Part shown: piece after piece, positions 1 to 44,909 of the stretch
Layout of the letters: every line of letters starts with the position of its first letter
How positions within the stretch are numbered: the stretch's first letter is position 1
Source of the DNA: an uncultured Prevotellaceae bacterium
Lineage (GTDB): Bacteria; Bacteroidota; Bacteroidia; Bacteroidales; Bacteroidaceae
Assembly: GCA_902792685.1 (NCBI GenBank)
Contig: CADBAP010000022.1
Coordinates: forward strand, 1-44,909
Reading direction: 5' to 3'
Length of the DNA: 44,909 nt
Notes under the pieces: generated by a model
The model's database searches: none
Told to the model about the DNA's origin: nothing
Seen by the model: the letters and a program-made list of their open reading frames with translations, nothing else
Translations under genes and position numbers: made by a program

Positions 1-480
1 TGGTATGTGGTGAGTGAGGATGTTGGAATCACTCCCTATACTTCACCAGATAACTCCAATTTCAAAACGAGACGTATTACTGTTAATGGTGATGTTAAGC
101 TTATCCTTGCTGATGGCGCAACGCTTGATGCTGCAATAGTGCAATATTACCCCGATTGGAGTCAAGAAATAATTCTCGAAGCAGCTGGTGGCATCCATGT
201 GCCTGAAGGTAGCTCTCTCACCATTTACGGACAAAGTCAAGGAACAGGAACGATAAATGCTGCGACAAACTCGTCTGACGAAGCTGCCATCGGTGGCGGA
301 TACCCTGGTCTTGGATGGGGTAATGCTGATGCCGGCACCATTACCATCTATGGTGGCACTATCAATGCTATAGCGTACGATAGCGGCATAGGTGGCACTC
401 AAGGCAGCCACGGAGGTACCGTCAACATCTATGGTGGCACAGTCACAGCTCAATGGCAGCTGTACCGGTTTCACAGTTAA
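1..480 (+). CDS. Surface beta-repeat protein, upstream fragment (5' partial, frameshifted)
   Basis: The reading frame is open at the left edge, so the real start lies outside the window. The protein carries Gly/Thr-rich repeats of the form GGT(V/I)(N/T)IYGGT(V/I)NA alternating with AAIGGG segments, as in secreted, probably beta-helical surface proteins of Bacteroidales. The frame runs to a stop at 478-480, but the homologous repeat continues without a break in the +1 frame. Removing one A of the AA pair at 452-453 restores a repeat reading GGTVTAHGSCTGFTVNIYGG. This fragment and the one from 392 to 1501 are therefore one gene split by a single-base insertion, either a real mutation or a sequencing/assembly error. 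Ligand and function are unknown. Confidence 0.75.
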   Translation, partial: WYVVSEDVGITPYTSPDNSNFKTRRITVNGDVKLILADGATLDAAIVQYYPDWSQEIILEAAGGIHVPEGSSLTIYGQSQGTGTINAATNSSDEAAIGGGYPGLGWGNADAGTITIYGGTINAIAYDSGIGGTQGSHGGTVNIYGGTVTAQWQLYRFHS

Positions 481-1501
481 CATCTATGGGGGTACCGTTA
501 ATGCAACAGGTGGCACTGAAGCAGCAGCCATCGGTGGCGGCGGTTGGGGTTCCGGCGGCACGGTCAACATCTCTGGCGGTGTCATCAACGCAACAGCTAA
601 TTACAGTACTTATCTCAATGACTATGAAGGCTTCGGCATCGGCGGAGGAACGGGTAGCACTTCACCTACCACCGTCAACCTTAGCTGGACCAACGCGACC
701 GACCGCATCACGGCCACCAGCTACAACGGCACGGTGAACCTGAAGAAAGCCTTCCAGGATACCGACGGCGCCACCTGGAGTGCTGCTGACAACATCAGTA
801 CCAAGCCCGACGGCAAGACGCTTTACCCAGCAAACACCCTTCTCTTCTTCCTCAGCGGCCGCACTCTCATCAAGGACGGCAATTGGAACACGCTGTGCCT
901 GCCGTTCGATGTGACCATAGCCAGCAGCCCGCTGGCAGGTGACAATGTCATAGCCAAGGTGTTCGACGACACATCGAACTTAGACGGTGAAGGGCAACTG
1001 ACGCTGAAGTTTACCACAGCCCCCGCCACCATCCCCGCTGGCACGCCGTTTATCATCAAGTGGGACAACACGGGTGTAAATCTGGAGAACCCCGTATTCG
1101 CGGGCGTCACCATCAGCAACGCTGCCGAACAGGAGGTGAAGAGCACCGACACGAAGGTGAAGTTCGTGGGCCAGTACTCACCGTTCAACATCACCGCTGA
1201 GAACATCAACTCCATTCTCTACGTCGCCTCGGGCAACAAGATTGGCTACTCGAAGAACCAACGCAAGCTGAAATCGTGTCGAGCCCACTTCTGGGTACAG
1301 CCCAACGGCACGGCACAGGCGGCCGCCCGCTTCATCAATATCGACTGGGGCGACGGCGAGACTACCAGCATCAGCATCGTCAATTTCGACAGCGAGAACG
1401 CCGCCAGCGGCATCTATACGCTGGACGGCCGCAAGCTCAGCACAGAGCCTACACAGAAGGGCCTGTACATTATGAATGGTAAAAAGGTAATCATAAAATA
1501 A
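392..1501 (+). CDS. Surface beta-repeat protein, downstream fragment with C-terminal sorting-like tail
   Basis: This is the second part of the frameshifted surface protein. True homologous coding starts near 454; residues encoded before that are out of frame. It contains further TVNIYGGTVNATGG repeats with AAIGGGGWGSGG, then a non-repeat region with NWNTLCLPFDV and AGTPFIIKW, sequences I associate with Bacteroidales extracellular proteins. The C-terminus has the layout GIYTLDGRKL, about 10 residues, KGLYIMNGKKVIIK, which resembles the short C-terminal domain of exported Prevotella proteins (type IX secretion-like). An export or anchoring role for this tail is inferred. A strong AGGAGG directly after the stop serves the next gene, so the two are probably one transcript. 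Confidence 0.75.
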   Translation: MALKAATEVPSTSMVAQSQLNGSCTGFTVNIYGGTVNATGGTEAAAIGGGGWGSGGTVNISGGVINATANYSTYLNDYEGFGIGGGTGSTSPTTVNLSWTNATDRITATSYNGTVNLKKAFQDTDGATWSAADNISTKPDGKTLYPANTLLFFLSGRTLIKDGNWNTLCLPFDVTIASSPLAGDNVIAKVFDDTSNLDGEGQLTLKFTTAPATIPAGTPFIIKWDNTGVNLENPVFAGVTISNAAEQEVKSTDTKVKFVGQYSPFNITAENINSILYVASGNKIGYSKNQRKLKSCRAHFWVQPNGTAQAAARFINIDWGDGETTSISIVNFDSENAASGIYTLDGRKLSTEPTQKGLYIMNGKKVIIK

Positions 1502-1514
1502 GGAGGACAACGCA

Positions 1515-1661
1515 ATGAAGAAAGAATATCAGAAGCCTTCGATGAAGGTAGTCCTGCTGAAGCTGCGGACGCATCTGCTCGCTGCCAGCTATGGAGCCCA
1601 GTCGCTCATAAATGATGACAAGTTCCAATGGACTGACGACATGACTGAGGACGATGTGTAA
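1515..1661 (+). CDS. Small 48-aa protein downstream of surface protein
   Basis: ATG at 1515 follows a perfect AGGAGG (1501-1506) with 8-nt spacing, unusual in a phylum that rarely uses Shine-Dalgarno sites, so translation is likely. The peptide begins MKKEYQKPSMKVVLLK, has a central LLAASYGAQS stretch and ends in an acidic tail (DDMTEDDV). Small proteins with a MKK-Y-KP-hydrophobic N-terminus and a short variable tail are common beside exported proteins in Prevotella and Bacteroides. The basic leader and Ala/Ser/Gly break resemble a peptide precursor, but no processing enzyme is nearby. Function is unknown. Confidence 0.65.
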   Translation: MKKEYQKPSMKVVLLKLRTHLLAASYGAQSLINDDKFQWTDDMTEDDV

Positions 1662-1670
1662 AATACTACA

Positions 1671-1700
1671 GCCCCCACCCCTGCGAGGGGGAGGGAGTGG
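1671..1700. repeat. GC-rich palindromic element, copy 1
   Basis: This stretch reads CCCCCACCCC, then a GGGGGAGGGAG arm. It belongs to the palindromic family described in the findings and lies just after the 48-aa gene. Confidence 0.6.
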
Positions 1701-1709
1701 CTGGCGCAC

Positions 1710-2000
1710 TTAAGGAAAATCCATCATCTCTCCCGTCATCTTACGAAAAGCCTTTGTACAAAGGGGATTGAGCACGGGAGAGATGCCTTTAATCTCTCCC
1801 GTCATCTCTCCCATCCGATTCAGGCAGCCCTCATTGCCTTCAGCCTTGTTTTCGGCCTTAGGCAGAACTGCAAACTCAACCTTCCCGTTCAGGATATTTC
1901 TGCGGAAACGGTAGTTCTCATTCAAAAACAGCTCGATTGCGAGTGTCGTTTCGAGTGCTGTATTTATAGCACATCCAGTGATAGATGTTTTTTGTTCCAT
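1710..2000 (-). pseudogene. Probable truncated VirE-N/primase-type protein fragment
   Basis: The 96-aa product starts MEQKTSITGC and contains NYRFRRNILNGKVEF, a signature I associate with the N-terminus of VirE/DUF3874-type proteins of Bacteroidales mobile elements, which are normally several hundred residues long. The frame ends after a low-complexity region where MTGE is repeated (MGEMTGEIKG and KMTGEMMDF), matching direct repeats of GACGGGAGAGAT in the DNA. No helicase or primase domain follows, so I read it as a remnant. A GC-rich hairpin (2003-2035) sits directly before the start codon. A stand-alone small protein is the alternative; the family assignment is tentative. Confidence 0.4.
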
Positions 2001-2002
2001 AG

Positions 2003-2035
2003 AAAAGCCTCCACGTTTATTGCGTGGGGGCTTTT
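2003..2035 (-). terminator. GC-rich hairpin before the VirE-like fragment
   Basis: AAAAGCCTCCACG pairs with CGTGGGGGCTTTT around a 7-nt loop, with T residues on either side. It could end transcription from pgm or act in the leader of the fragment starting at 2000. Confidence 0.5.
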
Positions 2036-2044
2036 ATACAAATA

Positions 2045-2073
2045 GAAGGCCCAAGCGGAATGCTTGAGCCTTC
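2045..2073 (-). terminator. Putative terminator of phosphoglucomutase gene
   Basis: GAAGGCCCAAGC pairs with GCTTGAGCCTTC (one mismatch, 5-nt loop) about 25 bases past the stop of the minus-strand mutase gene. Confidence 0.6.
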
Positions 2074-2098
2074 TTCCTTGATGAATAAAGGGAAAACC

Positions 2099-3847
2099 TT
2101 ATTCGAGATTGAGTGATTTCTTGATGGCCTCTACCTTCTCGGCAGCAGCGTTCATGCAGCGCTCATAGTCTGCACCGCTCTTGAAGGAAGGATCCTTTAC
2201 CTCCAGATAGAACTTAATCTTCGGCTCTGTACCAGAAGGACGAACACTTACCTTCGTACCGTCTTCGCAGAACCACTGGAGCACATTGCTGGTTGCCGGC
2301 ATATCGAGCTTGGTCACATTACCGGCGGCATCCGTAGCCGTCAACAGCTGGAAGTCCTTAGACAAGACAATCTTCGAACCACCCAGATCCGTTGGCGGAT
2401 TGTTGCGGAAGTCAACCATCATCTGCTTGATTTCGTCGGCACCGGTCTTACCTGGGCGTACCACGTTGATGGTCACCTCACGGGAGAAGCCGTATTCTGC
2501 ATAGATGTCCATGAGCAGGTCGTATAGCGTCTTGCCGTTGTCCTTTGCCCATGCTGCAATTTCGCAGATAAGACAGATGGCTGCGGGTGAATCCTTGTCG
2601 CGAACGGCATCGTAAGGCAGGAATCCGAAGCTTTCCTCACCACCGCCGATGTACTTCTTCTTGCCTTCGTTGACGCGAATCTCGTTGGCAATCCACTTGA
2701 AGCCGGTGTAGCAGTCCATGTATTCCACTTCGTTCTTCTTGGCAATCTCGGCAATGACCTCTGTGGTCACGATGGTCTTCACGATGAACTCGTTGCCCTT
2801 CAGCTGACCGAGCTTCTTCTTGTTGGCGATGATATACCAGGAGAACATCATACAGGTCTGGTTACCATTGATGATTTCCCACTCGCCCTTGTTGTTGCGG
2901 CAGACGATAGCCAGACGGTCGGCATCGGGGTCGGAAGCGATTACCAGGTCGGCATTGAGCTTCGTACCGAGTTTCATACCCAGCGTCATAGCCTCTGCAT
3001 TCTCCGGGTTTGGAGAAACAACGGTTGGGAAGTTACCGTCGATAACCATCTGCTCTGGTACTACATGGATGTTCTGGAAACCCCAAGAGCGCAGAGCCAT
3101 CGGGATGATGACGCGTCCTGTACCGTGCATAGGAGAATAAACAATGTTCAGGTCTTTGTTGCGCAGGATGACATCCTGGTCAACCATTGCCTGCTTCACA
3201 GCCTGGATGTAGTCCCAGTCCATTTCACCACCGATAGGAATGATGAGTTCCTTGTTGCCTTCGAACTTCACGTCGTCGATGGTCACCTTGTTTACTTCCT
3301 CAATAATACCTACATCGTGTGGACGGAGAACCTGTGCACCGTCGTCCCAGTAAGCTTTGTAACCGTTGTACTCGCGTGGGTTGTGGGAAGCGGTTACGTT
3401 GACACCGGCCTGGCATCCGAGGTGACGGATGGCATACGAAATCTCAGGTGTAGGACGAAGGCTCTCGAAGAGGTAAACCTTGATGCCGTTGGCTGAGAAG
3501 ATGTCGGCAACGCTTTCTGCAAACATACGACCGTTGTTACGGCAGTCGTGACCTACTACCACGCTACACTGCTTACCGGGGAATGCTTTCAGGATATAGT
3601 TGGCAAAACCCTGGGTAGCCATACCGACGATGTACTTGTTCATTCGGTTGGTTCCTGCGCCCATGATACCGCGAAGTCCACCTGTACCAAATTCAAGGTC
3701 ACGGTAGAATGCGTCCACGAGTTCTGTCTTGTCGGGATTGTCCAACATTGCCTGTACGGCTTTACGGGTCTCCTCATCAAACGATGGAGACAACCATTGC
3801 TTCGCTCTTTCTTCACATTGAGCAATAAGTGCTGCGTTATTTTCCAT
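2099..3847 (-). CDS. pgm: Phospho-sugar mutase (phosphoglucomutase/phosphomannomutase)
   Basis: This 582-aa alpha-D-phosphohexomutase interconverts hexose 1- and 6-phosphates, feeding glycogen and nucleotide-sugar synthesis. All four family signatures are present: the phosphoserine loop TASHNP (about residues 152-157), the Mg-binding DPDADR (306-311), the sugar-specificity loop GGEESFG (402-408) and the phosphate-binding RPSGTEPK (536-543). The length fits the long bacterial/eukaryotic PGM2-like subgroup, so glucose 1-phosphate is the likelier substrate. ATG at 3847 is preferred over an in-frame TTG three codons upstream. A good promoter (TTTG, 21 nt, TATCTTTG at 3894-3926) precedes it, with a leader of about 40 nt, and a hairpin follows. 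Confidence 0.93.
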   Translation of the reverse strand: MENNAALIAQCEERAKQWLSPSFDEETRKAVQAMLDNPDKTELVDAFYRDLEFGTGGLRGIMGAGTNRMNKYIVGMATQGFANYILKAFPGKQCSVVVGHDCRNNGRMFAESVADIFSANGIKVYLFESLRPTPEISYAIRHLGCQAGVNVTASHNPREYNGYKAYWDDGAQVLRPHDVGIIEEVNKVTIDDVKFEGNKELIIPIGGEMDWDYIQAVKQAMVDQDVILRNKDLNIVYSPMHGTGRVIIPMALRSWGFQNIHVVPEQMVIDGNFPTVVSPNPENAEAMTLGMKLGTKLNADLVIASDPDADRLAIVCRNNKGEWEIINGNQTCMMFSWYIIANKKKLGQLKGNEFIVKTIVTTEVIAEIAKKNEVEYMDCYTGFKWIANEIRVNEGKKKYIGGGEESFGFLPYDAVRDKDSPAAICLICEIAAWAKDNGKTLYDLLMDIYAEYGFSREVTINVVRPGKTGADEIKQMMVDFRNNPPTDLGGSKIVLSKDFQLLTATDAAGNVTKLDMPATSNVLQWFCEDGTKVSVRPSGTEPKIKFYLEVKDPSFKSGADYERCMNAAAEKVEAIKKSLNLE

Positions 3848-3893
3848 AATAAACAAATAAAGTTATATGTTACGTTAATAGCTATATTTGCGA

Positions 3894-3926
3894 CAAAGAT
3901 AGTAATTTTTATTGAATTGATGCAAA
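3894..3926 (-). promoter_or_regulatory. Promoter of pgm
   Basis: On the minus strand the Bacteroidota -33 TTTG and -7 TATCTTTG boxes are separated by 21 nt. Confidence 0.7.
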
Positions 3927-3995
3927 GAATTGAACGATTTTTTTGTATTTTTGTGCGCAAATAATAAAAAAAGCCATTTCCACCTTATATTATAT

Positions 3996-4466
3996 ATGAA
4001 AACAGAACTGATATTAGTCGGTAAAACCGTCAACAAGCATTTCGTGGCAGGCATCAACGACTACACGGAACGCATCAATCACTATATGCCTTTTCATATC
4101 ACCGTCATTCCTGAATTGAAGAATACGAAAAACATCTCAGAAGACATTCAGAAGGAGCGCGAAGGGGAATTGATACTCAAGCAGATACAGCCAACCGACA
4201 CCGTCGTTCTTCTCGATGAACACGGGCACGAATACCGTAGCGTTGAATATGCTGCATGGATAGAAAAGAAACAGCAAACCTGTCGGCGTCTGGTGTTCGT
4301 AGTAGGCGGTCCCTATGGCTTCTCCCCTGCCGTTTACCAGCGTGCCAACGAACAAATATCCCTCTCTAAGATGACCTTCTCCCATCAGATGGTGCGCCTG
4401 ATTTTCACCGAACAGCTCTACAGAGCCTGTACAATTATCAAAGGTGAACCCTATCACCACGAGTAA
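3996..4466 (+). CDS. rlmH: 23S rRNA (pseudouridine1915-N3)-methyltransferase RlmH
   Basis: This 156-aa SPOUT methyltransferase methylates pseudouridine 1915 in helix 69 of 23S rRNA on the assembled ribosome, using SAM. The length matches the family (about 155-157 aa). Visible signatures are VVGGPYGF in the knotted SAM site and the C-terminal EQLYRA...GEPYHH, which is typical of RlmH. ATG at 3996 gives the canonical start MKTELILVGKT; an upstream in-frame ATG at 3930 would add 22 unrelated residues. A -7-like TATTTTTG lies at 3946-3953 without a clear -33 box. The gene is divergent from pgm. Confidence 0.93.
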   Translation: MKTELILVGKTVNKHFVAGINDYTERINHYMPFHITVIPELKNTKNISEDIQKEREGELILKQIQPTDTVVLLDEHGHEYRSVEYAAWIEKKQQTCRRLVFVVGGPYGFSPAVYQRANEQISLSKMTFSHQMVRLIFTEQLYRACTIIKGEPYHHE

Positions 4467-4609
4467 CAGAATGAGGGTCAATCGCTAAAAAATCAAAAAT
4501 GAAAAGGTTTACGTAAAAAAAAGTGTGGAAATCACATACAAAACCCACAACTTTTATATAACTTTGCAGACAAATAACAAGAAAAACGATTTTATACTAA
4601 AACATTATC

Positions 4610-6088
4610 ATGGCACAATTAAAAGCATTAAACAAGCAGACAGCGCCGAAGAGCGTTATGCCTGAGAAGATTATCCAGTTTGGTGAAGGTAATTTCCTTC
4701 GTGCATTTGTTGACTGGATTGTATGGAACATGGATCAGAAGACCAACTTCAACGGTTCTGTTGTCGTTGTTCAGCCTATTGAGCGCGGTATGGTTGACTG
4801 GCTCAATGGTCAGGACTGTCTCTATCATGTTAACCTGCAGGGCCGTCAGAACGGTGAGGCTGTGAATACATTGGAGCGTATCGACGTCATCAGCCGTGCA
4901 CTGAACCCCTACAGCCAGAATGCTGCTTTCATGGCTTTGGCTGAGCAGCCGGAGATTCGTTTCGTCATTTCCAACACCACAGAGGCAGGTATCGCTTTCG
5001 ACGACACTTGCAAGTTTACCGATGCACCAGCATCTTCTTATCCTGGTAAGCTCGTTCAGCTGCTCTATCGTCGTTTCAAGACTTTCAACGGCGACCCCAA
5101 GAAAGGTTTGATTATCATGCCTTGCGAGTTGATCTTCCTGAACGGACACCATCTGAAGGAGTGTATCTACAAGTACATCGAGCTGTGGAAAGAAGACCTG
5201 GGTGCCGACTATGAAGCATTCAAGGAGTGGTTCACCAAATACAACTATGTATGCGCTACCCTCGTTGACCGTATCGTACCTGGATTCCCACGCAAGGAGA
5301 TTGCAGAAATTCAGGAGAAGGTGGGCTACAAAGACAACCTCGTTGTGCAGGCAGAAATCTTCCACCTCTGGGTTATCGAGAAGGCAGAGAATATGACTTG
5401 CGAAGAGCTTCGCGCAGAGTTCCCAGCAGAGAAAGCTGGTCTGCACGTGCTGATTGCAGAAAGCGAGAAACCATACCACGAGCGCAAGGTTACCCTGCTC
5501 AACGGTCCTCACACCGTACTGTCACCTGTCACCTATCTCTCTGGTGTTGACATCGTTCGCGATGCATGCAACCACGAGGTACTGGGCAAGTACATCCACA
5601 AGGTACAGTTCGAGGAGCTGATGGAGACCCTGAACCTGCCAATGGACGAGCTGAAGCAGTTTGCCGGCGATGTACTGGAGCGCTTCAACAACCCATTCGT
5701 TGACCATCAGGTAACATCTATCATGCTCAACAGCTTCCCGAAGTTCCAGGCTCGCGACCTGCCAGGCGTAAAGGTTTATCTGGAGCGCAAGGGCGAACTG
5801 CCACAGGGCCTCGTCTTCGGTCTCGCAGCCATCATCACCTATTATAAGGGTGGCAAGCGTGCTGACGGTGCAGAAATTGTTCCGAACGACGACCAGAAGA
5901 TTATGGACCTGCTGAAAGAACTTTGGGCAACCGGCGACACACAGAAGGTTACCGACGGAGTGCTGGGTGCAGAGTTCATCTGGGGCGAAGACCTCCACAA
6001 TGTGAAGGGCCTTGCAGAACTCGTCAAGAAAGACCTCGACCTGATCCAGGAAAAGGGTATGCTCGAAGCTGTAAAGACCATCCTCTAA
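4610..6088 (+). CDS. uxaB: Tagaturonate reductase (altronate oxidoreductase) UxaB
   Basis: This 492-aa polyol-specific long-chain dehydrogenase reduces D-tagaturonate to D-altronate with NADH in galacturonate (pectin) breakdown. It has the N-terminal nucleotide-binding signature FGEGNFLRAFVDW (about residues 25-37) and the family stretch EIRFVISNTTEAGI (about 123-136), which separates UxaB from mannitol dehydrogenases. K-x5-N type catalytic residues are expected around KVTLLNGPHT (about 294-303). Other hexuronate genes are not in the window, so the pathway is scattered. A -7-like TAACTTTG (4559-4566) lies upstream, with no clear -33 element. Confidence 0.9.
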   Translation: MAQLKALNKQTAPKSVMPEKIIQFGEGNFLRAFVDWIVWNMDQKTNFNGSVVVVQPIERGMVDWLNGQDCLYHVNLQGRQNGEAVNTLERIDVISRALNPYSQNAAFMALAEQPEIRFVISNTTEAGIAFDDTCKFTDAPASSYPGKLVQLLYRRFKTFNGDPKKGLIIMPCELIFLNGHHLKECIYKYIELWKEDLGADYEAFKEWFTKYNYVCATLVDRIVPGFPRKEIAEIQEKVGYKDNLVVQAEIFHLWVIEKAENMTCEELRAEFPAEKAGLHVLIAESEKPYHERKVTLLNGPHTVLSPVTYLSGVDIVRDACNHEVLGKYIHKVQFEELMETLNLPMDELKQFAGDVLERFNNPFVDHQVTSIMLNSFPKFQARDLPGVKVYLERKGELPQGLVFGLAAIITYYKGGKRADGAEIVPNDDQKIMDLLKELWATGDTQKVTDGVLGAEFIWGEDLHNVKGLAELVKKDLDLIQEKGMLEAVKTIL

Positions 6089-6110
6089 TCAGCCACAGCA
6101 TTCCAAAAAC

Positions 6111-6142
6111 AAAAGCCCCAGACGGTGTGTCTGGGGCTTTAA
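6111..6142 (+). terminator. Terminator of uxaB
   Basis: AAAGCCCCAGA pairs with TCTGGGGCTTT around a 7-nt loop, 22 bases after the uxaB stop. The next gene starts only about 20 bases later. Confidence 0.8.
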
Positions 6143-6162
6143 AAGTTATTCATAACAAGGTA

Positions 6163-6921
6163 ATGAAAAAGATAATGAACTGGGTGCTTGCCGCCATCCT
6201 GATTGTCAGCGGCGGATTAGTGACTATGGCATTCTCAGAAGACAACTATTTAGGAAAACCCGACACAACGGTTCTTGACCAGTGGCAGGCAGGAAAGACT
6301 GTCAGCCAGGAGGCCGTTGCGGCCTACGGAGGTGTGGACAAATGCTTTGCTGCGGAACCTATCCCCGATAATGTGTGGGCACGCATGCAGGGAAAGACTT
6401 ATAAGGAGAACCCCAACATCGGACGAGACGACCTGCGACACATCCGTGCACTGCACTGGGACTACGACAATCAGATGCATGTGGGCGAGATGATTGTCAA
6501 CAAGGTGATTGCCGACCGCGTAGCCCGCATCTTCCGTCAGCTGTTTGATGCAAAATACCCCATTCAGCGGATGGTGCTGCCCGATGTCTATAATGCCGAC
6601 GACGAGACTCAGATGCGTAACAATAACACTTCGTGCTTCTGCTATCGCGCCATCGCCGGCTCTACCAAGTTGTCGAAGCATGCCCGCGGGTTGGCTATCG
6701 ATATCAACACGCTTTACAATCCTTATTATAAGGACCGCGCTGACGGCACACAATTCATACAGCCTGTTACCGGCAAACCCTACTGCGACCGCTCGTGGAA
6801 CTTCCCTTATAAGATAGATCACAAAGACCTTTGCTTCAAACTCTTCACCGAGGCAGGTTTTGAATGGGGCGGTGACTGGAAAACGTGCAAGGACTTCCAG
6901 CATTTTGAACTTATCGAGTAA
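6163..6921 (+). CDS. M15-family metallopeptidase (D-Ala-D-Ala carboxypeptidase-like), secreted
   Basis: The 252-aa product has an N-terminal signal peptide (MKKIMNW followed by a hydrophobic stretch to about residue 22) and a C-terminal Peptidase_M15/VanY-like domain. The zinc-site elements are visible: SKHARGLAIDIN (H and D ligands, about residues 173-184) and the distal DFQHFEL near the C-terminus. Such enzymes trim peptidoglycan stem peptides in the periplasm. ATG at 6163 gives the signal peptide; upstream in-frame codons overlap uxaB. Only 20 nt separate it from the uxaB terminator hairpin and no separate promoter is evident, so expression by read-through is possible. Confidence 0.85.
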   Translation: MKKIMNWVLAAILIVSGGLVTMAFSEDNYLGKPDTTVLDQWQAGKTVSQEAVAAYGGVDKCFAAEPIPDNVWARMQGKTYKENPNIGRDDLRHIRALHWDYDNQMHVGEMIVNKVIADRVARIFRQLFDAKYPIQRMVLPDVYNADDETQMRNNNTSCFCYRAIAGSTKLSKHARGLAIDINTLYNPYYKDRADGTQFIQPVTGKPYCDRSWNFPYKIDHKDLCFKLFTEAGFEWGGDWKTCKDFQHFELIE

Positions 6922-6922
6922 G

Positions 6923-6999
6923 CGAGGGCAAAACAAATTTATTTGAATTTTGCCGAGCGCGAGATAAGTCGAACGAAGGTCAACTATCGAGTAAGTGAA
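6923..6999. repeat. AT-rich hairpin repeat with CGAGCG motifs
   Basis: GGCAAAA pairs with TTTTGCC around an inner AAAT/ATTT, followed by GAGCGCGAGATAAGTCGAAC. A related element with CGAGCGAAA words lies at 21525-21578. Confidence 0.45.
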
Positions 7000-7000
7000 G

Positions 7001-7054
7001 CCCCTCCTACTCCCCCCCCCCTTAGGGGGAGAGCGAGGTGCAAGGGGCGAGGGG
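7001..7054. repeat. GC-rich palindromic element with a 10-base C tract, copy 2
   Basis: CCCCTCCTACT and a homopolymeric C run (7012-7021) pair with TAGGGGGAG. The adjacent GCAAGGGGCGAGGGG matches in reverse the CCTTGCCCCTCG words at 7361-7393. Confidence 0.55.
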
Positions 7055-7120
7055 TAATATAGCCGAAATACTTGAAAAAGATGGAATTTCGCTGTTTATT
7101 CAAAAAAACTTGGCGAAATG

Positions 7121-7152
7121 TTTGGCAGTATGAAATAAAGTGTGTACCTTTG
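7121..7152 (+). promoter_or_regulatory. Promoter of tRNA-Lys
   Basis: TTTG (7121-7124), a 20-nt spacer and TACCTTTG (7145-7152) match the Bacteroidota consensus. Transcription should start near 7159, leaving a leader of about 40 nt before the tRNA. Confidence 0.8.
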
Positions 7153-7196
7153 CACTCGCATTTCAGAAATCACATGCTGAATGCCAACAAAAGGAT

Positions 7197-7269
7197 GCGC
7201 TTGTAGCTCAGTTGGTAGAGCATCTGACTCTTAATCAGAGGGTCCAGGGTTCGAACCCCTGCAGGCGTA
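7197..7269 (+). tRNA. tRNA-Lys (anticodon CTT)
   Basis: The 73-nt cloverleaf has acceptor stem GCGCTTG/CAGGCGT (two G-U pairs), D-arm with AGCTCAGTTGGTAGAGC, anticodon stem TCTGA/TCAGA with loop CTCTTAA giving anticodon CTT (7230-7232), and T-arm CAGGG-TTCGAAC-CCCTG. The discriminator is A and no CCA is encoded. Promoter and terminator flank it, so it is a single-gene unit. Confidence 0.95.
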
Positions 7270-7270
7270 C

Positions 7271-7308
7271 AAAAAGAGAGGTAATCGAAAGATCGCCTCT
7301 CTTTTTTT
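7271..7308 (+). terminator. Terminator of tRNA-Lys
   Basis: AAGAGAGG pairs with CCTCTCTT, with an inner ATC-GAAA-GAT tetraloop hairpin, followed by a run of seven T. Confidence 0.85.
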
Positions 7309-7319
7309 GCTTTACCCCT

Positions 7320-7355
7320 CGTCGTTTGGTCGTTTAGTCGTTTAGTCGTTTGGGG
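7320..7355. repeat. Short-period tandem repeat (unit TCGTTTAG/TCGTTTGG)
   Basis: About four degenerate copies of an 8-9-bp TCGTTTNG unit stand between the tRNA terminator and the convergent gene. Confidence 0.75.
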
Positions 7356-7360
7356 ATGTT

Positions 7361-7393
7361 ACTCCTTGCCCCTCGCTCCCTTGCTCCTTACTC
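7361..7393. repeat. Short-period repeat (CCTTGCCCCTCGCTCC type)
   Basis: ACTCCTTGCCCCTCGCTCCCTTGC-type words reach into the stop of the minus-strand gene that ends at 7388. A similar tract is at 37441-37478. Confidence 0.6.
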
Positions 7394-8623
7394 TTTTCTC
7401 TTCATCTTCAGCAACTTCCCAATAGCCCGGTCAAGCGACTCGGTTGGTTCGATAATATTATAGTCTTGCCAGAAGGCGGAATCAAGGAAGAAGTCCACTT
7501 TGTCGTAGAAGGCATCACGCTGGTCAAACGTGTCGTGTCCGCGAAGCGGTTTATCAGCTCCGTTTTCCTCACGACTGGTGACAACCATTTCGCAACAGGC
7601 CATAAACGATGTTGCAAAGAGTCTTTTCTTCCAATCGCAATTGAAGCGGAAAGTAGCACGTACATAACGAATATGCATCGTACCGTTTTCCGGTCGGTAG
7701 TCAATGAGCAGGGATAATTCCTTCGGACGGAAACGCACACCGGCTGGTTTCTTAATCAGCATCAAAGCCGAAGCTTTCTCGCGGTCGCTTACATCGAGGT
7801 TCAGTTCTATACGGCTGAATGCCAGCGTTTCCTGATCAATAAAAAGTCGTCCATAGTAGAGCGCATAAGGCATCGGTCGGCTCGGCGAGATGCTGACGAC
7901 AAAATGGCGTCGGTCGTCAATCGTCGTCGGCGGCTCCATCTTCATCGCATAACAGTCGAGTTCGGCCTCATTCAACAGGAAGTCCGGGTTCTTGACCACA
8001 TCGAGCTGCACGGGTACCACGGGGCCTCCCAACACCTTGATGCCGAGCGTGTCGCCGGAACGGGGACTCAGCAGACGGCGCCCCTTCCTGATAGCCACAC
8101 GGTCGCGCTTCACGCCGTAGTTATAGCTCGTCTTAAACATATCGACCACTCCCTCGGCAACCATGATATGACGCTGCCGTTTCATCGCCGTCTCACGATA
8201 GAAACAACGATACAACTCCGGCTGCTGACTATAGTTCTTTGGAATCTTCTCGATGGCAGCCTCCACCAGTGAACGCGGATCTCCACCTGCCACGATGAGT
8301 ACCTCTTTCAATTGTATCGTGGTAGGCTGTAACCGTATATGCAGTCCTTCCGTTTTCCATTTTCCGCTTTTCTCCTTGAGATGTTCAGAACGATATCCCA
8401 CATGCGACACAACAATACTTGTCAATTGCGAGTTGCTTTTCAGCTGGAAATAGCCGTCGTCGTTGGTGACAACCGACTGTCCGCCTCCGCTGACACTTGC
8501 ACCTGGAATCGCTTTTCCAGTGGTACCGCTCAGTACCCTTCCGCTCACGATGCTCTGTTGCTGGGCCTGTGTACTCAGGCTCATCAAAACAATCAACAAC
8601 CATAAAACCGTCGCCTTCTTCAT
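7388..8623 (-). CDS. Carboxypeptidase-regulatory-like domain protein, exported
   Basis: The 411-aa protein has a signal peptide (cleavage near STQAQQ, residue 21) and an N-terminal carboxypeptidase D regulatory-like beta-sandwich with the pattern SGRVLSGTTGKAIPGASV...GYF (about residues 27-62), as found at the start of many TonB-dependent receptors. No receptor plug or barrel follows; the rest is a roughly 300-residue domain of the DUF5686-like or unannotated Bacteroidales type, probably surface- or periplasm-exposed. The Arg/Lys-rich C-terminus (LLKMKRKE) overlaps the CCTTGCTCC repeat tract. Function is unknown; a role in the cell envelope is inferred from export alone. Confidence 0.8.
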   Translation of the reverse strand: MKKATVLWLLIVLMSLSTQAQQQSIVSGRVLSGTTGKAIPGASVSGGGQSVVTNDDGYFQLKSNSQLTSIVVSHVGYRSEHLKEKSGKWKTEGLHIRLQPTTIQLKEVLIVAGGDPRSLVEAAIEKIPKNYSQQPELYRCFYRETAMKRQRHIMVAEGVVDMFKTSYNYGVKRDRVAIRKGRRLLSPRSGDTLGIKVLGGPVVPVQLDVVKNPDFLLNEAELDCYAMKMEPPTTIDDRRHFVVSISPSRPMPYALYYGRLFIDQETLAFSRIELNLDVSDREKASALMLIKKPAGVRFRPKELSLLIDYRPENGTMHIRYVRATFRFNCDWKKRLFATSFMACCEMVVTSREENGADKPLRGHDTFDQRDAFYDKVDFFLDSAFWQDYNIIEPTESLDRAIGKLLKMKRKE

Positions 8624-8690
8624 ATCATACTCCTTTCACCATTTTCAGTGTCTGTCTAGGTTTTATTGCCAGTTGGATTTCATACAAAGT

Positions 8691-8725
8691 ATAAAAGAGA
8701 CGACTGTGCGAGTCATCTCTTTTAT
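8691..8725 (-). terminator. Terminator of rubrerythrin gene
   Basis: ATAAAAGAGATGACT pairs with AGTCGTCTCTTTTAT (one G-U pair) on the minus strand, 17 bases after the rubrerythrin stop. Confidence 0.8.
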
Positions 8726-8742
8726 AGAATCGGTCACCATGA

Positions 8743-9300
8743 TTACTTGCCGAAATAGCGTTTCAGGAGTCCTGCGAAACCGGCACCGTGACGGGCTTCA
8801 TCTTTTGCCATCTCGTGTACGGTATCGTGGATAGCATCGAAACCAGCCTTCTTTGCATTCACAGCAATACGGAATTTATCCTCGCATGCACCAGCCTCAG
8901 CAGCTGCACGTTTCTCCAGGTTGGTCTTTGTATCCCAAACGCATTCGCCCAGCAGCTCAGCAAAACGGCTGGCATGGTCTGCCTCCTCGAAAGCATAGCG
9001 TTTGAAAGCTTCTGCGATTTCGGGATAGCCCTCACGGTCGGCCTGACGAGCCATTGCCAGATACATACCCACCTCACCACATTCACCGTTGAAGTGATTG
9101 CGCAGGTCATTGATCATCTCCTCGTTGACACCTTCTGGTTTGCCATCGCCAATCTTATGTACAGTAGCATAAGTTGTTTCGCCCTCCTCTTTCAGTTCTG
9201 AGAACTTGCTGGCAGGAGCTTTACAGATGGGGCACTTTTCTGGTGCTTCAGTTCCTTCGTGGATATATCCACATACGGCACAAATAAACTTCTTTGTCAT
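8743..9300 (-). CDS. rbr: Reverse rubrerythrin (NADH peroxidase-type)
   Basis: The 185-aa protein removes hydrogen peroxide in anaerobes using electrons passed through its rubredoxin iron to a diiron site. The rubredoxin-like domain (CAVCGY near residue 8, CPICKAP near residue 24) comes first and the ferritin-like diiron domain second, the order of 'reverse' rubrerythrins. Diiron ligands are visible in ECGEVGMY, the EEADHASRF ExxH motif (about residues 109-117) and DEARHGAG near the C-terminus. ATG at 9300 gives [12 protein letters not shown]; an earlier in-frame start would add 22 unlikely residues. A consensus promoter (9364-9395) lies upstream and a terminator downstream. Confidence 0.93.
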
Positions 9301-9363
9301 AATGATTACTGTATTAGGTTGATAAATTGGTTGTAGATTTCGTCTCAAACGATTAACTCTTCG

Positions 9364-9395
9364 CAAATATAGTTATTTTTTACGAAGCCAACAAA
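9364..9395 (-). promoter_or_regulatory. Promoter of rubrerythrin gene
   Basis: On the minus strand TTTG, a 20-nt spacer and TATATTTG give a leader of roughly 55 nt. Confidence 0.75.
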
Positions 9396-9439
9396 GAAAT
9401 ATAGATTTTTTAACTAGAATAAGAAAATCAGAGAGAAAA

Positions 9440-11692
9440 TCAGAACGGCAAACCGACTGAGAAATGAAAAGTGAAGTCGCGTCCCCATTTCGGATGGAAG
9501 ATAGCCCAGTGCTCATCACTTGTGTCATAAACAGGGTTGATGGCTTTCATACCACCATCCATACGAAGGATGAAATAGTCGAAGTTCAAACGCAGTCCGA
9601 GTCCGTATGAAACAGCAATCTGCTTGTAGAATTCCTTGAATTTAAACTGGCCTCCCGGCTGGTCTGGATAGTCACGCAGTGTCCAGATATTACCCGCATC
9701 GATGAAGAGAGCACCTTGGAATTTCCAAAACAGCTTGGTACGGTATTCTGCATTCAGGTCGAGTTTCATATCACCCGTCTGGTTGATGAAATCGATGTTT
9801 CCGTCTGTACCCTTGAACTTTCCAGGTCCCAGTTCTCTTACGCTCCATCCGCGTACAGAGTTGGCACCACCGGAGAAATAGCGTTTCTCAAAAGGCAGAA
9901 TCTTACTGTTCCCATAGGGATAGGCAATACCGAATCCCGCATGCAGCGCCAACGAATTATTGGCATCGAAGCGGAACAAATGCGTGTAGTCAACATCAAA
10001 CTTCACATACTGCGCATACGCTATATTAAATAAGGTGTACTGTCCGTCTTCGTTTTGTTTGAAGTTGAACATGTGCGACAGACCATTGAGAATATTACCA
10101 GCCGTCTCCACATTCGTCTTTACCGCATCAACACCATCGTTATAGCTGAAGGCAAAACCTATCTTCATGATAAACAGGTCTTCGTAGTTATAGCGCAAGA
10201 TGGCATTGCGGTTGGTGACATCGTCGAGATAGTCTTCCTTGAACTTCTGACTGATCCAAGGCATATTCACATAGTTCAAGTCAAGTACGTCGAAACCATA
10301 ACTCATGTGCTTCGACGGTTGCGTCCAACGATAGCGCCACGAGGTAGAGAAAACGCGTCGATGGAACTCCGGACGGTTCTGGAGGTTATAGCTGACGGCA
10401 AGCTGTGAGGTAGCGGTACTCTTCCGTTTGAACTCCTTCGACAGGAAGGGTGCCATGAAACGCGGGAACTCCAGTCGTGCCTCAATACCGTATTCCTCGT
10501 AGTTGCTGTTCTCGTATCCTTCCAGTCCTGTGATGGCTTCAAAGGCTGCACGTAACTCGATGCTCAGCAACTCTGATCCGCGAAAGAGGTTTCTGTTCTG
10601 ATAGGTCAGCGAAGCAGCTGCGCCCAAGTCACCAGCCGTATTGGTGCCCTCGGGCTGAAACGAGATGGAATTGGGTTTGTTGGTTGACAGCTGAATATGA
10701 CAATCCAACTCGCGGTTCAGAGGCTCCCCCACCCGCGCACTGTCAACAGCATTGCTGTCGGCCAACTCTGTAAATCCTATATTGGTAAACCGGACGATAC
10801 CCAACCGGCCAAAATTATTATAGGTCTTCTGCAGATTTGAGGAACTGTAATACGCCCCAGGCTCCAAAGTCGTGTTGTTGACCAGCACACTTTCTCGCAA
10901 CGGCACCTTGCTGGAATCATTCGACAAGTAGTTGATATGTCGGATGCGATAACGCGGATGGTCGGTTTCAGGGGCATTGCTGTTGGCACGATAGCGCAAC
11001 AAATGCAGCGTGACATCAATATCACGCGAACCCCGAACACTGTCTGCCGTATATTGGATGAAGTCCTTATGGAACCGATAATAGCCGCTGTCTGTGAGTA
11101 ACTGGGTGATACGCTTTCGCTCATTGTTCAGCGCAGGCACCGTGAACGGGTCGCCCGTTTGCAAACGTCGTCCTTTGTCCTGATCGAGAATCTGCTTGAT
11201 TTGCGGATCTGCGATATCGTAAGTCACACGATTGATAAAGAAAGGTTCACCAGGACTCAACCGATAGTTCACCCGGATTTTCTTTCCCTTCGTATGTGTT
11301 TTCAAATCCACAGTGGCATGCATATATCCCAAATTCTGCATCGCCTGCTGCAAATCCGAACAAGAGAGTCGGGCCTGTAGCGTATCATACAAAACCGGCT
11401 CCTCACCAATGCGCTGCAGCATCCGGTTGATCCATTTCGTGCTATCCCTGCCTGCTGCGGAATATACACCCAAGGGTATCTTGAATGCAGAAAACCATTT
11501 CGAATTGGCTTTCTGACGGATATACGGTTCGAGGGCTGCCACATCGAAACCCTTGGTGTCTGCTGTGATGCTCACACGTTCGAGCAAATATTCATTTTCA
11601 GGCACAAACTTCGTGGATGAGCATGCATTCCAAAGAAGAATAATGCTCAACAGCAACAATAATCGTATAATATTTGAAACGTATTTTCTCAT
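9440..11692 (-). CDS. tamL: TamA/BamA-family outer-membrane lipoprotein
   Basis: The 750-aa Omp85-superfamily protein has an N-terminal lipoprotein signal with lipobox LWNAC (about residue 24), POTRA-like domains in the first 370 residues and a C-terminal 16-strand barrel. The loop-6 motif appears as SGGANSVRGWSVRELGPG (VRGF-like). Lipidated TamA homologues of Bacteroidota are called TamL; they act with TamB in outer-membrane biogenesis. The symbol is inferred because no tamB is in the window. ATG at 11692 (MRKYVSN) is chosen over an in-frame ATG four codons upstream because that would lie in the -7 box. The -7 box ends only 9 nt before this ATG, implying an extremely short leader. Confidence 0.88.
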   Translation of the reverse strand: MRKYVSNIIRLLLLLSIILLWNACSSTKFVPENEYLLERVSITADTKGFDVAALEPYIRQKANSKWFSAFKIPLGVYSAAGRDSTKWINRMLQRIGEEPVLYDTLQARLSCSDLQQAMQNLGYMHATVDLKTHTKGKKIRVNYRLSPGEPFFINRVTYDIADPQIKQILDQDKGRRLQTGDPFTVPALNNERKRITQLLTDSGYYRFHKDFIQYTADSVRGSRDIDVTLHLLRYRANSNAPETDHPRYRIRHINYLSNDSSKVPLRESVLVNNTTLEPGAYYSSSNLQKTYNNFGRLGIVRFTNIGFTELADSNAVDSARVGEPLNRELDCHIQLSTNKPNSISFQPEGTNTAGDLGAAASLTYQNRNLFRGSELLSIELRAAFEAITGLEGYENSNYEEYGIEARLEFPRFMAPFLSKEFKRKSTATSQLAVSYNLQNRPEFHRRVFSTSWRYRWTQPSKHMSYGFDVLDLNYVNMPWISQKFKEDYLDDVTNRNAILRYNYEDLFIMKIGFAFSYNDGVDAVKTNVETAGNILNGLSHMFNFKQNEDGQYTLFNIAYAQYVKFDVDYTHLFRFDANNSLALHAGFGIAYPYGNSKILPFEKRYFSGGANSVRGWSVRELGPGKFKGTDGNIDFINQTGDMKLDLNAEYRTKLFWKFQGALFIDAGNIWTLRDYPDQPGGQFKFKEFYKQIAVSYGLGLRLNFDYFILRMDGGMKAINPVYDTSDEHWAIFHPKWGRDFTFHFSVGLPF

Positions 11693-11701
11693 TTGTTGGC
11701 A

Positions 11702-11733
11702 CAAAGATATGGAAATTCGCCATAATAAACAAA
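11702..11733 (-). promoter_or_regulatory. Promoter of TamA-like gene (very short leader)
   Basis: TTTG, exactly 20 nt and TATCTTTG on the minus strand; only 9 nt separate the -7 box from the ATG. Confidence 0.75.
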
Positions 11734-11805
11734 TTATTTTGTAATTTTGTGCTAACGTACGAAGGGTAGGATGCGTCTTGGAGTAAAAAATAAATTTCTA
11801 TTTAT

Positions 11806-11836
11806 TTTGTTCTCCGCTCGACTTTCACTACCTTTG
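11806..11836 (+). promoter_or_regulatory. Promoter of TrmH-type gene (predicted leaderless)
   Basis: TTTG (11806-11809), a 19-nt spacer and TACCTTTG (11829-11836). The ATG at 11842 begins 5 nt later, at about the expected transcription start. Confidence 0.75.
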
Positions 11837-11841
11837 TACCC

Positions 11842-12597
11842 ATGTTATCAAAGAATCAGGCAAAACTCATCCGTTCGTTGGAACAAAAAAAGAACCGCGA
11901 ACGCGAAAAACTCTTCGTCGCAGAAGGGCCAAAAGTTGTTGGCGACCTGTTGCAGGCCGGCTACAAGGCACGCATCCTGCTCGACGATGAGGAGGATGTG
12001 CGCAAGGTGAGCTTCCTGCAACATCCGCAAGGGGTATTGGCCGTCTTTGAGATTCCTGACACCGCACCGTTTACAATAGGACAAAAGGAATTGGCATCAA
12101 CCGATTACCTCCCCTCACAGGGGAGGACAGGAGGGATCCCTCTTTCGCTTGCCCTCGACGGCATACAGGATCCTGGTAATCTGGGTACCATCATCCGTAT
12201 TGCCGACTGGTTTGGCATTGAAACGATTTACTGCTCAAAGGGAACCGCCGACGTGTATAATCCGAAGGTCATTCAAGCCACGATGGGCAGCATCGCCAGA
12301 GTGAACATCGTCTATACCGATCTGGCTGCCTTGATAGACAGTCTTCCCGAAGGCACACCTGTCTATGGCACCCTTCTCGATGGTGAGAACATCTACGAGC
12401 AACCGCTGAGCGCTCACGGTCTCATCATCATGGGCAATGAGGGCAACGGCATCTCCCCTGAAATCAGGAAAAAGATAACCCATAAACTTCTTATTCCCAA
12501 CTTCAACACAAATCCAAACAGCGCAGATTCACTGAATGTCGCGATTGCAACAGCAATAACATGTAGTGAGTTTAGAAAAATAACACAAAGGGTCTGA
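11842..12597 (+). CDS. TrmH/SpoU-family RNA 2'-O-methyltransferase
   Basis: The 251-aa SPOUT enzyme has an N-terminal substrate-binding domain ([12 protein letters not shown], residues 26-37) and a C-terminal knotted catalytic domain with the three SpoU motifs: [20 protein letters not shown] (106-125), [10 protein letters not shown] and [22 protein letters not shown]. It probably 2'-O-methylates a ribose in rRNA; the exact target cannot be read. Residues about 89-101 ([13 protein letters not shown]) link the domains and are encoded by a GC-rich palindromic repeat (12108-12140) inserted in frame. The gene is divergent from the TamA-like gene and is followed 26 nt later by hisB. Confidence 0.9.
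12108..12140. repeat. GC-rich palindromic element inside the TrmH-type gene, copy 3
   Basis: CCTCCCCT-CAC-AGGGGAGG is a perfect 8-bp palindrome followed by ACAGGAGGGATCCC. It is read in frame and encodes an extra linker. Confidence 0.75.
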
Positions 12598-12623
12598 CCC
12601 TTTGTGTGCAAATCAAGAAGAAG

Positions 12624-13694
12624 ATGATGAAAGTACTATTTATAGACAGAGACGGCACATTGATTGAGGAGCCGCAAGACGAACAGATTGACTCGTTTGA
12701 GAAACTGAAATTCACACGCGGTGTGTTCAAGAACTTGCGGTTCATCCGCGAACAGCTCGACTTCAAATTCGTGATGGTGAGCAACCAGGACGGCTTGGGA
12801 ACAGACTCGTTTCCGGAAGATACCTTCTGGCCTGTTCATAACTTCATCCTGCAGACGCTGGAGGGCGAAGGCATCACTTTCGACGAACAGCTTATCGACC
12901 GCCATTTCCCAGAAGACAACTCTCCGATGCGGAAACCCGGAACTGGTATGCTGACAGCGTATCTCAACAATGAAGCATACGACCTCGCCAACAGCTACGT
13001 CATCGGCGACCGCGATACCGACCGTCAGTTGGCAGAGAACCTAGGATGCAAAGCACTGATTCTCGGTCAGAATGGGATGACGTGGGACAAGATTGCTGAA
13101 ATCCTGTTTGCTGGTGAACGTACGGCTGAAGTGAAACGCACCACAAAGGAGACGGATATCTTCGTCCGTCTGAACCTTGACGGCACAGGCAAAACGGATA
13201 TCGCTACGGGCTTGGGATTCTTCGACCACATGCTGGAACAGATTGGCAAGCACGGTATGATGGACCTGACGATCCACACGAAAGGCGACCTGGAGGTTGA
13301 CGAGCACCATACCATTGAAGATACGGCGCTGGCATTAGGCGAATGTATCCTGCAGGCATTGGGTGACAAGCGTGGCATTGAACGCTACGGATACACGCTG
13401 CCGATGGATGACTGTTTGTGTCAGGTAGCGCTCGACTTCGGCGGTCGTCCCTGGCTGGTATGGGATGCGGAGTTCCACCGCGAAAAGATTGGTGAGATGC
13501 CTACGGAGATGTTCCTGCACTTCTTCAAGAGTCTGAGCGATGCGGCGAAGATGAATCTGAACATCAAGGCGGAAGGCGACAACGAACACCATAAGATAGA
13601 AGGTATCTTCAAGGCGCTGGCGCGCTCCCTGCGTATGGCGGTTAAACGTGATATCTACCACTACGAACTGCCATCGACGAAAGGGATGTTGTAA
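12624..13694 (+). CDS. hisB: Bifunctional histidinol-phosphatase / imidazoleglycerol-phosphate dehydratase HisB
   Basis: The 356-aa fusion catalyses two steps of histidine synthesis. The N-terminal HAD-type histidinol-phosphate phosphatase (about residues 1-165) has DRDGT at its start and a [17 protein letters not shown] motif. The C-terminal IGP dehydratase (about 168-356) shows [16 protein letters not shown], the metal ligands [11 protein letters not shown] and [12 protein letters not shown]. The length equals the E. coli bifunctional enzyme (355 aa). ATG at 12624 is used; the ATG directly after it at 12627 is equally possible, and an upstream GTG at 12606 is unlikely. The gene stands apart from hisGDC, separated by a minus-strand lytic transglycosylase gene, and is probably transcribed with the upstream methyltransferase. 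Confidence 0.95.
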
Positions 13695-13713
13695 CCTCCC
13701 TCAACCCTCAGCA

Positions 13714-13746
13714 CTCCCTCCCCTTGGGAGGGATGGGGTGGGATCT
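13714..13746. repeat. GC-rich palindromic element, copy 4
   Basis: CTCCCTCCCCTTGGGAGGGA with the flank TGGGGTGGGATC fills the gap between the convergent hisB and lytic transglycosylase genes and probably also folds at both transcript ends. Confidence 0.7.
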
Positions 13747-14958
13747 CTATAACTTATACCGATGCTTTTTCGTTGCTGGCTGAGGCGTGCTGGCAGCAGA
13801 ACCGCCACCGATACCGAAAGAACCTGCACCAGCGGCAACACCACGATACTGGTCGTAACGGCGGCGGATGCTGTTGACATAATCCACTGTTTCCGTAGAA
13901 CGCATATAGCCGTATTTCACCACAGGGTCGCTATAATAACGGGCATCCATCAACAACAGCATATAATGAGACACATCGCTCCATCGATAGGCGTTGCCGC
14001 CATGCTTACGCGCCAAAGCCATCGCATCACGAACATGTCCTGAACCACCATTATAACTTGCCAACACGAAGTTCAGGCGCTCCTCACGACTGGGTACATC
14101 CTTGAAATCATTACTGAGCATCGCCATATAACGGGCAGCGGCCGAGATATTTGGCTCAGGCTGAAACAGCTGGTCGCCACTGATACCCAGTCGGGAACCT
14201 GTCGATGGCATAATCTGCATCAGACCGCAGGCTCCTGCCCACGATTTAGCCTTCGGGTCGAAACATGACTCCTGATAGCACTGAGCTGCCATCAGACGCC
14301 AGTCGATACCGACCACACCTGAATATCTCTTGAAATAGCCGTCATAGTTGGAGATGACACCACCGCTGCCATCGAGCACGGGTGCATAGACATGACGGGT
14401 GATACTCTGAGCCGAGAAGATATAGCTCTCGCGCTGCTTTACCTGTGCTATCATTTCAGGCTTATACCAGTGGTTCAGCGTGTCGGCAAGTTCCTGATTG
14501 TCAGCCGTCACCGCCCATTGCACGCCCGCCTTCTCATCACCAGCACCACAAGAGAGCAATCCGTTTGCTTTCTCCAGCGCCTTCGGCAAAGGATAGACGA
14601 TAATGTCGGCATCGCCTCGCTTCAACCGGTTGATCATCTCCGTCGTATCGGCACATAGCTCCACACGCAGCGTCACCCCGATCTCACGGGCAAATTTCTC
14701 GCACAACAGATACTGCAGTCCCATCCCATGACCGTGATAGTCATAATAGGTCTGCGGTCCTGACATCGTCAGCATGATCATCTCACCGTTGGCGATGATG
14801 TCGTCAAGGGTGAAAGTAGTAGTTGTATCTTCGTCGGCATGCTCCTCACCCATCACTGTTCCCCAGGGTGTCATCTTGGGTTCCTCCTTCGTGGAACAAG
14901 CTGCCAACAATGCAGCCAAACAGCAGGCAAAGAGCCATTTCATAGGATAATTATTCAT
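13747..14958 (-). CDS. mltF: MltF-like membrane-bound lytic transglycosylase (lipoprotein)
   Basis: The 403-aa product starts with a lipoprotein signal (ACCLAALLAACS, lipobox LAAC). A periplasmic solute-binding (SBP_bac_3-like) domain covers about residues 45-190 and an SLT/lysozyme-fold catalytic domain about residues 205-370. The catalytic Glu lies in AAQCYQESCF, followed by AGACGLMQIMPST and VLASYNGG, the three classic SLT motifs. The enzyme cleaves the MurNAc-GlcNAc bond to give 1,6-anhydro ends. Two in-frame ATGs are available (14958 and 14943). The C-terminus is Gly/Ser/Ala-rich. A TACTTTTG -7-like box upstream (minus strand, about 14993) overlaps the intergenic region shared with hisG. 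Confidence 0.88.
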   Translation of the reverse strand: MNNYPMKWLFACCLAALLAACSTKEEPKMTPWGTVMGEEHADEDTTTTFTLDDIIANGEMIMLTMSGPQTYYDYHGHGMGLQYLLCEKFAREIGVTLRVELCADTTEMINRLKRGDADIIVYPLPKALEKANGLLSCGAGDEKAGVQWAVTADNQELADTLNHWYKPEMIAQVKQRESYIFSAQSITRHVYAPVLDGSGGVISNYDGYFKRYSGVVGIDWRLMAAQCYQESCFDPKAKSWAGACGLMQIMPSTGSRLGISGDQLFQPEPNISAAARYMAMLSNDFKDVPSREERLNFVLASYNGGSGHVRDAMALARKHGGNAYRWSDVSHYMLLLMDARYYSDPVVKYGYMRSTETVDYVNSIRRRYDQYRGVAAGAGSFGIGGGSAASTPQPATKKHRYKL

Positions 14959-15005
14959 TTCTCATTCACCGATACGGGCTAATTGGGCACAAAAGTACAA
15001 CAAAG

Positions 15006-15037
15006 TTTGCACATTCGCACGAAAAAGCGTAATTTTG
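15006..15037 (+). promoter_or_regulatory. Promoter of hisGDC
   Basis: TTTG (15006-15009), exactly 20 nt and TAATTTTG (15030-15037), giving a leader of about 43 nt. No obvious attenuator with His codons is seen. Confidence 0.8.
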
Positions 15038-15086
15038 CGACAGAATTTAAGTTTTATAAACTCAACAGCATCTATAACACAGCATT

Positions 15087-15938
15087 ATGTTACGAATAGC
15101 AGTACAATCAAAAGGACGTCTCTTCGATGACACGATGAATCTGCTCGCTGAAGCAGACATCAAGGTAAGTGCCAGCAAACGCACCCTTCTGGTGCAGTCA
15201 TCCAACTTCCCGTTGGAGGTTCTCTACTTGCGCGATGACGATATCCCACAGAGTGTAGCCAACGGAGTGGCTGACATAGGTATTGTCGGTGAAAACGAAT
15301 ATGCCGAACGGGGCGAAGACGCACAGATTATCTCTCATCTGGGATTCAGCAAATGCCGTCTGTCACTGGCTATTCCGAAAGAATACAAATACACGGGGCT
15401 GGAATGGTTCAATGGGAAGAAGATTGCCACCTCGTATCCGAATATCTTGCGTAACTTCATGAGCAAGAAGGGCATCAAGTCGGATATTCACGTCATCACC
15501 GGCAGCGTAGAGATTAGTCCGGGCATCGGCCTCGCCGACGGTATCTTCGATATTGTCAGCTCTGGCAGCACGCTCGTGAGCAACAACCTCCGCGAGGTGG
15601 AAGTGGTGATGAAGAGCGAGGCGCTGCTCATCGCCAATTGGAAACTGGATGAGGAAAAGCACCAGATACTCAACGAGATGCTGTTCCGCTTCGAGGCTGT
15701 GCGCTCTGCTCAGGACAAGAAATACGTCATGATGAACGCACCGAAGGACAAGATTCATGAAATCACGGAGGTGCTGCCAGGTATCAAGAGTCCGACGATT
15801 ATCCCACTGGCCGATGAGGGTTGGTGCTCCATCCACACGGTGCTCGATGAGAAACGCTTCTGGGAGATCATCGGCAAACTGAAGGAGCTGGGTGCACAGG
15901 GCATCCTCGTCACTCCGATTGAGAAAATGATATTGTAA
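15087..15938 (+). CDS. hisG: ATP phosphoribosyltransferase (long form) HisG
   Basis: The 283-aa enzyme catalyses the first step of histidine synthesis, joining ATP and PRPP. The length and the C-terminal domain (PLADEGWCSIHTVLDEKRFW, then KELGAQGILVTPIEKMIL) identify the long, HisZ-independent, feedback-regulated form. The start LRIAVQSKGRL and the PRPP/ATP loop GIGLADGIFDIVSSGSTL (about 148-165) are typical. The gene is the first of hisG-hisD-hisC; hisD starts one nucleotide after its stop. Confidence 0.96.
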   Translation: MLRIAVQSKGRLFDDTMNLLAEADIKVSASKRTLLVQSSNFPLEVLYLRDDDIPQSVANGVADIGIVGENEYAERGEDAQIISHLGFSKCRLSLAIPKEYKYTGLEWFNGKKIATSYPNILRNFMSKKGIKSDIHVITGSVEISPGIGLADGIFDIVSSGSTLVSNNLREVEVVMKSEALLIANWKLDEEKHQILNEMLFRFEAVRSAQDKKYVMMNAPKDKIHEITEVLPGIKSPTIIPLADEGWCSIHTVLDEKRFWEIIGKLKELGAQGILVTPIEKMIL

Positions 15939-15939
15939 G

Positions 15940-17244
15940 ATGAAAATATATAAAAATCCAAAGAAAGAATCGTGGAAAGAGATTACGGAACGTCCGCACT
16001 TGGATGTTTCGCAACTCAACAAGACTGTTGCCGACGTGCTGGCTGATGTGAAAGCCAACGGCGATACCGCCGTAAAGCACTATGAACAGCTGTTCGACCA
16101 TGTGGCATTGGACACGCTTGCTGTTTCCGAAGCCGAGATGCAGGAAGCCGAAAGCCTGGTCAGCGACGAACTGCGTCAGGCACTGGAACTGGCTCACGAC
16201 AATATTGCGAAGTTTCATGCCTCGCAGACCTTCGAGAGTCGTCGCATCGAAACCTGCAAAGGTGTGGTGTGTTGGCAGAAGAGCATCGCCATAGAAAAGG
16301 TGGGCTTGTATATCCCAGGTGGAACGGCACCGCTGTTTTCTACCGTACTCATGCTGGCAACACCCGCGAAGATTGCCGGCTGCAAGGATATCGTGCTCTG
16401 CACCCCACCCGACCGACAGGGAAAAGTGAACCCCGCCATCCTGGTGGCTGCCCGCATCGCTGGCGTCAGTCAGATCTTCAAAGCCGGTGGCGTACAGGCT
16501 ATCGGTGCAATGGCCTACGGCACAGAGAGCGTACCGAAGGTGTATAAGATTTTCGGACCTGGAAACCAATATGTAATGGCTGCCAAACAGCAGGTGAGTC
16601 TGCACGATGTGGCCATCGATATGCCGGCTGGCCCCTCAGAGGTGTGTGTGATTGCCGACGACACCAGCCGTGCCGACTTTGTGGCAGCCGATCTGTTGAG
16701 TCAGGCGGAACATGGTATCGACTCACAGGCAATACTTATCTCTATCTCAGAACATTTTATCGAATTGGTTCAAGAGGAGGTTGAAAAACAATTGGCACAG
16801 TTGCCCAGAAAAGAAATCGCGGCCAAAGCACTCGAAAACTCAAAACTCGTATTGGTGAAAGATGCTGATGAGGCGATGGCCTTGAGCAATGCCTACGCAC
16901 CAGAACACTTGATTATCGCCACAGGAAACTACGAGGAACTGTCAGAAAAAGTCATCAATGCCGGCAGCGTCTTCCTGGGCAAATATGCGTGTGAGAGTGC
17001 AGGCGACTACGCCAGCGGCACCAACCACACGCTACCCACTCATGGCTATGCCCTCGCCTACAACGGTGTCAATCTGGACAGCTATAACCGCAAGGTTACC
17101 TTCCAGCATCTCAGCGAAGAGGGTGTCTGCTCTATCGGCAAAGCGGTGGAGCTGATGGCTGAAAACGAACAGCTCGAAGCCCATGCAAATGCCATGAGAT
17201 TAAGAAGACCCACCCCCAACCCCTCCCTGTATGGAGGGGAGTAG
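15940..17244 (+). CDS. hisD: Histidinol dehydrogenase HisD
   Basis: The 434-aa Zn/NAD enzyme oxidises L-histidinol to L-histidine in two steps. Visible signatures are GLYIPGGTAPLFSTVLM, the PGNQYVMAAKQQV stretch, the Zn-site region LSQAEHGIDSQAIL and PAGPSE. It begins 1 nt after hisG, so the two are translationally linked. The last residues (LRRPTPNPSLYGGE) are not typical of HisD and are encoded by a GC-rich palindromic repeat that also supplies the stop codon; the ancestral C-terminus has been replaced. Confidence 0.95.
   Translation: MKIYKNPKKESWKEITERPHLDVSQLNKTVADVLADVKANGDTAVKHYEQLFDHVALDTLAVSEAEMQEAESLVSDELRQALELAHDNIAKFHASQTFESRRIETCKGVVCWQKSIAIEKVGLYIPGGTAPLFSTVLMLATPAKIAGCKDIVLCTPPDRQGKVNPAILVAARIAGVSQIFKAGGVQAIGAMAYGTESVPKVYKIFGPGNQYVMAAKQQVSLHDVAIDMPAGPSEVCVIADDTSRADFVAADLLSQAEHGIDSQAILISISEHFIELVQEEVEKQLAQLPRKEIAAKALENSKLVLVKDADEAMALSNAYAPEHLIIATGNYEELSEKVINAGSVFLGKYACESAGDYASGTNHTLPTHGYALAYNGVNLDSYNRKVTFQHLSEEGVCSIGKAVELMAENEQLEAHANAMRLRRPTPNPSLYGGE
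17206..17244. repeat. GC-rich palindromic element forming the 3' end of hisD, copy 5
   Basis: AGACCCACCCCCAACCCCTC followed by CCTGTATGGAGGGG shows the full family layout: one-sided CCCACCCC flank plus CCCCTCC/GGAGGGG core. It lies entirely in the hisD frame. Confidence 0.75.
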
Positions 17245-17260
17245 ATAGGGAAAGCAAATT

Positions 17261-17303
17261 GTGAAATCGTGAAATCGTGAAATCCGTCAAATCCGTCAAA
17301 TTC
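17261..17303. repeat. Short-period tandem repeat upstream of hisC
   Basis: GTGAAATC units (three copies) pass into CCGTCAAAT units (two copies), ending at the hisC start codon. Confidence 0.75.
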
Positions 17304-18338
17304 ATGAAGTCTTTAGAAACGCTCGTCCGTCCCAACATACTGGCATTAGCGCCATATAGTAGTGCACGCAACGAATACAGCGGTCACACAGCACACGTGT
17401 TCCTTGATGCCAACGAGAACCCGTATAACAAACCGTTCAACCGCTATCCTGACCCGCTGCAGGAAGAGCTGAAAGCTCAGATTGCAAAGGTGAAGGAAAT
17501 CAAAACCGAACAGATCTTCTTGGGCAACGGCTCTGATGAAGCCATCGACTTGGCCTACCGCTGTTTCTGTCGGCCACAAATCGACAATGTGGTCGCCATC
17601 GAACCCACCTACGGCATGTATAAAGTATGTGCCGACATCAACGATGTAGAATACCGTCCTGTGCTGCTCGACGAGAGATACCAGATAGAGGCCGCCCAAT
17701 TGCTGGCTGCCTGCGACGACCATACGAAGATCATATGGATCTGCAGCCCCAACAACCCTACGGGCAACAGCATCAACCGCGAAGCCATCGAGGAGGTGAT
17801 CAACCGTTTCGACGGCATCGTCATCGTCGATGAAGCCTATTCCGACTTCTCCCAGGTGCGTCCCTTCCGCCTCGATCTGGCGAAACACCCCAACCTCATC
17901 GTCCTCAACACCTTCAGCAAGGCGTGGGGCTGTGCTGCCATCCGTCTGGGAATGGCTTTCGCCAGTCCTGAGATTATCGCTATATATAATAAGGTGAAAT
18001 ATCCGTATAACGTCAACCTGCTCACGCAGCAGCAGGCAATGGAGGTCCTGAAGGCACGCTATGATGTCGACGACTGGGTGCGCGTGCTCAAACAGGAGCG
18101 CAGCCGCATGATATCAGCCTTCAACGACCTGCCCATCTGTCTGAAGGTCTATCCCACCGACGCCAACTTCTTCCTGGCACGCATGACAGACGCCCAGGCC
18201 ATCTACGACTACTTGGTCGATTGCGGCATCATCGTGCGCAACCGCACCAGAGTGAGTCTCTGCCAAAACTGTCTGCGCATAACCATTGGTAATAAGTCTG
18301 AAAACAACGAATTGTTGGCTGCATTACGACAATTCTAA
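17304..18338 (+). CDS. hisC: Histidinol-phosphate aminotransferase HisC
   Basis: The 344-aa PLP-dependent class I/II aminotransferase makes histidinol phosphate from imidazole-acetol phosphate and glutamate. It shows LDANENPYN near the N-terminus, SPNNPTGN (about residues 156-163), VDEAYSDF and the PLP-lysine region [16 protein letters not shown] (about 212-227). ATG at 17304 ([11 protein letters not shown]) is the natural start; an upstream in-frame ATG at 17277 would translate part of the tandem repeat. The 59-nt hisD-hisC gap consists almost wholly of that repeat. hisA, F, H and I are not in the window. Confidence 0.94.
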
Positions 18339-18377
18339 CTTTTTTCTACTTTTTTGCAAAAAAAGTTATCAAATTGC

Positions 18378-18407
18378 TTGCTCTTTCCGAAATAAAGTGT
18401 AACTTTG
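18378..18407 (+). promoter_or_regulatory. Promoter of gdhA
   Basis: TTG (18378-18380), a 19-nt spacer and TAACTTTG (18400-18407); the leader of about 60 nt is AT-rich. Confidence 0.7.
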
Positions 18408-18473
18408 CAACCGAAAATTAGGAAAGAGTAATTTTTTCATGGATTTATAACCAACAATAAAAGTAAAAAGATT

Positions 18474-19808
18474 ATGAAAGCAACAGAAGTTGTAGAGAAT
18501 CTGAAACAGAGATTCCCCAATGAGCCGGAGTACATTCAGGCAGTAAGTCAGGTATTAGGAACTATCGAGGAAGAGTACAACAAGCACCCCGAATTCGAGC
18601 GCTACAATCTCATTGAGCGTCTCTGCATCCCCGACAGACTGGTACAATTCCGTGTAACATGGGTTGACGACAAGGGTAACGTACAGACAAACATGGGTTA
18701 CCGCATCCAGCACAACAATGTGATTGGCCCGTACAAAGGCGGTATCCGTTTCCACGCAAGTGTAAACCTCTCCATCCTGAAGTTCCTCGCCTTCGAGCAG
18801 ACCTTCAAGAACTCACTGACTACCCTTCCGATGGGTGGTGCCAAAGGTGGTTCCGACTTCTCTCCACGTGGAAAGTCAGCTAATGAGGTGATGCGTTTCT
18901 GCCAGGCTTTCATGTCTGAATTGTATCGTCACATCGGTCCTGATGAGGACGTTCCCGCAGGCGACATCGGTGTAGGCGGTCGCGAGGTAGCTTATATGTT
19001 CGGTATGTACAAGAAGCTCACCCACCAGTTCCAGGGCGTGCTCACTGGTAAGGGTCTGGAGTTCGGCGGTTCACTGATCCGTCCTGAGGCAACGGGTTAC
19101 GGTAATGTTTACTTCCTGTTGAACATGCTGAAGACCAAGAATATCGACATCAAGGGTAAGACCGTATTGGTATCAGGTTCTGGTAACGTAGCTCAGTACA
19201 CGATGGAGAAACTCATCCAGCTCGGTGCTAAGCCTGTTACCTGCTCTGACTCCGACGGTTACATCTACGATCCAGACGGTATCGACCGCGAGAAACTCGA
19301 CTTCATCATGGAACTGAAGAATATCGAGCGCGGACGTATCAAGGAATATGCTGAGAAATACGGCGTGAAATATGTAGCAGGTGCTAAGCCTTGGTTCGAG
19401 AAAGCCGACATCGCACTGCCTTCTGCTACTCAGAACGAAATCAACGGTGAGGCTGCTCAGGCATTGGTTGACAACGGTGTGATTGCTGTCAGCGAAGGTG
19501 CCAACATGCCTTCTACCCCAGAGGCTATCAAGATCTTCCAGGACGCCAAGATTCTCTATGCTCCTGGTAAGGCAGCCAACGCTGGTGGTGTAGCAGTATC
19601 AGGTTTGGAGATGAGCCAGAACTCTGAGCGTCTGCACTGGAGCCGCGAGGAAGTTGACCAGAAGCTCAAGGACATCATGTTCGACATCCACAGCAACTGT
19701 GTGAAGTACGGAACCGATGCCGACGGTTATGTCAACTACGTCAAGGGTGCCAACGTTGCCGGCTTCCTGAAGGTAGCTAAGGCTATGATGGCTCAGGGTA
19801 TCGTATAA
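18474..19808 (+). CDS. gdhA: NADP-type glutamate dehydrogenase
   Basis: The 444-aa hexameric enzyme interconverts 2-oxoglutarate plus ammonia and glutamate, a main ammonia-assimilation route in gut Bacteroidales. Substrate-site signatures are PYKGGIRFH (about residues 84-92) and LPMGGAKGGSDFSPRGKS (about 118-135), with the catalytic Lys in the latter; the Rossmann fold has VLVSGSGNVAQYT (about 226-238). The length of about 445 aa and the GGSDF motif fit the biosynthetic NADP(H) form. It has its own promoter and ends at a strong terminator shared with the convergent hydrolase gene. Confidence 0.95.
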   Translation: MKATEVVENLKQRFPNEPEYIQAVSQVLGTIEEEYNKHPEFERYNLIERLCIPDRLVQFRVTWVDDKGNVQTNMGYRIQHNNVIGPYKGGIRFHASVNLSILKFLAFEQTFKNSLTTLPMGGAKGGSDFSPRGKSANEVMRFCQAFMSELYRHIGPDEDVPAGDIGVGGREVAYMFGMYKKLTHQFQGVLTGKGLEFGGSLIRPEATGYGNVYFLLNMLKTKNIDIKGKTVLVSGSGNVAQYTMEKLIQLGAKPVTCSDSDGYIYDPDGIDREKLDFIMELKNIERGRIKEYAEKYGVKYVAGAKPWFEKADIALPSATQNEINGEAAQALVDNGVIAVSEGANMPSTPEAIKIFQDAKILYAPGKAANAGGVAVSGLEMSQNSERLHWSREEVDQKLKDIMFDIHSNCVKYGTDADGYVNYVKGANVAGFLKVAKAMMAQGIV

Positions 19809-19838
19809 GACCACACAAACATACAATACAAACACGTC

Positions 19839-19869
19839 AAAAGGCACTCCTTCACGGGGTGCCTTTTTT
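19839..19869. terminator. Bidirectional terminator between gdhA and hydrolase
   Basis: AAAAGGCACTCC pairs with GGGGTGCCTTTTTT around TTCAC. It also encodes the last codons (KKGTP) and stop of the minus-strand gene. Confidence 0.85.
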
Positions 19870-20796
19870 AGATACGAAATCCCTGACGCGCTCGACATAT
19901 TCCTTTCTATGCAGGAGGTACGACTCCGCATGCTCAGCCCCAGGAGCAATCCATAAAGCTTTCTTTCCCGACTTCGCCTCATAGAGCCGATGCACCATCT
20001 CCGTAGGCACAAACGTGTCTTTGCTGCCATGAATAAACAACATCGGATACGGCGATTTCCTGACAGCATCAATGGCCGAAGCCTCACCGAAGCTCCAGCC
20101 ATAACGCAACTTACACAACAGGCTGGTGGTGAACATCAGCGGGAACTCCGGCAAGCCGAACTGGTTTTTCAGCTCTCCCGCAAACTCATCCCACACGCTG
20201 GTATATCCGCAGTCTTCTACGAAGCGCAGGTCCCTGATACCCTTTGGCATCACCTCAGCCGACAGCATCATCGTTGTCGCTGCCCCCATCGATACCCCAT
20301 GCACCACCATCGTGTCCGTCTGGAATACCGATAGCCAGTGCAGCGCATCCTTCCTGTCGAGCCACCCCATCTGTATCATGTCACCCTCGCTCAGTCCGTG
20401 CGCATGAAGGTCGGGAATCACCACATTGTAACCCAGTTCCCGTTCATAAAGACGAGCCAGATAAAGGAAGCTGATGCTGCAGTTACGCCAACCATGCAAC
20501 ACGAGAGCCGTCCTGTTGCCACCCTTTCTGACATAGAGCGCATGGTGCCGTTCACCCGTAGGCATCGTCACGAACGTATCGCGCAGGGCGTTCCTCCTCA
20601 CCAGACTATCCACCCAGGGACGCGTCTCAGGAAACTCCTTGTATTGTTCGCGGAAGCACGCCGCCGTATCCGTCCGCTCAGGATTCGGAGCCAGCGAGTA
20701 GTCGAGCATATAAAAACTGCTTCCGATGACCGTCACGAAGACCATCACCACAACCACAACTACCAACCATACAATTCTTTTCCTGCTACGTTCCAT
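19852..20796 (-). CDS. Alpha/beta hydrolase, membrane-anchored
   Basis: The 314-aa product has one N-terminal membrane segment (VWLVVVVVVMVFVTVIGSS-type, residues 8-28) and a BAAT/Hydrolase_4-like alpha/beta hydrolase domain. The oxyanion region LVLHGWRN, nucleophile elbow VHGVSMGAAT (Ser at about 170), acid region HGSKDTFVP and catalytic His in APGAEHAES are all present. A serine hydrolase anchored at the inner membrane with a periplasmic domain is likely; the substrate (ester, peptide or bile-acid-like) cannot be told. The 3' end lies inside the gdhA terminator hairpin. Confidence 0.85.
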   Translation of the reverse strand: MERSRKRIVWLVVVVVVMVFVTVIGSSFYMLDYSLAPNPERTDTAACFREQYKEFPETRPWVDSLVRRNALRDTFVTMPTGERHHALYVRKGGNRTALVLHGWRNCSISFLYLARLYERELGYNVVIPDLHAHGLSEGDMIQMGWLDRKDALHWLSVFQTDTMVVHGVSMGAATTMMLSAEVMPKGIRDLRFVEDCGYTSVWDEFAGELKNQFGLPEFPLMFTTSLLCKLRYGWSFGEASAIDAVRKSPYPMLFIHGSKDTFVPTEMVHRLYEAKSGKKALWIAPGAEHAESYLLHRKEYVERVRDFVSKKGTP

Positions 20797-20819
20797 ATTG
20801 ATTAATATTTGTATTTTGA

Positions 20820-21398
20820 TTAGACGTTAGTCCGCTCTTCCCTTACTTCCGCAGCCATATCCATTTGCATATCCTCCTCGTCAAGTCGTGGATACCTCTT
20901 ACATCTTCCATCATGCATCTTACCTCTTATATCATCCAACCAAATTTGGTTCAATGTAAAAGCAACAGAATCCAGCGTCTCTTCCCGTTTCTTTGGCGTA
21001 AGCTGACATTCCCAAATGGTGATGCAATGCCAGCCCATTGCGGCAAGCTGCCTCTGTTCCTCCTTGTCGCGTTCCTTGTTCCTTCGGATCTTTGCCACCC
21101 AAAACTCCCTGTTCGTCTTCGGAATCTTACAGCAAGGAGAATTGTCAATTCTCAATTGTCCATTCTCAATTTGTGGCAGCGCTACATTGTGTCCGTGCCA
21201 GAAGCATCCGTTCACGAAGATACACGTCCTGTATTTCCTCAATACCAGGTCAGGATGCCCAGGTAGCCGTTTATGATTGAGTCTGTAGCGAAAGCCCCTC
21301 TTCCACAGTCCACACCGCACAGTCATCTCCGGCTTTGTATCCTTCGACCGGATTGCCGCCATATTCTTGCTTCGCTGCTTTGGAGAGAGTCTGTCCAT
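20820..21398 (-). CDS. vsr: Very short patch repair endonuclease (Vsr)
   Basis: The 192-aa enzyme nicks DNA 5' of the T in T:G mismatches left by deamination of 5-methylcytosine. Signatures are the start DRLSPKQRSKNMAAIRSKDT, the active-site core PGHPDLVLRKYRTCIFVNGCFWHGH (residues 46-70, including Asp50 and His68/His70) and NREFWVAKI. Known Vsr proteins are 135-155 aa. The extra length comes from an in-frame insertion at residues 76-89 (IENGQLRIDNS) encoded by an AATTGAGAATTG-type repeat and from a tail (residues 155-175) encoded by an ATCTTACC-type repeat. No cytosine methylase gene is adjacent. Confidence 0.9.
   Translation of the reverse strand: MDRLSPKQRSKNMAAIRSKDTKPEMTVRCGLWKRGFRYRLNHKRLPGHPDLVLRKYRTCIFVNGCFWHGHNVALPQIENGQLRIDNSPCCKIPKTNREFWVAKIRRNKERDKEEQRQLAAMGWHCITIWECQLTPKKREETLDSVAFTLNQIWLDDIRGKMHDGRCKRYPRLDEEDMQMDMAAEVREERTNV
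20894..20937. repeat. Short-period repeat inside the vsr 3' end
   Basis: Degenerate ATCTTACCTCTT/CATCTTCC units are read in frame as part of the Vsr tail. Confidence 0.65.
21138..21174. repeat. Short-period repeat inside vsr (CAATTCT/CAATTGTC unit)
   Basis: Three degenerate CAATTCT/CAATTGT copies are read in frame between the FWHGH and NREFW motifs. Related words recur at 21680-21700 and 21728-21745. Confidence 0.75.
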
Positions 21399-21602
21399 AT
21401 CACTTAAACATTCTATCAGTTCCTTCTTCGTTCATTCTCTGTATTTAGGTTGCCAGTTATTTCTGATGACAAAGATACGATTAAGTGAGGATAATACAAA
21501 ATAAATCATTGTTTATTTTTTTTGTCGAGCGAAAGTTTCTTTGACGAAGTCAAAGTTAGTATAAATCGAGCGAAAAGCCAAATAAAACAAGCAAGAAAAG
21601 CA
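21399..21602. other. Intergenic region with inverted CGAGCG/TTTGAC repeat
   Basis: No gene is seen here. The stretch 21523-21582 holds two TCGAGCGAAA words flanking the perfect palindrome CTTTGAC-GAA-GTCAAAG and resembles the element at 6923-6999. The rest is AT-rich. Confidence 0.5.
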
Positions 21603-21630
21603 AAAAGGTTCTTCCGAAGAAGAACCTTTT
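21603..21630 (-). terminator. Terminator downstream of tRNA-Asp and its remnant
   Basis: AAAAGGTTCTTC pairs perfectly with GAAGAACCTTTT (12 bp) with a UUCG loop on the minus strand, followed by T residues. Confidence 0.85.
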
Positions 21631-21631
21631 G

Positions 21632-21678
21632 CGGTGCGTACGGGAGCAGGCATTCTAACCAGGCTGAACTAACGCACC
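21632..21678 (-). pseudogene. tRNA-Asp remnant with internal 28-nt deletion
   Basis: This 47-nt segment is identical to the neighbouring tRNA-Asp except that the T-arm 5' part, variable loop and anticodon arm (28 nt) are missing. Both acceptor-stem halves, GGTGCGT and ACGCACC, and the D-arm are kept. It lies about 95 nt downstream of the intact gene, before the shared terminator. Confidence 0.85.
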
Positions 21679-21772
21679 TTTTTGAATTGAGAATTGCTAT
21701 TCCCTTCGACCAGCAACCGTTGGTTGGGAATTGAAAATTAAGAATTCTCTCCTCTATGGCGGCTTTTCCGAG

Positions 21773-21847
21773 CGGTGCGTACGGGACTCGAACCCGTGAC
21801 CTCCTGCGTGACAGGCAGGCATTCTAACCAGGCTGAACTAACGCACC
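21773..21847 (-). tRNA. tRNA-Asp (anticodon GTC)
   Basis: On the minus strand the 75-nt cloverleaf has acceptor GGTGCGT/ACGCACC, D-arm AGTTCAGCCTGGTTAGAATGC, anticodon stem CCTGC/GCAGG with loop CTGTCAC (GTC anticodon) and T-arm CGGG-TTCGAGT-CCCG. The discriminator is G and CCA is not encoded. Confidence 0.95.
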
Positions 21848-21912
21848 TTTTGGTTAAGCGGTTGCAAAGGTAGGAATATTTTTTGTTTCCACCAAAACAA
21901 AACGCTATTTTT

Positions 21913-22434
21913 TTATAAAAAACATTGTAAAAGACAAGCATCGTGATAACCTTCGGGGGTGAGGAGCCAGTCGTGCAGGATTGTTCTCTCTTTGAAACCA
22001 GCTTCATCGAACAACTGGCAGGAAGCGTGGTTGTCGTTATCGACATAGGCATAGAGCTGATGGAGACGGAGCACATCGCGGGCATAATCCAACAAAGCGC
22101 TGAGGGCTGCAAGGGCATAACCCTGATGACGGTACTGCTGTAGGATCACAATCCCTACTTCAGCTCGCAGATGCTGGGGGGAGAAGTCTTGCAGGTCGAT
22201 CAATCCGACGGTGGTTTCTTCGGCATTGTCGATGACCAGCCGTACTTGCTTGTCGGTATAGATGTCGCCTGTCGTACGTGCCAGATAGTCGTGCAGCACA
22301 TAGCGCGAATAGGGAACATTGGTGTTGCTGACCTGCCACAGCTCACGGTTGTTTTCTATCTGGTAGAGCAGGTCAAGGTCTTCTGGCTCCAGCGCCCGAA
22401 GGGCTACTTTCGGCTGTGAATGCAGGTTGTTCAT
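21913..22434 (-). CDS. GNAT-family N-acetyltransferase
   Basis: The 173-aa protein starts VALRALEPEDLDLLYQIEN and carries the acetyl-CoA-binding pattern EVGIVILQQYRHQGYALAAL (about residues 91-110; Q/R-x-x-G-x-A) and AYVDNDNHASCQLFDEAGF (about 130-148), as in RimJ/SpeG-type enzymes. It transfers an acetyl group to an amine; spermidine or a protein N-terminus are possible substrates, but the sequence does not decide. Its ATG overlaps the stop of the upstream glycosyltransferase gene (ATGA, 22431-22434), so translation is coupled and it is the last gene of the recR run. Confidence 0.88.
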   Translation of the reverse strand: MNNLHSQPKVALRALEPEDLDLLYQIENNRELWQVSNTNVPYSRYVLHDYLARTTGDIYTDKQVRLVIDNAEETTVGLIDLQDFSPQHLRAEVGIVILQQYRHQGYALAALSALLDYARDVLRLHQLYAYVDNDNHASCQLFDEAGFKERTILHDWLLTPEGYHDACLLQCFL

Positions 22435-23636
22435 CGGAATATCTCGTTGGGAGTGATGATGGTTTTCGTATCGGGATGATAGGTGGCGAGCAGCACATCC
22501 TGCTGCGGGTGTTCGCCGAAGATGTTGAGCAGGTGCTCGTAGGAGTAGGCCGATGCGTCATAGACGACATAGGTGGTGCGCTCCTTGTTGAAGGGAGTGG
22601 TCAGGGTATGATGGCCGCCAGGCAGTGTGGTTTCTGTTCCTTCCTTTACGGCGACGCAGGCGAGTCCTTTCTTCTTGGCTAAGGCGACGCAGGCTTCGAG
22701 GTTTTCCAGGTTGCCGATGAAGATATAGTCGGCCTGGGTTTGTTCGTTGGGCAGGAAGAAGCCGAGCGACTTCTTCATCCGGTTGTACTGCATGCTCATC
22801 AGGGCCAGGAAGGCTTTACCGTAGATGGCGAGTTTGATGGGGATGGTGAGGAAGAAGCTCTGCTGACCATAGTGTTTGCGCATGAAGATGAGCATGGCGT
22901 CGTAGAAGACGTGTACGTAGCGGAAGCCTGTGTGTCGCGAACTTTCGCCTTTATAATGGAGGATGCGCAGGGGCAGGTACCAGTTTTGGAAGCCGCCTTT
23001 GAGGATACGACAGCTCAGGTCGATGTCTTCGCCATACATGAAGAAGTCTTCGTCGAGGAGTCCCACTTTGTCGAGGGCTTCGCGGCGCAACAGACAGAAG
23101 GCTCCGCTGACGACTTCGATGGGTGCCTGTTGGTCCCAGGGGAGGCCGCTCATATAATATTTCCCATAGCGCGGATGCTTGGGAAAGAGCTGGCACAAAC
23201 CACTCATCTTATAGAACGACACCATCGGCGTGGGTAATCCGCGTCGTGACTCACGGGCATCGTTGCCGTTAGGGTCCATCATGCGCACGCCCAACGCTCC
23301 TGCATCGGGATGCTGCTCCATAAAGGTGACAGCCTGCTGCAACACCTGTTCGCCCACGATGGTATCGGGATTCAGCAGCAGCACGTATTCGCCTTCGCTC
23401 TGTCGGATGGCCACGTTGTTGGCACGCGAGAAGCCGAGGTTGTGGTTGCTGTCGATGAGGTGTACCTGCGGGAATCGTGCTGCGATGTATTCCACCGTTC
23501 CGTCGTGGGAATGGTTATCGACCACGTACACCTCTGCTTCGAGGTTGCGGATGGCGCGGAAGACACTATCGAGGCACTGCTCCAGATAGTACTTCACATT
23601 GTAGCTGACGATGACAACAGATAGTTTATAATGCAT
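22431..23636 (-). CDS. Family 2 glycosyltransferase
   Basis: The 401-aa GT-A fold enzyme starts HYKLSVVIVSYNVKYYLEQCL and shows VYVVDNHSHDGT, the DxD-type region LLLNPDTIV (about residues 85-93) and EVVSGAFCLLRREAL...DEDFFMYGEDIDLSCRI (about 173-203), as in rhamnosyl- and other GT2 enzymes of polysaccharide synthesis. Hydrophobic stretches near 250-275 may attach it to the membrane. About 110 C-terminal residues after SLGFFLPNEQ form a separate region seen in Bacteroidales relatives. The frame stays open upstream, but that part is antisense-frame overlap of the next gene. The start codon sits in an ATTACGCATTATGCATT repeat. Confidence 0.87.
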   Translation of the reverse strand: MHYKLSVVIVSYNVKYYLEQCLDSVFRAIRNLEAEVYVVDNHSHDGTVEYIAARFPQVHLIDSNHNLGFSRANNVAIRQSEGEYVLLLNPDTIVGEQVLQQAVTFMEQHPDAGALGVRMMDPNGNDARESRRGLPTPMVSFYKMSGLCQLFPKHPRYGKYYMSGLPWDQQAPIEVVSGAFCLLRREALDKVGLLDEDFFMYGEDIDLSCRILKGGFQNWYLPLRILHYKGESSRHTGFRYVHVFYDAMLIFMRKHYGQQSFFLTIPIKLAIYGKAFLALMSMQYNRMKKSLGFFLPNEQTQADYIFIGNLENLEACVALAKKKGLACVAVKEGTETTLPGGHHTLTTPFNKERTTYVVYDASAYSYEHLLNIFGEHPQQDVLLATYHPDTKTIITPNEIFR

Positions 23637-23650
23637 AATGCGTAATGCGG
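23629..23650. repeat. Short-period repeat (GCGTAAT/GCATAAT unit) at GT2 start
   Basis: Three degenerate AATGC(A/G)T units overlap the start codon of the glycosyltransferase gene. The same unit is repeated at 24719-24743. Confidence 0.7.
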
Positions 23651-23683
23651 AGTTCCTTGAGAACTTGTTCGAAAAATGCGTAA

Positions 23684-24115
23684 TTATTTTGGGGTTTCCG
23701 CAAGACACCTGTCCATACTGGGATAGATGAAGAACATGCTGAGGAAGAGGATGACCGCCATATAGAAATAGGAGGTGGTGAAGCTGAAGAAATAGTAGAA
23801 CCAGATGTTGACGACCATCGGTGCAGCGAGCATCATGATGCGCAGCAGGCCGAACAGCAGCAGGCGTTGTGGTGCTTTCTGGGCATCTTCGGTGAGCTGC
23901 TTGTGGATTTTTGGTATCCGGAACATATACAGTGCGAAGGGTATGGAACCCATCGTCAGCAGCACCATCACGGTTCCTGCAACGAAGTTGACGCTGGGGT
24001 CTTGCAGGTCGCCTGGCATCAGGCATTCTGTTTCGTACAGCACGATAATGGCAACTGCCAGAATGACAGGTGCAAAGAATGCAATCAGTAATTTCCTTTG
24101 TGTTTCTTTCATCAT
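23684..24115 (-). CDS. Four-TM integral membrane protein, unknown function
   Basis: The 143-aa protein has four predicted membrane segments (about residues 9-27, 44-65, 86-106 and 113-132), with a cytosolic loop [20 protein letters not shown] between the second and third. The start ATGATG overlaps the recR stop codon (24112-24115), so it is translated from the recR transcript. No family is recognised; it looks like a small Bacteroidales-specific inner-membrane protein. Confidence 0.78.
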
Positions 24116-24714
24116 ATCTCAGTTCTGTTTAAGATGGCACGTCCGAGGGTGAGTTCGTCGGTATATTCCAGTTCGTCGCCAACGGAGATGCCGCGGGCAA
24201 TCACACTGATTTTCACACCCAACGGCTGCAGCTTGCGCTGGATATAGAAATTGGTGGTGTCGCCCTCCATCGTACTCGCCAACGCCAGGATGACCTCTTC
24301 TACCCCACCCTGACTGACGCGCTCAACCAACGAGTCGATCTCGATGTCAGAAGGTCCGATACCGTCCATCGGTGAGATGATGCCGCCCAGCACATGATAG
24401 AGTCCATGAAACTGCTGGGTGTTCTCGACGGCCATCACGTCCTGGATGTTTTCGACCACACAGATCACCGATTTGTCGCGGCGCGGATCGGAACAGATGG
24501 GACAGACCTCGGTGTCGCTGATGTTGTGGCAGACGCTGCAATGCCTGATATCCTTCCGCACGCGGGCTATCGCTTCAGCAAACTCCTCCACCTCGTCGCA
24601 CGGCTGGCGCAACAGATGGAGAACCAACCTGAGGGCAGTCTTACGACCTACCCCAGGCAGTTTGGAGAATTCCGTAACGGCTTTCTCCAGGAGTTGTGAA
24701 GGATATGATTGCAT
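24112..24714 (-). CDS. recR: Recombination mediator RecR
   Basis: The 200-aa protein acts in the RecF/RecOR pathway, loading RecA on SSB-coated gaps. It has the helix-hairpin-helix start ([20 protein letters not shown], residues 17-36), a four-Cys zinc finger ([16 protein letters not shown], about 58-73) and a Toprim domain with [14 protein letters not shown] and [13 protein letters not shown]. Length and layout are standard. It is the first gene of an overlapping run recR, membrane protein, GT2, GNAT. A 26-nt gap made of TGCGTAA repeats separates it from the upstream barrel gene. Confidence 0.95.
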
Positions 24715-24718
24715 TTCT

Positions 24719-24743
24719 AATGCGTAATGCGTAATGCGTAATT
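24719..24743. repeat. Short-period tandem repeat (TGCGTAA unit)
   Basis: Three near-perfect copies of the 7-bp unit TGCGTAA fill the gap between recR and the outer-membrane barrel gene. Confidence 0.8.
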
Positions 24744-25239
24744 AATCGTCGAAGAGGTAGATGCCTACACCTACACGCAGACCGATGGTGGAATAGTTTT
24801 TGTGACTGGTGAACGACTGGTCGTAGTAGATAGCCGGTTCGATGGTCACAGAGCGGTTGAGGAAGAAAGCATAGCCTACCTCCAATCCTGGCATCACGTC
24901 GTTGTGGTTGTGGTCGCAATGAACGAGTTTGGCCGCAGCACCAAAGAACAGACCGCATGATTCCAAATAATAACGTCCACCGACGCCGAGGGTGTAACGG
25001 TCGGCGACAGCATCATTGCTGCTATGCTCGAACGAAGCCTCACCCAGCAACATCAGGTTGTCGGCGATAAAATAACCGCCCTGAGCCTGCAAGCCTAACG
25101 TAAACTTGTCGTTGCCGTTGTAATGAAGGTTCAAACCTGTAAGGGAAGCTCCAATGTATCCCTTACCTTTCTGGAACTGTGCACTTGCGCTCAATGTCAT
25201 GATGCAAGCTGCAACCAAAAGAAATAATTTCTTTGTCAT
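24742..25239 (-). CDS. Small outer-membrane beta-barrel protein
   Basis: The 165-aa product has a signal peptide (MTKKLFLLVAACIMTLSASA, cleavage before QFQKG) and about eight alternating amphipathic strands of the OmpW/OmpX/OMP_b-brl type, for example GYIGASLTGLNLHY, FTLGLQAQGGYFIADNL and the final aromatic-ending strand GLRVGVGIYLFDD. A small porin-like or adhesion barrel is likely; no ligand can be named. It lies between cstA and recR on the same strand. Confidence 0.8.
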   Translation of the reverse strand: MTKKLFLLVAACIMTLSASAQFQKGKGYIGASLTGLNLHYNGNDKFTLGLQAQGGYFIADNLMLLGEASFEHSSNDAVADRYTLGVGGRYYLESCGLFFGAAAKLVHCDHNHNDVMPGLEVGYAFFLNRSVTIEPAIYYDQSFTSHKNYSTIGLRVGVGIYLFDD

Positions 25240-25277
25240 AATTGTTTTATTTTGAATGAATAATATTCTAGGGAGTC

Positions 25278-26777
25278 TTAAGCCTCCCCATCAGGGGGGA
25301 GGTTGGAGGGGGCTTTTCTCATCTTCCACACCCCAAACCAGATGATGGCAATAGCGAGGGCGATACCACCCATCGCATAGCTGAGCGTCTGCGGCAGGTT
25401 GAATGCCTGCGGGCTGACGAAGAGGAAGGTGACGCATACCGTTGTCATAAACAGGGCGGGAATGAGCGTAATCCAGTAGTTCTTCTTGTTTTGCACGAGA
25501 TAGACGGTCAGCGTCCACAATGTGAATACAGACAGCGTCTGATTTGACCAGCCGAACCAATTCCAGATTCTGTTGAAGCCTTCAATATCGGACATCTGCC
25601 ACACCAGCAGGGCGATGGCAAGGGCGAACATCGGGATACACACCGACAGACGGCGACGGATGGAATGTTGCTCGAAATGCAGGAAGTCGGCAATGATCAG
25701 ACGGGCACTGCGGAAAGCAGTGTCACCACTGGTAATCGGCGCTGCCACTACACCCAGCATCGCGAGGATGCCGCCAGCAACGCCCAACCAGTCTTTGCAC
25801 ATGATATTCACAACGGAAGGTGCATCGCTCAACGCATCCTTGCCGCCAGCCACCAGCTCGTAACCTGGGGTGGGTTCCTGATAGAAGAAATACATCGCTA
25901 CCGATGCCCAGATCAAAGCCACGATACCTTCGGTAATCATCGCACCATAGAAGATAGGACGACCCTGTTTCTCATGCTTCACACAACGCGCCATCAACGG
26001 ACTCTGGGTTGCATGGAAACCACTGATGGCTCCACAGGCGATGGTGATGAACAAGCCAGGGAATATCAGGCTCTTGGCACCAAAGTGCTCAGCTCCCATA
26101 TTGCCGAACTCTTGCCACAGCTCTGGTATCTGCGGCCATTTGACAAACATCACTACCATCAATGCTAACGCCATAAAAATCAGCGAGATAGCAAAAAGAG
26201 GATAAATCTTTCCTATAATCTTATCGATAGGCAACAGTGTGGCAATGATGTAGTAGATGAAGATGACGGCTATCCAGAAGAAATAGCTACCAAACTGTTC
26301 GACGAAGAAGGCAGGTTCCCAGATGCCGCCCAGGATTTTGGCAGGACTGAACACAAACACGACGCCTACCATCATCAGCAGCAGGACGGAGAAAACCAGC
26401 ATCACCTGCTTGGTGACTTTTCCCAAGTACGTACCCACCATATCGGGCAGGTTGGCTCCTCCGTGACGGATGGAGAGCATACCACTCAGGTAGTCGTGAA
26501 CAGCACCAGCAAAGATGCAGCCGAAGACAATCCACAGATAGGCTACAGGTCCGAACTTCGCACCCATGATGGCTCCGAAGATAGGACCCGTTCCTGCGAT
26601 ATTCAGAAACTGGATCATGAAAACCTTCCAACTGGGCATGACGATATAATCTACCCCATCGGCCTTCGCAACGGCAGGAGTAGGACGGTCGTCAGGACCA
26701 AAAATCTTCTCAACAATCTTTCCGTAAACCACATATCCCAACACCAGCAGGACAAGTGCCACCACAAATGAAATCAT
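25278..26777 (-). CDS. cstA: Carbon starvation protein CstA (peptide/pyruvate transporter family)
   Basis: The 499-aa inner-membrane protein has about 13 hydrophobic segments and the CstA signatures FLNIAGTGPIFGAIMGAKFGP (about residues 57-77), AGAVHDYLSGMLSIRHGG (91-108) and SGFHATQSPL in the middle. The family imports peptides or pyruvate under nutrient limitation. It is shorter than E. coli CstA (about 700 aa), as usual for Bacteroidota. The final residues (KAPSNLPPDGEA) are encoded by a GC-rich palindromic element that supplies the stop. A TACCTTTG -7 box at 26810-26817 is seen, with a poor -33. Confidence 0.92.
   Translation of the reverse strand: MISFVVALVLLVLGYVVYGKIVEKIFGPDDRPTPAVAKADGVDYIVMPSWKVFMIQFLNIAGTGPIFGAIMGAKFGPVAYLWIVFGCIFAGAVHDYLSGMLSIRHGGANLPDMVGTYLGKVTKQVMLVFSVLLLMMVGVVFVFSPAKILGGIWEPAFFVEQFGSYFFWIAVIFIYYIIATLLPIDKIIGKIYPLFAISLIFMALALMVVMFVKWPQIPELWQEFGNMGAEHFGAKSLIFPGLFITIACGAISGFHATQSPLMARCVKHEKQGRPIFYGAMITEGIVALIWASVAMYFFYQEPTPGYELVAGGKDALSDAPSVVNIMCKDWLGVAGGILAMLGVVAAPITSGDTAFRSARLIIADFLHFEQHSIRRRLSVCIPMFALAIALLVWQMSDIEGFNRIWNWFGWSNQTLSVFTLWTLTVYLVQNKKNYWITLIPALFMTTVCVTFLFVSPQAFNLPQTLSYAMGGIALAIAIIWFGVWKMRKAPSNLPPDGEA
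25281..25317. repeat. GC-rich palindromic element forming the 3' end of cstA, copy 6
   Basis: GCCTCCCCATCAGGGGGGAGG followed by TTGGAGGGGGC encodes the last residues of CstA and may also act as a terminator. Confidence 0.7.
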
Positions 26778-26809
26778 CTTTTATTATCTATTTTTTCTAT
26801 TTTATCGGA

Positions 26810-26817
26810 CAAAGGTA
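26810..26817 (-). promoter_or_regulatory. -7 box of cstA
   Basis: TACCTTTG on the minus strand, about 33 nt before the cstA start; the -33 position reads TTTC. Confidence 0.45.
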
Positions 26818-26849
26818 CGATTTTTATTCGAAATACTGAAAATATTTAT

Positions 26850-26857
26850 TATCTTTG
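26850..26857 (+). promoter_or_regulatory. -7 box of GHL10-type gene
   Basis: TATCTTTG lies 18 nt before the ATG at 26876; the -33 region is an AT-rich tract without a clear TTTG. Confidence 0.5.
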
Positions 26858-26875
26858 TGCAAAATTTACGAAATC

Positions 26876-28507
26876 ATGAGACGAAGACTTCTATTCACGA
26901 TAGCAATCTTATGTGCGCTAACCGCTTTTGCACAAGTGCCGAAACACGAACTGCGTGCCGTCTGGCTCACCACCGTCAAGAATCTCGACTGGCCGAAAAC
27001 ACTTGTGAAGAGTCCTGCCGACGTGCAGAAACAGAAGGCGGAGTTGTGCCGTATCCTCGACAAACTGCAGCAGGCAAACGTCAATACGGTGCTGTTGCAG
27101 ACGCGTGTGAGGGCAGCCGTCATCTATCCATCCGACATTGAACCGTGGGATGTCTGCATGACGGGCACACACGGAAGGAATCCTGGCTACGATGCGTTGC
27201 AGTTTGCCATCGACGAGTGTCATGCTCGCGGAATGGAGTGTCACGCGTGGCTTTGTACGCTGCCCGTAGGCAAATGGGACGCGCCAGCTTGTAAGGCCAT
27301 CCGCAAACGGCTGCCCCACCTTATATATAAAATAGGTGACGAAGGATTTATGCGGCCGGAGTCGCCAGAGACAGCCGACTATCTCGCCAGCATCGCCCGC
27401 GAAGTGGTTACGCGGTATGATGTCGATGGCATCCACCTCGACTATATCCGTTATCCGGAGCAACAGGCCATCCGTATCAGCGGTAACGAGGCTCGTTCCA
27501 ATATCACCCGTATCGTACGGGCTATCCATGATGCGGTGAAAAGCGTGAAGCCATACGTGAAACTCAGCTGTTCACCTATCGGCAAGCATGCCGACCTGCG
27601 CATTCAGTCGAGTCGCGGATGGAATGCACGCGACAAAGTGTATCAGGACGCCCAGGAATGGATGCGCACAGGACTGATGGATCAGCTTTATCCGATGATG
27701 TATTTCCGAGGCAACAACTTCTATCCTTTCGCCGTTGACTGGAAAGAGAAAGAATATGGAGGCGCTGTGGCCGCAGGACTGGGCATCTACTGTCTGGATC
27801 GCAGCGAAGGAAACTGGCCGCTGGAGGAGATACAGCGCCAGCTGAACACCACCCGACAGCTGGGATTAGGTCATGCGTACTTCCGCAGTCAGTTTTTTAC
27901 TGACAATACAAAAGGTGTTTATAACCTGATAGCCAACGACATAGACCGCTACCCTGCCCTCGTTCCGCCGATGCGGAATAAAAACACCCATCACTCATCA
28001 CCCAACACCCATCACCCAACACCCATCACCCTTTCCCTCTCCCCCCACTACATCGTCCTTTCCTGGGATGGTGATGCCCCGCTTTATAATGTCTATGCCT
28101 CACGCGAGTTGCCTGTCAATACGGATGATGCCCGCAACCTCATCGCTATGAGACTGACCCAAAAACAGTTGGTGTTCGAAAATACACCGCTCACCAGACA
28201 GATGAACTACGTGGTGACGGCGATGGACCGTTTCGGCAACGAGAGCGTACCCCAGCAGTCGGCTGCTGTCAGCACGCAAAACGCCTTCCTGCCCAACGAC
28301 GGAAAGACGCTCGTTGTTGACACCCAAGAACTCTCCAACAAAGACTATTTCCTGATACAGACCCTACAGGGAACCACCGTCGCCAGCCGCAGAGCCTATC
28401 GCAGCCACATCGATATCGCCGACCTTCCCGATGGCACCTATCAGTTGCGCAGCGTCAACAAAAAAGGCGTTGCTCATCGCATCGCCTTCTTTATCATTAA
28501 AAGATAA
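26876..28507 (+). CDS. GHL10/YngK-type glycoside hydrolase, exported
   Basis: The 543-aa product has a signal peptide (MRRRLLFTIAILCALTAFA, then QVPKHELRAVWL) and a TIM-barrel of the glycosyl-hydrolase-like 10 (DUF187/YngK) family. Typical stretches are ELRAVWLTTVKNLDWP (about residues 24-39), QQANVNTVLLQTRVRA, YDVDGIHLDYIRYPE (about 181-195) and the SPIGKHAD region. A fibronectin-like C-terminal half follows, with a link encoded by a short tandem repeat (THHSSPNTHHPTPIT, about residues 371-386). Family members act on peptidoglycan-like or other glycans; the substrate here is not decided. ATG at 26876 gives the signal peptide. Confidence 0.85.
   Translation: MRRRLLFTIAILCALTAFAQVPKHELRAVWLTTVKNLDWPKTLVKSPADVQKQKAELCRILDKLQQANVNTVLLQTRVRAAVIYPSDIEPWDVCMTGTHGRNPGYDALQFAIDECHARGMECHAWLCTLPVGKWDAPACKAIRKRLPHLIYKIGDEGFMRPESPETADYLASIAREVVTRYDVDGIHLDYIRYPEQQAIRISGNEARSNITRIVRAIHDAVKSVKPYVKLSCSPIGKHADLRIQSSRGWNARDKVYQDAQEWMRTGLMDQLYPMMYFRGNNFYPFAVDWKEKEYGGAVAAGLGIYCLDRSEGNWPLEEIQRQLNTTRQLGLGHAYFRSQFFTDNTKGVYNLIANDIDRYPALVPPMRNKNTHHSSPNTHHPTPITLSLSPHYIVLSWDGDAPLYNVYASRELPVNTDDARNLIAMRLTQKQLVFENTPLTRQMNYVVTAMDRFGNESVPQQSAAVSTQNAFLPNDGKTLVVDTQELSNKDYFLIQTLQGTTVASRRAYRSHIDIADLPDGTYQLRSVNKKGVAHRIAFFIIKR
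27984..28031. repeat. Short-period repeat inside the GHL10-type gene
   Basis: CACCCATCA/CACCCAACA units (about five) are read in frame as a Thr/His/Pro-rich linker between the barrel and the C-terminal domains. Confidence 0.75.
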
Positions 28508-28536
28508 TTATTCTTCCAGCCTTTATTTGCCGTAGG

Positions 28537-28574
28537 CTTCCCCCCTCCCCTTGGGAGGGAAAAGGGGTGAGGCT
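28537..28574. repeat. GC-rich palindromic element, copy 7
   Basis: CCCTCCCCTTGGGAGGGAA followed by AAGGGGTGAGGC lies between the convergent GHL10-type gene and guaA and probably serves as their common hairpin. Confidence 0.7.
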
Positions 28575-30248
28575 TTATTCCCACTCAATCGTCGAAGGTG
28601 GTTTGGAGGAGATGTCATAACAAACGCGGTTGACACCTTTCACCTTATTGATAATCTCATTCGACACTTTTGCCAGGAAGTCGTACGGCAGATGTGCCCA
28701 GTCGGCAGTCATCGCATCGGTAGAGGTGACAGCACGCAGGGCAACGGGGTTCTCATAGGTGCGCTCGTCACCCATCACGCCCACGCTGCGAACGGTACTC
28801 AGCAATACGGCACCTGCCTGCCAGATCTGGTCGTACAGAGAGACTTCTATCTCGCCGTCTTGCATCGCTGCAGGAACGCCGGCAGCCAACACACGACGCG
28901 CTTCTTCACCGCTGAGCTTCACCTTGTATTCGCGCAAACCGCGGATATAGATATCGTCGGCATCCTGTAAGACGCGCACTTTCTCTGGTGTGATGTCACC
29001 CAGAATACGGACAGCCAGACCCGGCCCTGGGAACGGGTGACGGGTGATCAGGTGTTCAGGCATTCCCATCTGGCGACCTACACGACGCACCTCGTCTTTG
29101 AACAGCCACTTCAGCGGTTCACACAGCTGGAGGTTCATCTCCTTGGGCAAGCCGCCCACATTATGATGACTCTTGATAACCTTACCCGTGATATTCAGTG
29201 ACTCGATGCGGTCAGGATAGATGGTGCCTTGAGCCAACCAACGAACAGCCCCTTCCTGTCCTCCACCATTAGAATTGATGATGGCCTTAGCCTGCTCATT
29301 GAACACCTCGATGAAGTCGCGACCGATAATCTTGCGCTTCTGTTCCGGATCGGTGACGCCGGCAAGGTCGGAGAAGAACTTCTCGCTGGCATCCACACCT
29401 ATCACGTTCAAGCCCAGCACCTTATAGTCTTCCATCACCTGCGTAAACTCATTCTTGCGCAACATACCGTGATCCACGAAGATACAGGTCAGCCGATCGC
29501 CGATAGCTTTGTTCAACAACACAGCAGCAACGCTGGAGTCAACACCTCCCGACAAACCCAAGATCACACGGTCGCTGCCTATCTGCTCGCGGAGTTCGGC
29601 AACAGTCGTATCGACAAACGACGCTGCACTCCAGTCTTGCTTGGAACCACAGATGTCAACCACGAAATTCTTCAGCAGCAGGGAACCCTGAATGGTGTGG
29701 AACACCTCCGGATGGAACTGGACGGCAAAAAGAGAAGACCCACCCCCATCCCCTCCCTGTGAGGGAGGGGTGTTAAATGCCTGCTTCCAATATGCGGCGT
29801 ATTTCACATCCTTGGTAGAAGCGATACACTCAAAGCCGTCGGGAATGGCGGTGATGGTGTCGCCGTGACTCATCCACACCTGTGAGTGCTGGTCGAAACC
29901 CTTGAACAAAGGATTCTGCGTGTCAACGGTCTCCAGATGGGCGCGACCATACTCGCGGGTATTGGTCTTCTCCACCTTTCCGCCGTTGGCATAGGAGATA
30001 TATTGCGAACCGTAGCAGATACCCAATACCGGCACCTTGCCTACAAACTGGCTGAGGTCAACCTTGAAAGCCTCTGGGTCGTGAACGGAAAACGGCGAGC
30101 CGCTCAGGATGACACCGATAACGGAGTCATCGTCCACAGGGAATTTGTTGTAAGGAAGAATCTCACAAAATGTGTCCAGTTCACGTACACGACGGCCAAT
30201 CAGCTGCGTTGTCTGTGAACCGAAATCCAGAATAATAATCTTTTGCAT
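28575..30248 (-). CDS. guaA: GMP synthase (glutamine-hydrolysing) GuaA with repeat-encoded insertion
   Basis: The 557-aa enzyme converts XMP to GMP. The class I glutamine amidotransferase domain has the nucleophile in GICYGSQ (Cys78) and the His/Glu pair in QFHPEVFH (His179, Glu181). The ATP-pyrophosphatase domain has the PP-loop LSGGVDSS (about residue 225), and the C-terminal dimer domain has [14 protein letters not shown] and ends KPPSTIEWE. Typical GuaA proteins are 507-525 aa. About 15-20 of the extra residues (154-173, with [13 protein letters not shown]) are encoded by a palindromic repeat inserted directly before the catalytic His strand. guaA starts 6 nt after the MurU-like stop, so they form one operon. 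Confidence 0.95.
29735..29773. repeat. GC-rich palindromic element inside guaA, copy 8
   Basis: AGACCCACCCCCATCCCCTC followed by CCTGTGAGGGAGGGG is the complete element, nearly identical to the one ending hisD, here in frame on the opposite strand of guaA. Confidence 0.8.
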
Positions 30249-30254
30249 CGTATT

Positions 30255-30983
30255 TTATTTATTTAAAAATTTCTCAGCTTCTTCCAGCGAATCGAGCTTG
30301 CCTACGTCCAGCAGACGGAGATCATGAGCCACGTAGCCTCGAATCAGGTGATCGCCACAGGCCTTCAGGTAGAAGTCCATAATGGGAAAACGATCGGGCC
30401 AGTCAGCCAACAGGGGTGCTAACGACGGATGAAACATGTGGATACCGCTGAAAGCAAGGAGCAGCCGCTGACCATCGACCTTTGACCTTTGACGATCAGC
30501 TATCGGGCCTTTCACCTCTCCCGTTTCGATATTCGTCCAACCCTGCAGACGCATCTCGTCGTTGAACAGCAGATAGCGTTTGGTTTGGCGCTGACTGACA
30601 ACGAGCAACGGAGCATCGGTGGGCAACGACTGGAGATCGAGATTACTCAGGATATCGACATTATGAATCAGGATCGGTTCTGTAGGGTCAAAAAGCGGAA
30701 GCGCTTTCTTGATGCCGCCGCCTGTCTCCAACAGCGCCTCACGTTCGTCAGAGATACGGATATCCAGCCCGAAGTTGTTTTGTTCCTTCAGGAAGTCGAT
30801 AATCTGGTCAGCAAAATGATGGACATTGACGACAATACGCTCATAACCCGCATCCTTCAAACGAAGCACTACATGTTCGAGCAACGGCTTTCCGCCAACC
30901 CTCACCAATGCCTTCGGCATCGTGTCGGTCAACGGTTTCAAACGGGTTCCCAAGCCCGCTGCAAATATCATTGCTTGCTTCAT
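30255..30983 (-). CDS. MurU-like sugar-phosphate nucleotidyltransferase
   Basis: The 242-aa nucleotidyltransferase has the signature MIFAAGLGTRLKPLTDTMPKAL (residues 5-26), VGGKPLLEHV, VNVHHFADQI, LLETGGGIKKAL (84-95) and the metal-binding HNVDIL (107-112). The pattern fits N-acetylmuramate-1-phosphate uridylyltransferase (MurU) or mannose-1-P guanylyltransferase. The former is favoured because an AmgK-like kinase gene lies upstream. Residues 161-174 (IADRQRSKVDGQRL) are encoded by a GACCTTT-type tandem repeat inserted in frame. ATG at 30983 follows the -7 box by 5 nt, so the mRNA is probably leaderless. It is followed by guaA. Confidence 0.87.
   Translation of the reverse strand: MKQAMIFAAGLGTRLKPLTDTMPKALVRVGGKPLLEHVVLRLKDAGYERIVVNVHHFADQIIDFLKEQNNFGLDIRISDEREALLETGGGIKKALPLFDPTEPILIHNVDILSNLDLQSLPTDAPLLVVSQRQTKRYLLFNDEMRLQGWTNIETGEVKGPIADRQRSKVDGQRLLLAFSGIHMFHPSLAPLLADWPDRFPIMDFYLKACGDHLIRGYVAHDLRLLDVGKLDSLEEAEKFLNK
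30467..30502. repeat. Short-period repeat inside the MurU-like gene
   Basis: GACCTTTGACCTTTGAC with flanking GCTGACCATC/GACGATCAGC inverted words is read in frame. Confidence 0.7.
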
Positions 30984-30988
30984 GGGGA

Positions 30989-31020
30989 CAAAAGTAGGAA
31001 AAAAATTGGAGATATGCAAA
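30989..31020 (-). promoter_or_regulatory. Promoter of MurU-like gene and guaA (predicted leaderless)
   Basis: On the minus strand TTTG, exactly 20 nt and TACTTTTG; only 5 nt lie between the -7 box and the ATG. Confidence 0.75.
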
Positions 31021-31036
31021 TAAAATATTATCTTTG
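31006..31036 (+). promoter_or_regulatory. Promoter of the 154-aa gene, overlapping the divergent promoter
   Basis: TTG (31006-31008), 20 nt and TATCTTTG (31029-31036). The boxes interleave with those of the minus-strand promoter, so the two may exclude each other. Confidence 0.65.
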
Positions 31037-31076
31037 CCACCACAATTATTTCACCTTATCTAAAACTTATCGTACG

Positions 31077-31541
31077 ATGACAGACAGAAAAGAATGGCTC
31101 AAGCCCTATCGCGACATTATAGACCAGCAGTTCCAGCTCACTCCTGAAGCCCGTCAGGATGTTGATGCTTTTTTCAGTCGTTTGGAGCAGAAAGCAGCTG
31201 AATGCAGCAGTCAGGCAGCTTTCGCCACAGCTTTTATGGAGAGTCCGATGTATCAGGAATACACGAATCTCTTTACCAAATACAGCAAGATGGTGACAAC
31301 CGCTACAGGTGAGACGGCTGAAGAAGCTACCAAGACGATGAAGAAACAGGCGGCAAAGTCTGCTGCCACAGGATATGTGAGTTCAATGGCCAACCAGGAA
31401 GTGAACATCGCCGTCTCGCACATGCTTCCTGACGAGATCAACCAGTTGCGCTGGGGCGGTCTTCGCGCTATTCCCATCATCGGTCCTATCGTTCAGTGGA
31501 TAGACAATATCGAGTGGATTCGAAGACTGCTGGGAAAATAA
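31077..31541 (+). CDS. Hypothetical 154-aa protein with hydrophobic C-terminal segment
   Basis: The family is not recognised. The first half is charged and helical (MTDRKEWLKPYRDIIDQQF, FFSRLEQKAAECSS). A Thr/Ala/Lys-rich middle (ATGETAEEATKTMKKQAAKS) follows, and then an apolar segment GGLRAIPIIGPIVQWIDN, which could insert in or lie on a membrane. No signal peptide is present, so it is probably cytosolic or peripheral. It sits convergent to the kinase-RapZ fusion gene (18 nt between stops) and divergent from the MurU-like gene, splitting a kinase-nucleotidyltransferase pair that would otherwise be adjacent. Confidence 0.75.
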   Translation: MTDRKEWLKPYRDIIDQQFQLTPEARQDVDAFFSRLEQKAAECSSQAAFATAFMESPMYQEYTNLFTKYSKMVTTATGETAEEATKTMKKQAAKSAATGYVSSMANQEVNIAVSHMLPDEINQLRWGGLRAIPIIGPIVQWIDNIEWIRRLLGK

Positions 31542-31559
31542 CGCGCTCGAATCCCTTTC

Positions 31560-33158
31560 CTACACCTTTGTGTTTTTCAATACCTGTGTGATTCCCTGTT
31601 CACGATGACAGATATGCACCTCCACCCCATATTTCTCGTGGATGTGTTCTGCCAGATGTTGGGCACAATATACCGAACGGTGCTGACCACCTGTACAACC
31701 GAATGAGAACATCAGGGAGGTAAAGCCGCGCTGTATATAGCGTTCCACATGATGATCGGCCAACTGATAGACACTCTCCAGGAACGTCAGAATCTCACCA
31801 TCGTCTTCCAAAAAACGGATGACGGGTTCATCCAATCCCGTAATCTTCTTATACGGCTCATAGCGTCCAGGATTATGGGTGCTACGGCAGTCAAACACAT
31901 ATCCGCCACCATTCCCTGACTCATCCGCAGGGATTCCCTTGTGGTAGGAGAAACTGAACACGCGCACCACCAGTGGACCCTTCCCGTCGTATTTCGAGAA
32001 GGTAGCAGGACCGTCTTGCGGATGCGCCTCATAGATATCTTTCTCCACCGTTTTGTATCCGTCGCTGCGCACAACAGGTTGCTGCGGCTTGGGGGCAAAC
32101 TGTGGCAGTTCCGTCAGTCGTTGCAACACATCCATCAGATAGGGATAAGGCATATTCTCGTTTTCAGAGATGCCCGCTTCTCCGTTTCCACGGAAAAAGT
32201 CCAGCACCTCACGCAGATTCTGTATGGCAGGCGGTATGCTGTCAACGAAATGCTGTTTGTGTTCGAAATAACCTCTGAATCCGTATGCGCCCAACACCTG
32301 CAACGTGCGGAAGAGCACAAACAGCGCCAACTGGTTGGCGAAATGGTGCACGGGCGGCACCTCTGTATATTTCTTCAACTCGTCGTAGTATTCCTTAATC
32401 AGTTCGCGACGCAAACGGTGCGAGTATTTCGCGGAAGCCTGCCACAGGAACGAGGCCAAATCATAGTACAGCGGTCCCTTCCGACCTCCCTGAAAGTCGA
32501 TGAAGAATAGGTCGCCTCCCGTCTTTCCCCCATCAGGCGAAGCTTTCAACATCACGTTTCGTGCCTGGAAGTCGCGATAGAGGAAACAATCCATCTGCTC
32601 GGATGTAAGGTCTTTGGCCAACAGTCGGAAGTTGGCTTCCAGCTTCATCTCGTGAAAGTCCAGATCTGTAGCCTTCAGGAAACAGTATTTGAAATAATTC
32701 AGGTCAAACAACACATTATCGACATCAAACTCCGGCTGCGGATAGCAGTTTTTCCAGTCGAGTCCACGTGCTCCACGAAATTGGATATTGGGCAGTTCAC
32801 GAATGGTTCTGATCAGCAGCTGCTTCTCCTGCTGGTTGTAACGGCCACCCGCATCGCGTCCACCTTTCAGTGCGTCAAACAAGGAAACTGGTCCCAGGTC
32901 GGTTTGCAGATACCGCATCTCGTCATCGTCAACAGCCAAAATTTCTGGCACCGGCAACTGCCGTTGCGTGAAATGCTGGGCAAGATAGATAAACGCGTGG
33001 TTCTCATCACGACTCGTTCCCACGACACCAATGACGCTTTCTCCCTGAGGGTTGGTCAGTCTATAATACAATCGGTTACTGCCTGCGCCCGCAAGCTGTT
33101 CGATGGCTGCCGGCTCCTCACCACACCACCTTTTATATAATTGTTTCAGTTCGTGCAT
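31560..33158 (-). CDS. AmgK-like sugar kinase fused to RapZ C-terminal domain
   Basis: The 532-aa protein combines two domains. Residues about 1-330 form an aminoglycoside-phosphotransferase-like kinase with GSNRLYYRL in the nucleotide site, the catalytic loop YRDFQARNVML and the metal-binding FIDFQGGRKGPLYYDLAS, as in AmgK, which phosphorylates MurNAc/GlcNAc at the anomeric position. Residues about 395-530 are a RapZ C-terminal domain: VFSFSYHKGIP, VFDCRSTHNPGRY and FSFGCTGGQHRSVYCAQHLAEHI. In E. coli this RapZ part binds glucosamine 6-phosphate. No Walker A P-loop domain of RapZ is present. ATG at 33158 follows a TAATTTTG box (33183-33190). A role in amino-sugar recycling is inferred. Confidence 0.87.
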   Translation of the reverse strand: MHELKQLYKRWCGEEPAAIEQLAGAGSNRLYYRLTNPQGESVIGVVGTSRDENHAFIYLAQHFTQRQLPVPEILAVDDDEMRYLQTDLGPVSLFDALKGGRDAGGRYNQQEKQLLIRTIRELPNIQFRGARGLDWKNCYPQPEFDVDNVLFDLNYFKYCFLKATDLDFHEMKLEANFRLLAKDLTSEQMDCFLYRDFQARNVMLKASPDGGKTGGDLFFIDFQGGRKGPLYYDLASFLWQASAKYSHRLRRELIKEYYDELKKYTEVPPVHHFANQLALFVLFRTLQVLGAYGFRGYFEHKQHFVDSIPPAIQNLREVLDFFRGNGEAGISENENMPYPYLMDVLQRLTELPQFAPKPQQPVVRSDGYKTVEKDIYEAHPQDGPATFSKYDGKGPLVVRVFSFSYHKGIPADESGNGGGYVFDCRSTHNPGRYEPYKKITGLDEPVIRFLEDDGEILTFLESVYQLADHHVERYIQRGFTSLMFSFGCTGGQHRSVYCAQHLAEHIHEKYGVEVHICHREQGITQVLKNTKV

Positions 33159-33182
33159 GTTGTTTTGACTTCTATCACGCTG

Positions 33183-33190
33183 CAAAATTA
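33183..33190 (-). promoter_or_regulatory. -7 box of the kinase-RapZ fusion gene
   Basis: TAATTTTG on the minus strand, 24 nt before the ATG; a clear -33 TTTG is not seen. Confidence 0.45.
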
Positions 33191-33225
33191 AGCAAAAAAT
33201 CTCAATTACGAATGAATAGGTAAAT

Positions 33226-33257
33226 AAAAAAATCGGATGTCATCACGACGTCCGATT
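33226..33257 (-). terminator. Terminator of the candidate small RNA
   Basis: AATCGGATGTC pairs with GACGTCCGATT around ATCAC; on the minus strand seven T follow. Confidence 0.85.
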
Positions 33258-33344
33258 TCCAAAACAAACTACTTAAAAACTAATCTACTAAAACAAATCA
33301 AAAATATCAATCTTCGGTTGGTACAACGACCTTCCATCAGATTT
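33226..33344 (-). ncRNA. Candidate small RNA (about 119 nt) between groEL and the kinase-RapZ gene
   Basis: No annotated-size gene occupies 33191-33480. On the minus strand a good promoter (33351-33382) is followed by about 119 nt and a strong intrinsic terminator (11-bp stem AATCGGACGTC/GACATCCGATT with one G-U pair, then seven T). groEL has its own terminator upstream, so this is a separate transcription unit. It contains a 22-codon open frame (33269-33337, MEGRCTNRRLIFLICFSR...) that starts about 7 nt after the predicted start site, so a micro-protein mRNA is the alternative. Confidence 0.6.
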
Positions 33345-33350
33345 CAGTTG

Positions 33351-33382
33351 CAAAGATAGGGCCTTTTTTCATTCCCCACAAG
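33351..33382 (-). promoter_or_regulatory. Promoter of the candidate small RNA
   Basis: CTTG, a 20-nt spacer and TATCTTTG on the minus strand. Confidence 0.65.
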
Positions 33383-33425
33383 AGAAATCGTAAAAAAAAT
33401 ACATATTTAACTACATTTTTTCAAA

Positions 33426-33460
33426 AAAAAGGAGACATTCGTAACGAACATCTCCTTTTT
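33426..33460 (-). terminator. Terminator of groESL
   Basis: AAAAAGGAGA pairs with TCTCCTTTTT with an inner TTCG/CGAA, followed by a T tract on the minus strand, 20 bases after groEL. Confidence 0.85.
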
Positions 33461-33480
33461 GATATACAGACTTTACATTT

Positions 33481-35121
<1,641 letters not shown>

Positions 35122-35133
35122 TTATTTTTTATT

Positions 35134-35178
35134 CGTTATGTCGTCATGTCGATATGTCGATATGACGATATGTCGATT
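35134..35178. repeat. Short-period tandem repeat between groES and groEL (unit ATGTCGAT)
   Basis: About six degenerate ATATGTCG/ATGTCGTC/ATGACG units fill the intercistronic gap of the chaperonin operon. Confidence 0.8.
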
Positions 35179-35182
35179 TTAC

Positions 35183-35452
35183 TTATCCAATAACTGCGAG
35201 AACGTCGCTCTGACGCATGATCAGGTATTTCTCACCTTCAAACTCCAACTCTGTGCCGCTATATTTGCCGTAGAGCACTTCATCGCCAGCCTTCAGCACC
35301 ATTTCTTCGTCTTTGGTGCCGTTGCCAACAGCAACAACCTTACCGTGTAAGGGTTTCTCTTTAGCGGTATCAGGAATAATGATGCCGCCCACTTTCTCTT
35401 CTGCAGGTGCTGGAACTACCAACACGCGATCTGCTAATGGTTTAATGTTCAT
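35183..35452 (-). CDS. groS: Co-chaperonin GroES (10 kDa)
   Basis: The 89-aa lid of the GroEL chamber starts [19 protein letters not shown] and has the mobile loop [20 protein letters not shown] (about residues 18-37) and the conserved [13 protein letters not shown] and [14 protein letters not shown] at 35452 is the canonical start; the frame extends upstream without homology. A -7-like TACGTTTG lies at about 35510 on the minus strand, without a matching -33. Confidence 0.97.
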
Positions 35453-35552
35453 TGTTGTATAAATTAAATTGTTGTATCGTTTGACCTTTCCATTGCGAAA
35501 ATCGTGCCAAACGTACAACATTTACCTTTACGTTGTCATATCTGCCAAATTG

Positions 35553-35846
35553 TCACGTCCAAAACTCCTTCTCCCCTGTCGCCTCCATCTCACCCTGACA
35601 CTTCGGACAGGTTCGCCGGTCCCAGATACGGATTTGATCGCTGCCACAGTTCAGGCACAGCCTCCCTACCTCGCTTCTGTAGGAAGGGGCTACATCAGCA
35701 ATGATGCCGCCGACCACAAGATTCTGGATCGTCTTGCAGTCGGGGCAACTCACTGAGGTAATCTGCTGACGGAAAAGGCCTCGCCCTTCATATACATCAG
35801 CCTCGTATCCACAGGCTTTACATCGGTATTTCAGTTTCCATGCCAT
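35553..35846 (-). CDS. Double zinc-ribbon protein (97 aa)
   Basis: The protein has four CxxC pairs (Cys9/12, 34/37, 64/67, 80/83), enough for two zinc ribbons, and no catalytic domain. Such ribbons bind nucleic acid or protein partners. Its ATG directly follows the stop of the upstream four-TM protein gene (no gap), placing it as the third gene of the first sigma module. It has no counterpart in the second module. Function is unknown. Confidence 0.8.
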   Translation of the reverse strand: MAWKLKYRCKACGYEADVYEGRGLFRQQITSVSCPDCKTIQNLVVGGIIADVAPSYRSEVGRLCLNCGSDQIRIWDRRTCPKCQGEMEATGEKEFWT

Positions 35847-36419
35847 CTACTCATGTATCTGATCTATGATGTCCTGTGCAGCATTCACGGCCTTGAAGTG
35901 ATAGTAGAGGCCGATGGCTCCACCAATGACGGCGCCGATGAGCAGGGGGAAGCACATCCACAGGGGGTTCACACCTTCTGGTGCATGCTTCCAGCCGAAA
36001 TCGTAGCAAGCCCAACCGATCCAGGGAATCAGGATGACCGGTGAAAAGAGCAGCCACTGGTTGTATTGCTTCTTGAACTTCGCCATCACGCGAGCCACCG
36101 TTGCAAAGTCGTCTGTCAGGAAGTTCAGGTCGTCAACGGGCTTGTGGATGTAATAGGTGGCAGCGGCGCAGAACAACATCATCAGACAGGTCACGATGCT
36201 GAAGGCCAGGCCCCATGCATGGGTGTAGAAGTTCAGGGGTGTCAGCAACAAGGCTATTACAACACAGGCATAGCACATCCGTTTGGTACTATTGATATTA
36301 CCCTTCTTCGCTTTCATCGTCTCACGCAACAGATGGTCGCTGACGATTTCCTGCTTATCCAATTGTTGTTTAAGGATGGCAAACTGATTGCGCATTTCCT
36401 CGAATTCCATATTTTCCAT
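35847..36419 (-). CDS. Four-TM protein partner of ECF sigma factor (module 1)
   Basis: The 190-aa protein has a soluble helical N-terminus (residues 1-45, with LKQQLDKQEIVSDHLLRETMKAK) followed by four predicted membrane segments (about 50-68, 70-92, 122-143 and 152-176). The layout and the N-terminal helix match the 202-aa protein at 38795-39403, which also follows an ECF sigma gene. An anti-sigma or sensor role is inferred from this repeated pairing; the sequence is not a recognised anti-sigma family such as FecR or a zinc-binding ZAS type. The gap to sigma contains two kinds of repeats. Confidence 0.75.
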   Translation of the reverse strand: MENMEFEEMRNQFAILKQQLDKQEIVSDHLLRETMKAKKGNINSTKRMCYACVVIALLLTPLNFYTHAWGLAFSIVTCLMMLFCAAATYYIHKPVDDLNFLTDDFATVARVMAKFKKQYNQWLLFSPVILIPWIGWACYDFGWKHAPEGVNPLWMCFPLLIGAVIGGAIGLYYHFKAVNAAQDIIDQIHE

Positions 36420-36457
36420 ATTCTTGTAATTTTTTGTTTTACATTTTTAATCGGTCA

Positions 36458-36487
36458 ATAACCTTTAACCATTAACCTTTAACCATT
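36458..36487. repeat. Short-period tandem repeat (CCTTTAACCATTAA unit)
   Basis: AACCTTTAACCATTAACCTTTAACCATT-type 7-bp alternating words lie between the sigma gene and its partner, next to palindromic copy 9. The words are given here only as the units AACCTTT and AACCATT. Confidence 0.75.
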
Positions 36488-36522
36488 CCCCTCCCTAGGG
36501 AGGGGTCGGGGGTGGGTCTCCT
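36487..36522. repeat. GC-rich palindromic element, copy 9
   Basis: CCCCTCCCTAGGGAGGGG is a perfect 9-bp inverted repeat without a loop, with the one-sided flank GGGGGTGGGTCTCC. It begins exactly after the sigma gene's stop. Confidence 0.8.
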
Positions 36523-36992
36523 CACCCTTTCTTCAGGTTCTCCTTGATACGGAAGAGCTTTACCCCAACGTTCTGAGCAGAGATTCCCATCACGGCACCA
36601 ATCTCGTCGTAGCTCATGCCCTCCAGCCACATCATCACCAAGGCTCTGTCGACCAAACCAAGTTTTCCGATGCGCTGATGGAGCATTCTGACCTGCGTAC
36701 TGTTGGTGTCGTTGTCCTGGAAGAAGTTCACATCCATCGTCAGAGGCACTTTCTTCACCTCCTTCTTTTTCTTGCGCTCTTGCAGAAGACATGTGTTCAG
36801 GGCTACACGATAGATCCACGTGCTGATCTTACTTTCTTCGCGAAAACCACCGATGCCTTTCCACATGTTGATCAGCGTCTCCTGAAAGAGGTCGTTCACT
36901 TCCTCTTCGTCCTTTGAGAACATATAGCACACGGTATAGATGGTGCCCTTGTGCTCTCGTACCAGTTGGGTAAAAAACTCTTCTTGTTTCAT
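36522..36992 (-). CDS. ECF-type RNA polymerase sigma factor (module 1)
   Basis: The 156-aa sigma-70 family factor has region 2 (CYMFSKDEEEVNDLFQETLINMWKG, about residues 22-46, and KISTWIYRVALNTCL, about 56-70) and region 4 with a helix-turn-helix (SYDEIGAVMGISAQNVGVKLFRIKENL, about 127-153). It lacks region 3 and region 1, as ECF factors do. It recruits RNA polymerase to a specific set of promoters. The paralogue at 39415-39906 has the same ending ISxxNVGVKLxRIxExLK. ATG at 36992 is preferred. Upstream it shares TGTAATT-N14-TGCATCTAA with the paralogue. Confidence 0.92.
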   Translation of the reverse strand: MKQEEFFTQLVREHKGTIYTVCYMFSKDEEEVNDLFQETLINMWKGIGGFREESKISTWIYRVALNTCLLQERKKKKEVKKVPLTMDVNFFQDNDTNSTQVRMLHQRIGKLGLVDRALVMMWLEGMSYDEIGAVMGISAQNVGVKLFRIKENLKKG

Positions 36993-37015
36993 CTTTTTTG
37001 TTTGTCGTTTACACC

Positions 37016-37045
37016 TTAGATGCAAAACGCTATCTGAAAATTACA
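37016..37045 (-). promoter_or_regulatory. Shared upstream motif of sigma module 1
   Basis: TGTAATT, 14 nt and TGCATCTAA on the minus strand, 23 nt before the ATG, matching the motif before the second sigma gene. Confidence 0.5.
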
Positions 37046-37071
37046 AGATCATTATTTTTTTTCATGGAACA

Positions 37072-37416
37072 TTAGTCCATCACTTCAATATAGAAACTAA
37101 ACGGACGGAAACCGTCATTGCAGCTGATCATCGCACTCATCGGATTCTTCATCCAACCGTTGCTGTACTGAACCGTTCCGTCGGGAGCCGTTTGTTGGTC
37201 TGCAAAGAAATGGCCTTCGCCTCTGGCCAGCGACTCCACAAATTCGCGCATCGACGACCAGGCAGAAGGACACATACCTTCTGGGCACTGTCCGTCAACA
37301 GATATCCACTCCTGTCCCACTCGCACCTCACAAGCATGCTCGATCGGGTTCTCGTATTTCGCCATCAAGTCAGGATATACCGTCTGGCGAACCGCTGTAA
37401 TTCTCACCTTATTCAT
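37072..37416 (-). CDS. TIGR04076-like family protein
   Basis: The 114-aa protein starts MNKVRITAVRQTVYPDLMAKY and has EVRVGQEWISVDGQCPEGMCPSAWSSMREFVESLARGE (read in parts), the Cys-Pro-x-Gly-x-Cys-x-x-Ala-Trp core typical of the small TIGR04076 family. Its function is unknown; the two Cys could bind metal. It stands alone between the two sigma modules. Confidence 0.75.
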   Translation of the reverse strand: MNKVRITAVRQTVYPDLMAKYENPIEHACEVRVGQEWISVDGQCPEGMCPSAWSSMREFVESLARGEGHFFADQQTAPDGTVQYSNGWMKNPMSAMISCNDGFRPFSFYIEVMD

Positions 37417-37440
37417 ATTATATATACAATTATTTTTCTA

Positions 37441-37478
37441 GCCCCTTGCCCCCAGCCCCTTGCTCCTTGCTCCTTTCA
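37441..37478. repeat. Short-period repeat (CCCCTTGC/CTCCTTGC unit)
   Basis: GCCCCTTGCCCCCAGCCCCTTG and following CTCCTTGCTCC words match the tract at 7361-7393. Confidence 0.65.
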
Positions 37479-37548
37479 CCATGCAAATATAGTAATAATC
37501 ATTGAAATATCATCAACAAGCAACTTTTTTCCGTTATTTTCACAAAAC

Positions 37549-37581
37549 AACAGCAGCTACAACGTCGTTGCAGCTGCTGTT
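37549..37581 (-). terminator. Terminator of the 30-aa peptide unit
   Basis: AACAGCAGCT-A-CAAC pairs with GTTG-C-AGCTGCTGTT, then TGTTTTG on the minus strand. Confidence 0.65.
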
Positions 37582-37626
37582 TCATACAAATGATAAGCGT
37601 AATTTCTTTTCTCTAAACAATCTTTT

Positions 37627-37719
37627 TTATTTCTCAATTTTATTTGCTTTCTTGCAAATATACACAGCCTGAGCTGCAGCAAAGACCTCTACGGCCAGTG
37701 AAAACATTGTTAACATCAT
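37627..37719 (-). CDS. Small 30-aa membrane peptide
   Basis: ATG ATG at 37719 follows the purine-rich AGGAAAAAG; the peptide is MMLTMFSLAVEVFAAAQAVY then ICKKANKIEK: one hydrophobic segment and a basic tail. Its own promoter (37778-37807, GTTG-N19-TACCTTTG) and a downstream hairpin frame a monocistronic unit of about 230 nt. Size and layout resemble small membrane regulators or type I toxin peptides. No antisense RNA promoter was identified. The frame remains open upstream to 37818, but that part contains the leader. Confidence 0.5.
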   Translation of the reverse strand: MMLTMFSLAVEVFAAAQAVYICKKANKIEK

Positions 37720-37777
37720 AATCTTTTTCCTTTCTCTACTTTTAAATGTTATCCTAATCTTTTTCCTTAAAACGCTG

Positions 37778-37807
37778 CAAAGGTATATCCATTCTGCGAT
37801 GCTCCAA
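37778..37807 (-). promoter_or_regulatory. Promoter of the 30-aa peptide gene
   Basis: GTTG, 19 nt and TACCTTTG on the minus strand, with a leader of about 50 nt. Confidence 0.6.
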
Positions 37808-37899
37808 CCTTTTTCCATCTGTTTTTTACGAAAGGCCCCGTTTTATTGACCGAAATCAAATATACCTTTACAAGGTGAAAAATTATAATCGAGGATCTT

Positions 37900-37930
37900 T
37901 TTGATTTTAAAATACAATTCCTTATCTTTG
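37900..37930 (+). promoter_or_regulatory. Promoter of the truncated secreted-protein gene
   Basis: TTTG (37900-37903), a 19-nt spacer and TATCTTTG (37923-37930) match the consensus well. Confidence 0.7.
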
Positions 37931-37956
37931 CGCCAAAATTAGACTAAAAACTTGAT

Positions 37957-38091
37957 ATGAGAAAATTAAGCACCTTATTTTTATGTATATGGTGGCTAAT
38001 CTCGTGTTTATCAAAAAACAGTGCCTACCCTGCTGACGATGATAGCCCACTGATTACATCCTGCAGACATTGCAGGAACTTGGCAGCATGA
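37957..38091 (+). pseudogene. Truncated 5' end of a secreted-protein gene
   Basis: ATG at 37957 opens a 44-codon frame with a typical signal sequence (MRKLSTLFLCIWWLIS, possible lipobox LISC) and PADDDSPL, then it runs into sequence antisense to the CAT-like gene and stops. The promoter is intact, the rest of the gene is missing. The junction lies near 38025-38045, so the 3' end of the CAT-like gene (tail GLSSSAG) was probably created by the same event. Confidence 0.6.
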
Positions 38092-38657
38092 CCGCCATCC
38101 ATCTGGACGTGATGAAACTGGATGCATACAGGCAGCGTGGTCTTGAACAGGTGTTTGCGATACCTGCCCCAACAGATAAACGGATTGGTAAAGATGCCCG
38201 TATATTGGTTGACGATGCAGTCGAGTTCTGTTTGTATGATGGCCGACGTGCCGATGACGGCACAGTCGTCGAGTGCGAGATTGCGGCATTCGTTTGCCAC
38301 CTGAGCCGTCAGCGACTGGTAGTCATGATTGAACTGCTGCAAATCCTCCGAGAAAGGAATATCGCAGTTGCTAATGCCTCCCTGACAATTGTCCACAATC
38401 ACATTGAGACCAAGCTTGTCGTAGCGGAACAGCTTGGTTTTTTCGAGCAGCACATGAAACTCGTCGATGCTGTCGGCAGCCTTGCCGATGCACCAGCACA
38501 ACAGCGTATTGAACTTCACGCCTGTACGCTTGCTCACCTTCACCAGACGGCTTACATCCAGTGTCTTCACAAACGTCACCATCGGCATCGGCGATGACAT
38601 CCACATACGGTATGCCTCCGCACGACTGCTCTCCTGAGGTATGATTTCTGTTTTCAT
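38025..38657 (-). CDS. Chloramphenicol acetyltransferase-family protein
   Basis: The 210-aa protein has the CAT fold and the catalytic motif HHVQMDGGHAAKF (the HHxxxDG motif, about residues 184-190), preceded by TLPVCIQF. The N-terminal SRAEAYRMWMSSPMPMV and KFNTLLCWCIGKAAD stretches are also typical. Many Bacteroidales CAT-like proteins lack proven drug resistance, so an acetyltransferase of unknown acceptor is the safe call. ATG at 38657 is chosen; earlier in-frame ATGs exist up to 38726. A perfect 14-bp inverted repeat (38718-38748) sits at the expected transcription start. The 3' end appears rearranged. Confidence 0.85.
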   Translation of the reverse strand: MKTEIIPQESSRAEAYRMWMSSPMPMVTFVKTLDVSRLVKVSKRTGVKFNTLLCWCIGKAADSIDEFHVLLEKTKLFRYDKLGLNVIVDNCQGGISNCDIPFSEDLQQFNHDYQSLTAQVANECRNLALDDCAVIGTSAIIQTELDCIVNQYTGIFTNPFICWGRYRKHLFKTTLPVCIQFHHVQMDGGHAAKFLQCLQDVISGLSSSAG

Positions 38658-38717
38658 TGCTTGTTCTGTTGATATTTTTCCGTTGATTCGTTTCTGCAAT
38701 ATGCCCATAAAACAACA

Positions 38718-38748
38718 TTGCAGCATCCGTCAACGACGGATGCTGCAA
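38718..38748 (-). promoter_or_regulatory. Perfect 14-bp inverted repeat overlapping the promoter of the CAT-like gene
   Basis: TTGCAGCATCCGTC and its exact complement are separated by 3 nt. One arm overlaps the TATATTTG -7 box (38746-38753), so it lies at +1 as an operator or leader hairpin. Confidence 0.65.
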
Positions 38749-38794
38749 ATATACAAATTTCTTTTCAACTAATTATGAATATGATTAAAAAAAC

Positions 38795-39403
38795 TTATTC
38801 TTCAAAATCTTTTAGCTCCTCCAGACCCCGTTCAACCTCACGCATCTGCTGGGCTTGACGGCGAAGTTGCCACTTGGCAATGACGAGTCCCAGACCTAAG
38901 GTGAGCACAGAGAGTCCGAGAGGGAGTATGAGACGTGTGCCCAATTCGTAGCCGGCTTCTTTGTTGAATCCGAGTTCCAGGATGTAGAAGGCAACCATCG
39001 CCAGGCATACACCAGCAATTATCCAGATTTTTTCGTGGTGGCACACCTTCTTGTATTGGAGTACGAGACTGCTCAGCTCATTACACTTCTTGCCGCCCAA
39101 GTCGAATCTCGACAACAGCGAGAGCTTCCATATCTGTGGGATCAGTCCGATTACCATCATACCTTCCACGATGGCGAAAGAGAGCGGACGAATGGGCGTG
39201 TTCATATAGACATAAGGGAACACCACACAGATAATCAGCGTACAGACAACGAGGTTGTAGATATTATGTCCCATAATGCCGTCGAAGGCCGTTTTGGTTT
39301 TCTGCGAAACCATTTCCTTCACCATACGCATATTCACTATTTCTGTTTCTGCCAGACGCTTATCGAGAGCGTTCCAACTGGTTTTCAAATCGTCAAGTTC
39401 CAT
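38795..39403 (-). CDS. Four-TM protein partner of ECF sigma factor (module 2)
   Basis: The 202-aa protein has an N-terminal soluble helix (MELDDLKTSWNALDKRLAET, EIVNMRMVKEMVSQK) and four predicted membrane segments (about 48-68, 74-94, 126-146 and 157-177), then a charged C-terminal helix (RRQAQQMREVERGLEELKDF). It starts 11 nt after the sigma stop. The layout is the same as that of the 190-aa protein of module 1. A role in controlling the sigma factor is inferred. Confidence 0.75.
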   Translation of the reverse strand: MELDDLKTSWNALDKRLAETEIVNMRMVKEMVSQKTKTAFDGIMGHNIYNLVVCTLIICVVFPYVYMNTPIRPLSFAIVEGMMVIGLIPQIWKLSLLSRFDLGGKKCNELSSLVLQYKKVCHHEKIWIIAGVCLAMVAFYILELGFNKEAGYELGTRLILPLGLSVLTLGLGLVIAKWQLRRQAQQMREVERGLEELKDFEE

Positions 39404-39414
39404 GATTCAATGTT

Positions 39415-39906
39415 TTAACTATTAGACATTCTTTTTAATTTCTCTCTGATACGATTGAGTTTCACACCGACGTTTACCTTAGAGATACCGAGAATATCGG
39501 CCATTTCCTGATAGTTACGTTCTTCGAGCCAGAGGAGAATCAGCGCGCGTTCCAATTTTCCGAGTTGGTTGATGAGCGTATAGAGTTCCTTGAGCCTCGC
39601 CTCCGTTTCCTCATCCGTCACCAGGCACCCCGCTATTTGTGTCGTCATCGGGACTGTCTGCAGACGGGTGTTGGAGCGACGCAGGAAGGTGATACAAGTG
39701 TTCATGGCGATACGATATACCCAGGTATTGAAGGTGCTGTCGCCCCGATATTTGGGAAACCCCTTCCACAGGTTCAGCACCGTTTCCTGAAACAGATCGT
39801 TCAGGTCGTCTTGATCGTTCGCATACATGTAGCACACCTTATAGATAGTACGTTTCTGCTCCTCGATCATGCTCAGGAATTCTTTCTCTAATTCTTTTGT
39901 TTCCAT
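39415..39906 (-). CDS. ECF-type RNA polymerase sigma factor (module 2)
   Basis: The 163-aa factor has region 2 (CYMYANDQDDLNDLFQETVLNLWKG, about residues 25-49, and TFNTWVYRIAMNTCI, about 58-72) and region 4 (NYQEMADILGISKVNVGVKLNRIREKL, about 130-156). It is clearly related to the module 1 factor (for example NDLFQET, W(I/V)YR(I/V)A(M/L)NTC, NVGVKL). ATG at 39906 (METKELEKEF) is preferred over an upstream in-frame start at 40026. The motif TGTAATT-N13-TGCGACTAA lies 25 nt upstream. A second possible -7 box, TATCTTTG (40024-40031, minus), lies further up. Confidence 0.92.
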   Translation of the reverse strand: METKELEKEFLSMIEEQKRTIYKVCYMYANDQDDLNDLFQETVLNLWKGFPKYRGDSTFNTWVYRIAMNTCITFLRRSNTRLQTVPMTTQIAGCLVTDEETEARLKELYTLINQLGKLERALILLWLEERNYQEMADILGISKVNVGVKLNRIREKLKRMSNS

Positions 39907-39931
39907 CGTTTTAACTCTTTCGTTTGACCTA

Positions 39932-39960
39932 TTAGTCGCAGAAAAAGTGAAATAATTACA
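39932..39960 (-). promoter_or_regulatory. Shared upstream motif of sigma module 2
   Basis: TGTAATT, 13 nt and TGCGACTAA on the minus strand; the following AGGTCAAACGA also resembles AGGTGTAAACGA of module 1. Confidence 0.5.
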
Positions 39961-40098
39961 GCCAGCCGCATTTTGTATAGAAAAAATAGCGACAACCATG
40001 CTAATTCTTATTAAATCGAATGCCAAAGATACACTTCTTTAGCCGATTATTTGTAATTTTGCCCTCAATATTAACAAAAGTTGAGTCTTGTTACGACA

Positions 40099-40464
40099 AT
40101 GAAGGAACTACTCTTCGTCTGCATTGGCAGTTTCTTTGGAGGCGGCGCACGCTATCTGGTTGGTAAAGCCGTTCAGTCATGGGTGGCCGTATCATTCCCT
40201 TGGGGAACGATGACGGTCAATGTCATTGGCTGTTTCCTGATAGGCCTGCTTTCCGGACTGTCGCTTGGTGGACAGATTTCCCCCACCACAAAACTAGTTT
40301 TGGTGACCGGTTTTTGTGGCGGCTTCACAACCTTCTCTACATTTATGAACGAGAATCTACTATTAGGACGTGACGGCTCAATGCTTTCAGCTGTGCTATA
40401 TACATTGCTCAGTTTCGCCCTCGGACTAATTGCCGTCATCATTGGTTATCAAATCGTGAAGTAA
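40099..40464 (+). CDS. crcB: Fluoride channel CrcB/Fluc
   Basis: The 121-aa protein forms dual-topology dimers that export fluoride. Four membrane segments are visible, with the signatures GSFFGGGARYL (residues 10-20), the pore sequence GTMTVNVIGCFLIG (about 36-49) and TGFCGGFTTFSTFMNE (about 69-84, the Na+ and Phe-box region). ATG at 40099 is the natural start; a TTG 18 nt upstream is in frame. A -7-like TAATTTTG (40054-40061) lies upstream. No fluoride riboswitch was found in the 40-nt leader. Confidence 0.93.
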   Translation: MKELLFVCIGSFFGGGARYLVGKAVQSWVAVSFPWGTMTVNVIGCFLIGLLSGLSLGGQISPTTKLVLVTGFCGGFTTFSTFMNENLLLGRDGSMLSAVLYTLLSFALGLIAVIIGYQIVK

Positions 40465-40495
40465 TAACCCTCCGACCTTTACCCCGTAAAGGTTT

Positions 40496-40526
40496 CTCTA
40501 AACACTAAACTCTAAACTGTAAACAA
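40496..40526. repeat. Short-period tandem repeat (CTAAACT unit)
   Basis: CTAAACACTAAACTCTAAAC and a following TGTAAAC form four degenerate 7-bp units directly before the smalltalk start codon. Confidence 0.7.
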
Positions 40527-40528
40527 CT

Positions 40529-40630
40529 ATGGGAACAAAGAAAGACATTTGGAAGTTTGTCATACAAACTGTGATTGCCATCCTGACGGCAATAGGAACT
40601 ACGCTGGGCGTTACCAGCTGTATGGTGTGA
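40529..40630 (+). CDS. Smalltalk micro-protein (33 aa)
   Basis: The peptide reads MGTKKDIWKFVIQTVIAILT then AIGTTLGVTSCMV: a short basic N-terminus, one hydrophobic segment and a C-terminal VTSCM. This is the pattern of the Bacteroidales 'smalltalk' family of about 30-35 residues. Members are often near HU-type DNA-binding and amidase genes; neither is present here. It may be a membrane peptide, possibly lipid-linked through the Cys, but function is unknown. A terminator hairpin follows directly. Confidence 0.8.
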   Translation: MGTKKDIWKFVIQTVIAILTAIGTTLGVTSCMV

Positions 40631-40660
40631 AAAAAGCCTCCTTTAAGGGGGCTTCTTTTT
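40631..40660. terminator. Terminator between smalltalk gene and convergent gene
   Basis: AAAAAGCCTCC pairs with GGGGGCTTCTTTTT around TTTAA and can serve both convergent genes. Confidence 0.8.
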
Positions 40661-40668
40661 ACTTATCA

Positions 40669-41175
40669 TCATCTGTGGTGCCAGTTATGGTGTGGGGCTG
40701 GTCCTGGTTTGCCGTGATGAGGGGCGGGTCCGTGATGAGGACCATGTCCGTGATGAGGTGCAGGTGCAGGACCGTGATGAACGGGAGGCGGTACTGGGCG
40801 GTGATAGCAGTAGTATCCTCTGTCGTAACGGGCATAGACGCCGAACGACCAGGTGCCAGCCCTCCATGCTACGGGGCGATAGAAGTAGCCGAGTCGCACA
40901 TAGCGGTTGTACTGGGAAGTGGTCAGCACACAACGGATTCCAGTATTGCGGCAGTCCCACGAGCGACCGTACACATCGCCTGCCCTGTCTAAACTCAACA
41001 GATAGTTGAGGTTGAGTTCATACACCCTCATATACTGATCTTCCGTAAGGTTCAGTTCGTAAGCCATCTTGTCGCTGAGGAACAGCGCCTCGTTCTTTGC
41101 TGAGGTATAGCTCATTGCGTTGGCTGCGACGGTCATGACCATCATCATTGCCAGAATCATCATCTTCTTCATCAT
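40669..41175 (-). CDS. Exported His/Pro-rich protein (168 aa)
   Basis: The protein has a Met-rich signal peptide (MMKKMMILAMMMVMTVAANA) and a helical middle part (ALFLSDKMAYELNLTEDQYMRVYELNLNYL, read in parts) that resembles the Bacteroidales LTXXQ/Spy-like stress-protein repeat. The last 45 residues are built of HHGPAP/HHGHGP repeats (about 16 His). A periplasmic metal-binding or metal-buffering role is inferred from the tail; the family is not firmly recognised. The promoter has TTTG, 19 nt and GACCTTTG (41217-41247). Confidence 0.75.
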   Translation of the reverse strand: MMKKMMILAMMMVMTVAANAMSYTSAKNEALFLSDKMAYELNLTEDQYMRVYELNLNYLLSLDRAGDVYGRSWDCRNTGIRCVLTTSQYNRYVRLGYFYRPVAWRAGTWSFGVYARYDRGYYCYHRPVPPPVHHGPAPAPHHGHGPHHGPAPHHGKPGPAPHHNWHHR

Positions 41176-41216
41176 TGTATCTCCTATCTTTTGTGGTTAT
41201 TATTCTTTTACAACGG

Positions 41217-41247
41217 CAAAGGTCGGAGTTTTTCACAAGGTATCAAA
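41217..41247 (-). promoter_or_regulatory. Promoter of the His-rich protein gene
   Basis: TTTG, 19 nt and GACCTTTG on the minus strand; the -7 box deviates in the TA positions. Confidence 0.5.
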
Positions 41248-41267
41248 AGGATTATTCCTAAACGACA

Positions 41268-41315
41268 AGGAGGATTTCCCCAAAAGTTGATAGGGGAATC
41301 CTCCTCGATTTTTTT
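41268..41315 (+). terminator. Orphan plus-strand terminator hairpin
   Basis: AGGAGGATTTCCCC pairs with GGGGAATCCTCCT (one bulge), then CGATTTTTTT. It lies between two divergent genes and no plus-strand gene precedes it. Confidence 0.6.
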
Positions 41316-41324
41316 ACAAAACTT

Positions 41325-41355
41325 TTTGCTCATCCATAAAAAGGTATTACTTTTG
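41325..41355 (+). promoter_or_regulatory. Promoter of the 310-aa secreted protein gene
   Basis: TTTG (41325-41328), 19 nt and TACTTTTG (41348-41355). Confidence 0.7.
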
Positions 41356-41362
41356 CCAGCTG

Positions 41363-41391
41363 AATGAAGCATCAAGCATCAAGAATCAAAC
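41363..41391. repeat. Short-period repeat in leader (GCATCAA unit)
   Basis: GCATCAAGCATCAAGAATCAAA is summarised here as three GCATCAA-like 7-bp units between promoter and start codon. Confidence 0.65.
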
Positions 41392-41407
41392 ATAAAAAAC
41401 AACCTAT

Positions 41408-42340
41408 ATGAAAAAATTAATCATCCTCATGGCGCTGATGGGCGCCTTCGCATTCCAGGTGAATGCACAAGTCAATGAATCGGAGAAAAGAGCTGCACAA
41501 GCAGACAAAAATCCCAATGACGGCAAGCTGCAACTGCGTGCTGCCGACGCGTTCCTGAAAGACACGCTGGGTTACACACGCAACGACGAACGGGCACTCT
41601 ACTATGCCAACAGAGCATTGGAAGTTGCCAACAAGCAGACCGTCCTCACAGACACGCTCAAGGGTCTCTCCTGCTATACCCTTTCTCTCATCTATCTGAA
41701 CAGGCAGGATTACGAGAAGATGTTCGAATACAGTCAGATGGCAATGGACGCCTTCGAACAGGAGCTGGGAAAATGCGACCCTGTGACCAACGGCACCAAA
41801 CTCGTCTTCGCAACGCTGTTGATGAACTATGCCCCATACCGTGCCTTCCCCTATATACAGGAAGCGTTCTACTACAACAGCATCGCACCTGATGACAAGA
41901 AAATCACCAACATGGAAGAAGCCAACGTCGCACTGGAGTTTGCACTCGAAGAACTCATCGCATCCTATACGGATATGTTCCGCTACGCTGTTCCGCTCGT
42001 CTGGTACAAGGGAAAAAAATACCTCGTTCTACAGACACGCGACTGGAATATGGAAAAACCGCTCATAGGATGGTCCGTACCCAGTCTCTTGCGCAGCGAC
42101 GAGGAAACGGCAACCTTCGATGGCGACGACGTCATCCTGTTTGACGGAGATGAAGAATGGATCACCCTGACGGGCGACGACAGGAAGACGCTGCAGCTAC
42201 AGTTTAACTTCAAACATGCACCTTCCGACCCACGTACGCTGAAGGCAACGGAAGGCGACAGCCGCATCTGGTTCCTGAACAAATCCTACTACGACGACTT
42301 CCTCCAGAAATTCCGTGCGTATAAAGCCAGCAAGAAGTAA
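41408..42340 (+). CDS. Exported 310-aa protein, TPR-like helical N-terminal half
   Basis: The protein has a signal peptide (MKKLIILMALMGAFAFQVNA) and an N-terminal helical region with TPR-like pairs (RALYYANRALEVANKQTV, SLIYLNRQDYEKMFEYSQMA, about residues 55-115). A more beta-type second half has FDGDDVILFDGDEEWITL. No catalytic motif is recognised. Bacteroidales carry many such secreted proteins of unknown role. It has its own promoter and ends near a convergent terminator. Confidence 0.78.
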   Translation: MKKLIILMALMGAFAFQVNAQVNESEKRAAQADKNPNDGKLQLRAADAFLKDTLGYTRNDERALYYANRALEVANKQTVLTDTLKGLSCYTLSLIYLNRQDYEKMFEYSQMAMDAFEQELGKCDPVTNGTKLVFATLLMNYAPYRAFPYIQEAFYYNSIAPDDKKITNMEEANVALEFALEELIASYTDMFRYAVPLVWYKGKKYLVLQTRDWNMEKPLIGWSVPSLLRSDEETATFDGDDVILFDGDEEWITLTGDDRKTLQLQFNFKHAPSDPRTLKATEGDSRIWFLNKSYYDDFLQKFRAYKASKK

Positions 42341-42371
42341 AAGAGGGAACCCTCTCACTCCGCAATAAAAC

Positions 42372-42405
42372 AAGGCAGCAACTTTCGAATTGCTGCCTTA
42401 TTTTA
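42372..42405. terminator. Bidirectional terminator
   Basis: AAGGCAGCAA pairs perfectly with TTGCTGCCTT around CTTTCGAA, with T-rich flanks on both strands, between convergent genes. Confidence 0.85.
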
Positions 42406-42781
42406 ATTTTTTTTCTACAGGTAGGAAACGTTCTCTGTCAACAATGAATCTCAGGTGTGTACCTTCACCAAGCAGCGTATCACCAGAGGAAGCAGACACC
42501 TTAAACGCTATCTTCTTGCCGTCAACTTTGGTCACCTCGGCTGTAGCAGATACTTTGTCGCCAATCTTCGAGGGTTTCAGATGCGAGGATTCGATATAAC
42601 CACCAACGGTTGTGCAACCTTCAGGCAGTTCATCAGCGACGGCAAGCATTGCAGCGTTCTCCATCAAGGCCATCATGGCAGGGGTAGCAAGCACAGGCAT
42701 ATCTCCAGACCCCATCTGAATAGCGGTTAGAGATTCACTTACAGTCAGTTCGCTTGTATGTTTCAGTCCTATTTCAATCAT
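42398..42781 (-). CDS. Hotdog-fold thioesterase (FlK-like)
   Basis: The 127-aa protein belongs to the fluoroacetyl-CoA thioesterase-like hotdog family. The catalytic-type residues are in TPAMMALMENAAM (Thr and Glu, about residues 33-45) and GYIESSHLKPS (His, about 60-70), and the end GEGTHLRFIVDRERF is typical. It would hydrolyse a short acyl-CoA; nothing indicates fluoroacetate. It lies last in the minus-strand set, 60 nt after the GlsB-like gene. Confidence 0.85.
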   Translation of the reverse strand: MIEIGLKHTSELTVSESLTAIQMGSGDMPVLATPAMMALMENAAMLAVADELPEGCTTVGGYIESSHLKPSKIGDKVSATAEVTKVDGKKIAFKVSASSGDTLLGEGTHLRFIVDRERFLPVEKKLK

Positions 42782-42840
42782 TTCTTCTTAAAGAATCAAC
42801 TTTAGTTAATAATTTGGATAGACCGCTATTCTCTCCATCT

Positions 42841-43104
42841 CTAATCAAACAGTTTCTTCCAAATCCACAATACGGTAACGGCACCAACGACACAGAACAC
42901 GAAGTTGGTTAGATAGCCTTTGCCTAACAGTTCTATGTTCAGCAGATGACTAATGAACGTCCCGACATAGCTGCCGAGGATACCGATGATCAGGTTCATG
43001 CAGCACCCCTTACCTTCACCACTCATAATGCGGTTAGCAATATAGCCCACAAGGATGCCTGTCAGTATGGGCCAGGCTGTAAAATCTGCGATCTGTTGTA
43101 ACAT
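42841..43104 (-). CDS. GlsB/YeaQ/YmgE-family small membrane protein
   Basis: The 87-aa protein has three hydrophobic segments, with GILVGYIANRIMSGEGKGCCMNLIIGILGSYVG (read in parts), matching the family's G-x-x-AG-x-x-M-x-G-x-G-x-G-x-x-x-N-x-x-x-GI-x-GA pattern. These proteins are stress-associated inner-membrane proteins of unknown mechanism. It starts 6 nt after the MBL hydrolase gene. Confidence 0.82.
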   Translation of the reverse strand: MLQQIADFTAWPILTGILVGYIANRIMSGEGKGCCMNLIIGILGSYVGTFISHLLNIELLGKGYLTNFVFCVVGAVTVLWIWKKLFD

Positions 43105-43110
43105 TGTAGT

Positions 43111-43905
43111 CTAATCTTGATTTATAGTTCCACATCTGAAGGACTGTAGTTGTTCTCCCATCACGCCCTTCATTACCTCAAACACTTTATCGCCAGTGCA
43201 ATGGCTTGTATAGAACTGCGTTATAGGATAGTGTTCCTTCAGTCTTTTAGCCAAAACCTTTAGTTCTTCTTCCGACTCCTGACCGTCGAGTAAGTGAAAG
43301 CCACCTACTACAAACTTTACAGGATAAGGACAGGCTGCCAGTATGTTCTCTATTCCACTATGAGCGCAGCCAGTGAATAAAAAGCCATCGGTATATAAAG
43401 CCAGTTCATGACGGAAATCATCATTCACATATTCGCCATTAGCATCTTTCACAAAAAGGTGTGTATTTCCTTTTGGCATTGGGTGAATCTGAGGAATATG
43501 GGCAATAATACCAAGACCATCGGCAATCTCGTTCGTCTTTTCTACTGTTATGAGCCTGTCCTTTATGCTCTCTGGCCATGCTGTCGTTATGCTATGCAGA
43601 TTCCCTCGTTTGGAGTAGAAATTTCCGCTCATTGCATCAGGCGATACGATAACTTTTGCTTGTCGGTTCAACTCCAGGAAATATCGTAAACCTCCCGCAT
43701 GGTCGCTATGTCCGTGAGAAATGAATACATAATCAACTGTACTGAGGTCTATACCCAACAAGTACGCATTTCTGATAATCACATCACTTGCTCCAGTATC
43801 AAGCAGAATCCTATATCGTTCTGTTTCCAATAGGATAGAAAGGCCATGCTCCGTAAAGAGTTGGCTGTCATTGGTTCGATTATCTGATAATACAGTCCAC
43901 TTCAT
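43111..43905 (-). CDS. MBL-fold metallohydrolase
   Basis: The 264-aa protein has the metal-binding motif SHGHSDHAGG (HxHxDH, about residues 63-72), an earlier LLDTGASD and later FTGCAHSG and VVGGFHLLDG, and TSHCTGDK near the C-terminus. This layout matches the archaeal/bacterial dihydropterin-ribofuranosylaminobenzene-phosphate-synthase-like MBL branch, a common generic hydrolase in Bacteroidales. The substrate is unknown. Confidence 0.87.
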   Translation of the reverse strand: MKWTVLSDNRTNDSQLFTEHGLSILLETERYRILLDTGASDVIIRNAYLLGIDLSTVDYVFISHGHSDHAGGLRYFLELNRQAKVIVSPDAMSGNFYSKRGNLHSITTAWPESIKDRLITVEKTNEIADGLGIIAHIPQIHPMPKGNTHLFVKDANGEYVNDDFRHELALYTDGFLFTGCAHSGIENILAACPYPVKFVVGGFHLLDGQESEEELKVLAKRLKEHYPITQFYTSHCTGDKVFEVMKGVMGEQLQSFRCGTINQD

Positions 43906-43942
43906 ATCGTTATCTCAATTTGAATTCCCTCCGGGGCATTCC

Positions 43943-44506
43943 CTATTTCAGTTGTTTACCATCAGAGAATGCGTTACCTACTGTCTTGCCAAGCTGTATG
44001 TAAGTGTGGTGTACCGGATCGAAGGTGATAAGTTCCATTTTCTCTACATCGGGCTTTCCATCTTCAGCCAGGTACTTTTCATCACAGAGGATATTGACGA
44101 TTTCAGCAACAAGATAATAGCCTGTCTCGCTCTCATCTATCTTTTGTTTCACCCGACATTCAAGTGTCATTGGGAACTCTTTGAACACAGGAGCATTAAC
44201 ATTCGGAGCCTTCTCAACTGTCCAACCAGCCTTTTCCATCTTACCAGGTGTGTTCCTGCCGCTAACGATACCGACATAGTCAGAAGCAATCATGGTCTCT
44301 TTAGTAGCGAAAGTAACTGTAAACTCTGGATTTTCAGCAAGGTTGTCCGTTGTAGCATGAGAACCAAGTGAGATAATGATTTCGTGCATATCCCATTGAC
44401 CTCCCCAAGCAGCGTTCATTGCGTTGGACTTACCGTTCTTATCATAAGTGCCGATAATCAGCACTGGTTGTGGAAGAATCCACGCTGTTGACTTAAAACT
44501 TTTCAT
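43943..44506 (-). CDS. Flavin reductase-family (FMN-binding split barrel) protein
   Basis: The 187-aa protein has the N-terminal PQPVLIIGTYDKNGKSNAMNAAWGG (residues 12-36, in parts) and later DYVGIVSGRNTPGKMEKAGWTV, typical of flavoredoxin/NADH:FMN-oxidoreductase-like proteins that bind FMN and pass electrons. Its ATG overlaps the stop of the DUF1294 gene (44503-44506). Confidence 0.9.
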   Translation of the reverse strand: MKSFKSTAWILPQPVLIIGTYDKNGKSNAMNAAWGGQWDMHEIIISLGSHATTDNLAENPEFTVTFATKETMIASDYVGIVSGRNTPGKMEKAGWTVEKAPNVNAPVFKEFPMTLECRVKQKIDESETGYYLVAEIVNILCDEKYLAEDGKPDVEKMELITFDPVHHTYIQLGKTVGNAFSDGKQLK

Positions 44507-44793
44507 ATTGTTTTTGATATTATAAAATAGACGATTAATGCGAGTTGAATAATGATAATAGCTGGGACACCATATTTGAATTTCTTATGCTGGGTCTTAT
44601 GATGCCAGACTTTTATTCCTAACCAAGCTCCAATACTACCACCAAGTACAGCCAAGCCCAATAATGCAGTCTCTCTTATACGCCACTTAGACTTCTTGGC
44701 TTTCCACTTGTCGATGCCGTACATGAAAAAAGTGACCACGTTGATGACAGCGAGGTAGATAAGGACGATATGTAAGAGATTCAGTTCTTTCAT
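44503..44793 (-). CDS. DUF1294 membrane protein
   Basis: The 96-aa protein has three hydrophobic segments with the family core MYGIDKWKAKKSKWRIRET, LLGLAVLGGSIGAWLG and HHKTQHKKFKYGVP. Function is unknown. It starts 7 nt after the upstream partial gene and overlaps the flavin reductase gene, so the three are co-transcribed. Confidence 0.9.
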   Translation of the reverse strand: MKELNLLHIVLIYLAVINVVTFFMYGIDKWKAKKSKWRIRETALLGLAVLGGSIGAWLGIKVWHHKTQHKKFKYGVPAIIIIQLALIVYFIISKTI

Positions 44794-44800
44794 TTACTTT

Positions 44801-44909
44801 TCAAATGGATTTCAATAGATTCTTAGCCAAAGGTACATACCAGTCACGGACTTCATCTGCTGTCGGAGTATGACCTCCTGGGAAATGGAATGACTTGTTG
44901 TAATACTTC
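44801..44909 (-). CDS. C-terminus of a probable alpha/beta hydrolase (partial)
   Basis: The frame is open at the right window edge and ends KSFHFPGGHTPTADEVRDWY then VPLAKNLLKSI before the stop at 44801-44803. FPGGHTP looks like the catalytic His region of phospholipase/carboxylesterase-type hydrolases, but 36 residues are too few for a firm call. It is the first visible gene of the minus-strand set. Confidence 0.55.
   Translation of the reverse strand, partial: KYYNKSFHFPGGHTPTADEVRDWYVPLAKNLLKSI

Follow-up and report, generated by a model that had tools for sequence, protein, structure and literature searches.

Palindromic repeats of probable intrastrand-triplex type within the reading frames of Prevotella core genes

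The window analysed here, a stretch of 44,909 nucleotides, contains copies of a GC-rich repeat of about 41 bp that are found inside as well as between genes. We consider these repeats to be probably a Prevotella branch of the TM/PIT kind of intrastrand triplex motif, with copies presumably pasted widely by a machinery that acts on the fold. Judging from the sequence comparisons described below, a kind of repeat known mainly as intergenic also reshapes proteins in a rumen-type Prevotella. We infer the mobility of the repeats from empty or shortened sites and from near-identical dispersed copies.

The strict palindrome (CCTCCC-N0..20-GGGAGG) was matched 6 times in the window, compared with 0.05 matches expected from dinucleotide shuffles. 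The genome of 2.3 Mb has 192 matches (a few being nested), compared with 2 for the reversed pattern. A profile was then built on 27 copies and scored over 420 kb of the same genome. With a threshold of at least 14 bits it gave 58 matches, against 5 in the reversed sequence, and with at least 10 bits it gave 84, against 12. Base composition as a chance cause is ruled out by the reversed and shuffled controls, and the original prediction of a repeat family in the Prevotella lineage, in numbers exceeding chance, was thus confirmed. Since relatives assembled in one or two contigs (G016, G117, G132, G146) still hold 61-127 matches, mis-assembly was rejected as a general cause. Copy numbers range from hundreds in some species of the genus to few or none in others. 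The relative G045 has 2 strict-palindrome matches in its whole genome and no profile match of at least 10 bits in the 1.2 of 3.3 Mb searched. Near-identical copies are present at unrelated places of the genome, and 24 of 57 copies with at least 14 bits in the 420 kb lie within the frames of recognised genes.

Nine copies had been predicted in the window. Eight of these score at least 9.7 bits with the profile, six of them 17.5-30.8 bits and two (7001 and 12108) a marginal value of about 10 bits, while the copy at 1671 is weak and was dropped. The copies and the genes that carry them are as follows:

1669..1700, minus strand: degenerate copy, weak (5.4 bits), left out of the count
7001..7034, plus strand: marginal copy, intergenic (9.7 bits on the plus strand; 10.5 on the minus strand at 7012-7031)
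11842..12597, plus strand: SpoU/TrmH-type methylase gene (PF00588), carries an internal copy
12104..12134, minus strand: copy inside the SpoU/TrmH-type methylase gene, residues 88-98 (10.0 bits; hairpin CCTCCCCTCACAGGGGAGG)
13714..13751, minus strand: copy adjoining the stop codon of ORF 13747-14958 (20.1 bits)
15940..17244, plus strand: hisD (PDB match), carries a C-terminal copy
17199..17242, plus strand: copy forming the end of hisD, final residues and stop included (24.5 bits)
25278..26777, minus strand: cstA (PF02554), carries a C-terminal copy
25279..25321, minus strand: copy forming the end of cstA, final residues and stop included (26.6 bits)
28540..28580, minus strand: copy adjoining the guaA stop codon (17.5 bits)
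28575..30248, minus strand: guaA (PDB match), carries an internal copy
29730..29773, plus strand: copy within guaA (residues about 159-173), placed in the loop that precedes VQFHPE (His179) (30.8 bits)
36482..36524, minus strand: copy adjoining the stop codon of a gene for a sigma-70-type factor (29.6 bits; gene assigned by Pfam)

A search of the window against Rfam returned two tRNAs and nothing else. The two in-frame copies of the original prediction, in the TrmH-type protein and in GuaA, were recovered at the positions listed. At gene ends, three copies adjoin stop codons (13747, 28575, 36522). Two others supply the stop, as predicted. The hisD copy encodes PTPNPSLYGGE plus the stop codon. 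In relatives, the search for HisD gave one match only, a partial one located at the end of a contig. A PDB homologue (6an0) was therefore chosen, and the alignment with it stops at residue 425 of the 434. For cstA, the last residues and the stop were assigned to the copy by inspection, and no CstA match was found in relatives. The hisD and guaA copies, predicted to be almost identical, share 86% identity over 37 nt, and closer pairs occur elsewhere in the genome.

In the unit, a C-rich stem, a short loop and the complementary G-rich stem are followed, after 2-3 nt, by another G-rich tract, a mirror of the stem. The one-sided flank of the original prediction corresponds to the third tract of the intrastrand-triplex layout (TM/PIT), which is of a known kind. 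Near-identical copies have (G)AAGACCC...GGGGAGTA in common and diverge outside it, and among the cross-genome matches listed for another subfamily the same 41-base unit is covered. Copies are arranged as single units or inverted pairs, and part of them have an AGTA(G) foot 3' of the hairpin. No target-site duplication was detected in 31 copies (flank match 1.90, versus 2.02 with a standard deviation of 0.21 after re-dealing). To assess covariation, all 57 of 57 copies were parsed in their best register with a raised score threshold. The mean triad fraction was 0.951, compared with 0.880 (sd 0.012) in re-dealt controls that were given the same freedom, and none of 2000 re-deals was as high; shared descent is uncorrected in this figure. 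When the parse was fixed (80 of 81 copies), the test was not significant, allowed triads being 0.721 versus 0.707 and coincidences 34 versus a control mean of 29 and maximum of 43. Taken with this non-significant result, the best-register test suggests that stem and third tract covary as expected of a triplex. Because the fold is conserved inside coding sequence, the DNA structure rather than the peptide may be what is kept there.

The GC-rich intrastrand triplex motif known as TM, TMECO or PIT was described by Holder et al. 2015 and is always intergenic in E. coli K-12 (PMC4666352). Both motifs consist of a C-stem, loop, G-stem, 2-3 nt and a mirror G-tract, both occur as inverted pairs, and no mobility gene is linked to either. 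Many Prevotella also have related letters, CCCTCTCC-loop-GGAGAGGG...GGGGTGAGG. The Prevotella repeats differ in that their stems are mostly 7-9 nt long with the A placed differently, their unit ends are defined (AGACCC/AGCC...GAGTA), they reach hundreds of matches per genome, and many copies lie in frame in core genes. A TMECO-like pattern with an 8-nt stem was found in 73 of 150 genus genomes, and its reversed control gave no match in all 150. The literal 9-nt-stem pattern, with up to 2 substitutions, had no match in the 420 kb of this genome or in 528 kb of GuaA loci. As blastn of one Prevotella unit found nothing in E. coli at E<=10, the link to E. coli is based on the printed TMECO pattern.

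Homologues lacking the segment were found for many copies within genes. At 19 internal sites, at least one homologue is without all or part of it, and the possibility that all homologues carry the segments was thereby discarded; nine of these sites are based on copies of 10-13.3 bits, a score at which the reversed control gives matches too. Comparison with G045 covered 19 copies with a homologous ORF and yielded 10 of the internal sites (GuaA, TrmH-type, PyrG, RecQ, IlvH, TrpF, primase-like and three in Mfd) and one C-terminal site, while 8 copies allowed no clear call. One of the host genes (L021), considered as purL, is an Mfd-type (TRCF) protein according to Pfam. Further internal sites are in GltB (4), DapF (2), AsnB (2) and ProA (1). 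The TrmH-type protein has a 17-residue insertion relative to G045, and the GuaA segment is missing in G045 and in PDB 5tw7; for DapF and one GltB site, the gap in the PDB homologue amounts to 5-9 residues only. Across the genus, this loop of GuaA is a hotspot, which contains a single copy, a double copy or 7-base repeats. Among 106 distinct loop sequences, 46 are no longer than 8 residues. The TrmH-type loop also harbours 7-base tandem repeats. A copy has on average 4.5 of 6 frames open, compared with 3.7 for random 42-mers.

The Rickettsia palindromic elements, to which the original prediction likened the repeats, resemble them in being palindromic, in frame in unrelated genes and tolerated by the protein, and the Prevotella repeats likewise are in-frame insertions without counterpart in homologues. 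This likeness in behaviour held, but that in length did not: the Rickettsia unit is about 150 bp according to PMC10969869, the Prevotella unit about 41 bp. The phylum is also another one, and the two are likened by description. Enterobacterial RU intragenic repeats are likewise small mobile repeats read through within genes, but are longer (103-168 bp) and MITE-like (PMC2759123), and the target-site duplication of MITEs was not seen in the 31 Prevotella copies.

We envisage that the G-rich third tract could lie on the stem as a third strand, and that new copies would have arisen again and again, singly or as inverted pairs. A machinery that either recognises the single strand in its folded form or produces it, e.g. 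at replication forks or during repair, would then paste copies widely in the genome. Within genes, only insertions that keep the frame and lie in tolerant loops or at the C-terminus would survive, and such survival would be easier because the unit is short, somewhat stop-poor and rich in Gly, Pro and Ser. The most far-reaching form of this reading, namely a class of mobile repeats recognised as a three-stranded DNA fold by an undescribed machinery, with some Prevotella having gained short flexible stretches in many of their core enzymes and the fold kept by three-way compensating changes, strikes us as distinctly unlikely.

Triplex or hairpin motifs might instead arise and spread without a dedicated enzyme, through slippage during replication, through switching of templates and through gene conversion at structured DNA. 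TM loci in E. coli are unstable without mobility genes (PMC4666352), the GuaA and TrmH-type loops hold tandem repeats, and no linked enzyme was found. Still, the near-identical, sharp-ended units at unrelated sites and the uneven copy numbers among species look like dispersal of a unit, and we regard this explanation as possible but somewhat unlikely.

We also think it unlikely that the repeats are REP elements moved in trans by a Y1 (RAYT/TnpA-REP) transposase, as in REPtrons. GTAG/CGTC REPs with a RAYT are short paired hairpins with intragenic cases, including Rickettsia RPE-4 and RPE-6 (PMC3733652, PMC6006769), and the Prevotella repeats share these traits, the lack of a detected target duplication and, in part of the copies, the AGTA(G) foot. 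However, the GTAG/CGTC tag was not seen 5' of the hairpin, where the Prevotella unit has AGACCC/AGCC, and no cognate RAYT was found. Genomes with a PF01797 match are richer in copies (median 23.5 versus 15, Mann-Whitney p=0.008; Fisher p=0.06 for TM-rich versus TM-poor genomes), and one RAYT (L122, the same as L313, in G038) sits between an inverted pair of copies. A DNA search with this RAYT listed the repeat units at other places and one relative of the RAYT in G002; a repeated transposon was not among the matches listed, and the locus itself is not repeated. One RAYT class, used as query, had matches in 57 of the 150 genomes; both copy-rich and copy-poor genomes are among them, and most of the matches are weak. 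Thirteen copy-rich genomes had no PF01797 match, and in four of them (G101, G115, G132 and G146) weak RAYT-like matches (E 3e-5 to 6e-4) were obtained with this query. Nine of the 46 copy-rich genomes (at least 50 matches) had no match in either of two Y1-type searches (G003, G008, G019, G026, G030, G047, G056, G139, G148), and G003 and G026 are 99% complete. The strict palindrome was absent from the 30 best Y1_Tnp loci. A looser pattern, applied to 20 further chosen loci, matched in L124, L130 and L133; the L130 match does not resemble the repeat, and L133 is a long frame ending in a Y1-like part. Using the profile on 51 Y1_Tnp loci, 5 were found to hold a copy and 46 had none of at least 8 bits. 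The genome of the window (79% complete) has one sub-cut-off Y1-type match, and the 3.2-kb locus of this match is free of copies. In the Y1-type searches of the genus genomes, no transposase, including the one envisaged to act in trans, could be tied to the repeats.

A role as terminators of transcription or as RNA hairpins at the ends of genes would fit the five window copies at stop codons, and five stretches fold as DNA with -7.3 to -10.7 kcal/mol, one of them no more stably than shuffled versions of it (z -0.57). Many copies lie deep within genes, on which ground this was rejected as the main role; a third tract is superfluous for termination and PIT motifs showed neither promoter nor terminator activity according to PMC4666352, which makes it improbable. 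Old conserved GC-rich protein loops are hardly credible given the 19 internal sites and the short GuaA loops, even though for three copies in ArgC, one in ProA and four in primase-like linkers the homologue has about as many residues at the site.

If the repeats are indeed a mobile branch of the TM/PIT kind, gut and rumen Prevotella, some of them cultivable, would be an accessible group in which a triplex-type repeat behaves as an insertion with empty sites, and would offer a set of naturally occurring insertions in core enzymes. Annotators and structure modellers should be aware that some stretches of Prevotella proteins, for example LGEGRGEA or TPNPSPKGEG, can derive from the repeat.

In the 2.3 Mb assembly to which the window belongs (166 contigs, 78.7% complete; the window is contig 22), the palindrome CCTCCC-N0..20-GGGAGG was matched 192 times, and the reversed pattern twice. 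The family is thus above chance, on a scale exceeding that of the original prediction. The window has 6 such matches, compared with 0.05 in shuffles; of the nine copies that had been predicted there, six score strongly, two are marginal and one is weak. A profile trained on 27 copies was used to scan 420 kb of this genome, window included. At a cut-off of 14 bits, it gave 58 forward matches, which merged into 57 copies, and 5 matches in reversed sequence. Extrapolation from 53 copies per 420 kb yields an estimate of about 290 genome-wide.

Where copies at unrelated sites are nearly identical, their agreement runs from (G)AAGACCC through GGGGAGTA and is lost beyond; we therefore delimit the unit to about 41 bp. 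Among the cross-genome matches listed for a second subfamily (AGCCTCACCCC...GGAGAGGGGAGTA), many span the same 41 bases and a few extend to 60-90 bases. Two loci (L033:2287 and L021:4311), in unrelated long genes of helicase-like and Mfd type, share 50 identical bases comprising a copy and a second motif (GAACAGAGTTCG), which suggests a recent unit that is composite or larger. At the 31 copies with delimited ends, we detected no target duplication.

On the G-rich strand, the tracts run in the order C-stem, loop, G-stem, 2-3 nt, second G-tract and TCT, the second G-tract being the mirror of the stem. With G.G-C, A.A-T and T.A-T as allowed triads and the best register chosen per copy, the allowed fraction in the 57 copies was 0.951, compared with 0.880 (sd 0.012) for re-dealt third tracts, and was reached in 0 of 2000 deals. 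An earlier fixed-parse covariation test with 80 copies gave no significant difference (0.721 vs 0.707). Because kinship among the copies is uncorrected in the best-register statistic, we treat the apparent triplex-type covariation of stem and third tract as support and not as proof. The G-tracts are also compatible with a G-quadruplex: 41 of the 57 quadruplex motifs in the 420 kb overlap copies, and such a motif is present in 38 of 81 copies. For five window stretches, the predicted single-stranded DNA folds range from -7.3 to -10.7 kcal/mol (z-scores -0.57 to -3.89).

ORFs of at least 100 aa, some of them spurious, hold 56 of the 81 copies that score at least 10 bits in the 420 kb (reversed control: 12 matches). 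Genes recognised by Pfam, PDB or homology to the one-contig relative G045 hold 24 of the 57 copies with at least 14 bits, as follows.

Copies of at least 14 bits in recognised genes
Primase-like: 2
Mfd-type: 2
NRPS-like: 2
Sodium symporter: 1
AroC: 1
RecQ: 1
DapF: 1
Aminotransferase: 1, C-terminal
GltB: 2
DsbD: 1
TrpF: 1
ProA: 2
GuaA: 1
MBOAT: 1, N-terminal, gene start uncertain
ArgC: 3, one N-terminal
HisD: 1, C-terminal
CstA: 1, C-terminal

Two window copies lie within genes and two others provide C-termini and stops, as had been predicted. Three more adjoin stop codons (13747, 28575, 36522), and a marginal one lies between genes. Copies of at least 14 bits leave on average 4.5 of six frames open, compared with 3.7 in random 42-mers.

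The examined 1.2 of 3.3 Mb of G045 contained no copy at a profile score of at least 10 bits. Nineteen copies have a homologous G045 ORF. Ten of these are internal, and G045 is shorter there, with 0-8 residues opposite 11-16 (primase-like, three in Mfd, PyrG, RecQ, IlvH, TrpF, TrmH-type and GuaA); one is a C-terminal addition, and eight fall in variable linkers or truncated or doubtful ORFs. In PDB homologues, segments are wholly or partly missing at four GltB sites (gaps of 7-15 residues), two DapF sites (9 and 5 residues), two AsnB sites (22 residues together, vs 1ct9), one of the two ProA copies (14 residues) and, as with G045, GuaA. The segment is thus absent or shortened in a homologue at a total of 19 internal sites; the copy reaches only 10-13.3 bits at nine of them, and the set differs from the 24 in-gene copies listed. 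The three ArgC copies and the other ProA copy lie in replaced or variable stretches and were left out. The G-rich strand is the sense strand in 14 of 19 listed in-gene copies, a list that omits the weakest Mfd copy from the internal sites and adds AroC, whose only basis is its Pfam length (362 residues against 327 positions). Across 119 orthologue-like pairs, a few of them probably antisense ORFs, internal insertions of at least 8 residues numbered 21 in the organism's own ORFs and 9 in G045; 7 of the 21 overlap copies.

Most of the 80 GuaA relatives kept by name come from MAGs of Prevotella or Prevotellaceae, a large share of them ruminant-derived; Segatella copri and Xylanibacter brevis are also represented. 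The loop before VQFHPE was readable in 129 of 130 genus loci, with 106 distinct DNA sequences. In 46 of these the loop has at most 8 residues, apparently the base state. Thirteen, including that of the window, have a profile match of at least 10 bits (short loops being scored without reversed control): eight hold a single insert (15-20 residues) and five an inverted pair (41-42 residues; L068, L069, L070, L236, L255). Seven more score 6.5-9.7. By inspection, other loops carry in-frame tandem repeats of about 7 bases (AACTCTC, AAAGTTC, AACATTC and others; loci L084, L237, L074, L073 and L261). In the TrmH-type gene, the inserts that relatives carry at the same site differ, as seen in the 8 of 30 loci that were aligned, and peptides of L200 and L202 indicate 7-base repeats in this loop, also a triplex-repeat site. 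The GuaA loop thus seems to accept several kinds of repeat, and its copies need not be independent insertions.

The strict palindrome was matched in 144 of 150 genus genomes, the count per genome ranging from 0 to 359 over all 150 (reversed control usually below 10, up to 35 in G019), and an 8-nt-stem TMECO-like pattern in 73 of 150 (reversed controls 0). Of 198 genomes sampled from the phylum, 10 matched a stricter flank-plus-palindrome pattern, the own genome among them. A Y1-type transposase (RAYT) was the natural candidate for moving the repeats. PF01797 was matched in 88 of the 150 genus genomes, and copy number is higher in genomes with a match (median 23.5 vs 15, p=0.008). One RAYT of genome G038 sits between inverted copies, but this locus is not repeated, and many Y1_Tnp genes are adjoined by other palindromes. 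However, 13 of 46 copy-rich genomes lack a PF01797 match. Four of them (G101, G115, G132, G146) gave a weak RAYT-like match with a RAYT protein query; nine had no match in either search, including G003 and G026 at 99% completeness. On this mixed evidence, a Y1 enzyme is a possible mobiliser.

Contig C11 of the own genome encodes a 406-aa Y1-transposase-like protein (L016:787-2007; PF01797 below cut-off) in which copies of a different repeat are themselves present in frame (peptides GTVAG, ASVPAASPAG). Other genomes of the genus encode comparable proteins, roughly 320-450 aa long, whose linkers vary and are filled with repeats. Very long frames of 905 and 1202 aa with a Y1-transposase-like part were seen in L133:638-3355 (genome G110) and L334 (G041), fused in frame to parts that resemble an enzyme of cobalamin type and a DNA methylase.

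The window also contains a perfect 37-bp direct repeat (21646-21682 and 21815-21851, 169 bp apart), whose second copy overlaps a minus-strand tRNA (21773-21847), like an attachment site or partial tRNA duplication. Four imperfect 36-nt direct repeats at 334-592 lie in an ORF that resembles those of repeat-rich surface proteins.

Holder et al. (PMC4666352) describe 3610 TMECO copies in 262 proteobacterial genomes, and a triplex motif that is always intergenic in E. coli K-12 and occurs as inverted pairs, without mobility genes, at unstable loci. The Prevotella repeat has the same layout but does not match the literal TMECO pattern given there. Other papers report REPs inside genes, including Rickettsia RPE-4 and RPE-6 (PMC3733652), 44 palindromic elements of about 150 bp within genes of R. 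conorii (PMC10969869), intragenic RU repeats in enterobacteria (PMC2759123) and atypical flanking structures for the Bacteroidetes RAYT subclass 2.6 (PMC6006769). In the open-licence PMC literature, partly within the best 10-15 matches, we found no report of triplex repeats inside genes of Prevotella or Bacteroidetes. The Prevotella repeats have a triplex layout and behave like Rickettsia palindromic elements; the initial observation holds, and more widely than proposed. The surprise is its scale inside core genes, and there is a hint that the DNA fold is maintained within coding sequence.
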